Assembly: GCF_902809845.1 (NCBI RefSeq)
Contig: NZ_CADDWI010000013.1
Span: 62,001 to 126,000, forward strand
Direction of reading: 5' to 3'
DNA: 64,000 bases
Source: Chelativorans sp. Marseille-P2723
GTDB lineage: Bacteria > Pseudomonadota > Alphaproteobacteria > Rhizobiales > Rhizobiaceae
A model generated the notes under the pieces. That model ran no database searches. It was not told the origin of the DNA and worked only from the letters and a program-made list of their open reading frames with translations. This document shows, one piece after another, positions 1 through 64,000 of the stretch. Position 1 is the stretch's first letter, and each line of letters starts with the position of its first letter. The position numbers and the translations under genes were made by a program.

Positions 1-1613
1 ATCGAGATCGCTTGATTGTAGAGCAGCTTGTAAGTGATGTTAGCGCCTGAAGAGATGGCAAAGCGGATTGCGAGACTGCCGGAATGGGTAAAGGTACCGT
101 CGCCCAGGTTCTGGAAAAAGTGCTGATGTTCCGTGTAAGGAGATAAGCCGACGAACTGCGCGCCTTCACCACCCATCTGGGTGTAGCCGATGACGTTGCC
201 AAAATTCTCCTTGCCCATATAGAGCGCCATGACATGGCAGCCGATACCCGCGCCGACGATCGCACCGTCCGGCGCAACCAGCGATGTGCTGTGCGGGCAA
301 CCGGAACAGAAATAGGGTGCGCGGGCCGTCGATAGCTGAATAGGCTGCTGGCGGTTCTTGTCCAGGAACTCAATGCGGCGGGCTGCGGATGGGAGTTCAA
401 AACGACGCTGTAGCCGCTTTGCCAACGCTCTGGCGATAAGATCAGCATCAAGATCGCCAAATGCCTGAACTAAGGTCGTCCCATCCTCCTCGGACTTGCC
501 CACCACTATCGGGCGATGCGGCCCCGAATAGAGAGCCTCCTTGATGAAGGCCTCCAGAAACGACCGCTTTTCCTCGATGACAATGATCTCTTCCAGCCCC
601 TCGGCGAATTCGTCGATCGTCCGCTGGTCAAGCGGGAAGAGCATCCTAACCTGCAGCAGCCGAATGCCGAGTCGCTTCAGTTCCGATTCGTCCAATCCCA
701 GATCGCGCAATGCCTGCCGCAAGTCGAAATAGGTCTTTCCGGCAGCAACGATGCCAATCTTCGCATCCGGTACATCATAAACAATGCGGTTCAACTTGTT
801 CTCGTAGCCGTAGCGACGAGCTATTTCGAGACGCGCATAATGCAGATCGCGTTCCGCGTCGCGCATCGGCGCCCCAGCCTCGTTCAAACGCAAGACAGGC
901 TTGTAGGGGCGGCCATCCAATTCCACGGACGGGATGATCGGCACGATGCGGTCAGGGCTCACAAGAGCGGTGCCGGCACTATCAGCGAGGCTTGCCACAA
1001 TCTTGAAGCCAACCCATAATCCTGCCGCGCGCGACAACGCATAACCATGCAGACCGAGATCGATGATTTCCTGAACGTCTCCCGGAAACAGGAGCGGCAT
1101 CTTCAAGTCAACGAACATGCCGTTGGAGTCGGAAGGGAACATGGAGGAGTTGGGTTGGGGGTCGTCCCCCGCCACCACCAGCACCCCGCCCTTTTCGGCT
1201 GTGCCGCGTATGTTGCCGTGCCGCAACGCATCGGCAGACCGGTCAACCCCCGGAGCCTTGCCGAACCACATCGCATAGACGCCGTCATACTTAGCCTTAT
1301 CGACGGCCTGCACCATCTGGGAACCCCACAGCGCCGTTGCGGCAAGGTCCTCATTGAGTCCGGGGAGAAGGCGCACATGATGCTCCTCCAGCAGCTTAGT
1401 ACGCCGGTTCAGCTCAATATCGAAGCCGCCGATCGGAGAGCCGGGATAGCCGGAAATAAGTCCCGCAGTGTTTAGACCACGTCGCTGGTCTGTGCGGCGC
1501 TGATCGAGCGCAAGCCGTACCAGCGCCTGGATGCCAGTGAGGTAGATCGGCCCCTGCTCTGTGATGAAGCGATCTTCAAGGGAAAATTGTCTGGGCGGCT
1601 GGGCGATGGTCAT
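1..1613 (-). CDS. Indolepyruvate:ferredoxin oxidoreductase-family protein (3' part outside the window)
   Basis: TPP- and iron-sulfur-dependent 2-oxoacid:ferredoxin oxidoreductase of the long fused type; it would turn a 2-oxoacid into an acyl-CoA, with ferredoxin as electron acceptor. Visible are about 537 N-terminal residues: an opening region with SGYPGSP near residue 54, a central VIEEKRSF region, and the TPP-domain motif FCSGCPHST with Cys436 and Cys439. Just before the window edge it reads NITYKLLYN, a typical TPP-domain stretch. Fused members are usually above 1,100 residues, so about half is missing. The ATG at 1613 gives MTIAQPPRQF. It lies downstream of a MaoC and an SDR gene on the same strand, so its substrate is more likely a catabolic 2-oxoacid than indolepyruvate (inference). 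A PsrA-like palindrome lies 47 bp upstream. Confidence 0.85.
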   Translation of the reverse strand, partial: MTIAQPPRQFSLEDRFITEQGPIYLTGIQALVRLALDQRRTDQRRGLNTAGLISGYPGSPIGGFDIELNRRTKLLEEHHVRLLPGLNEDLAATALWGSQMVQAVDKAKYDGVYAMWFGKAPGVDRSADALRHGNIRGTAEKGGVLVVAGDDPQPNSSMFPSDSNGMFVDLKMPLLFPGDVQEIIDLGLHGYALSRAAGLWVGFKIVASLADSAGTALVSPDRIVPIIPSVELDGRPYKPVLRLNEAGAPMRDAERDLHYARLEIARRYGYENKLNRIVYDVPDAKIGIVAAGKTYFDLRQALRDLGLDESELKRLGIRLLQVRMLFPLDQRTIDEFAEGLEEIIVIEEKRSFLEAFIKEALYSGPHRPIVVGKSEEDGTTLVQAFGDLDADLIARALAKRLQRRFELPSAARRIEFLDKNRQQPIQLSTARAPYFCSGCPHSTSLVAPDGAIVGAGIGCHVMALYMGKENFGNVIGYTQMGGEGAQFVGLSPYTEHQHFFQNLGDGTFTHSGSLAIRFAISSGANITYKLLYNQAIS

Positions 1614-1659
1614 GGCACCTCTCCTATTAGGGACGCAACAGCGCGCGCGCCCATCGTAC

Positions 1660-1673
1660 ACAACAAATGTTTG
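1660..1673. promoter_or_regulatory. PsrA/FadR-like operator, one mismatch
   Basis: ACAAC-aaat-GTTTG (reverse strand CAAAC-attt-GTTGT), 47 bp upstream of the oxidoreductase start at 1613. It matches the C(A/T)AAC-N4-GTT(A/T)G consensus found at five other intergenic positions, apart from one outer base. PsrA-type TetR repressors of beta-oxidation genes bind G/CAAAC-N(2-4)-GTTTG/C. Binding here is inferred. Confidence 0.45.
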
Positions 1674-1749
1674 GTTGCAAATGATGAGTCAGAGAGCCGG
1701 CTTGTGCCTCCCGCGCGATGCCGATGACACCATCGACCCTCAGGCGTAC

Positions 1750-2253
1750 TCAGCTTGTTTCACGGCGCCTGATCAGGATGGCCGCCCCCGTCCGCAGCAC
1801 CACGGTTCCATCTTCCTTCACAGCCTCAAGCTCCCAGCTAGCAATTCCCCTGTCCGGCTTGGATTTTGATTCACGCTTCTCCGTCCACGTCGCCATAAGC
1901 CGTATAGGCGTGTCGGGCACAGTGGGCGCCGGCAGTTCAATCCCGTGAAATTTAAGTGCAGCTATCACCTGGCATTCTTTCGCAGCTCGAGCGAAGATGC
2001 CGACGGCTACTGCCATGGTATGCGTTGCAGAGGCCGTTACCCTGCCCGCCGGCGTCCCCTTTGCAAATTCAGGATCGATGTGCGCGGGCTGAGGGTCAAA
2101 CTTCCGGGCGAATTCGATGATCTCCGCTTCGGAAAGTGTAAAACGTCCACATTCCTGCCGGCGGCCGACCTCGATATCCTCCAGATAGGCGCCCTTCATT
2201 TCAAAGACTTCGTATTCATGAGCCGGGGCGAGTGCGTTTGTGTTGGGCATCAT
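1750..2253 (-). CDS. MaoC-like acyl-CoA dehydratase/hydratase
   Basis: Single hot-dog-fold MaoC protein of 167 residues, expected to hydrate a 2-enoyl-CoA to a 3-hydroxyacyl-CoA in the cytoplasm. The hydratase motif is intact: FDPQPAHID places Asp53 and His58 correctly, followed by a conserved ASATHT segment. The ATG at 2253 has GGAGG 6 bp upstream; an internal Met19 is a less likely start because it lacks such a site. It lies 15 bp after the short SDR gene and runs toward the oxidoreductase, so the three probably form one operon. Substrate unknown. Confidence 0.85.
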   Translation of the reverse strand: MMPNTNALAPAHEYEVFEMKGAYLEDIEVGRRQECGRFTLSEAEIIEFARKFDPQPAHIDPEFAKGTPAGRVTASATHTMAVAVGIFARAAKECQVIAALKFHGIELPAPTVPDTPIRLMATWTEKRESKSKPDRGIASWELEAVKEDGTVVLRTGAAILIRRRETS

Positions 2254-2268
2254 CGGAGACCTCCTGTT

Positions 2269-2868
2269 TCAGTAAAGCGTGCCGGCATCGTTGCTCACCG
2301 GCTGAACGCGATTAGGCACGATGCGCAAAGGCTTCGCGAATTCTGTCGAAATGCTCTTCCATAAGGCGATGACGGCATGCTTCGTTGCCGCATAGATGCC
2401 GTATCGCAGCCCCGGCCACGCACGGAAGCCAGCTATCGAAGCAGTATTGACGATATGCCCACCCTCCCCGTGAATACGGATCAGCGGCAGGAAGGACTTA
2501 ATGCCGTGAATGATGCCGAACACGTTCACGCCGAAGGCCCAATGGCAATCATTCAAAGGAACCGCCTCGATATCCGGGCCATGCAATGCAACACCCGCAT
2601 TGTTAACGGCGATATGGATCTTGCCAAGTGCATTCTGCGCCACCGCCGCCGCTGCGGCAACGGAGGCCGGATCCGAGACATCCGCCGGCGCAAGCATCAC
2701 TTCTGCTCCGAGCGCCTCGATCTCCTTTCGGGCAGATTCGAGCGCTTCGGAATCGATATCGGCAAGGCATAGTTTAGCGCCTTCTAAAGCAAAGGCGCGA
2801 GCAATTCCCAAGCCAATGCCGGACGCTCCACCTGTCACTATGACGCCTTTGCCCCTGAATTCTCTCAA
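2269..2868 (-). CDS. Short-chain dehydrogenase/reductase, C-terminally shortened
   Basis: Classical SDR with TGGASGIG (residues 12-19), NNAG (89-92), Ser144, and Tyr159-x3-Lys163 in YAATK, so the NAD(P) site and catalytic residues are present. The protein is only 199 residues, where 245-280 is usual. It ends about 36 residues after the catalytic Lys with an unrelated-looking VSNDAGTLY tail, so the substrate-binding loop and last strand are missing. The stop lies 15 bp before the MaoC start, leaving no room for a frameshifted remainder; an internal or 3' deletion is more likely than a sequencing error. It may be inactive. A perfect palindromic operator candidate sits 38 bp upstream of its start. 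Confidence 0.75.
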   Translation of the reverse strand: MREFRGKGVIVTGGASGIGLGIARAFALEGAKLCLADIDSEALESARKEIEALGAEVMLAPADVSDPASVAAAAAVAQNALGKIHIAVNNAGVALHGPDIEAVPLNDCHWAFGVNVFGIIHGIKSFLPLIRIHGEGGHIVNTASIAGFRAWPGLRYGIYAATKHAVIALWKSISTEFAKPLRIVPNRVQPVSNDAGTLY

Positions 2869-2905
2869 CTTTCACTCCCTACAGCAATTCGAAAGCCGAG
2901 CTAAT

Positions 2906-2919
2906 CAAACCACTGTTTG
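2906..2919. promoter_or_regulatory. PsrA/FadR-like operator, perfect palindrome
   Basis: CAAAC-cact-GTTTG, a perfect inverted repeat 38 bp upstream of the SDR start at 2868. It is the best match in the window to the published PsrA consensus G/CAAAC-N(2-4)-GTTTG/C. The short distance to the start suits repression of the leftward operon. Confidence 0.6.
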
Positions 2920-3148
2920 TTTTGTAAGATGTCCTGTGACTACGATCAAGTGGTAATAATGGCCCTTGCCTCAAAGCGCGGTCGGAGAAGCCGCCTTCAA
3001 GATCAGACTTCCAACGCCGCCTGTTCGTTGGAGCGCTTCAAGCAGCACCGCTACAAGGGCTACGCGCCTACCTCGCAAACGGTGCATCCAGAGAGAACGG
3101 GAAAGATCCGGTTAATCCTCCGGCATTCCACAACACAGAGACCATTGA

Positions 3149-3162
3149 CAAACAATCGTTAG
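3149..3162. promoter_or_regulatory. PsrA/FadR-like operator
   Basis: CAAAC-aatc-GTTAG, with no mismatch to the local C(A/T)AAC-N4-GTT(A/T)G consensus. It is 174 bp upstream of the acyl-CoA ligase start at 3336 and shares the divergent control region with the site at 2906. Confidence 0.5.
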
Positions 3163-3335
3163 TTATTCAAAGTTCCCTTGCATGATATCTTCGCAGCAGG
3201 AGGAACCCAGAGCGAAGCTAGGGGGAAACCTCGTCGACACGACGGGGAAGCATGAACGACCAGCGTTTTTAAGAAGGCAGCAATCGGGATGCGCAGCACA
3301 TAAGCGCAATCGCCAGCAACTGGAGCAGTAGTTCC

Positions 3336-4898
3336 ATGAATGTGGGAGAGATCGTCCGCAGGCAAGCACGGTGGGCACCTGACAAGGTTGCCACCATCGA
3401 TGGTGCGGAACAGATAACTTACGGCCAGCTACACGAACGATCCGACCGTCTTCTGGGCGCCCTTAACGCACTCGGTTTGAAAAAAGGCGATCGGGTAGCA
3501 ACATTATCGGACAATTGCGGGCGTTACGTCGAGGTAGTAGCGGCGGCCGCAAAGGGCGGGCTCATCGTGGTCCCAATCAATCCGCGGCTCAATGCGTCCG
3601 AGGTTGCATTCATCTTGCGCAACTCCGGCCCGTCAGTCCTGATAGGGTCGAGCGTCTATCGCGGGATCATTGCGGAAGCGTCGAAATCCGCGCCAGAGTT
3701 GATCCGGGTCTTCTATTTTGACGCGGATCAGGAAGGCGACCGGTATGAACAGCTCATTTTCGCAAAGAACCCTTCGCCTGCGGAAGTGGAGGTCGAGCCG
3801 GACGACGGCTTGTTCATCTCTTATACAAGCGGCACTACGGGCGTCCACAAGGGCGCATTGATGACCCATCACAACCTTGTCATAAACGCCGCCAATGTCG
3901 CCCTCCACTGCGAGATGACGCCGGCGACGCGGGCGCTGGTCGTCATGCCGCAATCGACAGGGGGGTGCAATCACCACATTGTCCTTCCTACCCTCTTCGT
4001 TGGCGGCACGCTCGTAGTGCTGGATGCGCGCAATTTCGAACCCGGACGCTGCCTGGGTGCAATCCAGGAACATCGCATCACCCATGTTCAGCTCGTGCCG
4101 ACGATGATCTACCGTCTGCTTGACTCTCCGCAGTTCGACCAGTTCGACATCTCGTCGCTGCAGGTTCTTGGCTATGGCTCCGCGCCCATGGCGGTAGAGC
4201 GACTGCGCGAAGCGCTCGACCGCTTCGGGCCCATTTTCATCCAGATCTACGGGCAGACTGAAGCTGGTTCCGTGGCCGTTTGCATGTCCAAGCAGCACCA
4301 TATCGACGCCCTTGAAGCAGGGAGCCTCGAAATCCTCGGCTCCAGCGGTCGACCTATTAATACGGTAGACGTGCGCATCGTCGATGAGAACGGGAACGAT
4401 GTTCCGGTGGGCGAGACGGGCGAAGTTATCCTCCGCGGTGACACAATCATGCAGGGATACTGGAATGCGCCTGACGAGACGGCTGAGGCGCTGCGCAACG
4501 GCTGGTTGCACACGGGTGATCTTGCGCGGGCCGACGATGCTGGCTTCATCTATCACGTCGATAGGAAGAAAGATATCATTATAAGCGGCGGCGTAAACAT
4601 TTCGGCGCGCGAAATCGAGGAAATCATCTACCGTCATCCCGGCGTGCGTGAGTGTGCCGTCATCGCCGTGCCAGATCCGCATTGGGGCGAGTCCGTAAAG
4701 GCGGTTATCGCCGTGCGCGACAATCACCAGGTAAACGCTGAGGAGATCACCCAGCTCTGCCGTACGCATCTCGCCAGCTTCAAATGCCCGCGCTCCATCG
4801 ATTTTATAACCGAGTTCCCGAAGAGCGGCATGGGAAAGATTCTGAAGCGTGAATTGAAGAAGATGTACTGGCAAGATCAGGAAAGACTGGTGAGCTGA
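3336..4898 (+). CDS. Acyl-CoA synthetase (AMP-forming, ANL superfamily)
   Basis: Activates a carboxylic acid to its CoA thioester through an acyl-adenylate. The 520 residues carry the adenylate P-loop YTSGTTGVHKG (163-173), YGQTE, the hinge region HTGDLARADD with VDRKKD, and the C-terminal catalytic lysine Lys501 in KSGMGK. Length and motifs fit medium/long-chain or cyclic-acid ligases; the chain type cannot be read. The start MNVGEIVRRQ has only a weak GGAG upstream, but it is the only Met before the first conserved block. It leads the operon with the TRAP genes (55 bp to dctP), which suggests that the imported acid is its substrate (inference). Confidence 0.88.
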   Translation: MNVGEIVRRQARWAPDKVATIDGAEQITYGQLHERSDRLLGALNALGLKKGDRVATLSDNCGRYVEVVAAAAKGGLIVVPINPRLNASEVAFILRNSGPSVLIGSSVYRGIIAEASKSAPELIRVFYFDADQEGDRYEQLIFAKNPSPAEVEVEPDDGLFISYTSGTTGVHKGALMTHHNLVINAANVALHCEMTPATRALVVMPQSTGGCNHHIVLPTLFVGGTLVVLDARNFEPGRCLGAIQEHRITHVQLVPTMIYRLLDSPQFDQFDISSLQVLGYGSAPMAVERLREALDRFGPIFIQIYGQTEAGSVAVCMSKQHHIDALEAGSLEILGSSGRPINTVDVRIVDENGNDVPVGETGEVILRGDTIMQGYWNAPDETAEALRNGWLHTGDLARADDAGFIYHVDRKKDIIISGGVNISAREIEEIIYRHPGVRECAVIAVPDPHWGESVKAVIAVRDNHQVNAEEITQLCRTHLASFKCPRSIDFITEFPKSGMGKILKRELKKMYWQDQERLVS

Positions 4899-4953
4899 CG
4901 GATAGTGAGGAATCTCACCGCAACTCTTTTGCTCAAACAACAAGGGGGACATC

Positions 4954-6003
4954 ATGAGAAACAGGAACATCATCAGCAAAATCCAGGAGCGAATGGAGCG
5001 GCGCGATGTGCTGAAGCTCTTTGGGGCGGCTGGCGCTGCAACGCTTGTTAACAGCGGGATGAGCAAGCCGACCAAAGCCCAGGGCGGGAAGGTGACTATT
5101 CGCGTCGCTACTGTTCAGCAGAACACGCAAGAGCCTTATTTGGTGCTGCGCCGCTGGGGCGATGAGGTAGAAGCCCGTTCAGGGGGAGACATTACCGTGC
5201 TCGTGTCCGGTACCGAAGCCGTTACGGGCGGCGAGCGGGACGCGCTTGAGGGTGTACGGGCACTTGGCGTTTATGACGCCTGTTCCATTACCTCCTCACT
5301 ACTTTCAACGGTCGAACCCCGCTACGGCATCTCCGACCTTCCCTTCATCTTCAAGGATCGCGAGACCGCGTTCAAATACCATGACGGCGAGATCGGAGCA
5401 AAGCTCGACGCGATGCTTCTGCAGACAAGCGGGTTGCGCCCCCTGATGCATACTTACAGCCTTATGCGTCACACTCATCTTAGGTCCACATCCATCCGCT
5501 CGCTCGCCGATTTCGAGGGCTTGAAGATCCGGTCGGTCCAGGCCGACATCCCGCTGCGGATGTTCGCGGCACTTGGTGCAAATGCAGTGCCGATGGCGGC
5601 TACCGAAGTCTATACTTCCATCCAGACCGGTGCGATAGACGGCTGGGAGTGCCCGCTCGATGCTGCACTCGCTTGGAAGACCTACGAAGTAGCCAAGCAC
5701 ACTTCGCTCACCGGCCACCAATATGCCGATGTCGTCCTGTGCATCAGCGAAGCCTTCTTCCAGAAACTTTCAGACGAGCACCAGGCTATTCTCGTTGACA
5801 CCGCCAATGACCTCCTGGCCGATCACCGAGAGCGTATGGGCGCGCTCGACAAGGCGGCCATCGCTGAACTGGAAGGTCATGGCGCGACTGTCACGGAAAT
5901 CGACGACAAGGCGCCCTTCCAAGAGGCGGTAGCGTCGATCTATGAAGATCTCGGCAGCCGTCTCGGCATCCTCGACATCATCGAGGAAGTACGTGCGCTA
6001 TAA
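4954..6003 (+). CDS. TRAP transporter substrate-binding protein (DctP family), system 1
   Basis: Periplasmic receptor that delivers an organic acid to the DctQM membrane proteins encoded next to it. It has 349 residues. The N-terminus has ERRDVLKLFGAAGAA, a twin-arginine-like signal with a short hydrophobic stretch, so export may be by Tat. The mature domain has the DctP signature region around LADFEGLKIRSVQADIPLRMFAALGANAVPM, with the arginine that usually pairs with the substrate carboxylate. The ATG at 4954 follows AAGGGGG. The order dctP-dctQ-dctM is standard. The ligand is unknown; the upstream CoA ligase suggests a carboxylate. Confidence 0.9.
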   Translation: MRNRNIISKIQERMERRDVLKLFGAAGAATLVNSGMSKPTKAQGGKVTIRVATVQQNTQEPYLVLRRWGDEVEARSGGDITVLVSGTEAVTGGERDALEGVRALGVYDACSITSSLLSTVEPRYGISDLPFIFKDRETAFKYHDGEIGAKLDAMLLQTSGLRPLMHTYSLMRHTHLRSTSIRSLADFEGLKIRSVQADIPLRMFAALGANAVPMAATEVYTSIQTGAIDGWECPLDAALAWKTYEVAKHTSLTGHQYADVVLCISEAFFQKLSDEHQAILVDTANDLLADHRERMGALDKAAIAELEGHGATVTEIDDKAPFQEAVASIYEDLGSRLGILDIIEEVRAL

Positions 6004-6055
6004 CTTTATGGCGCACGAGCACCCTCATGGTGCACTCCCGCATCACAGGTGACAC

Positions 6056-6571
6056 ATGATAGGCTCAGTGTGGAGAAGTTACGACTTCGTCCTCAAGGTG
6101 ATCGTAGTGCTGCTTATGGCTAGCCTGGCTACGGTTGGCGTGCTTCAGATAGTGTTCCGCTATTTTGTCGGAAGCTCCCTGTTCTGGACGGAAGAACTCA
6201 GCCGTTACCTTCTGCTCTGGCTGGTGATGTTTGCAGCAGCGATCGAGGTCGAGCGCGGTACCCACATCGCGATCCGGGTATTGGCGGACTTGTTGCCGAA
6301 GGTGACGCAGTACTGGCTTGAGCGTATAAATCTGTGCCTGGTCCTCGTCTTTTCTCTCATCATTGCCATTTACGGTATGCGCCTCGCGCTCAATACCATG
6401 TCCCAACAAACGGCCACCATGCCATTCCAGGTAGGGTTCTTCTACCTTGCCGTACCAATTGGCGGCGCCTTGATGGCCATCAACTCGATGCGGTCACTCT
6501 ACAGGATCGGTAGATCGCGAGCTGGAGCTGCCAGCTTTGAAACTAAGGGCGATCGGCAATGCTCGTCTTGA
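6056..6571 (+). CDS. TRAP transporter small membrane subunit (DctQ), system 1
   Basis: 171-residue inner-membrane protein with four hydrophobic segments. It contains the conserved FWTEELSRYLLLWLVMFAAAIEVERGTHI stretch of the DctQ family, in which a Trp-Thr-Glu-Glu-x2-Arg motif ends the second segment. It partners DctM and DctP of the same operon. Its last 13 bases overlap the start of dctM, a sign of translational coupling. The ATG at 6056 has a modest AGGTGA upstream. Confidence 0.9.
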   Translation: MIGSVWRSYDFVLKVIVVLLMASLATVGVLQIVFRYFVGSSLFWTEELSRYLLLWLVMFAAAIEVERGTHIAIRVLADLLPKVTQYWLERINLCLVLVFSLIIAIYGMRLALNTMSQQTATMPFQVGFFYLAVPIGGALMAINSMRSLYRIGRSRAGAASFETKGDRQCSS

Positions 6572-7836
6572 TGCTCATCATCTGTCTGGTGCTGTTCGCC
6601 GCCGGCACACCTGTAGCATTTGCCATTGGCCTAGCAGGTGCTGTCACGGTCGTGATGTCGGACCTCCCACTGACACTGGTTCCGCACCGCATGGTTTTCC
6701 AGCTTGATTCCTATTCTCTGCTGGCCGCCCCCTACTTCATCCTGTTCGGCTATCTGATGGAGAAGGGTGGCATTTCAGCGCGACTGTTCGCCTTCGCCCA
6801 TGCATTGACACGGCATTGGCGCGGTGGACTAGGGCAGGCGACAATGGGCGCATCTATCGGCATGGCAGGACTAAGCGGTTCCGGCATCGCTGATGTCTCT
6901 GCAATCGGCGCGGTCGCCGCACCCGGCATGAAGGACAAGGGATATAATCCTAGCTTCACCGCCGCAGTGCTCTCGTCGGGCGGATTTCTAGCTCCCATTA
7001 TTCCGCCCAGCATCCTGATGATCGTTTATGGCTCGATCACTACCGTTTCAATTGCGGCACTCTTCATCGCCGGCATCATTCCCGGCATACTTCTGGCTGT
7101 CCTATTCATGATTGTGATCTGGTGGCGATCTAAGCGGCTCGGTTATGGAGGTGAGCAGCGGGCCAGCGCGAGGGAGATCTGGGAGACCTTCCGCTCAGCA
7201 TTCTGGGCGCTTATTGCACCGATCCTGCTTGTCCGTGGGATCGTGGTGGGTGTATTCACCGCCACTGAAGCTGGTGCAGTGGCGGCAGCCTACGCCTTCT
7301 TTGTGGGCACCTTCGTCTACCGCGAACTCAAACCACGGCATTACTTCGAAATTTTCCTCAAGGCCGGCCTGATGAGTGGCGGCATCCTCATCATCATTGC
7401 CACGGCTGCCTTACTGGGATGGCTACTGCAGCGCTTCAACTTACCGCAGATGACTGTGGATTTTTTGGCGACCGTCACCACTAGTCCATCTCTCCTGCTC
7501 CTGCTCATCATGGGCATGCTTCTGGTAATAGGGTGCTTTATCGAGGTGCTGGCAGCAGCGATTATCCTCATTCCCGTCCTTGCTCCCGTTGGTGCGGAGT
7601 TCGGCTTTAATCCGCTACATTTCGCTATGGTTGTCCTCCTTTCGCTTCAGATTGGCACCGTAACGCCACCCATGGGGGTCTACGTATTCCTCGCCAACCG
7701 CATTGCCGGAGCCAATCTCGCGGCCACGTTCCGCGAGCTTGTTCCCTTCTTGTTTGTCATGCTGGTTGTAACGCTACTAGTGGCATATGTCCCAATGCTT
7801 ACGATGCTTCTGCCAGGATGGCTTTATGGCGGTTGA
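6559..7836 (+). CDS. TRAP transporter large permease (DctM), system 1
   Basis: 425-residue polytopic permease that takes up substrate with a sodium gradient. Family signatures are visible: the GLSGSGIADVSAIGAV region near residue 110, FLAPIIPPSILMIVYG, TATEAGAVAAAYA and the C-terminal QIGTVTPPMGVYVF. Length is normal for DctM. The start at 6559 has AAGGGCG 9 bp upstream. With the preceding two genes it makes a complete tripartite transporter. Confidence 0.92.
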   Translation: MLVLMLIICLVLFAAGTPVAFAIGLAGAVTVVMSDLPLTLVPHRMVFQLDSYSLLAAPYFILFGYLMEKGGISARLFAFAHALTRHWRGGLGQATMGASIGMAGLSGSGIADVSAIGAVAAPGMKDKGYNPSFTAAVLSSGGFLAPIIPPSILMIVYGSITTVSIAALFIAGIIPGILLAVLFMIVIWWRSKRLGYGGEQRASAREIWETFRSAFWALIAPILLVRGIVVGVFTATEAGAVAAAYAFFVGTFVYRELKPRHYFEIFLKAGLMSGGILIIIATAALLGWLLQRFNLPQMTVDFLATVTTSPSLLLLLIMGMLLVIGCFIEVLAAAIILIPVLAPVGAEFGFNPLHFAMVVLLSLQIGTVTPPMGVYVFLANRIAGANLAATFRELVPFLFVMLVVTLLVAYVPMLTMLLPGWLYGG

Positions 7837-8072
7837 GGTCAGCGTGCGGTTCGGCACTACGGCAGGGCCGGAAAGGAGCCTCAACATGGGGGAGCTCGGA
7901 TACTTAGCCAGTACACCGAGGAATATGCCGCATTTACAGCGGCTGGACGGCACCCTTCCGCAGCACGACCGATTACCAGCCGCCGTTCATTCTTAAAGGC
8001 AGATAGGAGACTATATCGTCCGCGTAAGATCAGGCAGTGCCAGCACTCCATGAGAGCAGGAAGGGGTTCATT

Positions 8073-8516
8073 ATGACAGAGCAAGCACCAACGCTCTGGC
8101 TTGACGATTTCAAGCCAGGACAGACATTCTCGGGCGGTCCCAGAACTATCAATGAACGGGACCTGCTGTTTTGCGCGCTTTGGTGTGGGGATGGGCAGCC
8201 CCATTCCAATGAAGAGTATTCCCGCAATACTCCCTTCGGCCGGCGGATTGTGCATGGTGACGGTACTCTGGCCATGGGCACCGGGCTGATCCTGGGACAG
8301 GGCATGTTTGCAGGCAGCCTTATCGGCTATGACTCAATGGAAATACGTTATCCGAATCCAGTTTTCATTGGGGACGCTATCCGTTCGCAGCTCACGATCG
8401 AGACGGTGGAAGCAACGGGGATCGGAGAAGGTGTGATTGAAGCCGCTCTCGAAGTAAAAACTGACAAACCGGTCGTTCAGAGCCGCGTGCGCTACCTTGT
8501 GAAGAGGAAACCCTGA
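8073..8516 (+). CDS. MaoC-like hydratase, catalytic member of a pair
   Basis: 147-residue hot-dog-fold protein. The hydratase residues are present (GDGQPHSNEEY, Asp40 and His44; then FGRRIVHGDGTLAMGTG). The start at 8073 was chosen because AGGAAGGGG lies just upstream; an in-frame ATG 36 bp earlier has no such site. The stop overlaps the start of the next gene (TGATG), so the two proteins are probably made in equal amounts. In actinobacterial steroid degradation, ChsH1 and ChsH2 form a hydratase from one complete and one degenerate MaoC chain, and this pair looks alike (inference). Confidence 0.85.
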   Translation: MTEQAPTLWLDDFKPGQTFSGGPRTINERDLLFCALWCGDGQPHSNEEYSRNTPFGRRIVHGDGTLAMGTGLILGQGMFAGSLIGYDSMEIRYPNPVFIGDAIRSQLTIETVEATGIGEGVIEAALEVKTDKPVVQSRVRYLVKRKP

Positions 8517-8980
8517 TGCCGCAGTTTCAGCCCACTGGCATGTATCTGGAAGACTATATTGAAGGGGAAGGCATGCTTTCCCCAGGGCGCACCATTACCT
8601 CAGCAGACATCGAAATGTTTGCGGAATGGATCGGCGATCCCTATTCCGCCAAACAATATGCGGATAATGGGAAGCGCCTCGTTTGCGTGCCACTTATCGT
8701 GAATCTTGCTGATGCTTTGTTTCAGCGGCTTGGATGCGTTGAAGGCACCGGCTACTGCAATCTCGGGTGGAAGTGGAAGTTCCAGCATCCTGTATACGAG
8801 TGGGACACGCTCTGGGTAAGGACACGGTGGAACAGCACACGGCCGAGCAAATCGTTGCCCGGCGTTGGGATCGTCAACATGACACTTACGGTGCTCAACC
8901 AGCACGATGAGGAAGTGGCAGTAGCTGATTGGGCGGTCATGATGCTCAGCCGCTCGTACTCACTCGACCCTGCAGCGTAA
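8516..8980 (+). CDS. MaoC-like protein with degenerate active site, partner subunit
   Basis: 154 residues that align by eye with MaoC proteins (GMYLEDYIEGEGMLSPGRTIT, then FAEWIGDPYSAKQYA). The active-site His of D-x4-H is Ser here, and the usual R-x-A-H-G segment reads RLVCVPLIVNLAD. It is therefore unlikely to be a hydratase alone and more likely serves as the structural half of a heteromer with the preceding protein. It starts on the stop codon of that gene. The rest of the hot-dog fold appears complete. Confidence 0.75.
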   Translation: MPQFQPTGMYLEDYIEGEGMLSPGRTITSADIEMFAEWIGDPYSAKQYADNGKRLVCVPLIVNLADALFQRLGCVEGTGYCNLGWKWKFQHPVYEWDTLWVRTRWNSTRPSKSLPGVGIVNMTLTVLNQHDEEVAVADWAVMMLSRSYSLDPAA

Positions 8981-9007
8981 CCAGCTGTCAAAGTTGAGTA
9001 CTTTTTA

Positions 9008-9045
9008 CCCGCGGGCTGCTGATGGATGGAAAGGGCAGCCGCGGG
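9008..9045. terminator. Hairpin between convergent genes
   Basis: CCCGCGGGCTGC (9008-9019) pairs with GCAGCCGCGGG (9035-9045), leaving one bulged G. It lies between the stop of the MaoC pair (8980) and the stop of the leftward acyl-CoA dehydrogenase (9062). No T-run follows on either strand, so it may act through structure or with Rho. Confidence 0.4.
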
Positions 9046-9061
9046 ACCCGGATTAGGACCC

Positions 9062-10225
9062 TCAAAGAGAACGGGCCACAAGAAGCTTCATAATTTCGTT
9101 TGCGCCGCCATAGATGCGGGAGACGCGAGCATCCTTGTACATGCGCGCGATCGGATATTCGTCCATATAGCCGTATCCGCCGTGCAATTGCAGGCACTGA
9201 TCAACCACACGGTTTTGCAGATCCGTAATCCAATACTTTGCCATCGATGCCGTTGTGCTGTCGAGCCTTCCCGCCAAATGCAGGCCAATGCAGTGATTGG
9301 CAAAAACTCGCGCAACCGTTGCGTCTGTCTTGCACTCGGCTAGCGTGAACTGGACCGTCTGGTTCTCAATGAGAGGCCGCCCGAAGACCTTGCGTTGCTT
9401 CACATAGGTTATGGTCTCATGCAAGGCTCGCTCGATCATGGCAATGCCTTGCAGAGCGATTATCAATCGTTCCTGCGGAAGCTTCTCCATCAGTTGATAG
9501 AAGCCACGGCCCTCCTCCCCTCCAAGGAGGTTGGCTACAGGCACCCTGACTTCGCGGAAGACCAGCTCGGACGTGTCGGCGGCTTCCAGACCGATCTTTT
9601 CGAGGTTGCGGCCTCGCTGAAAGCCTTCCACCTTGTCGGTTTCCACTACCAGGAGGGAAATTGCATCGGGCCGACGCTCCCGAGCTGTTCTTGCAACCAC
9701 CACAACGAGGTTCGCTGTCTGTCCGTTCGTGATGAATGTCTTCTCGCCATTGATTATGTAATGATCGCCGGAGCGCGTCGCTGTGGTGCGAATACCCTGC
9801 AGGTCCGATCCGGCGTCGGGCTCGGTCATTGCTATTGCCGCAATCAGTTCGCCGGACGTCAGTCGCGGAAGCCAGCGCTGCTTCTGCTCCGTTGTGCCGT
9901 AACTCTCCACATATGGCATCACTATGCCATTGTGCAGCGGTGCGCCCCAGCTTTCCAGCCCGCGGCGGCACAGCTCTTCGATCAGCACCGCCTCATGACG
10001 GAAATCGCCACCTAGGCCACCCCATTCCGCGCTCGTTGAAAGGCCGAGCAATCCCGCTTGGGCAGCTTCCGTCCAGAACTCCTTTTCAACCACACCGTTA
10101 CGCCGCCACTGGTTCTGACGTTCCGGCGAAGCGTATTCATCCAGGAAACGACCGACCGAGCGCGCGAAAATCGAAAGCTCTTCATCGGCCATGAAGTCAG
10201 GAGCCGGTACGTTGAGAACTGACAT
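9062..10225 (-). CDS. Acyl-CoA dehydrogenase
   Basis: FAD flavoprotein of 387 residues that makes a 2,3-double bond in an acyl-CoA and passes electrons to ETF. Visible are the AAIAMTEPDAGSDLQGIRTTATRSGDHYIINGEKTFITNG block of the middle domain and the C-terminal IYGGANEIMK. The IYGG form, with Gly where MCAD has Glu, is typical of the long-chain and isovaleryl groups, whose catalytic Glu lies in another helix. The ATG at 10225 follows GGAAGG. It is 48 bp after fadJ and is the third gene of a beta-oxidation operon. Confidence 0.9.
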   Translation of the reverse strand: MSVLNVPAPDFMADEELSIFARSVGRFLDEYASPERQNQWRRNGVVEKEFWTEAAQAGLLGLSTSAEWGGLGGDFRHEAVLIEELCRRGLESWGAPLHNGIVMPYVESYGTTEQKQRWLPRLTSGELIAAIAMTEPDAGSDLQGIRTTATRSGDHYIINGEKTFITNGQTANLVVVVARTARERRPDAISLLVVETDKVEGFQRGRNLEKIGLEAADTSELVFREVRVPVANLLGGEEGRGFYQLMEKLPQERLIIALQGIAMIERALHETITYVKQRKVFGRPLIENQTVQFTLAECKTDATVARVFANHCIGLHLAGRLDSTTASMAKYWITDLQNRVVDQCLQLHGGYGYMDEYPIARMYKDARVSRIYGGANEIMKLLVARSL

Positions 10226-10273
10226 AGAACCTTCCGCAATATCGAACTGAAGGGAGCTGCGCTCGTCTAGAGG

Positions 10274-12451
10274 TCAAGCTGCCTTTAAGGCCGATGGCGC
10301 ATAGTAGCGCACACCACTGGTTGCACGTTGGAGAAGCCCCGGGGTCGGCGCAAAGCGCTTGCCATGTGCCAACTCGAATTTCCGGCATAGCGCGACAAAG
10401 TTTTCCGGCCCGAGCGTGTCGATGTAGGAGATCGGTCCGCCGGTCCAGGGAGCAAAGCCCCAGCCAAGATACGCGCCCACATCAGCATCTTCCGGCGAAA
10501 CAACAACATTTTCTTCCAAGCATCGGACTGCTTCCAGCGCCTGGATTACGAGAAGCCGTTGCTTCAAGGCTTCTACATCGGGCTGCTCCGGCCTTGAAGG
10601 CGCAATTTCCACCAGCTCGTCCCAAAGTCTCTTCTTCTTACCCGCCGGGTAGTCGTAAAAGCCCTTCCCGACCTTCTTTCCGAACCGTTGTTCTTGCTCT
10701 ACCATTCGCATGATCAACGCTTCGGCAGGATTTGCGGGGTGCGACCGGCCAAGATCATTGGCGGTTTGGAGGTTGACGCTATGGATCAGGTCCAACGCTA
10801 CCTCATCGCAAAGCGCCAGTGGGGCAACGGGCATTCCTGCCATGAGGCCTGCATTCTCGATCAGAGCCGGACTAATCCCCTCCATCAGCATCTCGCAAGC
10901 CTCTGCGATATAGGTCAAGAAGACCCGGCTGGTGTAAAAGCCGCGGCTGTCATTGACCACGATCGGCGTCTTGCGGATCTGCCTCGCAAAATCCATCGCG
11001 AACGCCAACGTTCCAGGATCGGTCTGCTCGCCAACGATGATTTCAAGGAGTGCCATCCTCTCCACAGGCGAGAAGAAGTGCATACCGATAAAGTTCCTCG
11101 GCCGCCAGAGCATCTGCGATAGGCTTGTTATCGGGATCGTCGAAGTGTTCGAGGCAAGAATTGCATCCTCCCCGAGCATTGCCTCCGCCTTTTGGAACAC
11201 ATCGTCCTTGACCGCCTTGTTCTCAAAAACGGCCTCTATCACCAGATCCGCGTCGCCAAGCAACGAATAGTCCGTGGTGGCTGTGATGCGCCCGAGCACC
11301 TCTTCCACAGCAGGCTGGTACAGATTGCCCCTTTTTGCTTCGCCTGTCGCGACCTCCCTTACGTGCTCATACACCCGTTCGGCCGAAGCTTGGTCGCGGT
11401 CGATTACGACGACGCGGATGCCAGCTCGTGCAGCGACGTGGGCAATGCCCGCGCCCATCTTACCACTGCCAAGCACACCCAGCTTGGCCACTTTTCGCAC
11501 CGGGACGTGTTCTGGCCGACGCTTGAACTTGCTTACCTTCTGTAAAGTCACAAATTGAGTACGCACCATGTTCCTGGCAGCGTCGCCAACAAGCATTCGT
11601 GCGAAATAACGCGCCTCAATGCGCAGAGAGGTATCCAGCGGCACGTTTAGCCCATCATAGACCGCCTTCATCAAGGCATCGAGATTGGGATAGTTGCAGT
11701 AGGTGTTCTTGCGATGCCTCGCATTTGCGGCTGCAAAGGCGAGTGAACCTTCCAGAGTGCGCGGATCGTCGCCCGGCGCCTTGAAGCCCTTGACGTCCCA
11801 TGGCTTGATCCAATCCTCGGCGGCGGAAGAAAGAATCCAGCTCTTTGCACTTTCAATAATCTCGTTTGCAGGCACGATCTGGTCGACCAGGCCAATCGCG
11901 CAGGCGTCGGACGGCGTCATCGCCTTGCCCTTGACTATCAGCTCTAAAGCGCGTAACGGGCCCAACATACGTGACAATCTCTGAGTGCCGCCGCCGCCGG
12001 GGAAAAGTCCAACCTTCGCTTCGGGCAGGCCGAGCTGGATTCGCTCGTCGTCTGCAACGATGCGGCGGGTGCAACCAAGGCACAGTTCGAACCCGCCGCC
12101 AAGGGAAAGGCCGTTAATCGCCGCTACGAAAGGCTTCCCGCCAGTCTCCATCCTGCGGGTGATGCTGTGCAGTTCCATAACAGCGTCATAGACGGTAGCG
12201 GCGCGAACCAAGTCAGAGCCCTCCGCCTCCGCAAGCGCCAGCAGCCAGTCGAGATCGGCCCCGGCTATGAACGACGGTTTGCCGCTGGTTAGAACTGCCC
12301 CCTTGATCGTCAAATCTGAAAGGACCTTCTCCACTGCCTCTCTGACGTCAGCAATGGAGCTGCTGTTGAGCACGTTCATTGAACGTCCGGGCATGTCGAG
12401 AGTGATGGTGGCGATACCATCGGTATCGACGTCAAAACGGAGATTCTGCAT
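10274..12451 (-). CDS. Bifunctional enoyl-CoA hydratase/3-hydroxyacyl-CoA dehydrogenase (FadJ/FadB-like)
   Basis: 725-residue fusion enzyme. The N-terminal crotonase domain (about 1-200) has GLSLGGGFELC and GLPEAKVGLFPGGGGTQ, with the two catalytic glutamates at 122 and 144. The C-terminal NAD domain begins near residue 325 with KLGVLGSGKMGAG and contains NFIGMHFFSPVERM with the catalytic His. It performs the second and third steps of beta-oxidation. It starts 3 bp after the thiolase stop (TGA-gca-ATG), showing coupling. fadJ or fadB cannot be distinguished with certainty; the gene may be pathway-specific rather than for general fatty acids. Confidence 0.92.
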   Translation of the reverse strand: MQNLRFDVDTDGIATITLDMPGRSMNVLNSSSIADVREAVEKVLSDLTIKGAVLTSGKPSFIAGADLDWLLALAEAEGSDLVRAATVYDAVMELHSITRRMETGGKPFVAAINGLSLGGGFELCLGCTRRIVADDERIQLGLPEAKVGLFPGGGGTQRLSRMLGPLRALELIVKGKAMTPSDACAIGLVDQIVPANEIIESAKSWILSSAAEDWIKPWDVKGFKAPGDDPRTLEGSLAFAAANARHRKNTYCNYPNLDALMKAVYDGLNVPLDTSLRIEARYFARMLVGDAARNMVRTQFVTLQKVSKFKRRPEHVPVRKVAKLGVLGSGKMGAGIAHVAARAGIRVVVIDRDQASAERVYEHVREVATGEAKRGNLYQPAVEEVLGRITATTDYSLLGDADLVIEAVFENKAVKDDVFQKAEAMLGEDAILASNTSTIPITSLSQMLWRPRNFIGMHFFSPVERMALLEIIVGEQTDPGTLAFAMDFARQIRKTPIVVNDSRGFYTSRVFLTYIAEACEMLMEGISPALIENAGLMAGMPVAPLALCDEVALDLIHSVNLQTANDLGRSHPANPAEALIMRMVEQEQRFGKKVGKGFYDYPAGKKKRLWDELVEIAPSRPEQPDVEALKQRLLVIQALEAVRCLEENVVVSPEDADVGAYLGWGFAPWTGGPISYIDTLGPENFVALCRKFELAHGKRFAPTPGLLQRATSGVRYYAPSALKAA

Positions 12452-12454
12452 TGC

Positions 12455-13660
12455 TCAGACTCGTTCGATTATGGTCGCTGTACCCATGCCAGCACCAACA
12501 CACAGGGTGATCAGGGCAGTGTTTAGATCCGCCCGCTCCAGTTCGTCCACGACCGTGCCGACCAGCATCGCTCCGGTAGCCCCAAGCGGATGGCCCATGG
12601 CAATCGCCCCGCCGTTCACATTGACCTTTTCCGGATCGAGATCTAGCTGCTGCCGGTACAACAGAACGACTGACGCGAACGCCTCATTGATCTCAAACAG
12701 GTCAATGTCCGCCGTTGTCATCCCCGCGCGGGCCAGTAGCTTGCGCGTTACCTTCTCCGGACCAGTCAGCATGATCGACGGTTCACTGCCGATCGATGAG
12801 AAAGCACGGATACGGGCTCGCGGCACCAATCCCATCCTCCTGCCTGCCTCTCGTGTTCCGAGCAGAACGGCAGCGGCTCCGTCCACAATACCGGAGGAGT
12901 TTCCGCCGTGATGCACGTGGTTTATCTCCAGGACTTCTGGATACCGCTGGATAGCAACCGCGTCGTAGCCCATCTCACCGATGGCGGCAAAAGCAGGTTT
13001 TAGGGAAGCCAGGTTCTGCATGGTGGTTGCAGGTCGCATATGTTCGTCGCGATCCAGCAAAATTTCGCCGAGATCATCCAGCACCGGCACTACCGATCTG
13101 GCAAACCGCCCTTCCTGCCAGGACCTGGCGGCCCGGCGCTGGCTTTCGACCGCATAAGCGTCAACATCTTCCCGGGAGAAGTCCCATTTGGTGGCTATCA
13201 GATCAGCGCCTATTCCCTGCGGCGTATAGTAGGTCTTGAAGGCGATTTCAGGATCAGTGAACCAGCCGCCAGCGTCCGCTCCCATGGGCACCCTTGACAT
13301 TGATTCGACGCCGCCGCCTATCACAATATCGGATTGACCGGATTTGATCTGCGCCGCCGCCATGTTGACGGCCTCTAGCCCGGACGCACAGTAACGGTTG
13401 ACTTGAACACCAGCTACCGTCTCGGCATAACCCGCATTCAGCGCCGCGATCCGCCCAACATTGGAGCCTTGGTCTCCCACAGGCATGACACAGCCCATGA
13501 CCACATCATCAACAAGCGACGTGTCCAGAGAGTTACGGTCCTCAAGCGCCTTTAGAATATGGGACGCAAGGTCCAGTGGCGGCACTTCGTGAAGCGCGCC
13601 GTCAGGACGTCCACGTCCGCGGGGTGTACGAACCGCATCATAGATGAAACACTCTTCCAT
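12455..13660 (-). CDS. Acetyl-CoA acetyltransferase / 3-ketoacyl-CoA thiolase
   Basis: 401-residue thiolase with all three catalytic elements: nucleophile Cys91 in NRYCASGLE, His357 in [11 protein letters not shown] and Cys387 in CVGAGMG. It cleaves a 3-oxoacyl-CoA to acetyl-CoA and a shortened acyl-CoA. It is the first gene of the operon thiolase-fadJ-ACAD. The ATG at 13660 has AGGAGGG upstream. A PsrA-like palindrome with one mismatch lies 184 bp upstream. Confidence 0.93.
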
Positions 13661-14222
13661 AATCCCTCCTGAGCGCCACTACGCCCCCACCATCAGTGGC
13701 ACCGCGAGGGGTAAACTTGGACGCAAGTGACGATCGCGCCGTTAAGCTTGCGAACTGCGCCGGACAAACCCCTGCGCTATTCCTTAACTGTCGGCCACAG
13801 ATAGGTTTCATAACAGCCCCCGCCCCTTTTGGCAACAAACAAACAAACACTTGTAAGGCAAACTATGCGAATTCAAAGAAGACCACATTCGGCTTAAATT
13901 TCAACGCAGTTCGGGACGCAAACGCCTCAATGAAAACCGCTGCAGCAAGAGATTCGTGTAGCTTTTCGTTTGCCACAGGCGCGTTGAACGTAGCACGCAG
14001 TGCCCGGTTCCGCGGGCTTATGAAGCTGCTTATCAATGCCAATAAACAGGCTGGTAAGAGGCACAATGAGCCTTAAAGCCTATTCGCAATTGCGCAAACA
14101 ACCAAGCAATGCCAGCTGCCAAGCTAATGCCTGTCAGCCATTGGGGATGCCAAAGCTGATAACGTCGATGTCCGAGCGCCTATTTCGCTCAACTGCTTCA
14201 TCGTCAAAAGCCGATACAGCTT
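13661..14222. other. Intergenic region upstream of the thiolase operon
   Basis: 562 bp with no supported gene. It contains a short CAAA-rich run (13834-13848) that merges into an operator candidate at 13844-13857. The rest shows no clear motif. The distance suggests either a long leader or an additional unseen element. Confidence 0.5.
13844..13857. promoter_or_regulatory. PsrA/FadR-like operator, one mismatch
   Basis: CAAAC-actt-GTAAG, one base off the local consensus, 184 bp upstream of the thiolase start. It overlaps a CAAA repeat, which weakens the case for this copy. Its 3' part resembles the site at 17244 read on the other strand (CACTTGTTAG against CACTTGTAAG). Confidence 0.35.
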
Positions 14223-15287
14223 TTATTCCGATAGTCGATAAAGCACCTGGCCGTCCCGCAAGACCTCTTCCAGTTGCCCTTCTGCCACCAGGAAATTTGT
14301 GTGTGCAATAGCCTCGCCTATAGCGATACCAAGGCTTTCACCGTTGAAATCACGACCGAAAATAGTGGGGATGAGGTCGCGAGCTGTTGCCGCTCTGTTC
14401 TGGCAAGCCATAAGCGTCTCCGCGCATCGAAGCTGATGATGGTTTACCAATTGATCTATTCGCGCATGAAGCCCGAAAAAAGGCAATTCGTGCCCGGGCA
14501 GCACCATGACATCATCGGACACGTTCGTCCGCAACTCTGTAATAGAGCGGAGATAATCATGCAGCGGATTTGCCCTGGGCGCATCCGGCATGACACTGAT
14601 GTTAGGGGATATCCTCGCCAGCACCTGGTCGGCGCAAATCAAGAGACGATCGGCAGCATCGTACAGCATCACAAGCTCTGGCGAGTGACCTGAGCCGGTG
14701 AGAACGTGAAACTGGCGGCCGCCGATCCTGATGGAATCCCCTTCCGCGACATAGGTTACTTCCTCGGGCAGATCGCTGATGAAGGCACCATAGTCGTGTT
14801 GCCCACCCTTTTGAGCGATATTGTCTTCCATCGCAATGCCATGCCGGGTAAAATGTCCATTTAGCAGCGTCAAGTAGTCCTCGATGGGCTCTGCCGACAT
14901 GCGACGAGCGGCTACGTACTCGCGCCCGCTCATGACCACGGGTGCGCCGGTGGTTCGGGAAAGCCAACCGGTAGCTCCTAGGTGGTCCGGATGAAAGTGG
15001 GACGCGATAATCCGCGTTATGGGACGTCCACCAAGACCGTCGCGAAGAAGCGCAGTCCAGAGTTCCCGATTTTCCTGCCCGTCGGTTGCAGCATCGAAGA
15101 CAGCCCAGCCGCCATCATCCTCAAGCAGATACACGTTAACGTGATTTAGCTGGTAGGGCAGCGGAAAGCGGGCCCACAGCACTCCCGGAGCTGCCTCTAT
15201 GAGGCAGCCGGGCTTTGGCGCACAGTCAATGGGAAACCTTAGCGGTACTTCGTGAGAGAGCTTCGGTGGAGTTTTTCGCGGCGTCAT
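14223..15287 (-). CDS. MBL-fold metallo-hydrolase
   Basis: 354-residue metallo-beta-lactamase fold protein with the zinc motif HFHPDH (His97, His99, Asp101, His102), a later GSGHSPE histidine, an Asp in LICADQVL and a His in VLPGHELPF, so the dinuclear site appears complete. The C-terminal part (about 260-354) may be the helical substrate-lid domain common in such hydrolases. The likely reaction is hydrolysis of a thioester or lactone. It starts 22 bp after the dctM stop. Function beyond hydrolase is not readable. Confidence 0.8.
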   Translation of the reverse strand: MTPRKTPPKLSHEVPLRFPIDCAPKPGCLIEAAPGVLWARFPLPYQLNHVNVYLLEDDGGWAVFDAATDGQENRELWTALLRDGLGGRPITRIIASHFHPDHLGATGWLSRTTGAPVVMSGREYVAARRMSAEPIEDYLTLLNGHFTRHGIAMEDNIAQKGGQHDYGAFISDLPEEVTYVAEGDSIRIGGRQFHVLTGSGHSPELVMLYDAADRLLICADQVLARISPNISVMPDAPRANPLHDYLRSITELRTNVSDDVMVLPGHELPFFGLHARIDQLVNHHQLRCAETLMACQNRAATARDLIPTIFGRDFNGESLGIAIGEAIAHTNFLVAEGQLEEVLRDGQVLYRLSE

Positions 15288-15309
15288 TCATGAAAATCCT
15301 AGCCGAAGC

Positions 15310-16584
15310 CTATCCGAGGAATACGGTCGAAAGCCACGGCACGTATGAAATGATCAGCATGTCTATAATGAGCACCAGGAGGAACCAGCTCAAAGGCCGC
15401 ATGAGCGCCTCCATTTTTACGTTGAAGGTCGTGCACGCGATAAAGAGATTGATCCCGACGGGCGGCGTAACCATACCCAGAGCCAAATTGGCGATGACGA
15501 TCACGCCGAAATGCACCGGATCTATCTCGAAAGCCGCGGCCAGCGGCGCCAGAATGGGCGTGACGATGATGATGGCCGGCACACCCTCCAGGAAGGTTCC
15601 AACGATCAGCAGCAGAATGTTGACGACCAGGAGGAAGACCAACGGGTCATCCGTCAACCCTACCACAAAGCCGGAGATCGTGACGGGTATGCGATAGAGG
15701 ATCAGCACATAAGCGAGCACGGAAGCAAAGGCGATAATTATCATCACCACGGCTGTCGTATAGGCTGCCTCGTAAAAGAGACGCGGCAATGCCGACAGTT
15801 CAAGCTCCCGATAGACAAACAGACCAAGGAAAAGCGTGTAAACCACCGCCACGACCGCAGCCTCGGTGGGAGTAAAATAGCCGCCATAGATTCCGCCAAG
15901 AATGATGATGGGGCTGAGTAGTGCCAGCCATGCCTCGCGCACAGCCGTTGCCACGTTACGCGCCCAGATACCGAAGCTGTAAGAGGTGCGCTCGCCATAA
16001 CCCTTGACCACCGAAAACGCCAAGACCAACAGAATGAGCGAGCAGCCAATGAGAAGCCCCGGCAGGATGCCGGCCAGGAACAGATCGCTGATCGACACAC
16101 CTGTCATTACTCCATAGATGATCATCGGAACCGAAGGCGGGATGATCACCCCGAGCTCGGCCGAGCTTGCAACCACAGACGCCGTGAAAGGCGGTGGATA
16201 CTTCTGCTTCTTCATCTCGGGACCGATGACGCCCCCGATGGCGGCGGCAGTTGCAGCGGAGGAGCCGGACATGGTCGAGAACATCATCGCGGTCAGGACG
16301 GTCGCGCTTCCAAGGCCGCCCCGCATCCAACCCACAAGCGCAACCGCCAGATCTATCAGCCGCCTGGCAATGCCGCTGGCTTGCATCAGCTTGCCGGCCA
16401 ACACGAAATAAATTACAGCCAGCAATGCAAAGGAATCGAGCACCTCAAAGGCATTCTGCGGGATGGTGACGAGTGGCATACCCCGCTGCCAAAGTGCAAT
16501 TACTGGTGCTGCACCCATGGCGATCGCGACCGGCACGCCGATCGCGAGCAAAACCACCATCAGTAAGACGACAAGTGCGATCAA
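15310..16584 (-). CDS. TRAP transporter large permease (DctM), system 2
   Basis: 424-residue permease with the DctM signatures MMFSTMSGSSAATAAAIGGVIGPEM, VIIPPSVPMIIYG, FTPTEAAVVAVVY and LGMVTPPVGINLF. The start is TTG at 16584, preceded by GGGGGCTGGG, which serves as an adequate ribosome site; no ATG fits better. It lies 21 bp after dctQ. No substrate-binding protein gene adjoins dctQM; the dctP at 20643-21623 is the likely partner (see findings). Confidence 0.9.
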   Translation of the reverse strand: MIALVVLLMVVLLAIGVPVAIAMGAAPVIALWQRGMPLVTIPQNAFEVLDSFALLAVIYFVLAGKLMQASGIARRLIDLAVALVGWMRGGLGSATVLTAMMFSTMSGSSAATAAAIGGVIGPEMKKQKYPPPFTASVVASSAELGVIIPPSVPMIIYGVMTGVSISDLFLAGILPGLLIGCSLILLVLAFSVVKGYGERTSYSFGIWARNVATAVREAWLALLSPIIILGGIYGGYFTPTEAAVVAVVYTLFLGLFVYRELELSALPRLFYEAAYTTAVVMIIIAFASVLAYVLILYRIPVTISGFVVGLTDDPLVFLLVVNILLLIVGTFLEGVPAIIIVTPILAPLAAAFEIDPVHFGVIVIANLALGMVTPPVGINLFIACTTFNVKMEALMRPLSWFLLVLIIDMLIISYVPWLSTVFLG

Positions 16585-16605
16585 TGTCCCAGCCCCCGCC
16601 CAAAC

Positions 16606-17160
16606 TCACTCAAGCGTCGTATCTGCAAGCAACACGGGCCTGTGCCCATGAAGAGTTTCGTCCACGATGAGGCAAAGTGTGTTGATGATCATGAGTGCAG
16701 CGCTAACGGGAAGTGATGCGTAAACCCACGACATGGGAATGACCATCACCGGGCTGCGTTCGATCAGATTGCCCATCGTGTAACGCCAGCCCGTCCAGAC
16801 GAGCAGCGCGAAAAAAGCGAGGCTGACGAGCAAGGCCAAAATCCGTACCGGGTATGCAATGCGGGAAGGCAATGTTTCGACGAGAAATTCGAGCGCTATG
16901 AGTTGCCCTTTCCGGGCTGCTACCGCGCTCCCAATAAAGACGATCCAGATCATCAGATATCGGGCTAATTCCTCGCTCCACGGCACCGAAAGGAGAATAC
17001 CGAACTTTGTCAGCAGGAAGCGCACGGTGACTTGCAGCATGGTGCAAAACACCATCACGGCAAGTGCGCCGGCCATGAAATAGCCTATGGCCCAATTCAC
17101 CTTGTCTACGGCCGAGAGGAGCGGTGGTATGACTCCGTTCGAATTGCCAGCTTCGGACAT
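16606..17160 (-). CDS. TRAP transporter small membrane subunit (DctQ), system 2
   Basis: 184-residue four-segment membrane protein with the family stretch VPWSEELARYLMIWIVFIGSAVAARKGQLIALEFLVETLP. It starts at 17160 with GAGGA directly upstream and is first of the three-gene unit dctQ-dctM-MBL. An operator candidate lies 84 bp upstream, the same distance as before the separate dctP at 21623. Confidence 0.9.
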   Translation of the reverse strand: MSEAGNSNGVIPPLLSAVDKVNWAIGYFMAGALAVMVFCTMLQVTVRFLLTKFGILLSVPWSEELARYLMIWIVFIGSAVAARKGQLIALEFLVETLPSRIAYPVRILALLVSLAFFALLVWTGWRYTMGNLIERSPVMVIPMSWVYASLPVSAALMIINTLCLIVDETLHGHRPVLLADTTLE

Positions 17161-17243
17161 TCCTCATCTGCCTCTTTGTGTCTACAACACGGTGATCAAG
17201 CAAACCCTCGCAGTGACCATAGGCGGTCAACGGGAGGATTGGG

Positions 17244-17257
17244 CTAACAAGTGCTTG
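17244..17257. promoter_or_regulatory. PsrA/FadR-like operator, one mismatch
   Basis: CTAAC-aagt-GCTTG (reverse strand CAAGC-actt-GTTAG), 84 bp upstream of dctQ of system 2. Three bases are shared beyond the arms: AACAAG-tg-CTTGTT is itself a perfect inverted repeat. Confidence 0.45.
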
Positions 17258-17367
17258 TTTGGTACCCATATCAGCATTGATGCATTCTGTCACCCACTGA
17301 CAGCCCTCTTGCCTGGTCCCTGCATTGTTTGAACAGACGATTATCTAACTTCTTCGGGATATGCTGC

Positions 17368-17378
17368 TGCATATGGAT
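17368..17378. promoter_or_regulatory. CATATG-centred shared motif, copy 1
   Basis: TGCATATGGAT, the same 11 bases as at 35131 and, on the other strand, at 41059. It is the outlying copy of a motif otherwise found at 35-42 kb. Regulator unknown. Confidence 0.25.
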
Positions 17379-17964
17379 GTACGACCGATTGGGAAGAGTT
17401 TTCAGAATGAATTCGGCCGCACTTCTGCAGAAGGTGCTTTTACAGTATACGGCAGAATATTACATCGCAGTGCAAACCCTTTAGTATCTACTGTTTTGCT
17501 GCGGATTGGTCTGACTTTGACGCAGATGATGTCTACCTTTTATCCGGAAATACACTAAAACTGCGTATCGAAGCGATGCGGAACATCTTCGCACAGAAGC
17601 GCCGCGTAAATGGTTCCCCGGTTTTCGAACGCATATACGCACAGCCGGCGCTTTGTGCGTCACAAGGTGTTCTTTCCAGCCATCATCCCGGATGACAAGC
17701 GGTTCACGCAGTTCCATGTATTTCAATCCGGAAGCCGTACGGAAGGGCGATACCGCCGTTCGGCAGCTATTGGCCCGCGACGACTCGCAGTTTGCAAGAC
17801 ACCAAGATCGACGCCTCTTCAGCGAGCCTACCCCATCAGCTACCACACGCGGCTGAGCAACGATTTCACCGTGACGCGAAAACGCTCGGCAAACGGCACT
17901 TGCGACCTATCGGCCCGATATCTAGGCCGCTTGGCCAACCGTCATCTTGTGCGTACTTCATACC

Positions 17965-18939
17965 TCACTTTGTTAGATGTTTTGCAGCACGGTAGCGATC
18001 AATGTAATCGCGAACCCAGTCGGCCAGCGGATGAGGAATAAAGCCGAGGTCGCTCTTGGCTCGTTCAATGTCCATAAGGCAGTAGTTGCCCATGCGAAGG
18101 CCCATATAGTCGAGTCCATCGCCTACCTTGATGTCAGCCTCGGGAATGACAGCTTTGATGGCATTGGCCAGATCACGCAGCGTAACCAGCTCCCCCGATC
18201 CAAGATGATAGGTGTGATAGGCAAGGACCGGTTGCAGTGCAGCCTGCACAAGGCCAGCGGCTATATCCAGATTGTAGATGATGTCATCCCGCTCATCGCC
18301 ACCTTGCGCCACTTCGACAGGAACGCCGTCGACAGCGCCCTCAATCATCGCGCTTGTTACGCTCGATGAGCCATGCTGCTTGCCCTTGCCTGGCCCGCAA
18401 GTGGTACCAAATCGAGCAACCACGGCATCGAGCTCGTAATGCTCGCGGTACAATGTAACAGCATCCTCCGCTACTTTCTTGGTCATGCCATAGGTGGCAT
18501 TCGGCCTCCGCAGATGATCTTCCTTGATTGCCGAATAGTTCGGATGGCCCCATTCACCATTCAGGGTGCCAAAGGCTGACTTGCTGCTGGCAAATACGAA
18601 TCGGCGGAAACCCGGGCTTTGCCTTGCAGCCTCTAGCAGCGTGAGCGTGCCGGTGAAGTTTACGCCGAAGCCGGCGAGCGGGTCGCTTTCACACTCCAGA
18701 AGGATCGCAGCAAGATGAATTATCCGGGTCACGCTGTTATCAGCCATGATGGAACGTATGGCTTCCACGTCGCGAATGTCCGCTGCGGCGGACGTCACCA
18801 GCGGATCATCGGAGTACCAGCCGCTTCGGCTAACGACAACTGACGGGACCTTCCGCCGCGACAGCTCCTCAAGAACAAGCTGACCTATCGCACCGTTGCC
18901 ACCTGTTACGAGAACTTTTTCGTCAGTTTGGCTGGCCAT
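17965..18939 (-). CDS. NAD-dependent epimerase/dehydratase family protein (extended SDR)
   Basis: 324-residue extended SDR with the NAD motif TGGNGAIG (residues 12-19) and the catalytic Tyr150-x3-Lys154 in YGMTK. It oxidises or reduces a hydroxyl or keto group, or epimerises a substrate. Many catabolic clusters use such proteins as 3-beta-hydroxysteroid-type or aldehyde/alcohol dehydrogenases, and which applies here is not visible. The ATG at 18939 was chosen for GGTGG 8 bp upstream; a GTG at 18957 has no site. It follows the ligase gene, 27 bp after its stop. Confidence 0.8.
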   Translation of the reverse strand: MASQTDEKVLVTGGNGAIGQLVLEELSRRKVPSVVVSRSGWYSDDPLVTSAAADIRDVEAIRSIMADNSVTRIIHLAAILLECESDPLAGFGVNFTGTLTLLEAARQSPGFRRFVFASSKSAFGTLNGEWGHPNYSAIKEDHLRRPNATYGMTKKVAEDAVTLYREHYELDAVVARFGTTCGPGKGKQHGSSSVTSAMIEGAVDGVPVEVAQGGDERDDIIYNLDIAAGLVQAALQPVLAYHTYHLGSGELVTLRDLANAIKAVIPEADIKVGDGLDYMGLRMGNYCLMDIERAKSDLGFIPHPLADWVRDYIDRYRAAKHLTK

Positions 18940-18966
18940 CTGATCCACCCATGTCACGCCAGTTAT

Positions 18967-20550
18967 TCAGGCGGCCTTGTCCGGATAGTTGGCGAAAATC
19001 TCCGCTGCAAGCTGCCTGAGGGCGGAGCGATCCACCTTCGCATTCGCCGTCACCGGAAGATTTTTCTCAAATACGATTTCCTGCGGCAGCTTGTATCGTG
19101 CCAGACGCGGCTCAAGATGCTCGAAGACTCTCTCCCTGGAGAGAGACGCATCGGGTTTCGGAGAGACGAAGGCAATAATCGCTTCTCCAGATACCCTGTC
19201 TGAAATCCCCACGACGCAGGCTGCGGAGATTCCAGGATGCTCCAGCAACGCTGTTTCGACTTCGGCTGGAGCAATATTGGCACCGCTTCGTATGATCATG
19301 TCGCTGGCACGGCCGACGACGAATATGTACCCATCGCTATCACGTCTGATGAGATCACCGGTGCGGGTCCAGCCTTCGGCATTCGTTTTTTCAGCCGTAA
19401 GCGCCGGGTTGCCGTAGTAACAGACCATTGCACCGGGGCCGCGCACCCAGGCTTCTCCCTCAGCGCCCTCCGGAACATCCGCCCCTTCCGGATCGCATAT
19501 CCTGATTTCCACACCAGGAGCCGCCTTTCCGGCCGTTCCTCTGGGCGCATTGACATCATGCGCTCGCATGGCCACCAACGGGTGGTTTTCGGAGAATGCC
19601 CAGGCTTGTATCAATCGGAGGCCCAGCCGCGCCTCGGCAGGCTTGACCAAACTTTCCGGGCATGGTTCGCCGCCATTCATGCAGAAGCGCAACGAAGAAA
19701 GATCTGCTTTGCGGCGCTGGAGCACATCCAGAATCTTGGTGTACATCGACATCGTTCCAAAGAACATCGTCGCGCGGTGCTCCTCGATGGCATCCAGAAC
19801 GCGCTCAGGATGAAAGCGCCTGAGCAAAGCCACCGTGCCGCCAGTCGACAGCATAGATGCGGTCGTCATGATCAAACCCGATACCCAGGACATCGGAGGG
19901 GAGACGCACGCGATATCGTCTTCCCGATAGTCCCAAACGTCTGGATAGGTGGTGATCTGGTATCCAACGCTGCCATGGGTATGCAGCACAGCTTTTGGAT
20001 CCGCAGTACTTCCTGATGTGTAAACAATCAGGCAAGGCGTATCCTCTGTACAATGAAAAGCTTCCCTGCTCTCCTCCGCGCTCCCAAGCAAGTCATCCAG
20101 CCGGCCCAGAACACGCCCTTCCGCGGCGACAGGTTCATCATCGCCAATCACAACAATTTTGGACGGAGCATCCGGCGAGTCATCCATATTGCTGCGAAAA
20201 ACATTGAGGCGGGAGACATGAACGAAAGCAACATCCGCCTTCGAGTTCGCCGCAATATGATGCAACTCCTTGCGGCGGAAGGCCTCGTTTACAGGCGCCG
20301 CGATCGCTCCAACCTGGCAGCAGGCGAGGAAGACCGCCTCGTAATCAGGAGCATTTGGAGAAAAAATCAGAACACAGTCGCCCGCTTGGACACCAAGCTC
20401 TGTCAGCAACCATGAAACCTGACAAACCTGACGTTGGAACTGAGCATAAGTGATGGTCTGCCCCTCATACAGAAAGGCCGGATGACCTGACCGACGATCA
20501 GCAACCCTATCGATCTTGAGGAAGATATTGGAGTTATTCATGTCCGTCAT
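18967..20550 (-). CDS. Acyl-CoA synthetase (ANL superfamily), second copy
   Basis: About 527 residues. The P-loop reads YTSGSTADPKAVLHTH, followed by the A8 region TGDLIRRDSDGYIFVVGRASDMIIRSGANI and the C-terminal lysine in LPVTANAKVDR. It resembles cyclohexanecarboxylate/long-chain ligases in layout. An upstream ATG at 20628 lies inside a strong hairpin (20605-20629) and gives an Arg-rich extension, so I prefer the ATG at 20550 (MTDMNNSN), or the one three codons later. It follows dctP, which again pairs a transport receptor with a CoA ligase. Confidence 0.85.
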   Translation of the reverse strand: MTDMNNSNIFLKIDRVADRRSGHPAFLYEGQTITYAQFQRQVCQVSWLLTELGVQAGDCVLIFSPNAPDYEAVFLACCQVGAIAAPVNEAFRRKELHHIAANSKADVAFVHVSRLNVFRSNMDDSPDAPSKIVVIGDDEPVAAEGRVLGRLDDLLGSAEESREAFHCTEDTPCLIVYTSGSTADPKAVLHTHGSVGYQITTYPDVWDYREDDIACVSPPMSWVSGLIMTTASMLSTGGTVALLRRFHPERVLDAIEEHRATMFFGTMSMYTKILDVLQRRKADLSSLRFCMNGGEPCPESLVKPAEARLGLRLIQAWAFSENHPLVAMRAHDVNAPRGTAGKAAPGVEIRICDPEGADVPEGAEGEAWVRGPGAMVCYYGNPALTAEKTNAEGWTRTGDLIRRDSDGYIFVVGRASDMIIRSGANIAPAEVETALLEHPGISAACVVGISDRVSGEAIIAFVSPKPDASLSRERVFEHLEPRLARYKLPQEIVFEKNLPVTANAKVDRSALRQLAAEIFANYPDKAA

Positions 20551-20604
20551 GAGTGCTGAAGCAAAAAGGATACGGTGCTTTCGCACTGTGCGTGCAAATT
20601 GGCG

Positions 20605-20629
20605 AATGCGGCGCAAGAAGCGCCGCATT
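20605..20629 (-). terminator. Intrinsic-type hairpin after dctP (system 2)
   Basis: AATGCGGCGC (20605-20614) and GCGCCGCATT (20620-20629) form a perfect 10-bp stem with a 5-base loop, 13 bp after the dctP stop. Only a weak T-rich stretch follows on the minus strand. It may reduce read-through so that the binding protein exceeds the downstream ligase, a common pattern. Confidence 0.55.
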
Positions 20630-20642
20630 AAACGAGAGATGA

Positions 20643-21623
20643 TCAGTCGTTCTTCCGAAGCTTCTCTGCCTCCGCAAGAAAGTTTTGTATCTCGGGCTTG
20701 GCTGCCTCCTCCCCTAGGATCTCATCCCAGGAAGCACGCGCTTTCTCCATGAACGGCGCAAGATCGGGGTCCGCGAAGACAACGCCCCGCTCCTTCATCT
20801 TTTCTATGGCTGAAGTGTCATCGCTGCGGACATATTCAGCGCCGAATTTCATAGCCGCCTCAGCCGCCTCCCTGATTTTTTCCTGGACATCGCTTGGAAG
20901 AGACTCGAACTTTCCAGCCGACATCAGCAGGAGCGAGGGGATGTAGTTGGCACGCGTGGTGGAATAGTGGGTGACAATATCGCCAAAACCGTCCGAGAGG
21001 ATCTGGCCGGGCGCAAGCTCAGTGGCGTCGACCACACCATTCTGTAAAGCGAGGAACAATTCGCCATAAGCCATAGCAGTCGGCTGAGCACCCAGCGCTT
21101 CATAAGCCTTGACGAAGCCAGGCGACTGAACCACCCGGATCTTCAAACCGGCCATATCGTCTACGCTGCCGATCGACTTGGTGCCTGCAACACTGCGCTC
21201 GTAGACCGGGCCCCAGTCGAAGCCGACTATGTCATACCTTTTCAGAATATCGAGGAACTGACGCCCGAGTGGACCATGCAACACTGCGCTGGCATGATCC
21301 ATGTCCTCGTAGATATAGGGCAAGGAGAGAACTCGGAACTCCGGCACGGAATTCTCAATCGTAGGCTGGCTGACGATAGTGAAATCGACAGCGCCATTGC
21401 GGATGCTCTGCACCATCTTCAACTCGCCACCCAAACTGGCATCGGGATAGATAATGAGCTCGACCCCGGACTTGGCCAGTTCGTCCTGCAGCTTCAGGGC
21501 GATCTGATGAAAGCTCCCGCTTTCCGGATGAGCATGACCGAGCGTGAAGCTGTATTCCTGCGCCACTGCCAAACCCGTCGCCATCATCATGGCAGCGCCG
21601 AGAGCAGCCAACTTTCTGATCAT
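20643..21623 (-). CDS. TRAP transporter substrate-binding protein (DctP family), system 2
   Basis: 326-residue periplasmic protein with a Sec signal (AALGAAMMMATGLAVAQ, cleavage after about residue 21). The DctP region DDMAGLKIRVVQSPGFVKAYEALGAQPTAMAYGELFLALQNGVVDATE includes the ligand-carboxylate Arg. The ATG at 21623 follows GGGAGGA. It stands apart from any dctQM pair: the gene order here is dctP-ligase-epimerase. The only dctQM without a receptor is at 15310-17160 with a matching operator, so they probably form one transporter (inference). Confidence 0.9.
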   Translation of the reverse strand: MIRKLAALGAAMMMATGLAVAQEYSFTLGHAHPESGSFHQIALKLQDELAKSGVELIIYPDASLGGELKMVQSIRNGAVDFTIVSQPTIENSVPEFRVLSLPYIYEDMDHASAVLHGPLGRQFLDILKRYDIVGFDWGPVYERSVAGTKSIGSVDDMAGLKIRVVQSPGFVKAYEALGAQPTAMAYGELFLALQNGVVDATELAPGQILSDGFGDIVTHYSTTRANYIPSLLLMSAGKFESLPSDVQEKIREAAEAAMKFGAEYVRSDDTSAIEKMKERGVVFADPDLAPFMEKARASWDEILGEEAAKPEIQNFLAEAEKLRKND

Positions 21624-21937
21624 ACGGAATCCTCCCTGAGCACTAACTTCGTCTGCAATCTGTGGCGAAAGCTGGAATTATGCTTCCGAGCTCAGAGCCA
21701 ACAAGCTAACGATTGTTAGGTATCGATCCGTTCCCGCGGTTTGTCAACAAGATGCCGACATGTTTCTCGCGGTTTTAAGGGCCGCACATAAAAATTTCTC
21801 TGGCAATACCCGAGCATCCCGATCTAGGAGCGCCAGGCTGAACGGCTTCGTTGAAATTGGCTGCGACACAAACGGTCGAGCTACACCGAACTTGCCGGCG
21901 AGGAGCACTGCCATTTGCACCCGGCACAGGGTAGCTG
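21624..21937. other. Intergenic region between the system 2 dctP and the SDR operon
   Basis: 314 bp, no gene supported. It holds the promoter side of dctP, with the operator at 21706-21719. It also holds the 3' end of the leftward six-gene operon above it; no strong terminator hairpin was seen. Confidence 0.5.
21706..21719. promoter_or_regulatory. PsrA/FadR-like operator, perfect palindrome
   Basis: CTAAC-gatt-GTTAG with perfect inverted arms, 83 bp upstream of the dctP start. It is related to the site at 3149, with which it shares AACAATCGTTAG on the opposite strand. Confidence 0.6.
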
Positions 21938-22744
21938 CTACAGGAACGAACGGGCCTTGCCACCGTCGATCAGGATCGTCTGACCGGTGATGAAGCCAGC
22001 GAGATCTGAGGCCAAATAGGCACAAAGTCCGGCTACCTCGTATGGTTCACCGGCACGCTTCATGGGGATGGGTTCGATCCGTATCGCCTTCATCTCTTCA
22101 AATGTGATGCCCCGCTCGGCAGCCCGCTTGCGGTAGTTGATTCGGAAAGTGCTTTCCTCATCGCCGCCGTCGATCGTGCCGGTCCCAATTGTGTTGACCG
22201 TAATTCCGAATTCGCCGACTTCATCGGCAATCGTCTTCGATAAGCCGACGGCAGCGGGACGGATCAAGTTATGCAGCACCATCTTCAATTCCGAATGCGG
22301 CTCCTTCACGCAGTAGGAGCCAAGGGTAACAATGCGCCCCCAGCGCCGCTCTTTCATCGTTGGCAAGACGGACTTCACGGCCCAGTTGAAGGCCATCACC
22401 ATCCGCTGATAAGCGATCAGGTACTCCTCGTCTGTAGCATCCTCGAAGGTGGGGTTGGGAGGGCCGCTATTGTTGAAGACGAGGATGTCGGGCTCAAGCC
22501 CCTTTTCCTTGAGCTGCGCCGTCAGATCCTCGATTCCTTCCTTTGTGGCGATATCGGCCGGGATACCGTGCGCCTCACCTTGCTGCTCCCCTATCCTATC
22601 CACGGCACGCTGCAGGCGCTCCGGATCGCGGGCTGCGATCACGACCCGGCTACCCTCCTTGGCAAGTCGTTCGGCGCACGCGAACCCCAAACCCCTGCTT
22701 GCGCCGGTAACCAGAGCAACCTTTCCAGCTATACCTAGATCCAT
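21938..22744 (-). CDS. SDR-fold protein with His/Arg in place of catalytic Tyr/Lys, paralogue 1
   Basis: 268 residues. NAD(P) motif TGASRGLG (13-20) is intact, but the NNAG motif reads NNSGPP, and the catalytic Y-x3-K is replaced by His158-N-L-I-Arg162 in MVLHNLIRPAAVGL. Ser143 is kept. Two further proteins in this window (40225-41028, 51331-52134) share exactly these positions. The C-terminus SDLAGFITGQTILIDGG is normal. Function may be a reductase with altered acid/base chemistry, an isomerase or a dehydratase. It is the last gene of a leftward operon starting at 27371. Confidence 0.8.
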   Translation of the reverse strand: MDLGIAGKVALVTGASRGLGFACAERLAKEGSRVVIAARDPERLQRAVDRIGEQQGEAHGIPADIATKEGIEDLTAQLKEKGLEPDILVFNNSGPPNPTFEDATDEEYLIAYQRMVMAFNWAVKSVLPTMKERRWGRIVTLGSYCVKEPHSELKMVLHNLIRPAAVGLSKTIADEVGEFGITVNTIGTGTIDGGDEESTFRINYRKRAAERGITFEEMKAIRIEPIPMKRAGEPYEVAGLCAYLASDLAGFITGQTILIDGGKARSFL

Positions 22745-22766
22745 GGGTTCTCCTCCGTTCTTTGCA

Positions 22767-23522
22767 TCAGGCCAAGCGGGCCATGCCCGCGTCGATCGGA
22801 ATGGATGCGCCGTTCACATATGAGGCGCGGGGTGAGACGAGGCACGTTGCGATGAATGCGAACTCCGCCGGCATGCCGAAGCGGCCAAGCGGAATGCTTT
22901 CGGCGATCACATCCGCGCGAGCCTCCTCGGTGGGATGGATGCGCTGAAGCATCTGCCGACTCTCGATTTTGCCAGGGACAAGACAGTTGATTGTGGCCCC
23001 GTAAGGCGCGATCTCAAATGAAATGGCGCGCGCCCAGCTTGTAAGTGCCGCCTTTGCGGGAGAGGCTGCATTGACATTTCTGGTGGTCGGCCAGCCCGTT
23101 ACCACAAGGATGCGGCCTTGCCCCGATGCCTTGACATCATCGATGAGAAAATGTGTCAGCCTTCTCGATGAGGTGAAGTTCAGCGCAAAGGCTTCCTCCC
23201 ACACAGCCTCATCGTTCCAGTCGCTCATCGGCCGCGAGCCTCCGGCATTCGATACGAGGATGTCCAGACCAGGAAGAGCGGCACGCGCCTGGCGGGCAAG
23301 CCGGTCGACATCCGATCTTATCGTCAGGTCGGCAGCGATCAGCACAGGTTCAGCGCCTCCGGCGGCGGTGATGAGAGATGCGGTCTCGGAAAGAGCTTCC
23401 AAGGAACGCGCGCTGATCGCCACGCGCACTCCCTCCGCTGCCAGTGCGAGAGCAATCCCTTGGCCAATACCACTGCTAGCCCCGGTAACAAGGGCACAGC
23501 GCCCTGAAAGCTGAAGATCCAT
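22767..23522 (-). CDS. SDR-fold protein with degenerate catalytic site
   Basis: 251 residues with the NAD(P) motif TGASSGIG (13-20) and SNAGG, yet the usual Ser is lost (VVTGWP) and the Tyr position of Y-x3-K is Ala153 (AASPAK, Lys157 retained). Classical dehydrogenase activity is therefore doubtful. The ATG at 23522 (MDLQLSG) aligns with SDR N-termini and has a G-rich site; an upstream start adds a Cys-rich extension unlike the family. It lies between dctP of system 3 and the paralogue SDR. Confidence 0.75.
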   Translation of the reverse strand: MDLQLSGRCALVTGASSGIGQGIALALAAEGVRVAISARSLEALSETASLITAAGGAEPVLIAADLTIRSDVDRLARQARAALPGLDILVSNAGGSRPMSDWNDEAVWEEAFALNFTSSRRLTHFLIDDVKASGQGRILVVTGWPTTRNVNAASPAKAALTSWARAISFEIAPYGATINCLVPGKIESRQMLQRIHPTEEARADVIAESIPLGRFGMPAEFAFIATCLVSPRASYVNGASIPIDAGMARLA

Positions 23523-23582
23523 GAAGAGCCCCCGATAGGAGCGCCCGCAACAAGGCATGCGGGCGCTCAAGGCTGTTGTGAC

Positions 23583-24671
23583 TTACGGCGTAAAGTCTTG
23601 CGTGTAAGTCGATTGAGCCTCGTATTTTGCCACCAGTTCCATCAGCTTATCGGTGAACTCACTCACATCGGCGTTCGTATATTTCTGGCGCTCTTCGATC
23701 CAGGCAGCGCGTAGACTGTCAATATCCAGTCTCGACTTCCATTCCTCCACCTCTTCGGGCGTGAACTTGTAGAAGTTGATACCTGCTTCCTTGCCCTGAG
23801 AAAGGGTTTCCTGATCGCCCTCGATGGTGAGTTCAATCGTCTTCTTCGGAAACTCCTTGCGAACCTCGGCGATGATCTGCTTCACGTCCTCGTCAAGGCT
23901 GTTGTACGTATCAAGATTCATCGAAATATTGCAGGAGTAGTAGGTGCCCACCCCCGGGGAGACGATATTCGTGGTCATGTCGATGAAGTTCGCTGCCGCC
24001 GGATACCAGAGCGGCAGCGTCGAATAACCATCAATCAATCCGGTCTGAAGACCGGTTCCGATCTCCGAGACTTCTACAAAAACCGGCACGATACCACCAC
24101 CGTCCCTAAGAAGTTCAGCGTGAGGGCCGAAGGCGCGAATCTTGAGCCCCGCCAGATCGGCGGCCTTTTCGATCCTGACGTCCTTTCCGACGCCGATGAT
24201 CATCGGCGAGGGCGACTCCGTGCCTAGAAGCTCAAGATTGTTCCGGTGGAACTCTTCCTTCAGTGGAGGATAAGTCTCGTAAAGCTCGTTCACCGCGGCG
24301 GCGAGCGCGTCGCCCTTTTCAGTCAGGTAGGGCATCTCGGCCATGGAGGCGAGCGGAAACCTGGTGATGTCATAGCCGGTGCAGACATAACCCGCATCGG
24401 CAATGCCGTCACCCAGTCCCTCGATCTGATCCGCGCCCTTCAGCAGCGCGCCGCTGAAGAAAGTATCTTTGATCGCGAACTTGCCGTCGGAACGCTTGGC
24501 CACCTCCTCGATGAACCAGAGATTCCCTCGCGTGGAGATCGCACCTTGATGAGCATAGGTGGAGTAAATGATGCTTTGCTGCGCTAAAGCAGGCAGCGCG
24601 CTGCCGAACGCAGCTGCGGCCGCTATAGACGATGCCGCAGCCACCGCCTTAAGCTTGGTTCCAAGTCTCAT
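23583..24671 (-). CDS. TRAP transporter substrate-binding protein (DctP family), system 3
   Basis: 362-residue periplasmic receptor with a clear Sec signal (AAASSIAAAAAFGSALPALAQQ, cleavage after about residue 30). The central region IEKAADLAGLKIRAFGPHAELLRDGGGIVPVFVEVSEIGTGLQTGLIDGYS is that of the DctP family. The ATG at 24671 follows GGAGGA. It lies 27 bp after dctM in the order dctQ-dctM-dctP. It is longer than the other two receptors, so the ligand probably differs. Confidence 0.9.
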   Translation of the reverse strand: MRLGTKLKAVAAASSIAAAAAFGSALPALAQQSIIYSTYAHQGAISTRGNLWFIEEVAKRSDGKFAIKDTFFSGALLKGADQIEGLGDGIADAGYVCTGYDITRFPLASMAEMPYLTEKGDALAAAVNELYETYPPLKEEFHRNNLELLGTESPSPMIIGVGKDVRIEKAADLAGLKIRAFGPHAELLRDGGGIVPVFVEVSEIGTGLQTGLIDGYSTLPLWYPAAANFIDMTTNIVSPGVGTYYSCNISMNLDTYNSLDEDVKQIIAEVRKEFPKKTIELTIEGDQETLSQGKEAGINFYKFTPEEVEEWKSRLDIDSLRAAWIEERQKYTNADVSEFTDKLMELVAKYEAQSTYTQDFTP

Positions 24672-24698
24672 GTTCTTTCCTCCGGACAGTTGTAGTAA

Positions 24699-26012
24699 TC
24701 ACCTTGCCCACATCCAATCGACCAGGAACAGCGATATTTGTGGGAATGCAATGAGCAGGATGAGCGTGACGATCTCAAGCAGAACAAACAAGCCCATCCC
24801 CTTGTAGATGGTCGAGAGCGACAGTGACTTGTCGACCGTCCGCAACACGAAGATGTTGACCCCTATGGGCGGTGAAATGTTGGCCAATTCACTGACCTTG
24901 ACGATGAGAATGCCGAACCAGATGGGGTCGAAGCCCAAGTTCACGATCACCGGAAACACGATCGGCATGGTGATCAGAACCATGGAGATCGGCTCAAGGA
25001 ACATGCCGAGGGGAATATACACGCTGATTATTGCCACGAGGATCACCCATCGGGACATCTCCAGCGAAGCAATGAAATGCGACAGGTCATTGGCGAGGCC
25101 AGACATCGCTACATAGCGGCTGAAGACTCCGGCGCCGATCAGGATGAAAAAGATCATCGCCGTTGCTTTAGCCGTTTGCCGGCCCCCGGAAAACAGCTCA
25201 CGCCAAGCAAAGCCCTTGCGGATGAAGAGCAGGGCGGCAGCGGTTGCCGCGCCCGCCGCGGAAGCTTCCGTCACCGTAAAGTAGCCGCCATAGATGCCAC
25301 CCATGAGGACACCGAAGAGCACGATAATACCCCAGCTGTCCTTCAGCCCGGCGAGTTTCTCGCGCAGCGTGAAGCGGACAGGTGCCCGCGGCATGAGTTC
25401 GGGCCTTAGAATTGCGATAGTATAGATGCCCAGGGAGAAAACGAGTGTCGTCAGGATGCCGGGCAATATGCCGGCGATAAAGAGCTTGATGATGTCCACT
25501 TGGGTCACAAGACCGTAGATCACCATCATTGTGCTGGGAGGAATCATAAGGCCGAGCAGGCCGCCAGCGCCTATTGTTCCTGAACTGATAACGTCGGAAT
25601 AGTTATAGCGGCGCATCTCCTTCAGCGCGATTCGTCCGACCGTCGCTGAAGTTGCCACGCTGGAACCCGACGTTGCCGAAAAAAGAGCACTCGCGAGAAT
25701 GGTGGTGATGCCGAGTCCACCACGCACCCCTCCTACCCACCGGTAGGCGAGGGAGAAGGCACCCTGACTGATGCCCGATCGCTCCGCCAGATGACCGATG
25801 AGAATGAAGAGCGGGATGATGATGAAGCCGTAATCGGCGGTCTGGGAATAAGGCATTCCCACGATCGCGTTCGTCATAACGTTCCAGCCGCGCAGCATGT
25901 AAATGCCCACAGCGCTGGAAAGCAGAAGTGTAACCGCGATTGGCAAGCCAAGGCAGAGGGCGCCGATAAAGGTAACACCCACGGTAAGAGAGGAGAGGAG
26001 AGAAGGGTCCAT
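24699..26012 (-). CDS. TRAP transporter large permease (DctM), system 3
   Basis: 437-residue permease. Typical segments are ASALFSATSGSSVATSATVGRIA, LLGLMIPPSTMMVIYG, FTVTEASAAGAATAAAL and ANISPPIGVNIF. It starts right after the dctQ stop (TGA-tt-ATG), so translation is coupled. A slightly longer N-terminus than system 1 is the only visible difference. Confidence 0.92.
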   Translation of the reverse strand: MDPSLLSSLTVGVTFIGALCLGLPIAVTLLLSSAVGIYMLRGWNVMTNAIVGMPYSQTADYGFIIIPLFILIGHLAERSGISQGAFSLAYRWVGGVRGGLGITTILASALFSATSGSSVATSATVGRIALKEMRRYNYSDVISSGTIGAGGLLGLMIPPSTMMVIYGLVTQVDIIKLFIAGILPGILTTLVFSLGIYTIAILRPELMPRAPVRFTLREKLAGLKDSWGIIVLFGVLMGGIYGGYFTVTEASAAGAATAAALLFIRKGFAWRELFSGGRQTAKATAMIFFILIGAGVFSRYVAMSGLANDLSHFIASLEMSRWVILVAIISVYIPLGMFLEPISMVLITMPIVFPVIVNLGFDPIWFGILIVKVSELANISPPIGVNIFVLRTVDKSLSLSTIYKGMGLFVLLEIVTLILLIAFPQISLFLVDWMWAR

Positions 26013-26014
26013 AA

Positions 26015-26581
26015 TCAGTCGGCCCCATGCGGAGGCACGGAGTCCGGCTCCGCGTCATCGAAATTTGAGCCAAGGAGCTGCGCCAGCAGAACCAGCGTGT
26101 AAAGCGCGAATCCGAAGGCGACGATCGACTTTGCGGGCCAGAGCGGCAACCGGAGTCCGCCGAGCGCCATTTCACCGATCCCGTAGCTCTTTATCGCAGC
26201 TCTTACCGTGCCATTTGTAAGAAAGATGCCTATCAGCAGGCACACGAAGAGGTTGACCCGATCGGAAACGAGACGCAGGCGCCTAGGAAAGGCAGACACC
26301 AGCGCATCCATCGATACGTGGTCCTTTGTGGCCTGCGTGCCAGCCATCGCAAAAAAGACTATGCTGACCATAAGCATCGCCCCGATATCCGATCCGCCGG
26401 ATAGCGGCGAGCCGAAAGAACGCCCAATGACGTCGGCAATGACGAGCCCGGCAAGCGTAAGCAGGCAGATGGAGCTGATCCAGCTTATGCGGTCGGCAAG
26501 TACGAGAACGGGGCGCAATAGCGCCGGCAATCGGCGCTGAACCCCCTTGACGGGATAGGCCTTTTCAAGCGTATCGTTCAT
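26015..26581 (-). CDS. TRAP transporter small membrane subunit (DctQ), system 3
   Basis: 188-residue membrane protein, four hydrophobic segments after a basic N-terminal stretch of about 30 residues. The conserved core reads LMVSIVFFAMAGTQATKDHVSMDALVSAFPRRLRL. It follows the SDR gene by 22 bp and is coupled to dctM. The ATG at 26581 has only a purine-rich GCGGAAAAAG upstream. Confidence 0.88.
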   Translation of the reverse strand: MNDTLEKAYPVKGVQRRLPALLRPVLVLADRISWISSICLLTLAGLVIADVIGRSFGSPLSGGSDIGAMLMVSIVFFAMAGTQATKDHVSMDALVSAFPRRLRLVSDRVNLFVCLLIGIFLTNGTVRAAIKSYGIGEMALGGLRLPLWPAKSIVAFGFALYTLVLLAQLLGSNFDDAEPDSVPPHGAD

Positions 26582-26603
26582 TCTTTTTCCGCTCTACTTT
26601 TCG

Positions 26604-27371
26604 TCAGCCCGGCAGCACAGGGCCGGCCATCCGTCCGCCATCAACCTGATAGGCCGCGCCCGTGACGAAGGAAGCTTCATCTGAGCAGAGCCACACGATA
26701 ACCTGGGCAATTTCTTCAGCAGGCGCTATCCGGCCCATTGGAGTGCCCGCGAGGATTCCACTGAAATCTCCCTTATAGAGGCGGTCGCTCATCGGAGTGT
26801 GAAAACCGCCGGGGCATAGGACGTTGATACGTACGTGGCGGGCTGCGTATTCAAGCGCAGCTGACTTGGTCAGCCCCACCAGCGCGTGCTTTGATGAGAC
26901 GTAAGCCGACATGAGCCCGATGCCCCGCAAGGAGCCGGTCGAGCCGACATTGACAATGGAGCCGCTGCCCTGCGCACTCATCACCTTGAGTTCGTGCTTC
27001 ATGCAGGTAAAGACGCCGGTCAGATTGATATCTATGACGCGCTGCCATTCGTCGTCCGGATAGTCAGCCACATTATGGCGCTCGCCTTCCACGCCCGCAT
27101 TGTTTACGGCACAGTCGAGCCTTCCAAATCTATCGACCACTTCGCCCACGAATGCTTCGACCGACTTGCGGTCGGTCACGTCCAGCAACTGGAAGTGGGC
27201 GCTGCCGCCGGCCGCCTTTATTTCCGCAACCGTTTCACGCCCCGCCTCCTCGTTGAGATCGCCGATCACAACGGTGTTGCCGTACTTGGCAAGATTGATC
27301 GTTGTTGCGCGGCCGAGACCGGAAGCGCCGCCGGTTACAAGGCAAACCTTTTGGGTATCAAAGCGAGGCAT
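26604..27371 (-). CDS. Short-chain dehydrogenase/reductase, first gene of operon
   Basis: 255-residue classical SDR with all key elements: TGGASGLG, NNAGVEG, the Ser in NVGSTGS and YVSSK. It resembles cyclopentanol/3-oxoacyl-type dehydrogenases in length and layout, probably acting on a hydroxyl of the transported substrate. The ATG at 27371 (MPRFDTQK) fits the family; a TTG 48 bp earlier adds a basic extension and is less likely. It leads the operon SDR-dctQ-dctM-dctP-SDR-SDR. Confidence 0.85.
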   Translation of the reverse strand: MPRFDTQKVCLVTGGASGLGRATTINLAKYGNTVVIGDLNEEAGRETVAEIKAAGGSAHFQLLDVTDRKSVEAFVGEVVDRFGRLDCAVNNAGVEGERHNVADYPDDEWQRVIDINLTGVFTCMKHELKVMSAQGSGSIVNVGSTGSLRGIGLMSAYVSSKHALVGLTKSAALEYAARHVRINVLCPGGFHTPMSDRLYKGDFSGILAGTPMGRIAPAEEIAQVIVWLCSDEASFVTGAAYQVDGGRMAGPVLPG

Positions 27372-27602
27372 TATACGCTTGCCATGCTTTGGCCGTAGAG
27401 AGGCCGGACCCGCGCGCAATCTGTGAAGAGTGCAGTCAACCTTTTCATTCCGCCTCCTTCATTGAGCTTCTATGGCCTGATCCAACGTGCATTCATTTAT
27501 TGGGCCAGCAAAGGGGCACTGCCCTTCATTGGGCGAATATTGCGGTTGAAATCGCAACGACCGCATACAAGCACGATGCTTGGCAGTGCGAAGCTGGTAC
27601 TA

Positions 27603-28622
27603 TTAAGTCTCCAGAAGAGCGGCGGCTCGGGAGGCAAGAATACCGGCAAGGCGCCCGACACTTTGCGCGTTCGAAGCGGCAGCATTGCCCGACCGGGCGC
27701 GAGCGGCGATTCCCTCGAAGATGATTGCGTTGCGGAAGAGTGCGAAGGCGAGGTGGAACGGAGTCAGCCGGCCCGAATCGCCCGCGATTTTGTAATACTC
27801 CTGGCAAAATTCCTGTTGGCTCGGCAGGCTTAGAGAAGCTGTGTCCACGTCGAGGAGCCCGCCATATTCCGACGAGCCCATATGCCAGGTGAAGGAACAA
27901 AGATGCGCAAGATCGGCTAACGGCTCGCCAAGCGTAGCCAGTTCCCAGTCCAGCACCGCGACGACGCGCGGCTCTGTCGGGTGGAACATCAGGTTGCCGA
28001 TCCGAAAATCGCCATGGGCAATGGCCGGCCGCCGGCTCTCCGGCGGCGTGTTGCGTGAGAGCCAGTCCGCGACGAGATCAATGTCACGGTTCGGCTCGAT
28101 TGCGGACAGCTCCCACTGCTTATACCATCGAGCGATTTGACGGGAGAAATAGCCACCGCTCCGTCCGAAATCAGAAAGGCCGACTGCCGCTACATCCACC
28201 TCATGGAGACGAGCGAGCGTGTCAGCGGCAGACCGGTACATGGACCGGCGCTGGTCTGACGGCACACCCGGCAACGAGCAATCGTGGAAAACCCTGCCCT
28301 CCACATACTCCATAACATAGAATGCAGTTCCGATGACATCCGGCTCCATGTGCAGCAGCAGGACCTCCGGCACGGGTACGCCGCTTCCCTGCAAAGCCTT
28401 TTGCACTCGATATTCCCGATCCACGGCATGAGCCGACGGGAGCAAATCGCCATCCGGCCGCTTGCGCAGCACAAGCTTGCGTTCACCAAAGTCGAGGAGG
28501 AATGTGGGGTTCGACTGCCCTCCCGTCATCGGTTCGATGCGGAGAGCCTCCCCTAGCCCTTCAATGCGATCGGCAAGAAAGCTTTTTAACGGTTCGGGAT
28601 CCAGGCGAGGAAGGGTGGACAT
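27603..28622 (-). CDS. Phosphotransferase family protein (APH fold, ACAD10/11 kinase or LvaA-like)
   Basis: 339-residue aminoglycoside-phosphotransferase-fold kinase. It has SNPTFLLDFGERKLVLRKRP with the nucleotide lysine, the catalytic loop HGDFRIGNLMF (Brenner motif with Asp and Asn) and the metal motif DWELATLGEPLADLA. Relatives include the N-terminal kinase of human ACAD10/11 and LvaA of Pseudomonas levulinate catabolism, which phosphorylate 4-hydroxyacyl-CoA. The start MSTLPRLD at 28622 gives the usual length; upstream in-frame starts would overlap the divergent promoter region. No adjacent LvaB-like partner is seen. An ACAD10/11-like gene lies 8.5 kb away at 37100. Confidence 0.82.
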   Translation of the reverse strand: MSTLPRLDPEPLKSFLADRIEGLGEALRIEPMTGGQSNPTFLLDFGERKLVLRKRPDGDLLPSAHAVDREYRVQKALQGSGVPVPEVLLLHMEPDVIGTAFYVMEYVEGRVFHDCSLPGVPSDQRRSMYRSAADTLARLHEVDVAAVGLSDFGRSGGYFSRQIARWYKQWELSAIEPNRDIDLVADWLSRNTPPESRRPAIAHGDFRIGNLMFHPTEPRVVAVLDWELATLGEPLADLAHLCSFTWHMGSSEYGGLLDVDTASLSLPSQQEFCQEYYKIAGDSGRLTPFHLAFALFRNAIIFEGIAARARSGNAAASNAQSVGRLAGILASRAAALLET

Positions 28623-28926
28623 GCTATGCAAAAACCCGCTTGCTAACTCAAAACCGGTTTGAATACGTTGCTCAAATCTTAGCAAGAATTCCTTCGTTGC
28701 AACGGATGTCCGTCCAAAGCCGGCTATAAACGCGTATGCAATAAGGACGTTTCCCGCACCTTTGAAACGGTGATTGGCTACCGGCCGCGCGTTGATCAAG
28801 GTAGGTGTTGGGCATGAGGATATCGCGCCAGAATTCACCGAAGGTAAGACTGGACCATTGTCGGCGTGCAGTCGCCATTTCGGTCGCGCGCCTCCTGTTT
28901 CCACAAACCTCGATCAACTGAGAGAC
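28623..28926. promoter_or_regulatory. Divergent promoter region of kinase and GMC oxidoreductase genes
   Basis: 304 bp between two divergent starts. Near the kinase start it holds AAACCGGTTT (28651-28660), a perfect 10-bp palindrome within AAAAC-cg-GTTTG. That would fit a PsrA-type site with a 2-base spacer, but not the N4 form seen elsewhere. Confidence 0.35.
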
Positions 28927-30552
28927 ATGGCTGCTTCTGCTGTCGAAAGCTGGGACTATATCGTTGTCGGTGCCGGATCATCCGGCTCTGTGATTGCCGC
29001 TCGCTTATCCGAGTCGGGGCGCTTTCGGGTCCTGCTCCTGGAAGCCGGTGGACCCGACCGCCTGTTCTGGATGCGCGCGCCGCTAGGGACCGGTCAAATG
29101 CTGCGCCGGACGGACGTTATATGGCAGTACGAGACGGAGCCTGTCCCAGAGCTGCGCAACCGCAGGCTCCGCTGGCCAAGGGGCAAGACGCTGGGCGGTT
29201 CGAGCTCCGTCAACGGAACGCTCTTCGTCAGGGGCGACCACTGGCACTACGACGACTGGGCGGCACGAGGCGCAACGGGGTGGAGCTTCGAAGATGTATT
29301 GCCATACTTCAAGAAGCTGGAATCCTTCAAAGGCGGCGATCCTCGCTGGCGGGGAATGGATGGGCCCATTCAGGTCGAACGACTGAATGCCCGCATTCCC
29401 GTTACTGACGCTTTTATTCGTGCATGTGTGGAAAGCGGGCTTCCGCAGAACGACGACTATAACGCGGGCGATTGTTACGGCGCCAGCTATCTTCAGTACA
29501 ACACGAAGTTCGGACGCCGGCAGAGCGCGGCGGTTAGCTATCTGAAGCCAGCTCGCAACCGCTCCAACCTGAAGGTGATAACCGGTGCCCTTGTATCCCG
29601 TATCGATCTTTCCGGGAATCGCGCAGAGGGCGTGACCTATTCCGTTGACGGAATGTCCCATTCGGTTCGTGCCAAGCGCGAGGTGATTGTATCCGCAGGA
29701 GCCATAGCCAGCCCTCAACTGCTCGAACTGTCGGGTATCGGCAATCCCGAGATCCTGCAGCGTCACGGTATTACCCCTCGTATTTCTCTTAAGGGCGTGG
29801 GCGAGAATCTGATCGATCACTTGCAGACACGCGTGAGCTTTAAGGCCCGGAAAACCAGAGGGCTGAACGAGATCGTCAGCAAGCCCTGGTTCAAATATTG
29901 GGTCGGAATGCAGTTTCTCTTCTTCGGCCGGGGGCTCATGACCACGCCCCTTGCCACTGCCCAGGCTCTTGCTCGGACACGCCCCGGCGACGGGCGGCCT
30001 GACGTCAAGCTGCAACTGCATCATTTCAGCGGCAAGGACCGCATGGCTTATTCAAAGGATCTCGGCATTGATCCGCATCCCGGGCTTACGATTGGTGTGG
30101 TGCAGCTTTCCCCGGAATCGCGAGGTTCGCTCCACATCGCAAGTCCGGATCACCAGCAACCGCCAGCGATCATGCCGAACCAGCTTTCCCACCCCGAGGA
30201 TGTCCGGGTGCTCACATATGGTCTGAAGCTCGCACGCCGGGTGGCGGCGCAACCGGCATTGTCCGACTTCATTGTGGGAGAACTTCGGCCCGGACCCGGC
30301 GCCGTAACGGACGACGATCTTCTCGAATACATCCGCGATAGCGGACAGACCTCCTATCATCCGATTGGCACCTGCCGGATGGGAGTTGACGGCATGGCAG
30401 TCGTCGACCCGCAACTGCGGGTTCATGGTATTGAGCGCCTTCGCGTTGCCGACGCGTCAATCATGCCGACCATGCCTGCCTCGAATACCAATGCGACAGC
30501 TCTCATGATCGGAGAAAAGGCCGCCGACATGATCCTCGCTGCCGCAAGCTAA
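28927..30552 (+). CDS. GMC-family FAD-dependent alcohol oxidoreductase
   Basis: 541 residues. The FAD motif VVGAGSSGSVIAARLSE is at about 12-28, the GMC signature WPRGKTLGGSSSVNG near 85-100, the second signature GAIASPQLLELSGIG near 250, and the catalytic His is in TSYHPIGTCRMG. It oxidises a primary or secondary alcohol with FAD; choline dehydrogenase and alkyl/terpene alcohol dehydrogenases belong here. The ATG at 28927 (MAASAVESWDY) sits 10 residues before the FAD motif as usual. It is probably cytoplasmic, since no signal peptide is seen, and is followed after 16 bp by the EthD-like gene. Confidence 0.88.
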   Translation: MAASAVESWDYIVVGAGSSGSVIAARLSESGRFRVLLLEAGGPDRLFWMRAPLGTGQMLRRTDVIWQYETEPVPELRNRRLRWPRGKTLGGSSSVNGTLFVRGDHWHYDDWAARGATGWSFEDVLPYFKKLESFKGGDPRWRGMDGPIQVERLNARIPVTDAFIRACVESGLPQNDDYNAGDCYGASYLQYNTKFGRRQSAAVSYLKPARNRSNLKVITGALVSRIDLSGNRAEGVTYSVDGMSHSVRAKREVIVSAGAIASPQLLELSGIGNPEILQRHGITPRISLKGVGENLIDHLQTRVSFKARKTRGLNEIVSKPWFKYWVGMQFLFFGRGLMTTPLATAQALARTRPGDGRPDVKLQLHHFSGKDRMAYSKDLGIDPHPGLTIGVVQLSPESRGSLHIASPDHQQPPAIMPNQLSHPEDVRVLTYGLKLARRVAAQPALSDFIVGELRPGPGAVTDDDLLEYIRDSGQTSYHPIGTCRMGVDGMAVVDPQLRVHGIERLRVADASIMPTMPASNTNATALMIGEKAADMILAAAS

Positions 30553-30568
30553 GTATCGGGAGGAGGCG

Positions 30569-30892
30569 ATGGAACGGCATCTGATGGTGGTGATGACGAA
30601 TCCGGTCGAGGGGCGCGAGGAAGAATATAATGAGTGGTATGATAACCAGCATCTCGCCGACGTGCTAAAAATCCCCGGGATTGTGAGTGCGGAACGCTTC
30701 GAGCTGAGCGCCTCGCAGCGTTCGGACCCGCCCTACCCATTCAGCTACCTCGCCCTTTACTGGATCGAGACCGATGACCTTGCCCGCGTGGTCGGCGAGC
30801 TGAAGAACCGCTCCGGCACGTCGCTCATGCCGCTGTCAGAGGCCATGGCCGCAGATAGGTCAGTCTACCTGTTCAAGCCACGGACGCGATAG
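30569..30892 (+). CDS. Small EthD-like (dimeric alpha/beta barrel) protein
   Basis: 107 residues. VVMTNPVEGREEEYNEWYDNQHLADVLKIPGIVSAERFEL is typical of EthD/DUF4286-type ferredoxin-like barrels: an NP-x-G-x-E-x-E-Y-x2-W-Y-x3-H-x2-D pattern. Such proteins occur beside oxidoreductases in catabolic clusters and may process or bind a small ketone or lactone, but no reaction is established. Start at 30569 with GGGAGGAG upstream. It is cotranscribed with the GMC gene. Its stop lies in a hairpin shared with the convergent ABC gene. Confidence 0.7.
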   Translation: MERHLMVVMTNPVEGREEEYNEWYDNQHLADVLKIPGIVSAERFELSASQRSDPPYPFSYLALYWIETDDLARVVGELKNRSGTSLMPLSEAMAADRSVYLFKPRTR

Positions 30893-30907
30893 AAGCTTTT
30901 CTATCGC
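30886..30907. terminator. Hairpin spanning two convergent stop codons
   Basis: GCGATAGAA (30886-30894) pairs perfectly with TTCTATCGC (30899-30907), loop of four. The TAG stops of the rightward EthD-like gene and the leftward ABC ATPase gene both lie in the arms. No T-run follows; it may act as a compact bidirectional end. Confidence 0.4.
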
Positions 30908-32112
30908 CGGTAGATGCGGGCCCACTGTGCAGGGATGGACAAGCGCAAATTTTCCTTTGCATCCAGAAGCGGGTCACCGCTGGAAAACTGAATGAGGACA
31001 TCGCCCCAGCCCGCGACGCAAGCCACGACGCGACGGCTCGCACCCATGAAGATGTTCGACGCTCGCTCCACCGGCCACTGATTTTCGCCCGCCACCTCAT
31101 CCGCCTGAACAAGCTGGCACTTCTCGGGACGCACGATAACGCTCACCATGTCACCGAGGGACAGCCCCTCCTCACCCGGCACGCCCACTATCATTCCAGC
31201 CTCGGTAGAGACGCCTACCCTTTTGTCGGCGATAGAGGCCACTTGTCCTTCGATCTCGTTCGTCGCGCCAATGAACTTGGCAACATACCGGTTCGATGGA
31301 GTCTCGTAGATTTCCTCTGCGGTCCCAAGCTGGGCTATCTTGCCGCTATCTAAAACGGCGATGCGGTCGGCCATTTCCATGGCTTCTTCCTGATCATGCG
31401 TAACATAGATGGCGGCGAAGCCGATCTCCTGCTGCATGCGGCGGATCTCGTAGCGAAGCTGTTCTCTTACCTTTGCATCGACATTTGATAGCGGCTCGTC
31501 GAAGAGCAGAAGACCATTGCTCGTCACCAGCGCGCGCGCTAGGGCCACGCGCTGCTGCTGCCCGCCGGAGAGCTGGCCAGGATATTGGTTGGCAAGTTCC
31601 CCAACACCAACGGTCCTCAGCACCTCGGTGACGCGCTGGTGAATCTGCGTTCGGGACACGCGCTTGATCCGCAGCGGATAAGCAACATTCGCAAACACCT
31701 TCATGTGCGGCCACAAGGCGTAGGATTGAAACACCATACCAAGCTTCCGCTTGTCCGGTGAGGTATCCAAACCATGTTTGGAAACATAGTGCGGCTTGCC
31801 GTGAATCGTGATCTCACCAGCATCCGGCGATTCAAGGCCCGCGATGCAGCGCAGCAGCGTAGTCTTGCCGCAACCTGAAGGGCCGAGCAGAACTACAAAC
31901 TCGCCCTGCTCCACAACGAGATCTATGCCATCGACTGCAGGCACGTTCGTGCCGTCGCGGCGCTTGAAGTACTTCCGGATACCACGCATGGCAACCGCCG
32001 GCTCGCGCACAACCCGCCCCCCCTCGGAAGACGAACTCTTGTTGTTCACCTCGATATCCGAAACATTCATAAGGCGGTCTCTTGAGGTTCCTTCAGAGGT
32101 TGCAGCGTTCAT
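30901..32112 (-). CDS. ABC transporter ATP-binding protein (spermidine/ferric type)
   Basis: 403-residue ATPase. It has Walker A GPSGCGKTTL, the signature LSGGQQQR, Walker B LLLFDEPLSNVD, the switch His in VTHDQEEAM and a C-terminal regulatory TOBE-type region (about 290-403). It energises import by the permease and receptor encoded upstream in the operon. The start at 32112 overlaps the permease stop as ATGA, which settles the N-terminus; Met15 is a weaker alternative. The family includes iron, polyamine, phosphonate and thiamine importers. Confidence 0.9.
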   Translation of the reverse strand: MNAATSEGTSRDRLMNVSDIEVNNKSSSSEGGRVVREPAVAMRGIRKYFKRRDGTNVPAVDGIDLVVEQGEFVVLLGPSGCGKTTLLRCIAGLESPDAGEITIHGKPHYVSKHGLDTSPDKRKLGMVFQSYALWPHMKVFANVAYPLRIKRVSRTQIHQRVTEVLRTVGVGELANQYPGQLSGGQQQRVALARALVTSNGLLLFDEPLSNVDAKVREQLRYEIRRMQQEIGFAAIYVTHDQEEAMEMADRIAVLDSGKIAQLGTAEEIYETPSNRYVAKFIGATNEIEGQVASIADKRVGVSTEAGMIVGVPGEEGLSLGDMVSVIVRPEKCQLVQADEVAGENQWPVERASNIFMGASRRVVACVAGWGDVLIQFSSGDPLLDAKENLRLSIPAQWARIYRR

Positions 32113-33923
32113 GACCGTTGCGCCTGCGCCCGACGCGTTCTTGCGATCACCATTCCATCGCCGATCCAGCGCTCGAAAAGATGGGCAGCCGACAGAACCA
32201 CTACGTTTATCGCCGTTAGAACGAGGGCAAGCGAAGCAAGAACCGGGAACCCCCCGGTCTGGAAAATTTGCAGGATCTGAAAGCCGATCACGGGAACGCG
32301 CGTACCCGACAGCATGATCGAAGCGTTGAGTTCGCCGGTCATCCACACGAAGAGCAAGCCCCAACCGGCAATCAGGCCGGGAATCATCAGCGGCAAGCTG
32401 ATGAACAGGAATGTTCTCCCCCCGCCCGCACCGGAGACCCACGAAGCTTCGCTGAGCTGCTTGTCGATCTGTGAGGCCGCAGCATCGGCGGAAATCGTCG
32501 CCTGGGGCAGGAAGAGCACAATATAGCATAACAGCAGGATGGCGAATGTATTGCCGAGATTGAACGGCGGGCCGGCGAAGGCCAGTATAAACCCGAGGCC
32601 AATAACGATGGCAGAAAGCGCGGAAGGAAGCTTAATTATTGCATCCAGGAATTGCGCCCAGCGCGACCCCGAATTGCGCAGGTAGAGCGAGAAAATCGCC
32701 GCTATGAGGATCGCGGCTGTCGCCCCGATCACCGAAAGACGAAGACTATTGGATAACGAACGCATGGCGGCGCGGTTATCCAGTGTCCCTGCCCACAAGT
32801 TCGACAGTTCCAACAATCCCCAACTGATGTTCGGGGTCCAATATCCGTTGAGAGCAACCAGCGTCAGCGCGACCAGGGGCAGGATGAATGTTAAAAGGAC
32901 ATAAAGCATCAGCGCTGCTTGCGCCCAAACCCGGAATTTGCCCAGGCGTACAATTGCCCCCCGCTGCCCCTTGCCGCCGATGGACGCATGACGGTTGGCG
33001 CGCAGGATCCGGCCCTGGAAGAACCAAGCGGTACCGAGCACGGCTATCAGAAATACGCTGAGTCCGATCGCGACGGGGATGTCAGACGGATAGGTGAAAG
33101 TGACGAGCCTCACAATTTCAACGGCAAGAACGTTCACGCCGAGCTCGGTACCGATGACCACCGGTACGGAGAAGAAGGAGAAGCCGAACCAGATGATATA
33201 GAGCGCAGCAGCCCCAAGGCTCGGCCGCAGGACAGGAATGGTGACATGCCGCACTGTTTGTAAAAGCGAGGCTCCGCTGATGCGCGCGGCTTCTTCCATA
33301 CTCGGGTCGCTGCTGCGCAAACCCGTCGAGATCATCAGGAACGCGAACGGGATCATATAAGCGGTGTAAAGCAGTATCATCCCGGTCCAGCTATAGATAT
33401 TGAGCGGACCGGACGTCACGGTCACGCCGAACCAGCCGAAGATGCCCCTCAAAAGTGCGTTGAGGAACCCGGCTTGCGGAGCGAGCAGGAACACCCATCC
33501 GATTGCCCCGGCTATGGGCAGAAGGATCATCGAGAACATCGGCAGCAGACCAGCCAGCCAGCTGATCCGCGCGTCCGTGCGCTCCATAAGCCACGCAAAG
33601 AAGGCCCCTATGCAAAGGGACAGGACCATACTGACGAGTACGATTATAAAGGTGTTGAATAAAACCTCGCCCAGGCCCTGATAGGCAAACACCCGCTTAA
33701 AAAGCTCATTGTCAAAGCGGCCGCCAGTGAAAAAAAGCCGCAACGCAATCCGGGTAACCAGATACAGGACAACACCAGCGCATATTGTCCCTAAAGCTCC
33801 GCTCAGGATGCCGAACCAGCCACCGCGGAAAGCCCGCATGGCGGCAACCCGCTGCCTGAAACCTGCCGATGAAGCCGCCGGAGGCGCCGCGGATGAAGCA
33901 GTGCGCAGAATGGTGGAGTTCAC
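32109..33923 (-). CDS. ABC transporter permease, two fused membrane modules (FbpB type)
   Basis: 604 residues with about 12 hydrophobic segments, built from two halves that each carry an EAA loop. The first is EAARISGASLLQTVRHVTIP near residue 215, the second EASWVSGAGGGRTFLFISLP near 500, where the canonical EAA is partly relaxed. One polypeptide thus supplies both membrane halves. It is coupled to the ATPase by a 4-base overlap and lies 78 bp after the receptor gene, with a terminator-like hairpin between. Confidence 0.9.
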   Translation of the reverse strand: MNSTILRTASSAAPPAASSAGFRQRVAAMRAFRGGWFGILSGALGTICAGVVLYLVTRIALRLFFTGGRFDNELFKRVFAYQGLGEVLFNTFIIVLVSMVLSLCIGAFFAWLMERTDARISWLAGLLPMFSMILLPIAGAIGWVFLLAPQAGFLNALLRGIFGWFGVTVTSGPLNIYSWTGMILLYTAYMIPFAFLMISTGLRSSDPSMEEAARISGASLLQTVRHVTIPVLRPSLGAAALYIIWFGFSFFSVPVVIGTELGVNVLAVEIVRLVTFTYPSDIPVAIGLSVFLIAVLGTAWFFQGRILRANRHASIGGKGQRGAIVRLGKFRVWAQAALMLYVLLTFILPLVALTLVALNGYWTPNISWGLLELSNLWAGTLDNRAAMRSLSNSLRLSVIGATAAILIAAIFSLYLRNSGSRWAQFLDAIIKLPSALSAIVIGLGFILAFAGPPFNLGNTFAILLLCYIVLFLPQATISADAAASQIDKQLSEASWVSGAGGGRTFLFISLPLMIPGLIAGWGLLFVWMTGELNASIMLSGTRVPVIGFQILQIFQTGGFPVLASLALVLTAINVVVLSAAHLFERWIGDGMVIARTRRAQAQRS

Positions 33924-33956
33924 TGGATAGCCATCGCCGGTGAAATCAAAAGGCGG

Positions 33957-33991
33957 AAGTTCCGCGCAAAGTGCCTTCTTGCGCGGAACTT
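33957..33991 (-). terminator. Strong hairpin after the ABC receptor gene
   Basis: AAGTTCCGCGCAA (33957-33969) and TTGCGCGGAACTT (33979-33991) form a perfect 13-bp stem with a 9-base loop, 10 bp after the receptor stop. CCTTTTGATTT follows on the minus strand. Probably a partial terminator or 3'-stabilising stem that raises receptor over permease level. Confidence 0.65.
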
Positions 33992-34001
33992 CGATTGGGG
34001 T

Positions 34002-35024
34002 CTACTTGCGGCCCAGCAACTGCAGTATCTTGTCCTGGCGGTCGCCTGCATCCGGAGCTGCCTGCAAGACAGTTATTTCCTCGATCGTTTTCGATGGATC
34101 GAGAACCCAGATATTGTCGCCAACCGTAGCCTGCTGCTCATTACCTTCCGGCGTAAGCACATAATGCGCAAACAGCTTCGCTGCGTTCGGATGAGCGATT
34201 TTTTCAGGGTTGATAAAGCCCAGCTCCATCTGCGTACCAGTTGTAACTGGCGGCATGAATGCGACGACCGGAGCCCGTCCCGGCAAGGCGGCGATTGCCG
34301 GCCCCGAAACCGGCCCCGCAACCACGCATTCGCCGGCGGCAAGCGCTGATGCGGCAGCGGCTGCGCTTTCGAATACCTTTGGGTTGTTTGCAGCGACGCC
34401 GGAAAGCATCTCCTCGCCATACTCGGCCCGCATTCGGTCCCAAACTTCGATATAAGCCAACGCCACTTCCGGATTGGGAATGCAGACACGATCCTTGTAT
34501 TTGGGATCGGCAAGCGCCTCAAAGCTGGTGGGCACGTCGTCGCCCTGAACCAGATCGCTATTGTAGGCCATGGTCCAAGGATTGTAGGCGACCGTAGCGG
34601 TACTCTTGTTCAGGAACTCTTGGGGATAGGAGCCATCCTCAAGTGCGGGGATGCCTGCTTCCTGAATGGGTACCATCCAACCCTTCGGCACGAAATCATC
34701 CGTTACAACCTGGTCGAAGGTGGCCCCGAGAATGATATCGGCGTTAAATGAATCCGCCTCCAGCTCTGATGCGAAACGCTGCAGGAGCGTGCCGGCAGGA
34801 AGCGCCAGCGGCTGGACGGTGATGCCGTACTTCTCTTCGAAAACCTCTGCCAGGTGCTCGGTGCCGGCGACGGGGTTTGCGCTGTAGAAAACCAGCATGC
34901 CCTCAGCCTTAGCGGCTTCCACGAGTTCCGCCGGCGGTTCGCTCGCTGCTACGGAATTCGACGAGATGGCCCAGCCGAGAGCTATTGCAGCACAGGTGGC
35001 AAGATGCCGTTTGGAAATCTGCAT
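34002..35024 (-). CDS. ABC transporter substrate-binding protein (ferric/AfuA-like family)
   Basis: 340-residue periplasmic receptor. The signal peptide runs through AAIALGWAISSNSVAA (cleavage near residue 27), followed by AEGMLVFYSANPVAGTEHLAEVFEEKYGITV, the start of family 1/AfuA-type binding folds, and PWTMAYNSDLV and PNAAKLFAHYVLTPEG later. The Tyr pair that binds iron in true ferric receptors is not evident, so the ligand may be an organic anion (inference). The ATG at 35024 follows GGAGGGGAGG. First gene of the three-gene importer operon. Confidence 0.88.
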   Translation of the reverse strand: MQISKRHLATCAAIALGWAISSNSVAASEPPAELVEAAKAEGMLVFYSANPVAGTEHLAEVFEEKYGITVQPLALPAGTLLQRFASELEADSFNADIILGATFDQVVTDDFVPKGWMVPIQEAGIPALEDGSYPQEFLNKSTATVAYNPWTMAYNSDLVQGDDVPTSFEALADPKYKDRVCIPNPEVALAYIEVWDRMRAEYGEEMLSGVAANNPKVFESAAAAASALAAGECVVAGPVSGPAIAALPGRAPVVAFMPPVTTGTQMELGFINPEKIAHPNAAKLFAHYVLTPEGNEQQATVGDNIWVLDPSKTIEEITVLQAAPDAGDRQDKILQLLGRK

Positions 35025-35130
35025 ACCTCCCCTCCTTATCTTTGGTGGCGGCCGGCCAGCGCCGGCGGAGGCGAGCATGAAAGAAAGCTTTGAAAAATGA
35101 AAGCGGCCCGCAACATACCGGCTCCTATAA

Positions 35131-35144
35131 TGCATATGGATTAT
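35131..35144. promoter_or_regulatory. CATATG-centred shared motif, copy 2
   Basis: TGCATATGGATTAT, identical over 14 bases to the reverse strand of 41046-41059. It lies in the 260-bp divergent region, 107 bp from the receptor start (35024) and 141 bp from the start at 35285. Confidence 0.4.
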
Positions 35145-35284
35145 TCTCAGGGCGCAAGCGCGTCCTCGGCCGTGCATATTGTAAATGCAATCCTGGCCCC
35201 AATAGCCCGTGAGGCCTTCAACCCCCACTATAGTGAGATAGCCTGGACTATCCCGCTTTGTGCTACGTTGTACGGAGTACCCGG

Positions 35285-35809
35285 ATGGTCGATCCTTTTC
35301 ATGGCACCTGGACAATTGATACGGCCGAATCCGCCGTTTGGGACGACAATCTTGGAAAGCATGTACCGGATGAGGTCGGCGAAGAGGTCATTACCTTGCG
35401 GATCGAAGACGGTGTACAGGATTACGAAGTTCTTTATGGCGACCGACCGAAGATCCGCATCGGCTATACCGCGCCCTACGACGGGGTGGAATGGGTGCCC
35501 TACGCCGTGCGCGAAATCATCTCGTCGAGCGCCGATCCGGCAGTCGAGCTGGACGAATTCAAGCGCCGTATCAAGGCCAGCGGTGGCGTGCGAGAGCGCC
35601 GCTTCGAGGTTGGCCAGACTTACGGACTGGTACGCCTCATCTATGTCGATGAGCGGACGCACTACCGGGTCAGCCGTAATCCACTCGACGGCAAGGCCCA
35701 GCATATAATGCTGCGGCGCATGGCCGAAGACGGCGATTCCTATGTGGCTAGGGTCTTCGACGTAAACGGCATCGTGCACCGCATCCGCAAGTTCGTGCGC
35801 GTCGATTGA
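35285..35809 (+). CDS. Conserved-looking protein of unknown function
   Basis: 174-residue soluble protein with no signal peptide. I do not recognise the family. It opens MVDPFHGTWTID and has several short beta-like segments (WVPYAVREIISSS, YGLVRLIYVDERTHYRVSRNP, YVARVFDVNGIVHRIRKFVRV). This resembles a lipocalin-like or START-like binding barrel in length and pattern, though this is a guess. The start at 35285 is supported by CGGAG 8 bp upstream; a TG-type start 27 bp earlier has none. It is separated by 196 bp from the toroid protein downstream. Confidence 0.6.
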   Translation: MVDPFHGTWTIDTAESAVWDDNLGKHVPDEVGEEVITLRIEDGVQDYEVLYGDRPKIRIGYTAPYDGVEWVPYAVREIISSSADPAVELDEFKRRIKASGGVRERRFEVGQTYGLVRLIYVDERTHYRVSRNPLDGKAQHIMLRRMAEDGDSYVARVFDVNGIVHRIRKFVRVD

Positions 35810-35845
35810 TCGCTACAAAGGCCCGGCCTGAGCCGAGTGCTTCAG

Positions 35846-35859
35846 CACATATGTAATAT
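35846..35859. promoter_or_regulatory. CATATG-centred shared motif, copy 3
   Basis: CACATATGTAATAT, sharing CATATGTAATA with the copy at 42086. It lies 147 bp upstream of the start at 36006. Confidence 0.35.
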
Positions 35860-36005
35860 TGGTAACGCCGCTGCAGCAGAAAGCCGGTTGCACGTTTCGT
35901 TGCCGCTGGAAGCGCTGTTAGATCGGCTTGCAGGTTACAAGGGCAAGCCAGGGTTCCGTTACGAAACGGTCCGCTTGCGAATTTCTGTTCGGTAGAGGAG
36001 CGAAA

Positions 36006-36995
36006 ATGCAGGACAGGCTCGTGCGGTATCAGGAGGCTGCGCGGCGGGCGGTAGACTGGGTAATCCCGCGCATTAGCAAGGATGGAACCATCGCTGGCAG
36101 TGAGGACATCGTCTTCGGCTATTACAAGGCTCTTCCCGCTTTGTGGACCGGAGGAAGGCCTATCGAGGCAGGCCGGATACTGAACCGCATCCGCAATCGG
36201 TTTTTTGAGAACGGCCGGTTCGAGACGGATGGCGACCGGTATCCTGGCGCCTCCTCCGGCCCGGGCTACCGGCATGCCTGGTTCGTCATTGGAGCTCACA
36301 TGATGGGCGCCTACGACGTGTCGATGCCAGCCATAGCAACCATGGAGCTCGATCTTGATCCAGACAGCGGCGGCGTAGGAAACGGCGCGCATGATCCTGC
36401 AGCCGATTGGGGCACCACTTGCAACGTCATCAATGCGCTATTAGCAGGAAACCGCGTCGAGGCGGCAGTAAAGGCTGGCCAGCTCATCGAAAGGATGCTG
36501 GAAGCTCAGTCGAACCCCCGCAGGATGATCATGCGATGGGACCCGCAACGCGGTATTTTCGACCCGTCTCCCGATATTCCCCGCAAGGGATGGAACATCG
36601 GGATCGGCGAGCGCAAGCAGACCTATTGGTACATCGGCATAGCCATGTATACCTTCGCGCGCTTGTATGAAGCGACGGGGGAGAAGCATTGGCTTGGGTC
36701 AGCGGACAAGCTGTTGGAGTTCGCGCTTGCCTGCCGCGAAGATTTCGCTGGGAACATGAATACGAGCAAGCTGGCCTGGGGCGCGTCCCAGATGGCGGCC
36801 CACAGCGCAAACCCACAATACAAAGAGCTGGCAATGGAGGTCGCCGACTGGATTGCACAGAGTCAGTGTGCTTCGGGCATCTGGGTGCGAAATCCCGATG
36901 TACACACCGAGGAGACGCAGCCGATACCCATTACACTGGATGCCACGCTTGACCGCGCCTTCTACCTGACCGAGGTGATCGCTGCGCTCGCCTAA
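36006..36995 (+). CDS. Alpha/alpha-toroid-like protein of unknown function
   Basis: 329 residues, no signal peptide. The sequence repeats helix pairs with aromatic and Gly turns (LPALWTGGRPIEAGRILNRI, AWFVIGAHMMGAYDVSMPA, TYWYIGIAMYTFARLYEATGEKHWL, LAWGASQMAAHSANPQYKELA), as in six-hairpin glycosidase-like or terpene-cyclase-like toroids. I cannot name the family. The conserved-looking Asp/Glu residues (ADWGTTCN, LDATLDRAF) may be catalytic. The ATG at 36006 has GAGGAGC upstream. It may act on the substrate of the neighbouring transporter or cyclic compounds (speculative). Confidence 0.6.
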   Translation: MQDRLVRYQEAARRAVDWVIPRISKDGTIAGSEDIVFGYYKALPALWTGGRPIEAGRILNRIRNRFFENGRFETDGDRYPGASSGPGYRHAWFVIGAHMMGAYDVSMPAIATMELDLDPDSGGVGNGAHDPAADWGTTCNVINALLAGNRVEAAVKAGQLIERMLEAQSNPRRMIMRWDPQRGIFDPSPDIPRKGWNIGIGERKQTYWYIGIAMYTFARLYEATGEKHWLGSADKLLEFALACREDFAGNMNTSKLAWGASQMAAHSANPQYKELAMEVADWIAQSQCASGIWVRNPDVHTEETQPIPITLDATLDRAFYLTEVIAALA

Positions 36996-37043
36996 CATAC
37001 TCAGGCGAGGCTGTGGCACAGTATTCGGTTCCAGCAGAGATCA

Positions 37044-37073
37044 AAGCGGCATCAGCCCGAGCTGATGCCGCTT
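37044..37073. terminator. Bidirectional hairpin between convergent genes
   Basis: AAGCGGCATCAGC (37044-37056) pairs with GCTGATGCCGCTT (37061-37073), a perfect 13-bp stem with a 4-base loop, between the stop at 36995 and the leftward dehydrogenase stop at 37100. A-rich and T-rich ends are part of the stem. Confidence 0.6.
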
Positions 37074-37099
37074 CTGGATGGTGCGTAGCGATCACCGCT

Positions 37100-38308
37100 C
37101 TACCCTTCAGCCACCTGCCAGCGCCAGAAGTCCCTGTCTTCTTTCTCCAGGAATCGGTTCAGCACCATCTTGTGGACCTCATCGGCTCCGTCTACGAGCC
37201 TTGCCTGGCGGGCATAGCGGTAGATCCACTCCAGCACAGTGTCCTTCGAATAGCCGCGCGCGCCGTTGATCTGAATAGCAACATCTGCGGCTTGATGGAG
37301 GAGGTTAGCGACGTGGACCTTCGCCATAGACACTTCTTTTCTGGCGAAGCTGCCCTGATCAAGCGCCCAGGCAGCCTTCATGACAAGGATTCGCCCGACC
37401 TCGATTTTCATGGCGAGGTCGCCAAGCATCATCTGGATGCTTTCTCGCCTGGACAGCCGCTCCCCAAAGGCGAAACGCTCAGCGGCGTAAGCCTGCGCGA
37501 TTTCCACGCAGCGCTTTGACAGGCCCAGCCAGCGCATGCAGTGCGTCAGCCGCGCCGGGCCAAGCCGCATCTGGGTCAATTTCAAACCGTCGCCTTCGGA
37601 CAAAAGCACGTTTTCTACGGGAATTTCCAGTCCCTCGAATACGAGCTCACAATGCCCGCCGTGCTCTTCCGGACCCATGATCTTGATACGTCGATCAATC
37701 CGCCAACCCGGCTGGTCACGGTCGAAGAGGAAGGCGGTCAGACCGCGACGTGAATCGTCAGACGTACGAGCGACAAGGAGGAAATGCTTTGCTTCCTCAG
37801 CACCGGTGATGAACCATTTTCTACCGCGAATTACGTACCGATCACCAAGGCGCGTGGCAGTGGTCTGCATCATGGAAGGATCCGAGCCGCCGCCCGGAGC
37901 CGGCTCCGTCATCACGAAGGAAGAGCGAACTTTTCCTTCGACGATCGGCTTTAGCCAGCGCTCCTTCTGCGCCTCGGTGGCGGCCATCTCCAGCACCATC
38001 ATGTTGCCGTCGTCGGGTGCTGCCGAGTTGAAGATGACCGGCCCGAAGATCGACCGGTTCATTTCCTCGTAGCAAACGGCCATGCCGACCTTACCAAGCC
38101 CGGCCCCGCCACTCTCCGGCTTCAATTGCAGGCACCACATTCCCCTGGACCGTGCCTCGCTCCGCAGCTTGTCTGCCAGGTCAAGTCGGATGTTCTCATG
38201 CGCGTCGTAATTCAAAGGGTCGTCTTCGAGGGGCATGATGCGTTCTTCGACGAAGCTCGCTATGCGGGCGCGCATGCCCTCTATGTGCTCTGTGATAGTG
38301 AAATCCAT
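37100..38308 (-). CDS. Acyl-CoA dehydrogenase, ACAD10/11-like (LvaC-like)
   Basis: 402-residue flavoprotein. It differs from ordinary acyl-CoA dehydrogenases and resembles ACAD10/11 by eye: IFNSAAPDDGNMMVLEM (human ACAD11 reads FNCSAPDTGNM), GPARLTHCMRWLGL and RLVDGADEVHKM at the C-terminus. ACAD10/11 and LvaC process 4-phosphoryl-hydroxyacyl-CoA made by an APH-type kinase. The ATG at 38308 follows AGGAGGAGC. It ends an operon with the SDR upstream (10 bp apart). The kinase at 27603 is the obvious partner, although not adjacent. Confidence 0.85.
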   Translation of the reverse strand: MDFTITEHIEGMRARIASFVEERIMPLEDDPLNYDAHENIRLDLADKLRSEARSRGMWCLQLKPESGGAGLGKVGMAVCYEEMNRSIFGPVIFNSAAPDDGNMMVLEMAATEAQKERWLKPIVEGKVRSSFVMTEPAPGGGSDPSMMQTTATRLGDRYVIRGRKWFITGAEEAKHFLLVARTSDDSRRGLTAFLFDRDQPGWRIDRRIKIMGPEEHGGHCELVFEGLEIPVENVLLSEGDGLKLTQMRLGPARLTHCMRWLGLSKRCVEIAQAYAAERFAFGERLSRRESIQMMLGDLAMKIEVGRILVMKAAWALDQGSFARKEVSMAKVHVANLLHQAADVAIQINGARGYSKDTVLEWIYRYARQARLVDGADEVHKMVLNRFLEKEDRDFWRWQVAEG

Positions 38309-38318
38309 CCTGCTCCTC

Positions 38319-39068
38319 CTATAACGACGAGACGAGATGGCCGCCGTCCACGGCAAGCGTTGCGCCGGTGATGTAACGTCCTGCATCCGACGCAAGCAGA
38401 AGCAGAGCGCCATCGAGGTCCTCTGCCTGGCCCAGTCGGCGCTGTGGAATGCGCTTTACTAATGCCTTGCCAGCATCGGTCTCAAAAAAACCGCGGTTTA
38501 GGTCCGTCTCGATATAGCCCGGGCAGAGTGCATTGACGCGGATATCATAGCGGGCCCATTCCAGTGCCAGCACCTTAGTGAGCTGAACCAGCCCTGCTTT
38601 GGATGTAGCATAGGCAGACAAACCACCAGCCACGCGGTGTCCCAGAATCGAAGCTATATTGACAATGCTTCCTGAAGTGCTCGCTTCGCGCAATCGGCCG
38701 GCGAAAGCCTGCGCGGTGAGAAAAGCCCCTTTCAAATTTGTATCGAGAGCGCGGTCCCATTCAGCTTCGGGAAGATCCATTGCAGCGCCGGCGCCGCTCA
38801 GGCCCGCATTGTTGATGAGAATGTCCGCCTTCGGATCGAGTGCCGTCACGACTTCACGGATGCGGGCTGAATCGCTTACATCGAGAGCGACCGCCTGGGC
38901 CGTACCGCCCTCGCGGCGAATAGCATCGCGCGCTTCCTCCAGAGCTTCAACGCGACGTGCGGCCAGCACAACCGCCGCGCCGTGCCGCGCTAGCAGCTTC
39001 GCAAAGTGCAGCCCAAGCCCACCTGAAGCTCCGGTTACCATTGCCGTACGGCCGGACAGATCAAACAT
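38319..39068 (-). CDS. Short-chain dehydrogenase/reductase
   Basis: 249-residue classical SDR with TGASGGLG (13-20), NNAGLSG, the Ser in NIASILG and YATSK. It resembles 3-oxoacyl or 3-hydroxybutyrate-type reductases. In the LVA pathway an SDR (LvaD) sits beside the ACAD, and this operon has the same pair (analogy only). The ATG at 39068 has AGGAGGAG upstream. A TetR-type palindrome lies 20 bp upstream of the start. Confidence 0.87.
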   Translation of the reverse strand: MFDLSGRTAMVTGASGGLGLHFAKLLARHGAAVVLAARRVEALEEARDAIRREGGTAQAVALDVSDSARIREVVTALDPKADILINNAGLSGAGAAMDLPEAEWDRALDTNLKGAFLTAQAFAGRLREASTSGSIVNIASILGHRVAGGLSAYATSKAGLVQLTKVLALEWARYDIRVNALCPGYIETDLNRGFFETDAGKALVKRIPQRRLGQAEDLDGALLLLASDAGRYITGATLAVDGGHLVSSL

Positions 39069-39087
39069 TTCTCCTCCCTAAAAAGTG

Positions 39088-39101
39088 AACGAGCGCTCGC
39101 T
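39088..39101. promoter_or_regulatory. TetR-type operator candidate
   Basis: ACGAGCGCTCG in the core: CGAGCGCTCG (39090-39099) is a perfect 10-bp palindrome, extended by one more matching pair to 39088/39101. It lies 20 bp upstream of the SDR start, in the divergent region before the TetR gene (39303), and so is a natural target of that regulator. Confidence 0.5.
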
Positions 39102-39302
39102 TTTCGAATGAACCAAGAACTGTTAGCTGTCAAGCGTGGAGACAAGTGATTCGTTTTCGCAATTCCACCAGATTTGGGGAGAGAGCCTGATGCGATTCAA
39201 GAAAGTGGAATCCCGGCTTTCCATCCGGAAATGCAGAAATGCAAAGACGTGGTTCATTTCGGCGTTTTCAAAAATCCTGGAATGATCTAGCCGAGACCTA
39301 CT

Positions 39303-39989
39303 GTGAAAAACGCGCAGGACCTGAACTCACGTTACTCGACCGAAGAACTATGCGCACGCATCCTTGAACGCCATCGCGCGCGCATCAAAGTACGTAAGCA
39401 GCAGCTCGTCCTTGCCAACCTGTCGCGCATCGTCACGGCCTTTTTGCGCCTCTCCAACCGGAAGGGCTATCATGCGATGTCGCTTCGGGAACTTGCCGAT
39501 GAATCAGGGCTGAGCATGGGCGCACTTTACACCTATTTCGACAGCAAGGAGATGCTGCTCGTGATGGTTGTCGGAGAGGTCGCGAACACCATGAGCGAAG
39601 TCCTTGCTTCAGTTCCCGAAGAAACGCGGCAGGATCCGCGTGCACATATGTACTGGCTCATCGACACACATATCAGGCTGACGGAGACGATGCAGCAATG
39701 GTTCGTCTTCGTCTTCATGGAAACCAAGTCCTTTCCGAGATCCGTGCGCCAGGCGGCGGTCGATTCAGAGACGCTTGCCGAACAGGAACTGGCCGAAATT
39801 ATCGAACGCGGCAACGCAGCCGGGGTATTCGACGTCGAAGACCCGCAGCTATTCGCGGCGATGGTAAAGCCTCTGCTTCAGGACTGGTACGTCAAGCGCG
39901 CCAAATACCGAAGGCGGAAAGTTGGTATTGATCGCTACATAGAACAGGTAACCAACGTGATTGAAAGAGCGGCTTGCAGCAAGACTTAA
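39303..39989 (+). CDS. TetR/AcrR family transcriptional regulator
   Basis: 228 residues. The N-terminal HTH spans about 40-85 (FLRLSNRKGYHAMSLRELADESGLSMGALYTYFDSKEMLL), preceded by an unusually long 35-residue charged arm. The C-terminal ligand domain is helical, with ETMQQWFVFVFMETKSFP. The start is GTG at 39303 with a poor ribosome site; the later ATG would cut the HTH. It is divergent from the SDR-ACAD operon, the usual TetR arrangement. It is also the only TetR gene in the window, so it is one candidate for the PsrA-like sites, though its own promoter palindrome is different. Confidence 0.85.
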   Translation: MKNAQDLNSRYSTEELCARILERHRARIKVRKQQLVLANLSRIVTAFLRLSNRKGYHAMSLRELADESGLSMGALYTYFDSKEMLLVMVVGEVANTMSEVLASVPEETRQDPRAHMYWLIDTHIRLTETMQQWFVFVFMETKSFPRSVRQAAVDSETLAEQELAEIIERGNAAGVFDVEDPQLFAAMVKPLLQDWYVKRAKYRRRKVGIDRYIEQVTNVIERAACSKT

Positions 39990-39993
39990 GGAT

Positions 39994-40011
39994 GATGCGT
40001 AGCTACGCATC
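39994..40011 (+). terminator. Palindromic terminator after TetR gene
   Basis: GATGCGTAGCTACGCATC, an 18-bp perfect palindrome 5 bp after the TetR stop, followed by CTCCTTCCCTTT. Its stem would have 7 pairs around a 4-base loop. Confidence 0.5.
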
Positions 40012-40224
40012 TGCTCCTTCCCTTTAAGCAAACATCAACAACGCCCACTCCACATCGCTTTTCAAAGCGGCCCATATTGCCAACGCAATAAGGGCGGCGC
40101 GTGGTTGTCGAGACGGTCTGGCCAAGTACGCTTGGCATCGGGATGAATAGCGCGCCGAAGCGCACGGAGCCCCCCAAAGCACTTAGCGGCCGCTCTCAAT
40201 CACCACCGCTCGGGGAGGGACCTG

Positions 40225-41028
40225 ATGGATCTTGGTTTGACGGGTAGGACCGCCGTGGTTACCGGGGCGAGCAGAGGGCTTGGCTTGGCAATCGCTAAGG
40301 AGCTTGCGCAGGAAGGCTGTCGGACGATCATGATTGCCCGCAATGCCGAGCGGCTGCAGGCGGCGGCTGAGCCGCTGCAGAAGGCAGGGTACGATATCGC
40401 CACGATCGCCGCCGACGCCACGGACAAGCAGGCTATTGGCAAAACCTGCGCGAAAATACGGTCCTTGAAAGGGCCTATCGATATTCTCGTCTACAACAAT
40501 GGAGGGCCGCCGGATTCGCTCTTCGACAACGCGAGCGAAGACGAGTTCGACGCGGCCTACCGGATTCTGGTGAAGGGCCTTGCCTGGTGGACCCGGGAGG
40601 TGGCCGGCGATATGAAGGCCCGCAACTGGGGGCGCATCATCAATATGGCATCCATAGCGGCCAAGGAGCCGCATCGCGACGTTTCGATGGTGCTCCACAA
40701 CCTTGGCCGGCCGGCCGCAGTTGGGCTCAGCCGAACGCTTGCCAATGATCTGGGCCCATATGGAATTACCATCAATTCAATAGCCACAGGCTCCATCGAC
40801 GGCGGCGAAGACTCGTCTTTCCGCAGAACGTATCGGGCCTTCGCCGAAAAGCAGGGCATACCGGCCGAAGAGCTTATTGCAAAAAGGCTTGCGCCGGTGC
40901 CATTGCGCCGCGCTGGCACTCCGGACGAGGTGGCGGCGCTTGTCGCTTTTCTCTGCTCCACACGCGCGGCCTTCATTACCGGACAGATGATTGTGATCGA
41001 TGGCGGACGGATCAATGCGCTGCTTTAG
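40225..41028 (+). CDS. SDR-fold protein with His/Arg in place of catalytic Tyr/Lys, paralogue 2
   Basis: 267 residues with TGASRGLG (13-20), NNGGPP in place of NNAG, Ser143, and His158-x3-Arg162 in MVLHNLGRPAAVGL. The same positions occur in the proteins at 21938 and 51331. The ATG at 40225 follows CGGGGAGGG. It precedes the SMP-30 and monooxygenase genes by 103 bp; in a classic alicyclic route an SDR would form the ketone, but the altered site makes this uncertain. Confidence 0.8.
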   Translation: MDLGLTGRTAVVTGASRGLGLAIAKELAQEGCRTIMIARNAERLQAAAEPLQKAGYDIATIAADATDKQAIGKTCAKIRSLKGPIDILVYNNGGPPDSLFDNASEDEFDAAYRILVKGLAWWTREVAGDMKARNWGRIINMASIAAKEPHRDVSMVLHNLGRPAAVGLSRTLANDLGPYGITINSIATGSIDGGEDSSFRRTYRAFAEKQGIPAEELIAKRLAPVPLRRAGTPDEVAALVAFLCSTRAAFITGQMIVIDGGRINALL

Positions 41029-41045
41029 ACCAGGGCAAGACGGCG

Positions 41046-41059
41046 ATAATCCATATGCA
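41046..41059. promoter_or_regulatory. CATATG-centred shared motif, copy 4
   Basis: ATAATCCATATGCA; its reverse strand is the same 14 bases as 35131-35144. It lies 73 bp upstream of the SMP-30 gene start. Confidence 0.4.
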
Positions 41060-41121
41060 ATTCATCGCCTACCCCGCTCGCATAGCTAAACGGATGTCGT
41101 ATGGCTCTGTCGATGAATTGC
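41057..41121. repeat. Spaced inverted repeat upstream of the SMP-30 gene
   Basis: GCAATTCATCG (41057-41067) and CGATGAATTGC (41111-41121) are perfect 11-bp inverted arms 43 bp apart. The right arm ends 10 bp before the start at 41132 and adjoins its ribosome site, so pairing in the leader could affect translation. Confidence 0.4.
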
Positions 41122-41131
41122 TGAGGGACTT

Positions 41132-42061
41132 ATGCCACTAAAGCCTGATTTCAAGATTGTTGCCGACGGCCTTCGCTTTCCCGAAGGCCCCATCGCCATG
41201 GCTGATGGCTCTGTTGTGCTGGTCGAGATCGAAGCAAGGACGCTCAGCCGCATTACACCGGACGGCACACGAAGCGTCGTCACAGAACTCGAAGGCGGCC
41301 CTAACGGTGCTGCCCTGGGGCCGGATGGTAAGGTTTACGTTTGCAATAATGGCGGCTTCGCCTGGATAGAGGATGAATTCGGGCTACGCCCTCATGGTGC
41401 ACCCGAGGGCGACCCGGTGGGCTGGATTGAGCGTGTCGATCTCGACACGGGCAAGGTGGAGCGTCTCTATGACGGGAATGGCCCAATCAAGTTCCGTGGG
41501 CCGAACGACATCGTCTTCGACCGCCAAGGCGGCTTCTGGTTTACGGATGCAGGCAAGGTGAACCCGCGGATGGTCCACCGGGGCGGTGTCTACTACGGAC
41601 GCACGGACGGCTCCCTGCTCGTTGAAGCCATATATCCGATGTGGCAAGCCAATGGTGTTGGACTATCACCGGATGAAAGCCGCCTCTACGTCGCTGAGAC
41701 GGTCACCGGCCGTTTGTGGGAGTTCGAAGTCACAGGTCCGGGAGAGGTGGCCAAGAAAGGTTTTCCCTCTCCCCATGGAGGCCGTCTTCTAGCCGGTCTT
41801 CCCGGTTACCAGCTCTTCGACTCGCTCGCGGTCGATTCGGCCGGAAACGTTTGCGTTGCGACACTGATGAATGGCGGCATTACTGTGGTGTCCCCAGACG
41901 GAAGCTCGATCCAGCACATCGCGCTTCCCGATCACTACGTAACCAACATATGCTTCGGCGGCCCCGAATTACGAACGGCCTATGTGACACTCTCACAAAG
42001 CGGGAAGCTGGTCAGCTTCGAATGGCCACGGCCGGGGCTACCACTTAATTTCAGCCGTTGA
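41132..42061 (+). CDS. SMP-30/gluconolactonase family lactonase
   Basis: 309-residue six-bladed beta-propeller. Metal-site signatures are visible: FPEGPIAMADG with the Glu, GPNGAALGPDGKVYVCNNGG, GPNDIVFDRQGGFWFTDAG with Asn/Asp, and NGVGLSPDESRLYVAE. It hydrolyses lactones with a divalent metal. The following gene is a Baeyer-Villiger monooxygenase, which would produce a lactone; this is a classical pairing. The ATG at 41132 follows GAGGGA. No signal peptide, so the enzyme is cytoplasmic. Confidence 0.87.
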   Translation: MPLKPDFKIVADGLRFPEGPIAMADGSVVLVEIEARTLSRITPDGTRSVVTELEGGPNGAALGPDGKVYVCNNGGFAWIEDEFGLRPHGAPEGDPVGWIERVDLDTGKVERLYDGNGPIKFRGPNDIVFDRQGGFWFTDAGKVNPRMVHRGGVYYGRTDGSLLVEAIYPMWQANGVGLSPDESRLYVAETVTGRLWEFEVTGPGEVAKKGFPSPHGGRLLAGLPGYQLFDSLAVDSAGNVCVATLMNGGITVVSPDGSSIQHIALPDHYVTNICFGGPELRTAYVTLSQSGKLVSFEWPRPGLPLNFSR

Positions 42062-42085
42062 GGCACCCCAGCCATCCGCTTGTCG

Positions 42086-42096
42086 CATATGTAATA
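42086..42096. promoter_or_regulatory. CATATG-centred shared motif, copy 5
   Basis: CATATGTAATA, 107 bp upstream of the monooxygenase start (42203). It is shared with 35848-35858 over 11 bases. Confidence 0.35.
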
Positions 42097-42202
42097 GTCC
42101 CCCTAGCGGGGATAATTTCAGTGCCGGCAGCGCGAACGGGGGATATTGCAGAAGACACAGGTGGAGGCTTTGACAACCTCGACAGGCGACGAGACGATTG
42201 AC

Positions 42203-43846
42203 ATGATTGAAACTCAGACGACGACCATTAAACAACAACAATCCTCCGCGCCGATCGAGTATGACGCCATAATCATTGGCGCTGGCGCCGGAGGAATTTC
42301 CGCGCTCCTGCACTTGCGTGATCTCGGACTACGCTGCCGCCTTTTTGAGTCCGGCGGAGGCCCGGGTGGAGCCTGGTACTGGAACCGTTATCCAGGTGCA
42401 CGCTTCGATTCGGAGAGCTATTCCTACGGCTTCTTTTTCTCCAAGGAGCTGTTCCAGGAATGGAAATGGTCTGAACATTTTGCCGGTCAGCCCGAGACTG
42501 AGCGTTATTTCAACTATGTCATCGATCGTTTCGATCTGCGTAGGGACATGCAGTTCAAGTCGCGTGTCGATAAAGCGCATTTCAACGACGAGAAGAACGC
42601 GTGGGATGTCACCCTTGCGGACGGAACCCGATACCGGGGCCGGTGGCTCGTTGCTGCCGTCGGGCCGCTCACCAAGCCGCAACTACCAAAGATCGATGGA
42701 ATCGAAAGCTTCGCGGGGGAGGCATACCATACGGCGCGCTGGCCAAAGCATCCCGTCAGCTTTGAAGGCAAACGGGTCGGCGTGATAGGAACCGGCGCCT
42801 CCGGCGTGCAGACGATACAGGAGGTCGCCAAATCAGCCGCGCATCTTACGGTGTTTCAACGCACTGCCAACTATATGGCGCCGCTTGGAAACGGCCCAGT
42901 CACCGATGAGGAACAGGAACAGATTCAGGCCAGCTTCGAAGAACTCAAGCGGAAGGTGAATTCATCCTATGCCTGGTTTCTCCACACGCCGGACCAGCGA
43001 AGCATCTTCGACGTCTCGGATGAGGAACGTGAACGATTCTTCGAAGAGAAGTACAATGCCCGCGGCATGGGCATCTGGCAAGGAAACTTCCGGGACATCC
43101 TCACCGACCGGCGTGCAAACGACCTGATTTCGGATTTCATCCGGCGCAAGATCCGCGAGCGGGTGAAGGACCCGGAGACGGCCGAGAAGCTGATACCTAA
43201 GGATCACGGTTTCGGCACACGCCGGGTACCACACGAAACCAACTATTATGAAGTCTACAACCAGCCCAACGTGACGCTGGTCGACCTCAAAGCTACGCCA
43301 ATTACGCGTATCGTTCCCCAGGGTGTGCAGACGAGCGAAAGCTTCCACGAACTCGACATGTTGATTTATGCGACGGGGTTCGATGCCATTACGGGCGCTT
43401 TCGAGGCAATCGACATTCGAGGCTTGGGCGGTCAAAAGCTGGACGATAAATGGATAGACGGGCCGAGCACTTATCTTGGCGTGATGACGGCAGGCTTTCC
43501 GAATTTCTACATGCCGGCTGGCCCCTTAAGCGCTCAGGGCAACATACCGCGCACGTGCGAATATAACGCCTGGTGGCTGGCTGAACTGATCCGCTACATG
43601 CAAGCGGAAGGGTTGACCTATGTCGAACCCAAGCCCGAAGCGGAGGAGGAATGGACCGAACATGCGCGCCAGGTCCAATCGACGCTTCTCACCTCTGAAG
43701 TGGACTCTTGGTTTACAGGTGTGAATCGCAACCGGGAAGGGCGTACAAGCCGGCGCGTCGTGCAATATCGTGGTGGCGCTTTCATCTACCGCGAGAAGTG
43801 CGAAGCTGCCGTCAGGAACGGCTTCCCAGAATTCATCAAGAAGTAA
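42203..43846 (+). CDS. Baeyer-Villiger-type flavin monooxygenase
   Basis: About 547 residues. The FAD motif GAGAGG is at 26-31, the BVMO fingerprint FAGEAYHTARWP near 170-181 and the NADP motif GTGASG near 197. It inserts oxygen next to a ketone to form an ester or lactone, using NADPH and O2. A TTG start at 42146 would add 19 residues; the ATG at 42203 is kept, but its ribosome site is weak, so the N-terminus is uncertain. Context with the lactonase and SDR genes fits degradation of a cyclic ketone such as a cyclohexanone or terpenoid. Confidence 0.85.
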   Translation: MIETQTTTIKQQQSSAPIEYDAIIIGAGAGGISALLHLRDLGLRCRLFESGGGPGGAWYWNRYPGARFDSESYSYGFFFSKELFQEWKWSEHFAGQPETERYFNYVIDRFDLRRDMQFKSRVDKAHFNDEKNAWDVTLADGTRYRGRWLVAAVGPLTKPQLPKIDGIESFAGEAYHTARWPKHPVSFEGKRVGVIGTGASGVQTIQEVAKSAAHLTVFQRTANYMAPLGNGPVTDEEQEQIQASFEELKRKVNSSYAWFLHTPDQRSIFDVSDEERERFFEEKYNARGMGIWQGNFRDILTDRRANDLISDFIRRKIRERVKDPETAEKLIPKDHGFGTRRVPHETNYYEVYNQPNVTLVDLKATPITRIVPQGVQTSESFHELDMLIYATGFDAITGAFEAIDIRGLGGQKLDDKWIDGPSTYLGVMTAGFPNFYMPAGPLSAQGNIPRTCEYNAWWLAELIRYMQAEGLTYVEPKPEAEEEWTEHARQVQSTLLTSEVDSWFTGVNRNREGRTSRRVVQYRGGAFIYREKCEAAVRNGFPEFIKK

Positions 43847-44153
43847 TCCCTAACGTGTGCTAACGCGATTAGCGGTGAATATTCGAGCCATATTGGGTTG
43901 CCGCTTGGCAGCGGCTTCCCCGGTGAGCTCGATGCAGCCTGCGTTTAGAGAGGCGGTCGGCTCGCCGGAAGCTGCTGGGGCAGGATTATTGCATCTGCAA
44001 AAAACACCTTCCCTTCATTGACACTACAGCCTCCCGAACCTCCAATTCCCGTGAGAATGCTAGTTGGCAACTCGCCTTATACAGGAACGTCTGTCAGCGT
44101 TCGTGATGACCGACAGGTAACAAGCGCCGGCTTTGGCGCCTAGGGAGGTAAAG
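43847..44153. other. Intergenic region before the Liv operon
   Basis: 307 bp, no gene seen. Right after the monooxygenase stop there is a small palindrome GCTAA-cgcga-TTAGC (43859-43873) and then GCCGCT-tggc-AGCGGC (43900-43915), together a possible terminator. No operator of the other families was found. Confidence 0.4.
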
Positions 44154-45284
44154 ATGAGGAAACTGACGCTAGGACTGGCAGCGTCCGCTACCCTAATTGC
44201 ATCATCGTCCATGAGTGTCCATGCTGCCGAGATCCTCGTCGGCGTTGCCGCAGAGCTGACCGGGCTGAATGCCAATGTGGGGACACAGACGGCGCGCGGA
44301 ATAGAGGTTGGCGTCGAATGGCTCAATGCCAACCACGACATGAACGGCAATACCATCAGATTGATGATTGAGGACAACGCCACTGACAAGGCGCAGTCCA
44401 TGACGCTGCTCAACAAGTTTGCGCTGCGCGACAATGTGCATGTCGTTGTCGGGACCTCATCCAGCATTCTCGCCCTGTCGATCGCCCCGCGGGCGGAGGA
44501 GTTGCAGGTTCCAATGATCACCAGCGCTTTCGCACCCGCTGTAGTGGAGGGGCGCAAGTGGGTTTTCAAGGCATCGGATACGCCAGCGCGCATGTTTCAG
44601 TCGATCGCTAACTACACCGCGGACGTACTGAAACCGGAAACCTGCGTGCGCGTCTATGCCCGGGACAATGAAGCCTATGTCGAACAGAGCAATGTCTGGG
44701 CCCGAATCGTGAAGGAGAAAGGAGTCGAGATCGTTGACGAGCCGTCCATCCTGCTCTCCGATACGGATTTTACCGCAATCGCTACGCGCATCGTCGATCT
44801 GGATCCAGACTGCCTTCATCTCGCGATGACTCCGGAAACTTCGGCGAATTTCGTGATTCAAACCAAGAGTGCCGGCCTTGATCCGGACACGCTGATCATC
44901 GGTGGAACCACCATGGCGACCGGCTTCTTCCTCGATGCGGCAGGCGAGGCTGCCGAGGGAACCTATTCGCTGGCGGATTACTCGCCGGGCGGCATCAATG
45001 AGCTCGGCAAGACCTTCGAAGCGGCATACGAAGCCAAGTTCGGTGAAAAGCCCGACAATTTCTCCGCAGTCGGCTTCGCAGAGGCGCTGGTCATCGGTCA
45101 GGCGATTAAAGCAGCCGGTGACAACCCGACACGCGATTCCATCCGAGAGGCGATGGCTGGATTGAAGGACGTTGAAACGATCATCGGGAACGGGACGCTC
45201 TCGATGGTCGACCAGATGGCGCAGTACCAGATGAACGTCCTTACGGTTGAGGACGGCCAGCTCGTCCGTGCGCCCGGCCAGTAG
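44154..45284 (+). CDS. Branched-chain amino acid-type ABC substrate-binding protein (LivJ/K-like)
   Basis: 376-residue periplasmic receptor with a signal peptide (LTLGLAASATLIASSSMSVHAAE, cleavage near residue 24) and the type I periplasmic fold: VGVAAELTGLNANVGTQTARGIEVGVEWLNA and DNATDKAQSMTLLNKFALRDNVHVVVGTSSS. The ATG at 44154 follows AGGGAGG. It leads the Liv operon of receptor, LivH, LivM, LivG and LivF. Receptors of this type also bind aromatic and alicyclic acids in catabolic clusters, and the enzymes downstream suggest that here (inference). Confidence 0.9.
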   Translation: MRKLTLGLAASATLIASSSMSVHAAEILVGVAAELTGLNANVGTQTARGIEVGVEWLNANHDMNGNTIRLMIEDNATDKAQSMTLLNKFALRDNVHVVVGTSSSILALSIAPRAEELQVPMITSAFAPAVVEGRKWVFKASDTPARMFQSIANYTADVLKPETCVRVYARDNEAYVEQSNVWARIVKEKGVEIVDEPSILLSDTDFTAIATRIVDLDPDCLHLAMTPETSANFVIQTKSAGLDPDTLIIGGTTMATGFFLDAAGEAAEGTYSLADYSPGGINELGKTFEAAYEAKFGEKPDNFSAVGFAEALVIGQAIKAAGDNPTRDSIREAMAGLKDVETIIGNGTLSMVDQMAQYQMNVLTVEDGQLVRAPGQ

Positions 45285-45305
45285 CAGCGACAGAGATAAC
45301 CGTCG

Positions 45306-46196
45306 ATGCTCGCGCAGCAGCTCTTCAACGGTCTCGTTCTGGGGGCAGTCTATGCCCTCTTCGCCCTCGGCTTTAATCTCGTGTTCGGGGTTCACAAGAT
45401 CATGAACCTCGCCCATGGGGCGATCTTCATGGTCGGGGCGTTTGTTGGCCTGTATAGCGTCACCCTCGGCCTGCCGCTCTGGGCGGCCTTTCTCATTGCG
45501 ATGGTGTTTACGGGCCTTCTGTCGGTGATGATCGACTTCGTGGCCTTCCGGCCGCTGCGAAAGACGGGGGACGCAGAGTTCGCGATGCTGATTGCGAGCA
45601 TTGGGGTCGAGATGATCCTCGTCAACCTGGCGCTCCGCGCCTCGGATGCACGAACGCTGCGCTTCCCCTTTGGCATCGTGCCGGTGGAGCCTTTCTTCCT
45701 TTTCGGAATGCGCATTACCCCGCTCCAGTTCGTCATAGCGGCAGTCGCAGTGCTGTGCGTGACGCTGCTTGCCTTTTATCTTTACCGAACGAGCTTTGGG
45801 CGGCAGGTGCGGGCAGTAAGCAGCAACGAACGGGCGGCTATGCTGCTCGGCGTCGAGCCGCGGATGATCTATCTGCAAACGTTCTTCATCTCCGGACTAC
45901 TTGCCGGATTAGCCGGCGTGCTGATCGGCCTTGCCTTCAACTCGATCAATTTCTCCATGGGAGAGCCATATCTGCTGCGTGGCTTCGTGGTGTTGATCCT
46001 TGGCGGGCTTGGGAGCTTGCGCGGAGCTGTGGTGGCAGGGCTGGCACTGGGCATCATCCAGACGCTGTCGGTGGCGTATTTCCCTACGGGGCTCACTGAC
46101 ATCATCGTTTATTCACTGCTCTTCGCCGTACTCCTCGTCCGCCCCAACGGATTGTTTGGTGATGCCGTCAGCGATGCAAGGGTGGCTCGGCGATGA
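45306..46196 (+). CDS. Branched-chain amino acid-type ABC permease (LivH)
   Basis: 296-residue inner-membrane protein with about eight hydrophobic segments. LivH features are LFNGLVLGAVYALFALGFNLVFGVHKIMNLAHGAIFMVGAF at the N-terminus and AVSSNERAAMLLGVEP before the last half. It forms the membrane pore with LivM. It lies 21 bp after the receptor and its stop overlaps the start of livM (ATGA). Confidence 0.92.
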   Translation: MLAQQLFNGLVLGAVYALFALGFNLVFGVHKIMNLAHGAIFMVGAFVGLYSVTLGLPLWAAFLIAMVFTGLLSVMIDFVAFRPLRKTGDAEFAMLIASIGVEMILVNLALRASDARTLRFPFGIVPVEPFFLFGMRITPLQFVIAAVAVLCVTLLAFYLYRTSFGRQVRAVSSNERAAMLLGVEPRMIYLQTFFISGLLAGLAGVLIGLAFNSINFSMGEPYLLRGFVVLILGGLGSLRGAVVAGLALGIIQTLSVAYFPTGLTDIIVYSLLFAVLLVRPNGLFGDAVSDARVARR

Positions 46197-47080
46197 TCAA
46201 TTTCTTCTATGCCTATCAGCCATTGATAGACTTCTTCCTGCTCAATGCCGGCTTTGCCCTCAGTCAATACATCGTACTGCGCGCTGGAGTGTTTTCGATC
46301 GCCACGGTTGGCATTGTGTCGATAGGCGCCTATTCAGCGGCCATCGTGATGAAAAGCCTCGGCCTGAGCATCTGGATTGCAGCACCCTTCTCTGCACTCG
46401 TCGGCCTTGCGGTCGGCCTGCTACTTTCCGTCCCGCTCGCACGGCTTCGCGGTCCTTATCAAGCCATTGCGACACTTGCCTTCGTACAGATTGTGGCGGC
46501 GGTGGCACTTTATGCGGAACCCCTGACCGGCGGCGCGCTTGGCATGAACGACATCCCCAAGCAAGTATCGACGCTGGGACTGGTGTTTGCCCTCGCCTTC
46601 GTGCTCTACATTCTCGGCTCGCTAAGCCGTTCCCGTATTGGAGCCATCTTCGATGCCCTGCGCCAGGATGAGGCGGTTGCCGGCTCGCTGGGCATTTCCA
46701 TCAGCTTCCACCATGCTCTTGCCTTCGCGTTGAGCGGCGCAATCGCTGGCCTTTTTGGCGCGCTCCAGGCGGGCTACATCTATTCGATCGAGCCGCATCA
46801 GTATGGTTTTGTCATGCTGACTATGACGCTTGCTGCCGTAATTCTTGGCGGCCGCCGCTCCATCTGGGGTCCGGTTGTGGGAGCGGCAATCATGACCTTC
46901 CTGCCGGAAATTGCCCGTCCGCTGGCGGAGAATCGCCTGTTGCTCAACGGCTTGCTCCTGGTGGTAGTGATCATCTTTCTACCAAGAGGCGTTGTAGACG
47001 GACTGATCGCTCTCGTGCGGCGGAGACGAACTTCGGCAGTAACGTGGCCGGCAGAGTCCTCCAAAGAGGTGCGTACATGA
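46193..47080 (+). CDS. Branched-chain amino acid-type ABC permease (LivM)
   Basis: 295 residues, about eight hydrophobic segments, with the LivM stretch YQAIATLAFVQIVAAVALYAEPLTGGALGMNDIP and DEAVAGSLGISISFHHALAFALSGAIAGLFGAL. It starts within the livH stop and overlaps livG at its own end, so all five transporter genes are translationally linked. It lacks the long cytoplasmic N-terminus of some enterobacterial LivM proteins. Confidence 0.92.
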   Translation: MINFFYAYQPLIDFFLLNAGFALSQYIVLRAGVFSIATVGIVSIGAYSAAIVMKSLGLSIWIAAPFSALVGLAVGLLLSVPLARLRGPYQAIATLAFVQIVAAVALYAEPLTGGALGMNDIPKQVSTLGLVFALAFVLYILGSLSRSRIGAIFDALRQDEAVAGSLGISISFHHALAFALSGAIAGLFGALQAGYIYSIEPHQYGFVMLTMTLAAVILGGRRSIWGPVVGAAIMTFLPEIARPLAENRLLLNGLLLVVVIIFLPRGVVDGLIALVRRRRTSAVTWPAESSKEVRT

Positions 47081-47829
47081 GCCTCACTGTTTCAGGAGTC
47101 AGCCGTAGCTTCGGCGGCGTCGAAGCGGCTCAGGACGTGAGCCTGCAGGTCGATCCAGGACGCATCGTGGGACTGATCGGACCGAATGGTGCTGGAAAAA
47201 CCACCTTGGTAAATCTTATTACCGGTGTCTTACGGATCGACAGGGGCACCGTAAGCGTGGACGGCGAGGACGTAACGGCGAAGACCATCGTCGGCGTAGC
47301 CCGCGCCGGCGTCAGCCGTACATTTCAGAACGTTCGTCTTTTGACGGATTCCACCGTCCTTGAGAATGTGACGCTCGGGCTCGCCCAACAGGAACACAGT
47401 TCGTTCCTTGACTGCATGCTTGGTCTGCCGGCGGCGCAGCGAGACCGCCGCGCTGTTAGAGATAAGGCCATGCAGATTCTTGCGGATGTGGGGATGGTGG
47501 AATACGCGCACCGCATCGCTTCCGGACTCGCCTACGGTCACCAGCGAAGGGTGGAGATCGCCCGTGCCATCGCGGTGAAGCCGAAATACATCCTGCTCGA
47601 TGAACCAGTCGCAGGCATGAACGATGTAGAGGCCGGCGAGATGATCCAGTTGTTCAAAAGCTTTGCGGAGCGCGGAATCGGTATCCTTTTGATCGAGCAC
47701 AATATGCGCTTCGTCAATGCTCTTTGCGAACAAATCTACGTGCTGAATACCGGGCGGATTATCGCCGACGGCACTCCCGCCGAAATCTCGCAAAGCCCCG
47801 ACGTGATCGCCGCCTATCTCGGAACGTGA
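47077..47829 (+). CDS. Branched-chain amino acid-type ABC ATPase (LivG)
   Basis: 250-residue ATPase. Walker A is GPNGAGKTTL, the Q-loop region SRTFQNVRL, the signature YGHQRRVEIARAIA in place of a plain LSGGQ, as in LivG, and Walker B ILLDEPVAGMND with the H-loop IEHNMRF. The start at 47077 overlaps the livM stop (ATGA). It energises the permease with LivF. Confidence 0.92.
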   Translation: MSLTVSGVSRSFGGVEAAQDVSLQVDPGRIVGLIGPNGAGKTTLVNLITGVLRIDRGTVSVDGEDVTAKTIVGVARAGVSRTFQNVRLLTDSTVLENVTLGLAQQEHSSFLDCMLGLPAAQRDRRAVRDKAMQILADVGMVEYAHRIASGLAYGHQRRVEIARAIAVKPKYILLDEPVAGMNDVEAGEMIQLFKSFAERGIGILLIEHNMRFVNALCEQIYVLNTGRIIADGTPAEISQSPDVIAAYLGT

Positions 47830-47830
47830 C

Positions 47831-48565
47831 ATGCTGAAGATTGACAAGCTGACGGCATCCTACAGCGGCATCACCGCCCTACACGGTGTTAGCCTGACTG
47901 TTTCAAAGGGGGAAATGGTCGCCCTCATTGGGGCCAACGGTGCGGGAAAATCCACGCTTCTCAACTGCATCAGCGGCATCGTGCCTTCCGATAGCGGGCA
48001 GATCCTTTTCAACGGCCAGGAGCTTAGCGGGCGCAGGCCCGCATCAATTGCGCGCATGGGCCTGCTACAGGTTCCCGAGGGACGGCAGATCCTCAGCGAT
48101 CTTTCCGTGTATGAGAATTTGCAGCTCGGCCAGCTTGCCCTCGGCAACCGCTCTCCCACCTGGTCCCACGAACAGGTCGTCGAACTGTTTCCGGTTCTGG
48201 GCGCAAGACAGAACCAGCGCGCAGGATCGCTTTCAGGCGGCGAACAGCAGATGCTGGCGATCGGTCGGGGACTCATGGGCGCACCGGAACTGCTGCTCCT
48301 GGATGAACCGAGTCTTGGTTTGGCGCCGAAGATCGTTGACCAGGTCTTCTCCGTACTGACGCGGCTGAACGAGGCTGGCCTGACCATCCTGCTCGTTGAA
48401 CAGAACGCGCGACGGGCTCTGCAAATTGCCTCGCGCGCTTACGTGCTTGAGCGCGGCATGGTCGTTCACAGCGGTCCGGCAGACGTCGTCGCGGCCGACA
48501 AGAAGGTCGTCACCTACTATCTCGGGAACCTCGCAGACGCAGCTTCCCAGGATCAACCGGCCTAA
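47831..48565 (+). CDS. Branched-chain amino acid-type ABC ATPase (LivF)
   Basis: 244-residue ATPase with Walker A GANGAGKSTL, signature LSGGEQQMLAIGRGLM, Walker B LLLLDEPSLGLAP and VEQNARRAL. It begins 1 bp after the livG stop. With the previous four genes it completes the importer. It is 21 bp before the flavin dehydrogenase gene, and the whole block to 52134 looks like one operon. Confidence 0.92.
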   Translation: MLKIDKLTASYSGITALHGVSLTVSKGEMVALIGANGAGKSTLLNCISGIVPSDSGQILFNGQELSGRRPASIARMGLLQVPEGRQILSDLSVYENLQLGQLALGNRSPTWSHEQVVELFPVLGARQNQRAGSLSGGEQQMLAIGRGLMGAPELLLLDEPSLGLAPKIVDQVFSVLTRLNEAGLTILLVEQNARRALQIASRAYVLERGMVVHSGPADVVAADKKVVTYYLGNLADAASQDQPA

Positions 48566-48586
48566 AATCAGTTCAAGGAGAGGCTG

Positions 48587-50062
48587 ATGCCTCAGTACCA
48601 GTGGGATATCGAAGCAGATCTCGTCATTGCAGGTTTCGGGGCAGCCGGCGCGGCCGCGGCAATCACCGCGGCCAAGACCGGTGCGAAGGTCCTGCTGGTC
48701 GAGAAGCAGGAGCGCGAACGGCATACACCGAATATCCGCATGTCAGGCGGGCTTGTCATGACGTTTAATGACGCGGACAAGGCTGAAACCTATCTGGCGC
48801 GCTGCGCAGGACCGATGGTCGGCAATGCTGAAATCCGCGCATTGGCAGAACGTTTGACGACTTTACGGGCATGGCTGGACGCCCATTGTGGCGGCACGCC
48901 CTTCACGTTGGTCAATGGGGCAGAACATCCGGAGTTTGAAGGCGCGGAGGCTTGCGAGGTTTTCCAGCAGGGAGTGCCGCGCTTCAAGCAGGACCCGCAG
49001 GCAGGCAATGGAGCGAGCCTGTTTGCCTCCCTTCGCGAAACGGTCGAAGCTGGCAGCACCGAGATCCTCTGGGGCGCTCCAGCCCGCAAATTGCTGCGCG
49101 ACGCGGATGGGCGAATATGCGGCATTCTCGCGGGTAAGCCAGGCCAGGAACAACACATTCGTGCACGCGAGGGCGTGATCCTCACCACCGGCGGGTTCGA
49201 ATATGACGAAGCGGCCAAGCTCAGCTATCTTCGCGCATACCCCATGTATTTCTATGGCAATCCCGGCAATACCGGAGACGGGCTCCGGATGGCGCAGGAA
49301 GTGGGGGCGGATCTTTGGCACATGCCGCAGATCGTTGGGCGGGCGGTTGGACATTTCCAGTTGGACGACGGCAGTTGGCAGACGTTCTTCATCGCAATCG
49401 ATCCGCCTGGGTACGTGATCCTCGATGGAGATGGCAAACGCTTTGCCAATGAACATGATCAAGCCATGAACAAGCACGACTTCTATTATCACCTCGTGCA
49501 TTTCGACACGCAGCGCGGCATTCATCCCCGTATGCCCTGCTATTGGATTTTTGATGAGAAGCGGCGGCTGAAAGCGCCGGCAACGCTTATCAATGTTGGC
49601 GCCTGTTCCGTCGGGCTTTACGAGTGGAGCGCCGATAATTCCAAGGAGATCGAACGCGGCTGGATCGCGAAGGGCGACACCCCGGCTGCTGCCGCGAAGG
49701 CTGCGGGACTGGATGCCGCCGAAGCAGTAACGGAAAGCATACGGACATATAACGAAGCCTGCGCAACCGGGATTGATCCATTCGGGAGGCCGGTTGAAAG
49801 CCTTGTTCCGATTGACACAGGACCATTCTATTGCGTCAAGCTCTGGCCGGGCGGCCCGAACACGACGGGCGGCCCACGCCGCAACGCACAGGGCAAGGTC
49901 CTCGATGTGAGGGGGGAACCGATTCCAGGCCTCTTCTCTGCTGGCGAACTCGGGCAGGTGAGCGGCATGATGTATCCGGCAGACGGCGCAAACCTTGGTG
50001 AGGCATTGTGTTACGGCCAGATTGCCGCCGAGGCCGCCCTTTCCCGTTTCCGGAGTGTATGA
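48587..50062 (+). CDS. FAD-dependent dehydrogenase/fumarate reductase-like (3-ketosteroid-dehydrogenase-like fold)
   Basis: 491-residue flavoprotein. FAD motif at the N-terminus: DLVIAGFGAAGAAAAITAAKTGAKVLLVEK; C-terminal GLFSAGELGQVSGMMYPADGANLGEALCYGQIAAEAA closes the FAD site. It belongs to the FAD_binding_2 group, which includes fumarate reductases, urocanate reductases and 3-ketosteroid delta1-dehydrogenases. It probably adds or removes a ring or side-chain double bond. The ATG at 48587 follows AAGGAGAGG. Next come an OYE-type reductase and an SDR, a combination seen in alicyclic or steroid-like ring modification (inference). Confidence 0.82.
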   Translation: MPQYQWDIEADLVIAGFGAAGAAAAITAAKTGAKVLLVEKQERERHTPNIRMSGGLVMTFNDADKAETYLARCAGPMVGNAEIRALAERLTTLRAWLDAHCGGTPFTLVNGAEHPEFEGAEACEVFQQGVPRFKQDPQAGNGASLFASLRETVEAGSTEILWGAPARKLLRDADGRICGILAGKPGQEQHIRAREGVILTTGGFEYDEAAKLSYLRAYPMYFYGNPGNTGDGLRMAQEVGADLWHMPQIVGRAVGHFQLDDGSWQTFFIAIDPPGYVILDGDGKRFANEHDQAMNKHDFYYHLVHFDTQRGIHPRMPCYWIFDEKRRLKAPATLINVGACSVGLYEWSADNSKEIERGWIAKGDTPAAAAKAAGLDAAEAVTESIRTYNEACATGIDPFGRPVESLVPIDTGPFYCVKLWPGGPNTTGGPRRNAQGKVLDVRGEPIPGLFSAGELGQVSGMMYPADGANLGEALCYGQIAAEAALSRFRSV

Positions 50063-50063
50063 A

Positions 50064-51260
50064 ATGTCCTTAGCCACAAATGAGTTGTCGGCCGAAACCG
50101 AAACGTTTCACCTGTTCGAGCCGTTCACCGTGCGGGGAGTAACGGCGCGCAACCGCGTGCTGATATCGCCCATGTGCCAGTATTCGGCCGAACCCGACGG
50201 AAAGGCGACGGACTATCACCTCGTTCACCTCGGCAAGTTCGCCATCGGCGGTGCCGGAATTGTGATGGCGGAAGCGACGGCTGTTTCGCCCGAGGGAAGG
50301 ATCTCGCCCTGGGATCTTGGGCTTTGGGATGACAATCAGATCGAGCCCTTGCGAGGCGTGTCGGCGTTCATACGCCAACGTGGTTCGGTTCCTGCCATTC
50401 AGTTGGGGCACGCCGGCCGAAAGGGAGCAACAAAAAAGGGGGGCGACGGCGGCACTCCCCTGACGGAGGAGGATGCGGCGCGCGGTTTCGCGCCATGGCC
50501 CCTCATCTCCGCGAGCGAAGTGGCAGCGGAGGGTTGGCCGACGCCGCGCGCGATGAGCCAGACGGATATTGCAGCCAACGTTATTCAATGGGCAGCCGCC
50601 GCGCGACGGGCGGTGGAAGCAGGGTTCGACATCATCGAGATACACGGCGCCCATGGGTATCTGATCCACCAGTTCCTTTCGCCGGCATCCAATTTCCGCA
50701 CCGACGAATATGGCGGCTCGTTGCAGAACCGAATGCGGTTTGCGATCGAGGTGGCGCAGGCTGTCAGAGCGGAAATACCAGACGATAAACCATTGTTCTT
50801 CCGCATATCGGCGCTGGACGGGTCCGGCGGAGGATGGACGATTGAAGATTCAATCTCCCTGGCAAGGGAACTCAAGCGCGCCGGCGTCGACGTGGTGGAT
50901 TGCTCGTCGGGCGGAATGACTTCGCTGACGCCTACCCGCGCCATACCGCGCCACTGGGGCTTTCAAATACCGTTTGCGGAAGCTGTTCGCCGTGGCGCCG
51001 GCATTCCCACCGTCGCCGTCGGCCTCATCGTCGATGCCGGGCAGGCAGAGCTGGTCCTGCGCTCCGGCAAAGCAGACTTTATTGGCATTGGCCGCGAGGC
51101 ACTTGCCGATCCACATTGGGCACTGCGAGCCTCTCTAGAGCTGACCGGAAACTATGACAAATGGCCGGACGAATATCGGTCATGGATGGTACGCCGACAA
51201 ACTACAATCGACGCGCTTGTAGGAGTGGATATCGAAAAGATCCCACTGAAAGGCAGGTAA
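50064..51260 (+). CDS. NADH:flavin oxidoreductase, Old Yellow Enzyme family (YqjM-like)
   Basis: 398-residue TIM-barrel FMN protein. It has SPMCQYSAEPDGKATDYHLVHLGKFAIGGAGIVMAEATAV with the FMN-contacting Cys/Tyr pattern of YqjM-type enzymes, LGHAGRKG, HGAHGYLIHQFLSPASNFRTDEYGGSLQNRMRF, and RTD/GREALADP at the end. It reduces activated C=C bonds of enones or enoyl substrates. The start ATG at 50064 is 1 bp after the previous stop and has GGAG upstream. The first 23 residues before SPMCQYS are typical. Confidence 0.9.
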   Translation: MSLATNELSAETETFHLFEPFTVRGVTARNRVLISPMCQYSAEPDGKATDYHLVHLGKFAIGGAGIVMAEATAVSPEGRISPWDLGLWDDNQIEPLRGVSAFIRQRGSVPAIQLGHAGRKGATKKGGDGGTPLTEEDAARGFAPWPLISASEVAAEGWPTPRAMSQTDIAANVIQWAAAARRAVEAGFDIIEIHGAHGYLIHQFLSPASNFRTDEYGGSLQNRMRFAIEVAQAVRAEIPDDKPLFFRISALDGSGGGWTIEDSISLARELKRAGVDVVDCSSGGMTSLTPTRAIPRHWGFQIPFAEAVRRGAGIPTVAVGLIVDAGQAELVLRSGKADFIGIGREALADPHWALRASLELTGNYDKWPDEYRSWMVRRQTTIDALVGVDIEKIPLKGR

Positions 51261-51330
51261 AGGCACCGGTTGGCTTGTGCCTGCAGCTGCACAGGGCCTG
51301 GGCCGACCTACTTCATCAAGGGAGGACGAG

Positions 51331-52134
51331 ATGGATTTGGGCATCAGCGGCAAGCTGGCCGTCGTGACGGGTGGCAGCCGCAATGTGGGCCGCGCTGCCG
51401 CGGAAGCGCTTGCCCGCGATGGCTGCCAAGTGGTCGTGGTCTCTCGAGGCCTGAAAGATGCAAACGAAGTGGTGGAGGCAATGGCGGCGGAAGGGCATCG
51501 CGTTTCTGCGATCCAGGGCGATGTCAGCCGGCATGAAAACATCGCGCCACTCTTTGACCGCATCCGGAAGGAACATGGGAATCCTGACATTCTGGTCTAC
51601 AGCAACGGAGGACCTCCGGATTCGCTGGCAGATCAAGCCAATGTCGTGGATTATCTGGCAGGCTATGACATGGCGGTTTTGAGCTTTCTCAAGGCTGTAG
51701 AGGAAGTTGCCGGCCATATGAAGGAGAAAGGTTGGGGCAGGATCGTCACTTTGGGATCGATGTGCGCCAAGCACCCCCATAAGGAGGTCCCGATGATCGT
51801 CCACAACATCGTTCGTCCCGCCGCATTGGGGGCTGCCCGGACACTCGCCAATGAACTCGGCCGTTATGGCATCACCATAAATACCATCGGTACCGGACGC
51901 ATCGATAGTGGGGAGAGCGGCTCCTTCCGCCGCACCTATCGGGCTATTGCGGCCGAGCGCGGCATTCCCGCCGAAGATCTTATGGCCAAGATGCTCAAAG
52001 GAATTCCGGTGGCACGTGCGGGCCTTCCCGAAGAGGCAGGCGCGTTGTGTGCGTTCCTGTGCTCGGTTCCTGCGGGATTTATCACCGGCCAGCTCATCAT
52101 GTGCGATGGAGGCCAGAACAACGTTCTATACTGA
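51331..52134 (+). CDS. SDR-fold protein with His/Arg in place of catalytic Tyr/Lys, paralogue 3
   Basis: 267 residues with TGGSRNVG (13-20), SNGGPP, Ser143 and His158-x3-Arg162 in MIVHNIVRPAALG. It closely matches the proteins at 21938 and 40225 in length and motif position. The ATG at 51331 (MDLGISGK) follows GGGAGGAC; the three share the MDLG N-terminus. It ends the Liv-flavoenzyme operon and is followed by a direct-repeat stretch and a terminator. Confidence 0.8.
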   Translation: MDLGISGKLAVVTGGSRNVGRAAAEALARDGCQVVVVSRGLKDANEVVEAMAAEGHRVSAIQGDVSRHENIAPLFDRIRKEHGNPDILVYSNGGPPDSLADQANVVDYLAGYDMAVLSFLKAVEEVAGHMKEKGWGRIVTLGSMCAKHPHKEVPMIVHNIVRPAALGAARTLANELGRYGITINTIGTGRIDSGESGSFRRTYRAIAAERGIPAEDLMAKMLKGIPVARAGLPEEAGALCAFLCSVPAGFITGQLIMCDGGQNNVLY

Positions 52135-52178
52135 ACGGCAGACCGAACGACGCCAAAGCCGGACGTCAAGGGTCAGCC

Positions 52179-52227
52179 GGAAGGGTTGAGCGGAAGGGTT
52201 GAGCGGAAGGGTTGAGCGGAAGGGTTG
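52179..52227. repeat. Tandem repeat, 13-bp unit, about 3.8 copies
   Basis: Unit GGAAGGGTTGAGC occurs head to tail at 52179, 52192, 52205 and 52218 (last copy partial) between the SDR stop and a terminator. The exact period and perfect copies suggest slippage. It is non-coding and may give a variable 3' leader or spacer. Confidence 0.9.
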
Positions 52228-52235
52228 TAAACAAA

Positions 52236-52262
52236 GCCGGATGATTCATCCGGCGTATTTTT
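52236..52262 (+). terminator. Intrinsic terminator of the Liv-flavoenzyme operon
   Basis: GCCGGATGA (52236-52244) pairs with TCATCCGGC (52246-52254) around a one-base centre; a realistic stem has 7-8 pairs. GTATTTTT follows at once. It is the clearest terminator in the window and separates the operon from the IclR gene. Confidence 0.85.
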
Positions 52263-52274
52263 GCTTTGACTCCC

Positions 52275-52287
52275 ATTGTCGGACAAT
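52275..52287. promoter_or_regulatory. FCD-type (TTGTC-GACAA) operator candidate
   Basis: ATTGTC-G-GACAAT, a perfect 6+1+6 palindrome 42 bp upstream of the IclR start. GntR/FCD proteins often bind TTGTC/GACAA-type sites. A split version, ATTGTCGG...CGGACAAC, is in the GntR promoter at 56470-56490. Confidence 0.5.
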
Positions 52288-52328
52288 CGTATCTTCGGTC
52301 AAGAGGTCTTTGCGTTGAGGAGGATATC

Positions 52329-53132
52329 ATGTCGCGTGGACCGGTAAAATCCGCTGTCAGGGTACTTGAGATACTGAGGCTCTTCTCCGAACAACGTCGC
52401 GAACTGAACCAGAAAGACATTATCGGCAGCCTCAACTATCCGCAGTCGAGCACAACCTTTCTGCTCAAGAGCATGGTCGATACTGGCTTCCTTTCATTTG
52501 ACAGAAAGCGGCGCACCTATTTGCCCACTCCAGAAGTTTACCGGATCGGCGAATGGCTGGAGCATCTTGGCTATGAGCATATGTTCCGCGAGAGCGTGCT
52601 GACGGCGATGATGGAGGATCTGCGGGCGAATACCGGCCAGACCGTCTCCCTTACGACGCAGAACGACATCTTCGTTCAATGGCACCGGATCGTCGGTGAC
52701 GTGCTGCCGTCAACCCAGCGGGTGAGCGAAGGCGGCTCCTTACCCTTGACCTGGTCGGCTTATGGCTGGCTTCTGCTTAGCCGGGAGACCGATGTGCATA
52801 TCGACCGGATAGTGCGCCTCATCAAGGCCCGCGAGACAGACCCTGCGCACAAGTTCGATGTTGCCGAAATGACGGCGAAGATCCGCGAGGTGCGTACGAA
52901 GAATGTTTTCTACATGGTCAATCAGCGGCTGAGCGGCGCGGCTGCCTGCGCAGCTCTTCTGCCGGTGAAGATTGCAGGACGCAATGTGGCAGTGGGCATC
53001 GGCGGTGACAGGTCCGAGATCGGCCCCCAGCGCGACAAGATCATGCAGAACCTGACCGATACACTAGCAGCCTTCCGGTCAGAACTCATTTCAACGTTTT
53101 GCGAGGAGCACTCCTTGGCAATAGCCGCCTAG
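52329..53132 (+). CDS. IclR family transcriptional regulator
   Basis: 267 residues. Winged-helix HTH (about 8-65): KSAVRVLEILRLFSEQRRELNQKDIIGSLNYPQSSTTFLLKSMVDTGFL. The C-terminal IclR effector domain follows, with YMVNQRLSGAAACAALLPV. The ATG at 52329 follows GGAGGAT. It precedes the aldolase-type operon, which it probably controls together with the transported substrate, sensed as a small aromatic or alicyclic acid (inference). Confidence 0.88.
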   Translation: MSRGPVKSAVRVLEILRLFSEQRRELNQKDIIGSLNYPQSSTTFLLKSMVDTGFLSFDRKRRTYLPTPEVYRIGEWLEHLGYEHMFRESVLTAMMEDLRANTGQTVSLTTQNDIFVQWHRIVGDVLPSTQRVSEGGSLPLTWSAYGWLLLSRETDVHIDRIVRLIKARETDPAHKFDVAEMTAKIREVRTKNVFYMVNQRLSGAAACAALLPVKIAGRNVAVGIGGDRSEIGPQRDKIMQNLTDTLAAFRSELISTFCEEHSLAIAA

Positions 53133-53235
53133 GCGGATTTCGATTGCAATATTGCCGTCAGGTGTATTGACGCAATAGCGGCGCGCGCGGTCTTTTTCTT
53201 CGGTGCTGGATTTCAATGTCGCCCCAGGAGAGGCC

Positions 53236-54369
53236 GTGCGCGAGCAGATTTGGTCGAAGCATGATGTTGCCATAGTTGGCGTGGGCACAACAAGACAAGG
53301 AGCTCATCCTGGTGTCTCGCCCTACGAGCTTGCCCTAGAGGCCATCGAGGCCGCGCTGGCCGATGCCGGCATCGACGACCGCACGCGCATCGATGGCATG
53401 ATCACTGCCAGGCAGCTTGACGGTTCCGGCATAGATCCGCTCGACGTATCGCGCCTGCTCGGAATTGCGCCCCGCGTCACGGGCTATCTCGATTACGGTA
53501 CGGGTGGCTTCTCGAACCAGTACGGCGCAATGCTCATCGCAACAGGGGTATGCGATATCGTCGTATGCGCCTTTGCGCGCAATCCGCCAGGCGCACTCGA
53601 AGCCTTTTCCGGCGCGGCGACCTACGATGCCGATATCGGCCTTGTCAACGCTGCTGCAGCCTCCGCCTTCGGGTGGACGCAGCATATGGCGCGTTATGGA
53701 ACGGACGAAGCGACGCTTGGGCGGGTCGTTGTCACCGCTCGTAAATTCGCAGCCATGAACCCGATTGCGGCGTGGCAGGAATCCTTGAGCCTCGAAGAAT
53801 ACCTCGCGCAGCCTTATGTGATCAAACCGTTGCGCTCACTCGACATTGTCAAGGTGACCGCGGGGGGCGTCGCTCTAATAATGGCGCGCTCGGATATTGC
53901 GCGTGACCTGAGAAAGAAGCCGGTCTACCTGCATGCGGTGGGGCGCCAGCAGACCCCAGATATTGGCGAACAGGACCATTTCCTATGCCGGGGGATGCGA
54001 AGTGCCGCCGCCCAGGTTTACGGCGCCGCCGGCATGTCACCTGCGGACATTGATGTGCTCCTCGTCTCCGACGCCAGCACCGTCGCCATTCCGCTCACAC
54101 TTGAGAATTATGGCTTCTGCGAAGAAGGTGCCAGCGCCAATTTCATTGCCTCCGGCGCGATCGGTCCCGGCGGCGCACTTCCGGTAAACCCTCATGGCGG
54201 ACAGCTTTCGGAAGGTTATCTCGTCGGCTGGCTGCATCACGCCGAGATGGTGCGGCAGCTTCGAGGAGAATGCGGAGCCCGCCAGGTGCCGGGCGCCAAG
54301 GTTGCGCAGTACACCACGACCGGCCGCTTCCGCGAGGACTACCTTTCTTCAATCTATGTGGCCGACTGA
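53236..54369 (+). CDS. Thiolase-like protein without catalytic Cys (Ltp2-type retro-aldolase, lipid-transfer group)
   Basis: 377 residues of the SCP-x/thiolase fold. At the nucleophile region it reads GYLDYGTGGFSNQYGAM, where thiolases have a Cys, so thiolysis is unlikely. The C-terminal HGG motif is intact (LPVNPHGGQLSEGYLVGW). The next gene encodes a DUF35 protein. In steroid degradation, Ltp2 with a DUF35 partner is a retro-aldolase that cleaves a 3-hydroxyacyl-CoA side chain. The GTG start at 53236 follows CAGGAGAGG; a longer GTG start at 53203 has no site. Confidence 0.8.
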   Translation: MREQIWSKHDVAIVGVGTTRQGAHPGVSPYELALEAIEAALADAGIDDRTRIDGMITARQLDGSGIDPLDVSRLLGIAPRVTGYLDYGTGGFSNQYGAMLIATGVCDIVVCAFARNPPGALEAFSGAATYDADIGLVNAAAASAFGWTQHMARYGTDEATLGRVVVTARKFAAMNPIAAWQESLSLEEYLAQPYVIKPLRSLDIVKVTAGGVALIMARSDIARDLRKKPVYLHAVGRQQTPDIGEQDHFLCRGMRSAAAQVYGAAGMSPADIDVLLVSDASTVAIPLTLENYGFCEEGASANFIASGAIGPGGALPVNPHGGQLSEGYLVGWLHHAEMVRQLRGECGARQVPGAKVAQYTTTGRFREDYLSSIYVAD

Positions 54370-54371
54370 GC

Positions 54372-54770
54372 ATGGCTGACGTTCTCTACGACAAGGAATC
54401 GGACGAAGCTTTCCGCGCCTATCTCTCAAAAGGCGAGATCCGCCTGCAATGCTGTTCCGATTGCAAGGGCTTTCGTTATCCTCCCCGGTTTGCATGCCCG
54501 CACTGTCTCTCTCGCAAGTGGCATTGGGAGAAGGTATCGGGTGAGGGCGTTATCGAAACTTATCTTTGGTATTGTCAGCCGGTCGACCCACGCTTCGCTG
54601 ACGTGCCGTACAATGTCGCAGTGGTGCGGCTTGCCGAAGGCCCGGCAATTTACGCCAACATAACTGATGCAGTGCTGGATGATCTAAAGATCGGCCAGCC
54701 GGTCTGGGCAAACATCGAGACGCGTAACGGCCGTCCGAGGCTCAGCTTTGTAAGAGAAAACCCCTCATGA
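54372..54770 (+). CDS. DUF35/OB-fold Zn-ribbon protein, partner of the thiolase-like protein
   Basis: 132 residues. An N-terminal zinc ribbon has CCSDCKGFRYPPRFACPHC (two CxxC pairs: C..C at about 27/30 and C..C at about 41/44), followed by an OB-fold ending NIETRNGRPRLSFV. DUF35 proteins bind thiolase-fold enzymes; ChsH2's DUF35 domain is needed by Ltp2. It starts 2 bp after the thiolase-like gene and overlaps the SDR gene (ATGA). Confidence 0.88.
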   Translation: MADVLYDKESDEAFRAYLSKGEIRLQCCSDCKGFRYPPRFACPHCLSRKWHWEKVSGEGVIETYLWYCQPVDPRFADVPYNVAVVRLAEGPAIYANITDAVLDDLKIGQPVWANIETRNGRPRLSFVRENPS

Positions 54771-55609
54771 GCGCACCGGACGATCCAAACCGCCAGGTTT
54801 TCGCCGAGGGACGTGGCCAAGCACCTGGACGCGGGCGCTTGGAAGGTCGCCGCGTGCTTGTCGTTGGCGGGGGCCAGCAAGCAATTGATGAGGCCGATGC
54901 ACCAGTCGGCAATGGCCGCGCAATCTGCGAACTGGCCGCCCGCGAGGGCGCGCTTTTGGGTTGCGTGGACATCTCGGAGACGGCGGCCGAGGAGGTGTGT
55001 GCCAGTATCGTCTCGAAAGGCGGCAAGGCTATTCCGATCCAGGCCGACGTAAGCGATCCTGACGCAGTAACGCGATCAATGGCGGAGTTCGTTTCCCGAG
55101 CGGGAGGGATAGATGGGCTCGTGCTCAATGTAGGCATCACATCCGGTCTACCCCTGTCGCAAATTACTGTGGAGCGGTGGGACAAGGACTTTGCCGTTAA
55201 CCTACGCAGCCACATGCTCTACGCCCAGAAGGGACTGGAGGTAATGGACGATGGCGGCTCCATCGTCTTTATATCATCGCTCGCAGCCTATCGTGTTGTC
55301 GTCAACCAGCCCGCTTATGAAGTTTCTAAGGCGGGTATTCTGACCTTGTCGCGGTCTGTGGCCAAGGCTGGCGAGCCGCGTGGGATCAGGTCAAACTGCG
55401 TCTTGCCTGGCTTGATAGACACTCCGCTGGGCCGCCTCGAAGGGCGTCGGCGCGCCGACCGGGCGCGCGCTGTACCTTTTGGGCGTCAGGGTACCGGCTG
55501 GGAGGTGGCGTATCCGGTGATCTTCCTATTGTCTCACGAGGCAAGCTACGTGAACGCGCAGGAATTTGCTGTCGATGGCGGATATCATGCCGGCATCGTT
55601 AGAGCGTGA
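54767..55609 (+). CDS. SDR with a lengthened glycine-rich loop
   Basis: 280 residues. The NAD(P) motif is stretched: VVGGGQQAIDEADAPVGNGRAI instead of TGGxxGIG, with about nine added residues between the glycines. The rest is classical: LNVGIT in the NNAG position, Ser in FISSLAA, and YEVSK with Tyr and Lys. I have seen such loops in a distinct SDR group, but not its reaction. The start overlaps the DUF35 stop, so it probably acts on the aldolase product. An N-terminal stretch of about 25 residues before the first strand is charged. Confidence 0.8.
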   Translation: MSAPDDPNRQVFAEGRGQAPGRGRLEGRRVLVVGGGQQAIDEADAPVGNGRAICELAAREGALLGCVDISETAAEEVCASIVSKGGKAIPIQADVSDPDAVTRSMAEFVSRAGGIDGLVLNVGITSGLPLSQITVERWDKDFAVNLRSHMLYAQKGLEVMDDGGSIVFISSLAAYRVVVNQPAYEVSKAGILTLSRSVAKAGEPRGIRSNCVLPGLIDTPLGRLEGRRRADRARAVPFGRQGTGWEVAYPVIFLLSHEASYVNAQEFAVDGGYHAGIVRA

Positions 55610-55622
55610 AGTGATCAAAGGC

Positions 55623-56396
55623 TTAAGGCCGCATCGCTCGCGGATCAAGCGTGATCGGAGCGTCCATGCTGAGGCCCGCGATGAGATAGCCGCGGCGAAA
55701 ATCACGAATGTGCTTTGTCATCCATTCCCGCGCCGCATCGCGGTCTCGCGCGCAGATCGCGTCCGCAATAGTCTTATGGGCTTGCAAAAGCCGATGCCGC
55801 GCAGGCGGCACCTTCTGGTAAAGCGTGGTGGTGGCCGAAAAGAGAAGCACGCTCACTGGTTCGACGGAAAGCTCCAGCGCCCCGTTACGCGCTGCTCGCG
55901 CAATGATGCGGTGAAACTCGATGTCGTGGGCGATGACTGCCTCGTCATCCTCGAGGTTTTCCTCCAGACGGCGCAGGCTCTCGCGCATCTCGTCTGCGAG
56001 TTGATCGGTGATTCGGGCTGCAGCAAGATCCGCGCAAAACGGCTCAATCTCCATCTGCACTTCCCAAAGTTCGAAGAAGCTGACCTTCCGCAGCGCCATG
56101 GCCCGCGTGTTATACCAGGCCACCGCGCTCTGCTCTGGTACCGATACGATGAGGCGCTTACCGCCTACTCGCTTGATCAGGCCAGAGTTCTCGAGCGAGC
56201 GGATCCCCTCCCGCACCGTAGATCTATGCACACCGAGCTGCGCTGCGAGTTCAATTTCGGTGGGCAGCATGTCACCAGGCTTGATCCGTCCGCCAACAAT
56301 TTCTCTCTCGATCAAATCTGCGACGCGCTTGTATCCTGGCGCCGTGTCCAGAACGGGCAAATTGAAGCTGTCTGGGCGATCTGGCGAAATGGCCAT
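55623..56396 (-). CDS. GntR family regulator, FCD type
   Basis: 257 residues. N-terminal winged HTH (about 16-80): KRVADLIEREIVGGRIKPGDMLPTEIELAAQLGVHRSTVREGIRSLENSGLIKRV. The FCD domain has EIEPFCADLAAARITDQL, HDIEFHRIIARAARNGALE and HKTIADAICARDRDAAREWMTKH with metal-binding Asp/His. Such regulators sense carboxylates. The ATG at 56396 (MAISPDRPDSF) follows GAGGATTA; a longer frame would add a hydrophobic, Cys/Trp-rich stretch unlike the family. Divergent from the ligase operon, with a candidate site between them. Confidence 0.9.
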   Translation of the reverse strand: MAISPDRPDSFNLPVLDTAPGYKRVADLIEREIVGGRIKPGDMLPTEIELAAQLGVHRSTVREGIRSLENSGLIKRVGGKRLIVSVPEQSAVAWYNTRAMALRKVSFFELWEVQMEIEPFCADLAAARITDQLADEMRESLRRLEENLEDDEAVIAHDIEFHRIIARAARNGALELSVEPVSVLLFSATTTLYQKVPPARHRLLQAHKTIADAICARDRDAAREWMTKHIRDFRRGYLIAGLSMDAPITLDPRAMRP

Positions 56397-56470
56397 GCTA
56401 ATCCTCACCGTCAAGCGAGCCCATCGTACATAAACAGTAGCAAGGCTCCACCAACCGCAGATGAAATACA

Positions 56471-56489
56471 TTGTCGGATTGACGGACAA
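56471..56489. promoter_or_regulatory. TTGTC/GACAA operator candidate in the GntR-ligase divergent region
   Basis: TTGTC (56471-56475) and GACAA (56485-56489) flank nine bases; each half extends as ATTGTCGGA and CGGACAA. It reads like two overlapping degraded forms of the perfect site at 52275-52287. Position between the two divergent starts (56396, 56602) suits autoregulation and control of the ligase operon. Confidence 0.45.
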
Positions 56490-56601
56490 CGTATTGACCG
56501 TTTTTAGCATCATGAATAGCACTGGGGAAGCCCGATAAGGCTCGCATCAAGTGCAGTCACCGCCGCAAGGCGATTGGGACGAAGGGTCCGGGAGGCATGA
56601 C

Positions 56602-58209
56602 ATGGAACTGAACGATTTCCTTGCCAAGCGGGAGGCCAACTTCCGTCCGCTGACGCCCGTGGACTTCCTCGTGCGGAGCATCGAAGTTTACCCCGACAAA
56701 GTAGCAGTCATTCACGGGGATCGCGCGTTGACCTACACCGCTTTCGGGGAGTTGGTCGGCCGCATCGCGGCCGCGCTTGCGCTGGATGGTGTTGGCCGCG
56801 GTGATGTTGTGTCGGCTATGATGGCCAACAGGCCCGAGATGCTGGCCATGCACTACGCCGTGCCAATGCTCGGCGCAGTACTTAACACGATCAACACGCG
56901 GCTGGATCAGGCTACCGTCGGGCATATTCTCAGGCACAGCGAAAGCCGCATCGTTCTGGTCGATATAGAACTGGAGGCATTGGTTGCCGGGGCGGCAGAG
57001 GGGCTGCCGGTGAAGGTCGTCACCGTCGGCGAAGAAGCAGCAGGCATCACACTCGACTCCATGCTGCACGGCATCGAGCCTTTGGCTATAAGTTCGGACG
57101 CGATTACCGACGAGTGGATGCCGATCTGCCTGAACTACACCTCGGGAACGACAGGAGACCCGAAGGGAGTCGTATACACCCACCGCGGCGCGTTCCTGAA
57201 TGCCATAGGCAATGTCGTCTCACTTGGGTTTACAGACTGCACGCGCTACCTTTGGATCCTGCCGATGTTTCACTGCAACGGCTGGAGCCATACCTGGGCA
57301 ATCACTGCCGTCGGCGGAACCCATATTTGCCTGACCAAAGTGGATCCGGCGGAAATCTTTGAGGAAATCGCACAGCGCTCCCTTACCCATTTCTGCTGCG
57401 CGCCGGTCGTCCTTTACATGCTGCTGAATGCACCGGCTGAAATACGCCGCAGGGCCCCGGCGCCTATCCGTGTCGCAACCGGAGGGGCGGCCCCCACGAC
57501 GGCGCTGATCGAAGGGCTTGATGCGCTCGGTATTGAACTCGTCCACCTTTACGGTCTGACGGAATCCTACGGGCCTGCAACCGGCAGCTTGCCGCGGGAG
57601 GATTGGGGCGATCCGTCCCCCGCCGAACGCGCCTCGCTCCTGGCACGTCAAGGTGTGCGACATGCATTGTGTCAGCTTGCAGACGTCGTTGACGAAGCGG
57701 GACGCCCTGTACCGCATGACGGCAGAACAACGGGCGAGATCGTGATCAGGTCAAATACCCTCATGGCCGGCTACTACAAGGACAAGGCCGCAACGGAGAA
57801 AGCCTTTGCCAAGGGCGTCTTTCACACTGGTGATCTGGCCATCCGCCATCCGGACGGCTACATAGAAATCAGAGACCGTGCAAAGGACATCATCATTTCG
57901 GGAGGGGAGAATATTTCCTCTCTGGAAATTGAAAACGTCCTGCACCAGCATCCCGCTGTCCTGCTTGCAGCGGTCGTTGCAGCACCGGACGCAAAATGGG
58001 GGGAGATACCCTGCGCCTGCATTGAGTTGAAAGCGGGGGTGGAACAACCGAGTGCAGAGGAGTTGCTTGCCTTCTGCCGGGCGCGGCTGGCCGGTTTCAA
58101 AGTGCCGAGACGGTTTGTCTTCCGTGAGCTGCCCAAAACCGCAACCGGCAAGATCCAGAAGTTCATGCTTCGTCAGGAACTTGCAAGCAAAGACGGATCA
58201 GCCGGTTAG
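56602..58209 (+). CDS. Acyl-CoA synthetase (ANL superfamily), third copy
   Basis: 535 residues. The P-loop reads YTSGTTGDPKGVVYTH, with YGLTESYG and the hinge HTGDLAIRHPDGYIEIRDRAKDIIISGGENISS; the C-terminal lysine lies in LPKTATGKIQKF. It resembles medium/long-chain or cyclic acid CoA ligases (FadD3/AlkK-like layout). The ATG at 56602 follows GGGAGGC; an earlier in-frame ATG has none. It is first of an operon with HpcH aldolase and cyclase genes. Confidence 0.88.
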   Translation: MELNDFLAKREANFRPLTPVDFLVRSIEVYPDKVAVIHGDRALTYTAFGELVGRIAAALALDGVGRGDVVSAMMANRPEMLAMHYAVPMLGAVLNTINTRLDQATVGHILRHSESRIVLVDIELEALVAGAAEGLPVKVVTVGEEAAGITLDSMLHGIEPLAISSDAITDEWMPICLNYTSGTTGDPKGVVYTHRGAFLNAIGNVVSLGFTDCTRYLWILPMFHCNGWSHTWAITAVGGTHICLTKVDPAEIFEEIAQRSLTHFCCAPVVLYMLLNAPAEIRRRAPAPIRVATGGAAPTTALIEGLDALGIELVHLYGLTESYGPATGSLPREDWGDPSPAERASLLARQGVRHALCQLADVVDEAGRPVPHDGRTTGEIVIRSNTLMAGYYKDKAATEKAFAKGVFHTGDLAIRHPDGYIEIRDRAKDIIISGGENISSLEIENVLHQHPAVLLAAVVAAPDAKWGEIPCACIELKAGVEQPSAEELLAFCRARLAGFKVPRRFVFRELPKTATGKIQKFMLRQELASKDGSAG

Positions 58210-58370
58210 GCGGCGCGCAGGCTGACGCTAGATGCGCCGTCCGGCAAGTTTGCACATGAAATAAAACGACGCCTCCATACCTTAAGGAACTTCCGCGCCT
58301 TCCCCTATCCTCCTGGGGGTGCCAGTCTCTCCAATGACTTCAAAGGCAAGGCGCACGGGAGAACGACAGC

Positions 58371-59147
58371 ATGCTGGAAAAATATCCGCTCCACGACCTT
58401 CTGGAGGCAAAGCAGACAGCCTTAGGCCTCATCCTCAACATGGCTTGCGCTCCTTTGGTCGAGATCGGGAGCCTGATGGGCTTCGATTTCGTGATGATCG
58501 ATGCAGAGCACGGCCCTATCGATCCGATCAGTGCCGAGCCTATGATACGAGCGGCCGAGCTGGCTCGCATTGCCCCCATAGTGCGCGTCGGTTCGAGCCG
58601 ACCGGAAGTAGTCCTTCGTTATTTGGATCTGGGCGTCACCGGCATCATGTTCCCGCACATCCGCACCGCGAAGGAAGCTGCGGAGGCGGTTGCGGCGGTA
58701 CGCTTTCCCCCACATGGCAAGCGGGGAGTCGCTCCAAGCACGAACGCTTCCGGCTATGGCGTGCGCATGCCGTACAAGCAATACATGGAGCATGCTAACA
58801 GCCTGCTCCTGCCGATGATGATCGTCGAAGAACCGGAGGCCGTTGAAAACATCGACAAAATTCTCGATGTCGAGGGCATTTCTGCGATAGTCATCGGCGC
58901 AATGGACCTGTGCACCTCTATGGGCTATCCCGGCGATCCGTCTGTGCCCGAGGTCGAGGCAGCAATCGACAAGGTCATCGCGGCGTGCAAGCGAGCGAAT
59001 ATGCCTGTTTGTCTCGCAGGCGGCAGCCAGGAAGTCTCCCAACGCAATCTCCGCCGCGGTGCGAACATGTTGTTTACGCCAATTGGAAGCTGGCTTGCCT
59101 CCTACGGAAAAGCCTATACGGATGCTGTAAGAGGAACCAAGCCATGA
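58371..59147 (+). CDS. HpcH/HpaI family aldolase
   Basis: 258-residue class II (metal) aldolase. Features: GFDFVMIDAEHGPID with the catalytic/metal-binding Glu and His region, GIMFPHIRTAKEAAEAV, and KRGVAPSTNASGYG. It cleaves or forms a C-C bond of a 4-hydroxy-2-oxoacid or related acid, giving pyruvate or an aldehyde. The ATG at 58371 follows GGGAG. It lies 161 bp after the ligase and is coupled to the cyclase gene by an ATGA overlap, so both probably act in sequence. Confidence 0.87.
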   Translation: MLEKYPLHDLLEAKQTALGLILNMACAPLVEIGSLMGFDFVMIDAEHGPIDPISAEPMIRAAELARIAPIVRVGSSRPEVVLRYLDLGVTGIMFPHIRTAKEAAEAVAAVRFPPHGKRGVAPSTNASGYGVRMPYKQYMEHANSLLLPMMIVEEPEAVENIDKILDVEGISAIVIGAMDLCTSMGYPGDPSVPEVEAAIDKVIAACKRANMPVCLAGGSQEVSQRNLRRGANMLFTPIGSWLASYGKAYTDAVRGTKP

Positions 59148-60196
59148 GCAGGTCACCGCGCTGGACCATCCGCCCGGAAGGCTCGACATGGGGCGACTTC
59201 GGACCTGACGACCAGTTGGGCCGCTTGAATCTCCTGACCCGGGATAAGGTGCTTCAGGGGATCGCCGAAGTGAAGGAAGGCATCACCTTCTGCCTCAGCC
59301 TGCCGCTGACCTTGCCGGGGGGAACGGCGCTCAATCCCCGCCGCCAACCGCCGCGGCTCAAGCCGCTCACCCGTGACGGCTATCCTGCGATGAATTTTCC
59401 GGCGAGCCTAGAGGATCCGAAATATACGGACCTGATCTGCGACGACATGATCGAGCTGACCATGCAATATTCGACGCAGTGGGACAGCCTCGCCCATGTG
59501 GGTCAGCTTTTCGACGTGGATGGCGACGGTAAGCCTGAGCGCGTCTACTATAATGGCTTCCGGGCCGGGGTGGACGTTATCGGCCCTTACGACTTCGAGA
59601 ACGACACACAACTTCCAGAAGGATCGACGCTCGGCGCCAAACGGCTCGGAATTGAGAACATGGCGGCTGCCGGCGTCCAAGGTCGTGCGGTGATGGTCGA
59701 TTTTGAAGCCCATTTCGGACGCAAGCATCATCCCGTCAGTTATGACGACCTCATGAGGATACTCGAGAAAGACAAGATCGAGGTAGAGGAAGGCGACTTC
59801 TTCGTGATGCACACGGGTTTCGCCCGGATCCTGATCGAGGGCGGGGGCAATCCGGACCCCGACTTGATCCATAATTCCTGCGCAGCGCTGAATGGGCGCG
59901 ACAAGCGGATCCACCAGTGGATCACCGATACCGGGATCATCGCCCTCGTCGCTGACAACCTTGCCGTGGAGTTCTTGCCCCCTGATGAGAGCGAGCACGA
60001 ACACCAGTGCTCGAAGCTTCCACTGCACGAGCATTGCCTGTTCCGCTTGGGAGTACATTTGGGAGAGCTCTGGAACCTTGGGGAACTGAACGACTGGCTC
60101 AAGGCGCATGGCCGCAATCGCTTCCTGCTGACGGCACCGCCGTTGCGTTTTCCCGGGGCGGTCGGCTCGCCGGTCACGCCGATTGCGACAGTTTGA
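59144..60196 (+). CDS. Cyclase family protein (PF04199-like metal hydrolase)
   Basis: 350 residues, longer than kynurenine formamidase. It has QYSTQWDSLAHV, the beginning of the metal site of cyclase/formamidase-like enzymes, then a histidine-rich DESEHEHQCSKLPLHEHCLFRLG near residue 290. The family includes polyketide cyclase-like and amide or lactone hydrolases; ring opening or lactone hydrolysis is possible. The start overlaps the aldolase stop. Its end lies 2 bp or so before remains of an IS630 transposase, though the gene itself appears complete (IATV then stop). Confidence 0.8.
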   Translation: MSRSPRWTIRPEGSTWGDFGPDDQLGRLNLLTRDKVLQGIAEVKEGITFCLSLPLTLPGGTALNPRRQPPRLKPLTRDGYPAMNFPASLEDPKYTDLICDDMIELTMQYSTQWDSLAHVGQLFDVDGDGKPERVYYNGFRAGVDVIGPYDFENDTQLPEGSTLGAKRLGIENMAAAGVQGRAVMVDFEAHFGRKHHPVSYDDLMRILEKDKIEVEEGDFFVMHTGFARILIEGGGNPDPDLIHNSCAALNGRDKRIHQWITDTGIIALVADNLAVEFLPPDESEHEHQCSKLPLHEHCLFRLGVHLGELWNLGELNDWLKAHGRNRFLLTAPPLRFPGAVGSPVTPIATV

Positions 60197-60197
60197 T

Positions 60198-60620
60198 CGT
60201 TTCTCGATGGGATTAAAATCGGGATTGTAGATCAGCAAATAATGAAGGCGCACGCCTGCCGCCTCGATCGCCTCGCGCATACCCGCGTCGTTATTTGAGC
60301 CGGCAGCTTGTCCATCACCACGATGTCGCCCTGCGCCAGTATCAGGTCCAGCACTTTCTTAACATAGGCTTGTGCTGTTCATGGCGCCGCCATAGGCAAA
60401 GGGCGCGGTGATGCCCGCAGCCGCACATCGCCCCGGTGAAGCTCGTGGTCTTCAAATGGCCATTCCGCCCTGCAGCGGGCGCGCTCTTGCGCCGGCGCGC
60501 CATCTTCGTCAACAGGCCATCCGCCGATGAACGCGTGCCTGGCCGGATCGGAGGAAGAGCTGGCCGTCGAACCAAATCCGGCTCGGATGCTCGGATAATC
60601 AGCATCCGCTTTCCTGAAAT
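60198..60620 (-). pseudogene. IS630-family transposase remnant
   Basis: Decayed reading frame on the minus strand. Recognisable pieces in shifting frames are ITAPFAYGGAMNSTSL, YVKKVLDLILAQGDIVVMDKL and AIEAAGVRLHYLLIYNPDFNPIEK, the last two typical of IS630 DDE transposases (…DNLGSHKG… / …YSPDFNPIE…). At least two frameshifts and stops break it. No terminal inverted repeats were located, so its ends are approximate. It marks the right edge of the catabolic region. Confidence 0.75.
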
Positions 60621-60691
60621 CGCGAGTTGCCCATCGTTGTTGCGCTCAGCGAGCCAGGTTCCCTGATTAGGCCGGGGATGAGACGAACGCG

Positions 60692-61639
60692 CTATTTGCC
60701 CGTTATCTCGCCGATCTCGGCCAGATCCTCAGCGGTCAGCTTCCAGCTCACGGCCTCGGCGTTAGCGGTGACCTGCTCAGGCTTGGTGGCGCCAGCAATG
60801 ATGCTGGATACAAGCGGATTTGAGGCAAGCCAGCTCATGGCAAGCTCCAGAATCGTATATCCGCGGGCCTCGGCGAACGCAATCAGCTCTTCCACCTTGT
60901 CGAGACGCTCATCCGTCATCCGCGGTCGGAAACCGGGTATGCTCATGCGCGAATCCGGCGGAACGTCCCGCCCCTTGCGATACTTGCCGGTAAGAAGACC
61001 GCTGGCGAGCGGGAAATAGGGAAGCAACGTCATCCCTGTCCGCTCCAGGGCGGCGAACAGGGCATGCTCAGCTCCGCGCGCCAGCAAGCTATACTCTGCT
61101 TGTGTGGAGAGCATGCCGTACAGATTGTAGTGGCGCGATGTCCACCATGCATCGACGAGTTGCCACGATGGGAGGTTGGAACAACCGATATACCGGACCT
61201 TGCCCTGATGGACGAGATCGTCGAGTGCGCGCAATGTTTCCTCGATTGGCGTCTGTGGATCGGGGAAGTGATATTGATAGAGGTCGATATAGTCGGTCTT
61301 CAGGCGGCGCAGACTGTCTTCCACCGCCTTCATGATGTAGACCCGCGATCCGTTGTAGCGCGTGCTCTTCTCCCGGTTCATGGGTGAAGCGAATTTGCTT
61401 GCTAGGATGACCTCCTGGCGCTGGCTGCCTAGCACCTCTCCCAACACGATCTCCGACCCGCCATTGATGCCGTAGGAGTCGGAGGTATCGAAAAAATTCA
61501 CCCCCGCATCCAGCGCTGCATGGATGACCTTGCGTGAGCCTTCCAAATCAAGGGACTGCTTTAGTCCACCAAAATTGTTGCAGCCCAGACCGACCAGCGA
61601 GACCAACAAACCGGAATTGCCAAGTCTACGCTTCTCCAT
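60692..61639 (-). CDS. Aldo/keto reductase
   Basis: 315-residue TIM-barrel AKR. The tetrad is visible: Asp in FFDTSDSYG with the Tyr, Lys in ILASKF, His in YQYHFPD. The C-terminal ATKPEQVTANAEAVSWKLTAEDLAEI is typical. It reduces an aldehyde or ketone with NADPH. The ATG at 61639 follows AAGGAGGT; a start 27 bp earlier has none. Nearest relatives by eye are YghZ/general stress AKRs of bacteria. Confidence 0.9.
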   Translation of the reverse strand: MEKRRLGNSGLLVSLVGLGCNNFGGLKQSLDLEGSRKVIHAALDAGVNFFDTSDSYGINGGSEIVLGEVLGSQRQEVILASKFASPMNREKSTRYNGSRVYIMKAVEDSLRRLKTDYIDLYQYHFPDPQTPIEETLRALDDLVHQGKVRYIGCSNLPSWQLVDAWWTSRHYNLYGMLSTQAEYSLLARGAEHALFAALERTGMTLLPYFPLASGLLTGKYRKGRDVPPDSRMSIPGFRPRMTDERLDKVEELIAFAEARGYTILELAMSWLASNPLVSSIIAGATKPEQVTANAEAVSWKLTAEDLAEIGEITGK

Positions 61640-61853
61640 TGCTACCTCCTTATCCTGGCGGAACACATCAATGCTCGAAAAGGAAACCTAACACTGACGC
61701 TGATCAGAACGGTATGTTCCACGCTTCGCAAGGATACTGGCAAACGAACCAAGGTCGATACAGCGAGTTCAGCCGTGACAGATCCAGACCGACAGTTCTG
61801 TACTTGCGCTGCTGGCTGATAGTCAGCGCATCGGCGGTTGGTGCGGGTGGCGA

Positions 61854-61875
61854 CGAGGGCCCTACACGGCCCTCG
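61854..61875. terminator. Hairpin before the AKR gene, after leuB
   Basis: CGAGGGCC (61854-61861) and GGCCCTCG (61868-61875), an 8-bp perfect stem with a 6-base loop, 63 bp downstream of the leftward leuB stop (61939). No long T-run follows on the minus strand. Confidence 0.45.
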
Positions 61876-61938
61876 CTAAAATACTCATGAAGGCAAGACG
61901 GCCTTGAGTACGTCGAAATTTGCTTTCTACGTTGCCGA

Positions 61939-63051
61939 TCAGGCAGAGAGTTCACGGAACTTCTGCACCACCGCATCGCCCATGGCTGAGGTGCTCACCT
62001 CGCGCATGCCATCGGACATGAGGTCGCGGGTGCGGAAGCCATCCTCCAGCACAGCCGCTATTGCCTTCTCCAGACGACCAGCCTCTGCGACCATATTGAA
62101 GGAATAGCGCAGGCACATGGCAAAGGAAGCGATCATCGCGATGGGATTGGCGATGCTCTGGCCGGCAATGTCGGGCGCGGACCCGTGCACCGGCTCATAC
62201 AGCGCCTTTCGCTTGCCGGTCGACGCTTCGGGCGCACCGAGCGAAGCGGATGGCAACATGCCGAGCGACCCCGTCAGCATCGCTGCCACATCAGACAGCA
62301 TGTCGCCAAACAGATTGTCCGTCACGATCACATCGAACTGTTTCGGCCAGCGCACGAGTTGCATTCCGCCAGCATCCGCCAGCATATGGGTAAGCTCCAC
62401 ATCGGCGTATTTGGCCTCGTGGGTCGCTGTCACGACTTCCTTCCAAAGCACGCCTGACTTCATGACGTTGTGCTTTTCCATCGAGCAGACCTTGTTGCGG
62501 CGGGTCCGCGCCAACTCGAAGGCAACCCCCGCGATCCGTTCGATTTCGAAAGTATCGTAGACCTGAGTGTCGACGGCCCGCTTCTGGCCGTTGCCGATTT
62601 CGACAATCTCCTTGGGTTCACCGAAATAAACACCGCCCGTCAATTCTCGCACGATGAGAATGTCGAGACCCTCGATCACTTCCTTCTTCAGTGAGGAAGA
62701 TTCGGCCAGCGCTGGATAACAGATGGCAGGCCGCAAATTAGCGAAAAGCTCCATCTCCTTGCGCAGGCGGAGGAGACCCGCTTCCGGTCTCTGTTCGTAG
62801 GGGACACTCTCCCATTTCGGCCCGCCGACCGCGCCAAAGAGAACCGCGTCTGCAGCAAGTGCCCGCTCCATGTCAGCATCCGAAATGGCTTCTCCGTGGG
62901 CGTCATAAGCGGCCCCACCAACAAGTCCCACCTCCGTTTCGAAGCCAGCATCCATCTCCGTGTTCATGACAGCGATGAGCTTGGATACTTCGGCCATGGT
63001 CTCCGGCCCGATGCCATCGCCAGGAAGGAGGAAAAGCTTGCGTGTTGCCAT
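61939..63051 (-). CDS. leuB: 3-Isopropylmalate dehydrogenase
   Basis: 370 residues. LeuB oxidises and decarboxylates 3-isopropylmalate to 2-oxoisocaproate in leucine synthesis, using NAD. Typical elements: [85 protein letters not shown] and [20 protein letters not shown]. The ATG at 63051 follows GAGG. This is housekeeping metabolism, unlike the region to the left; it suggests that the accessory region ends before this gene. Sequence is rhizobial-like by eye. Confidence 0.95.
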
Positions 63052-63142
63052 GGAGAAAGCCTCGTGCAGATCCAGAACGGCCCTAGCTAGACCCCGCAAC
63101 GCATTTGCGCAAGAGCACAAAAGCTTCGGTCGCTGCGGCGGC

Positions 63143-63175
63143 TAGCCTCTATGCATGTCTAGCGTCTATGCATGT
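63143..63175. repeat. Direct repeat, 17-bp period, two copies
   Basis: TAGC-c/g-TCTATGCATGT at 63143-63158 and 63160-63175, right up to the stop of the secreted-protein gene (63176). Recent duplication or a paired site; function unknown. Confidence 0.8.
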
Positions 63176-64000
63176 TCAGTTCGATGCCAGCACGTCGGTC
63201 ATGGTCCCATAAACATCCTTTGGCCATGCGTCTGGATCGGGCCAGCTCCTGATGCCGCCCGCACCGTCCTGCTGCGCGAAGTAGAGCTTTTGACCCGCCT
63301 GATCGATGGCCATAAAGGCATTCGATGAACCGCAGGCGTGCGGCACGCAGCCGGAACCGTAAGAGGTGCCCGATTGGAGAGTGTGGACGCCGTCGCTTAC
63401 GATGAGGCCGGATGCCAGATCCGTCAGTTCGTCCTGAAGCAGCGCCTTCGCTGCATCATAAACCGCCTCGTTAGCAAAGGCATTGATCATCGAGTTGAGC
63501 TTGCTGCTATCCAGATCCGCCCAAGACGTGCCGGGTTGCGGGGCGAAGGCGAGATCTCCGACCGTTCGCAGCCCGTCTTCGGACGACCACCGTTCAACGG
63601 AGCGGCTTTCGCCGGGCAGGAGATAGGGAACGAAGTAGATTGCATCCTCGGAGATTGCAGGGTGCGGCGAGCCGCAGTCATCTCCCGCCTGGGCTGTCTG
63701 CAGATCGCCGGCTTCCGGCTTCCAAATGATCAGGGTCGCGGTGCCGCAGGCATTGCCGCCCGGCCCGATCTCGAAAAGGGCAACATCAACGCCCCCGAGT
63801 TCCACTGTGCGGTTGTAGTAAAGTACGTAGTCGCTGGCGATTTCTGCACCTTCAAAGGAGAGAACCTTCTCCAGATCGGCGTTCTCGGTGATGGTGAACT
63901 CACCGCCTGAAAAAGAAATGGTCTCTTCGTCCTGTGCGAGAGCAGGCAAGGCAAAAAATGCGGCAAGAAAGCCGCAGCAAGCGGCCACTTGTTTCAACAT
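63176..64000 (-). CDS. Secreted protein with Ivy-like C-terminal motif
   Basis: 274 residues. Signal peptide: FLAAFFALPALAQ, cleavage after about residue 22. The body is Cys-poor. Near the end GCVPHACGSSNAF has the C-x-P-H-x-C pattern (Cys218, Cys223) of Ivy-type lysozyme inhibitors (CKPHDC), in the same position relative to the C-terminus. The middle part I cannot place. The ATG is the last codon of the window (64000); a signal peptide right after it supports this start, but a longer frame beyond the edge cannot be excluded. Confidence 0.6.
   Translation of the reverse strand: MLKQVAACCGFLAAFFALPALAQDEETISFSGGEFTITENADLEKVLSFEGAEIASDYVLYYNRTVELGGVDVALFEIGPGGNACGTATLIIWKPEAGDLQTAQAGDDCGSPHPAISEDAIYFVPYLLPGESRSVERWSSEDGLRTVGDLAFAPQPGTSWADLDSSKLNSMINAFANEAVYDAAKALLQDELTDLASGLIVSDGVHTLQSGTSYGSGCVPHACGSSNAFMAIDQAGQKLYFAQQDGAGGIRSWPDPDAWPKDVYGTMTDVLASN

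Follow-up and report, generated by a model that had tools for sequence, protein, structure and literature searches.

A clustered palindrome before uptake and acyl-CoA degradation genes of Chelativorans sp. Marseille-P2723, and TetR-A as its candidate regulator

Known TetR-family regulators and the present locus

Regulatory circuits in which a TetR-family protein controls nearby acyl-CoA catabolic genes are already well known among bacteria, and the regulon predicted here is a fresh example. The closest described systems are summarized below. In Pseudomonas, beta-oxidation is repressed by the TetR protein PsrA, which also has a site at its own promoter (PMC13104628). KstR2 of mycobacteria controls catabolic genes through a 14-bp palindrome that recurs in three nearby intergenic regions, one of them that of the kstR2 gene itself (PMC3068626). 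BkaR, also mycobacterial, is an autorepressor of neighboring acyl-CoA metabolism genes and binds a palindrome as a dimer (PMC3920632), and MbdR of Azoarcus sp. CIB represses several promoters within a single catabolic cluster, its own among them, with 3-methylbenzoyl-CoA as the inducer (PMC4424350). FadP, a TetR-family fatty acid degradation regulator predicted by comparative genomics, was reported to occur only in betaproteobacteria, where each genome has about 18 of its target genes (PMC5343134). Mycobacterial TetRs have been surveyed as well (PMC4482099).

The palindrome analyzed here, CWAAC-N4-GTTWG, lies in and beside a window of 64,000 nucleotides (the whole stretch of DNA analyzed; coordinates prefixed C13 are those of its contig), and we propose as its regulator a TetR-family protein, TetR-A, encoded outside this window. 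With PsrA the proposed system would share its repressor family, a beta-oxidation type of target and a similar consensus, C/GAAAC-N2-4-GTTTG/C (PMC13104628); as a difference, the strong sites of TetR-A lie in one catabolic cluster and before one distal gene. KstR2 resembles it as a TetR repressor with a 14-bp palindrome and nearby catabolic targets, but its operator dyad (AnCAAGnnCTTGnT) differs (PMC3068626), and uptake genes of the ABC and TRAP types are present in the cluster studied here. The likeness to BkaR would consist in autorepression, adjoining acyl-CoA genes and dimer binding to a palindrome, although the BkaR core, GTTA(N)T(N4)A(N)TAAC, has the inverse order of half-sites (PMC3920632). 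MbdR would be matched in the repression of several promoters of one cluster and in an acyl-CoA inducer, but acts on an anaerobic aromatic pathway through ATAC-N10-GTAT (PMC4424350). FadP is alike, operators aside, in family and degradation targets by description (PMC5343134), and EdcR has a different operator (PMC8700777). Among the open-licence papers listed by searches, no pairing of CWAAC-N4-GTTWG with a TetR-A-type regulator was found, and the Pfam name TetR_C_24 did not occur in the five listed for it.

The initial annotation had called the palindrome PsrA/FadR-like. In form it does resemble the published PsrA consensus (PMC13104628): the site at 2906 (CAAACCACTGTTTG) and a distal one at C13:1076546 (CAAACAAATGTTTG) fit in full, while at 3149, 21706 and C13:57315 one half or both contain TAAC or GTTAG. 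Membership of that regulator group was not borne out, as protein P0001 scored far below the model cut-offs for PsrA of Vibrio (NF053516; 33.3 bits against 300, over residues 36-107 only, with Pseudomonas PsrA outside this comparison) and FadR of the Bacillus type, also a TetR (NF053878; 44.7 against 200), and likewise for KstR (NF033703; 34.5 against 280). No protein of the genome exceeded the Vibrio PsrA cut-off. We also tried the KstR2 motif as the cluster operator and rejected it: at up to one mismatch it fits one of eight cluster sites, exactly (17246-17259, overlapping the site at 17244), its three other window matches lie elsewhere than the cluster sites, and locus L008 has none.

The palindrome and the genes behind it

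Motif scanning confirmed exact copies at 2906, 3149 and 21706 of the window. Of three further copies reported with one mismatch, those at 13844 and 17244 were as described, and that at 1660 has two. All six precede catabolic genes and are intergenic by the ORF-based gene calls made here; for 1660 this holds only with the ATG at 1613 taken as the start of the oxidoreductase gene, whose longest ORF begins at 1661. The sites, listed without a strand, were scored with a matrix of 41 sites from outside this genome, which were themselves chosen by the window's consensus.

The operator-like site ACAACAAATGTTTG (1660-1673; matrix score 13.2) stands before the 5' part of an indolepyruvate ferredoxin oxidoreductase-family gene on the minus strand (1-1613), which continues left of the window, where that left part has an NCBIfam match. 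The predicted operator CAAACCACTGTTTG (2906-2919; 20.2) precedes minus-strand genes for an SDR (2269-2868) and a MaoC-like hydratase (1750-2253), assigned by Pfam, and CAAACAATCGTTAG (3149-3162; 25.4) precedes plus-strand genes at 3336-8516 for a CoA ligase, TRAP DctP, DctQ and DctM, and a MaoC-like hydratase (Pfam). Predicted operator CAAACACTTGTAAG (13844-13857; 17.7), with a second register 4 bp away scoring 11.1, lies before minus-strand genes for a thiolase, a FadB/FadJ-like protein and an acyl-CoA dehydrogenase (9062-13660; Pfam and NCBIfam); the solved chain closest to the thiolase is 3svk, an acetyl-CoA acetyltransferase (529 bits), followed by Mycobacterium tuberculosis FadA (512 bits). 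The remaining two predicted operators, CTAACAAGTGCTTG (17244-17257; 13.5) and CTAACGATTGTTAG (21706-21719; 25.5, the highest score in the 84 kb scanned), also precede minus-strand genes assigned by Pfam, the former for DctQ, DctM and a metallo-beta-lactamase-fold hydrolase (14223-17160), the latter for TRAP DctP, a CoA ligase and an NAD epimerase-like protein (17965-21623). Solved-structure searches with two TRAP binding proteins, one ligase and a TPP enzyme did not settle the substrate of the cluster. When 1601-21500, a range that takes in five of the six sites, was scanned for sigma-70 promoters, none fell at a site, and three promoter-like matches were obtained, against 10.2 in shuffles.

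The palindrome is real and clustered. Its count in the window at up to one mismatch is by itself only marginal evidence against chance (7 against 3.15 expected, a number reached by 4 of 100 shuffles), and two of the seven had been overlooked in the initial annotation, at 22688 within an SDR gene and at 49989 over ORFs; neither ranks among the top 30 of the outside-site matrix in 84 kb. The stronger evidence is the clustering. Four of the seven exact sites in the genome (3.77 Mb) fall within 26.4 kb (C13:57315-83719), the fourth being a predicted operator 4.7 kb left of the window (C13:57315-57328), and only 8 of 200,000 random placements of seven sites were equally tight (simulated P ~4e-5). 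Genome-wide counts of the motif are uninformative by themselves, as the reversed control pattern is usually the commoner (14 exact matches to 7).

On the outside-site matrix all six sites rank within the top 9 of 84 kb, and scores of at least 13 number seven in the 36-kb cluster (C13:48000-84000) against one in 400 kb of background. Two further positions in the 84 kb reach 13, at 54555 of the window and, within a gene, at C13:43094. Across the genome, CWAACNNNNGTTW occurs at 17 distinct sites; the five scoring above 20 all precede catabolic genes, and the other 12, the tetR-A site included, score 14.0 or less.

TetR-A and the alternatives

The gene tetR-A (C13:48372-49073, plus strand) is located 13.6 kb to the left of the window. 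Its product matches the TetR_N helix-turn-helix (61.4 bits; Pfam cut-off 24) and TetR_C_24 (PF17932; 63.8 bits; cut-off 26.4), as do all 16 members of alignment A1. The solved TetR closest to it in sequence is 3dcf (72.8 bits); KstR2 (4w97) is also among the nearest, at 50.9 bits over residues 36-208. A dyad search in 89 regions upstream of TetR-A relatives, with spacers of 0 to 8 and our own genome excluded, is a test free of selection by the window's consensus; its two top dyads were CTAAC-N4 (18 regions against 0.3 expected) and CAAAC-N4 (23 against 0.9). At up to one mismatch the motif lay upstream of 15 of 18 relatives within the family, with two lacking it near tetR and one having it downstream only; in G113, where the tetR start codon is uncertain, the site is 375 bp ahead of the aligned part. 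Among 80 relatives in named genomes, a set that has at least three genomes in common with the family set, 34 had the upstream motif and 46 did not, compared with two for the reversed pattern. Homologs of the cluster's ligase, acyl-CoA dehydrogenase, FadB or thiolase occurred at 57 of these 80 TetR-A loci, the background being 1 in 20 pieces of our genome. In the fetched loci of relatives we found scattered homologs and no synteny of the cluster, so its target sites are not open to cross-species footprinting.

TetR-A is thus the best candidate regulator, judged by sequence comparison, and it is very probably this repressor, encoded just outside the window, that docks on the palindrome. Its own candidate operator (C13:48292-48305) is weak, scoring 9.5 or less where 11 positions in 400 kb of background reach 8, and two other tetR genes of this genome have better upstream sites, C7:323531 (17.5) and C13:1090862 (10.1). 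TetR_N has 12 matches in the genome; apart from tetR-A and three rivals weighed below, the other eight have no upstream matrix site above 6.3, and the upstream stretch scanned may be wrong for L013, a locus cut by a contig end, and perhaps for L021.

In a cross-talk alternative, several related TetRs would bind the sites and share control of the cluster, in place of one regulator. The AAC..GTT core recurs in the operators of two paralogs and the 17244 site additionally fits a shifted KstR2-like dyad, but matrix scores sharply separate the TetR-A operator from that of C7:323531, and we regard such sharing as improbable. Slightly less probable still is the C7:323531 TetR as the binder. It too carries TetR_C_24, is widespread in the family (relatives in 77 of 151 genomes, own included), and its upstream site TAAACGATCGTTCC outscores that of tetR-A on the TetR-A matrix. 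Its operator, derived from 29 relatives, is however attaatTRAACGNNCGTTYAattaat, with T/A rather than C/G as end bases, and we rejected it because the cluster operators score -19.5 to 5.7 on the corresponding matrix, against 29.4 for its own site, which was left out of that matrix. A genome of the same genus, G090, encodes this TetR yet has only one exact CWAAC site.

The initial annotation had put forward the TetR at 39303, which lies inside the window, has TetR_N and TetR_C_24, and is preceded by a weak motif-like site (8.3). This candidate found no support and is very unlikely: the dyads that recur upstream in its group of 14 loci, its own among them, are GAGCG-N2 (13 regions), CGAGC-N4 (12) and ATCGA-N8 (10), with a core of CGAGCG-N2-CGCTCG rather than CWAAC-N4, and we rejected it on this difference. 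A partial copy of this dyad, ACGAGCGCTCGCTT, stands before the 39303 gene itself (39086-39103). The 18-base form has no window match within three mismatches and the core at two mismatches has 10, the chance level (9.7), so the argument lies in the position of the copy, not in its score.

That a short intergenic palindrome should have clustered by chance, which would agree with a one-mismatch count barely above shuffles and an exact genome count below the control, is hardly credible beside the clustering test and the matrix enrichment. Least probable of all, to the point of being negligible, is the TetR at C13:1090862, which is encoded 14 kb away from the distal site: it has CAACCTTTGGTTTG upstream (one mismatch), but was rejected because none of its 15 family relatives has the motif there, nor is any dyad prominent.

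Proposed circuit, wider reading and the distal site

From the site positions, their clustering, their match to the operator of TetR-A relatives and the contrast with three other TetRs, all observed here, we infer physical binding by TetR-A, repression and acyl-CoA induction. A TetR-A dimer would bind CWAAC-N4-GTTWG at eight sites in C13:48292-83719, ahead of uptake genes (ABC, TRAP), acyl-CoA degradation genes and tetR-A itself; a single distal site, ahead of a type-2 3-hydroxyacyl-CoA dehydrogenase gene, would be bound as well. With substrate absent it would repress these genes. An imported carboxylic acid would be activated to its CoA thioester, and this or a later intermediate would bind TetR-A and release it. 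This joint reading, of operators through which an autoregulated TetR-A governs uptake and acyl-CoA degradation and is released by acyl-CoA, seems to us likely, with good confidence; its acyl-CoA response is plausible, and the regulon prediction is sound. Of the earlier suggestion, the part that finds support is that the palindromes mark a local regulon in which transport and acyl-CoA operons are controlled by a member of the TetR family.

The motif observation thereby becomes a circuit open to testing, in which the regulator is named, nine sites are candidates and three rivals are disfavored. The uptake and degradation cluster is grouped into a single unit, and growth and induction tests can be used to look for its substrate; the distinct operators footprinted for three TetR_C_24 paralogs of one genome should aid regulon prediction in related bacteria.

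The operator also occurs upstream of TetR-A-like TetRs in Alpha-, Beta- and Gammaproteobacteria, Desulfobacterales, Acidimicrobiaceae, Nitrospira and Chloroflexi-type genomes, a spread read from record titles, many of them of metagenome assemblies. We give an even chance to the view that CWAAC-N4-GTTWG is retained by a deep TetR_C_24 subgroup whose target pathways change. If so, the operator would be a portable tag for uncharacterized acyl-CoA catabolic clusters, and it would resemble that of PsrA through convergence between different TetR subgroups.

The strong distal site before the dehydrogenase gene lies about 1 Mb away from the cluster. Among the best 29 of the dehydrogenase orthologs found in relatives, 27 came from genomes without a TetR-A match and had no site scoring 13 or more. 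The other two came from genomes with TetR-A, that in G030 lacking a site and that in G085 having one (13.2); G085 also encodes a relative of the C13:1090862 TetR.

Clustering of the palindrome

Exact copies of the palindrome CWAAC-N4-GTTWG were present at 2906, 3149 and 21706 (bare positions refer to the window), as the initial annotation had reported; the single mismatch given for three further sites was correct at 13844 and 17244, and the site at 1660 has two. The window count is weak on its own, because its 7 matches with at most one mismatch, against 3.15 expected, were reached in 4 of 100 shuffles. Across the genome (3.77 Mb, 13 contigs) the exact motif occurred only 7 times (reversed pattern, 14), and four of these sites fell within C13:57315-83719, on the contig from which the window is taken (C13:62001-126000), a clustering that arose in 8 of 200,000 trials with seven sites placed at random. 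The others were at C8:477191, inside overlapping ORFs without a Pfam match, at C8:962007, flanked by a MipA-family gene and a zinc-peptidase gene, and at C13:1076546, preceding an SDR gene.

TetR-A and its probable operator

A Pfam scan left of the window identified tetR-A (C13:48372-49073, L008:6372-7073, + strand; P0001, 233 aa), with a divergent SDR gene and a one-mismatch site, CTAACGGTAGTTAA, in between (C13:48292-48305). TetR-A is very probably the repressor of the cluster, and we infer that it binds the cluster sites, represses from them and responds to a ligand. We class TetR-A as a new TetR_C_24 regulator of a known kind, whose circuit would work like those of KstR2 (PMC3068626), BkaR (PMC3920632), MbdR (PMC4424350) and PsrA (PMC13104628). 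In membership tests TetR-A fell outside PsrA (Vibrio model), FadR (Bacillus) and KstR, and the PsrA/FadR-like assignment proposed initially was thus not upheld. The KstR2 motif fits only 1 of the 8 cluster sites and was rejected as the cluster operator.

Relatives of TetR-A were found at E 1e-20 in 19 of 199 family genomes (own included), and 15 of the other 18 carry the motif (at most one mismatch) upstream of tetR; in G008 it is downstream only, and G198 and G085 have none. In G113 it lies 375 bp ahead of the aligned part of the TetR, whose start codon is uncertain. Among named genomes (80 loci kept of at least 554 confirmed), the motif was upstream in 34/80, versus 2/80 for the reversed pattern. 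To avoid the circularity of the window's own motif, all 5-base dyads with spacers of 0-8 were searched in 89 regions upstream of TetR-A relatives (95 minus near-duplicates, own genome excluded); CTAAC-N4 ranked first and CAAAC-N4 second.

From 41 sites in these regions we derived a symmetric matrix and scanned C13:42001-126000 with it. Its nine top matches took in all six sites of the initial annotation, C13:57315 (CTAACAATCGTTTG, 24.0; left of the window, with ABC binding-protein genes on one side and a TPP enzyme gene on the other), and two that we do not claim as operators, C13:43094 (coding, 13.4) and window 54555-54568 (13.7), which is intergenic and beyond the cluster. Scores of at least 13 numbered 7 in C13:48000-84000, a 36-kb region picked after the earlier flagging, versus a single one in 400 kb of background sequence drawn from two contigs. 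Genome-wide there were 17 distinct CWAACNNNNGTTW sites; five scored >20, all on C13 (57315, 64906, 65149, 83706 and 1076546), and the other 12 scored ≤14.0. The site before tetR-A itself reached only 8.6 to 9.5, its support coming mainly from the relatives.

Many sites have a second dyad register 4 bp off (core score ≥0 in 37% of 78 placements at offset 4, partly built into the pattern itself, and in at most 1% at other offsets up to 14), which would fit two overlapping dimers. At 13836-13853 a short CAAA repeat runs into the 13844 operator, giving two overlapping dyad registers.

Other TetRs of the genome

Against the TetR-A reading, sites before two other TetRs of this genome outscore the one before tetR-A. 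The site upstream of the TetR at C7:323531-324124 (L015) scores 17.5 on the TetR-A matrix, but that this protein binds the cluster sites is unlikely: its operator is related but has T/A at the ends, and the matrix built for it rates the cluster sites between -19.5 and 5.7 and its own upstream site at 29.4. Of 151 family genomes, 77 (own included) encode a relative of this second TetR_C_24 protein, whose conserved operator, attaatTRAACGNNCGTTYAattaat, lies ~40 bp upstream of its start.

The TetR at 39303, one candidate suggested initially, shares TetR_C_24 with TetR-A and the C7 protein, and it is still less likely to bind the cluster sites, as its own group (14 loci, own included) has other upstream dyads, ATCGA-N8 and GAGCG-N2, which yield the core CGAGCG-N2-CGCTCG. 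Relatives in other genomes keep a ATCGAGCG-type dyad upstream, and a partial core copy, ACGAGCGCTCGCTT, lies at 39086-39103 between this TetR and a divergent SDR gene. Window-wide the core matched 10 times at two mismatches, versus 9.7 by chance; the copy scores no better than chance, so it is its position ahead of the gene that counts. The stricter 18-base form was absent from the window.

Binding by the TetR at C13:1090862 is highly improbable: a one-mismatch site upstream of it scores 10.1, but none of 15 family relatives has the motif upstream, a control for the 15/18 of TetR-A relatives that favours TetR-A.

Genes behind the sites and their spread

With sites assigned to genes by position, and operon limits inferred from strand and spacing, C13:48292 precedes the SDR gene and tetR-A, and C13:57315 precedes ABC binding-protein, CoA-ligase and dipeptide-type transporter genes, the TPP enzyme gene being divergent. 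Site 1660 precedes an indolepyruvate ferredoxin oxidoreductase-family gene, 2906 SDR-MaoC, 3149 CoA ligase-TRAP-MaoC, 13844 thiolase-FadB/FadJ-like-acyl-CoA dehydrogenase, 17244 DctQM-metallohydrolase, and 21706 DctP-ligase-epimerase. Among solved chains, the thiolase is nearest 3svk, then M. tuberculosis FadA, and the closest matches of the ligase at 3336 are a fatty-acyl-CoA synthase and a feruloyl-CoA synthetase. The substrate may be a fatty or an aryl carboxylic acid. Homologues of the cluster's ligase, acyl-CoA dehydrogenase, FadB or thiolase occurred in 57/80 named TetR-A loci versus 1/20 background pieces.

Exact sites were surveyed in 20 relatives, with per-genome figures taken among the matches listed. 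On that basis, which covers every one of the 18 TetR-A genomes except G198, G133 and G009, 7 of 18 (G129, G030, G130, G191, G176, G046 and G008) have three or four exact sites within ~20 kb of the TetR gene (G176's fourth at 21 kb), six of the seven not being independent because their TetRs are closely similar. Among the same matches, G014 and G036 have one site adjoining the TetR gene, G156, G171, G097, G163 and G085 have sites but none near it, G113 has no exact site, and G090 and G167, of the same genus and without TetR-A, have one each.

The site at C13:1076546 (L011:6546-6559) is a strong operator match ~1 Mb from the cluster, 80 bp ahead of an SDR that, among solved structures, comes closest to 3-hydroxyacyl-CoA dehydrogenases, some of them type-2 enzymes (4xgn, 300 bits). 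Orthologues occurred in 73 of 121 genomes (own included). Among the best 29 orthologues found, the 27 whose genomes gave no TetR-A match had no site scoring at least 13; of the two from TetR-A genomes, G085 had one at 13.2 and G030 none. That the site appears with TetR-A is only suggestive, because G085 also encodes a relative of the C13:1090862 TetR.

Two further loci lie outside these operons. Window 32109-35315 encodes an ABC permease with similarity to 2-aminoethylphosphonate transporters and a binding protein that matches weakly, far under the cut-offs. Just left of the regulon, a TPP enzyme adjoins a phosphate acetyl/butyryltransferase (L008:1041-3704, C13:43041-45704), which we presume may be a sulfoacetaldehyde degradation pair.
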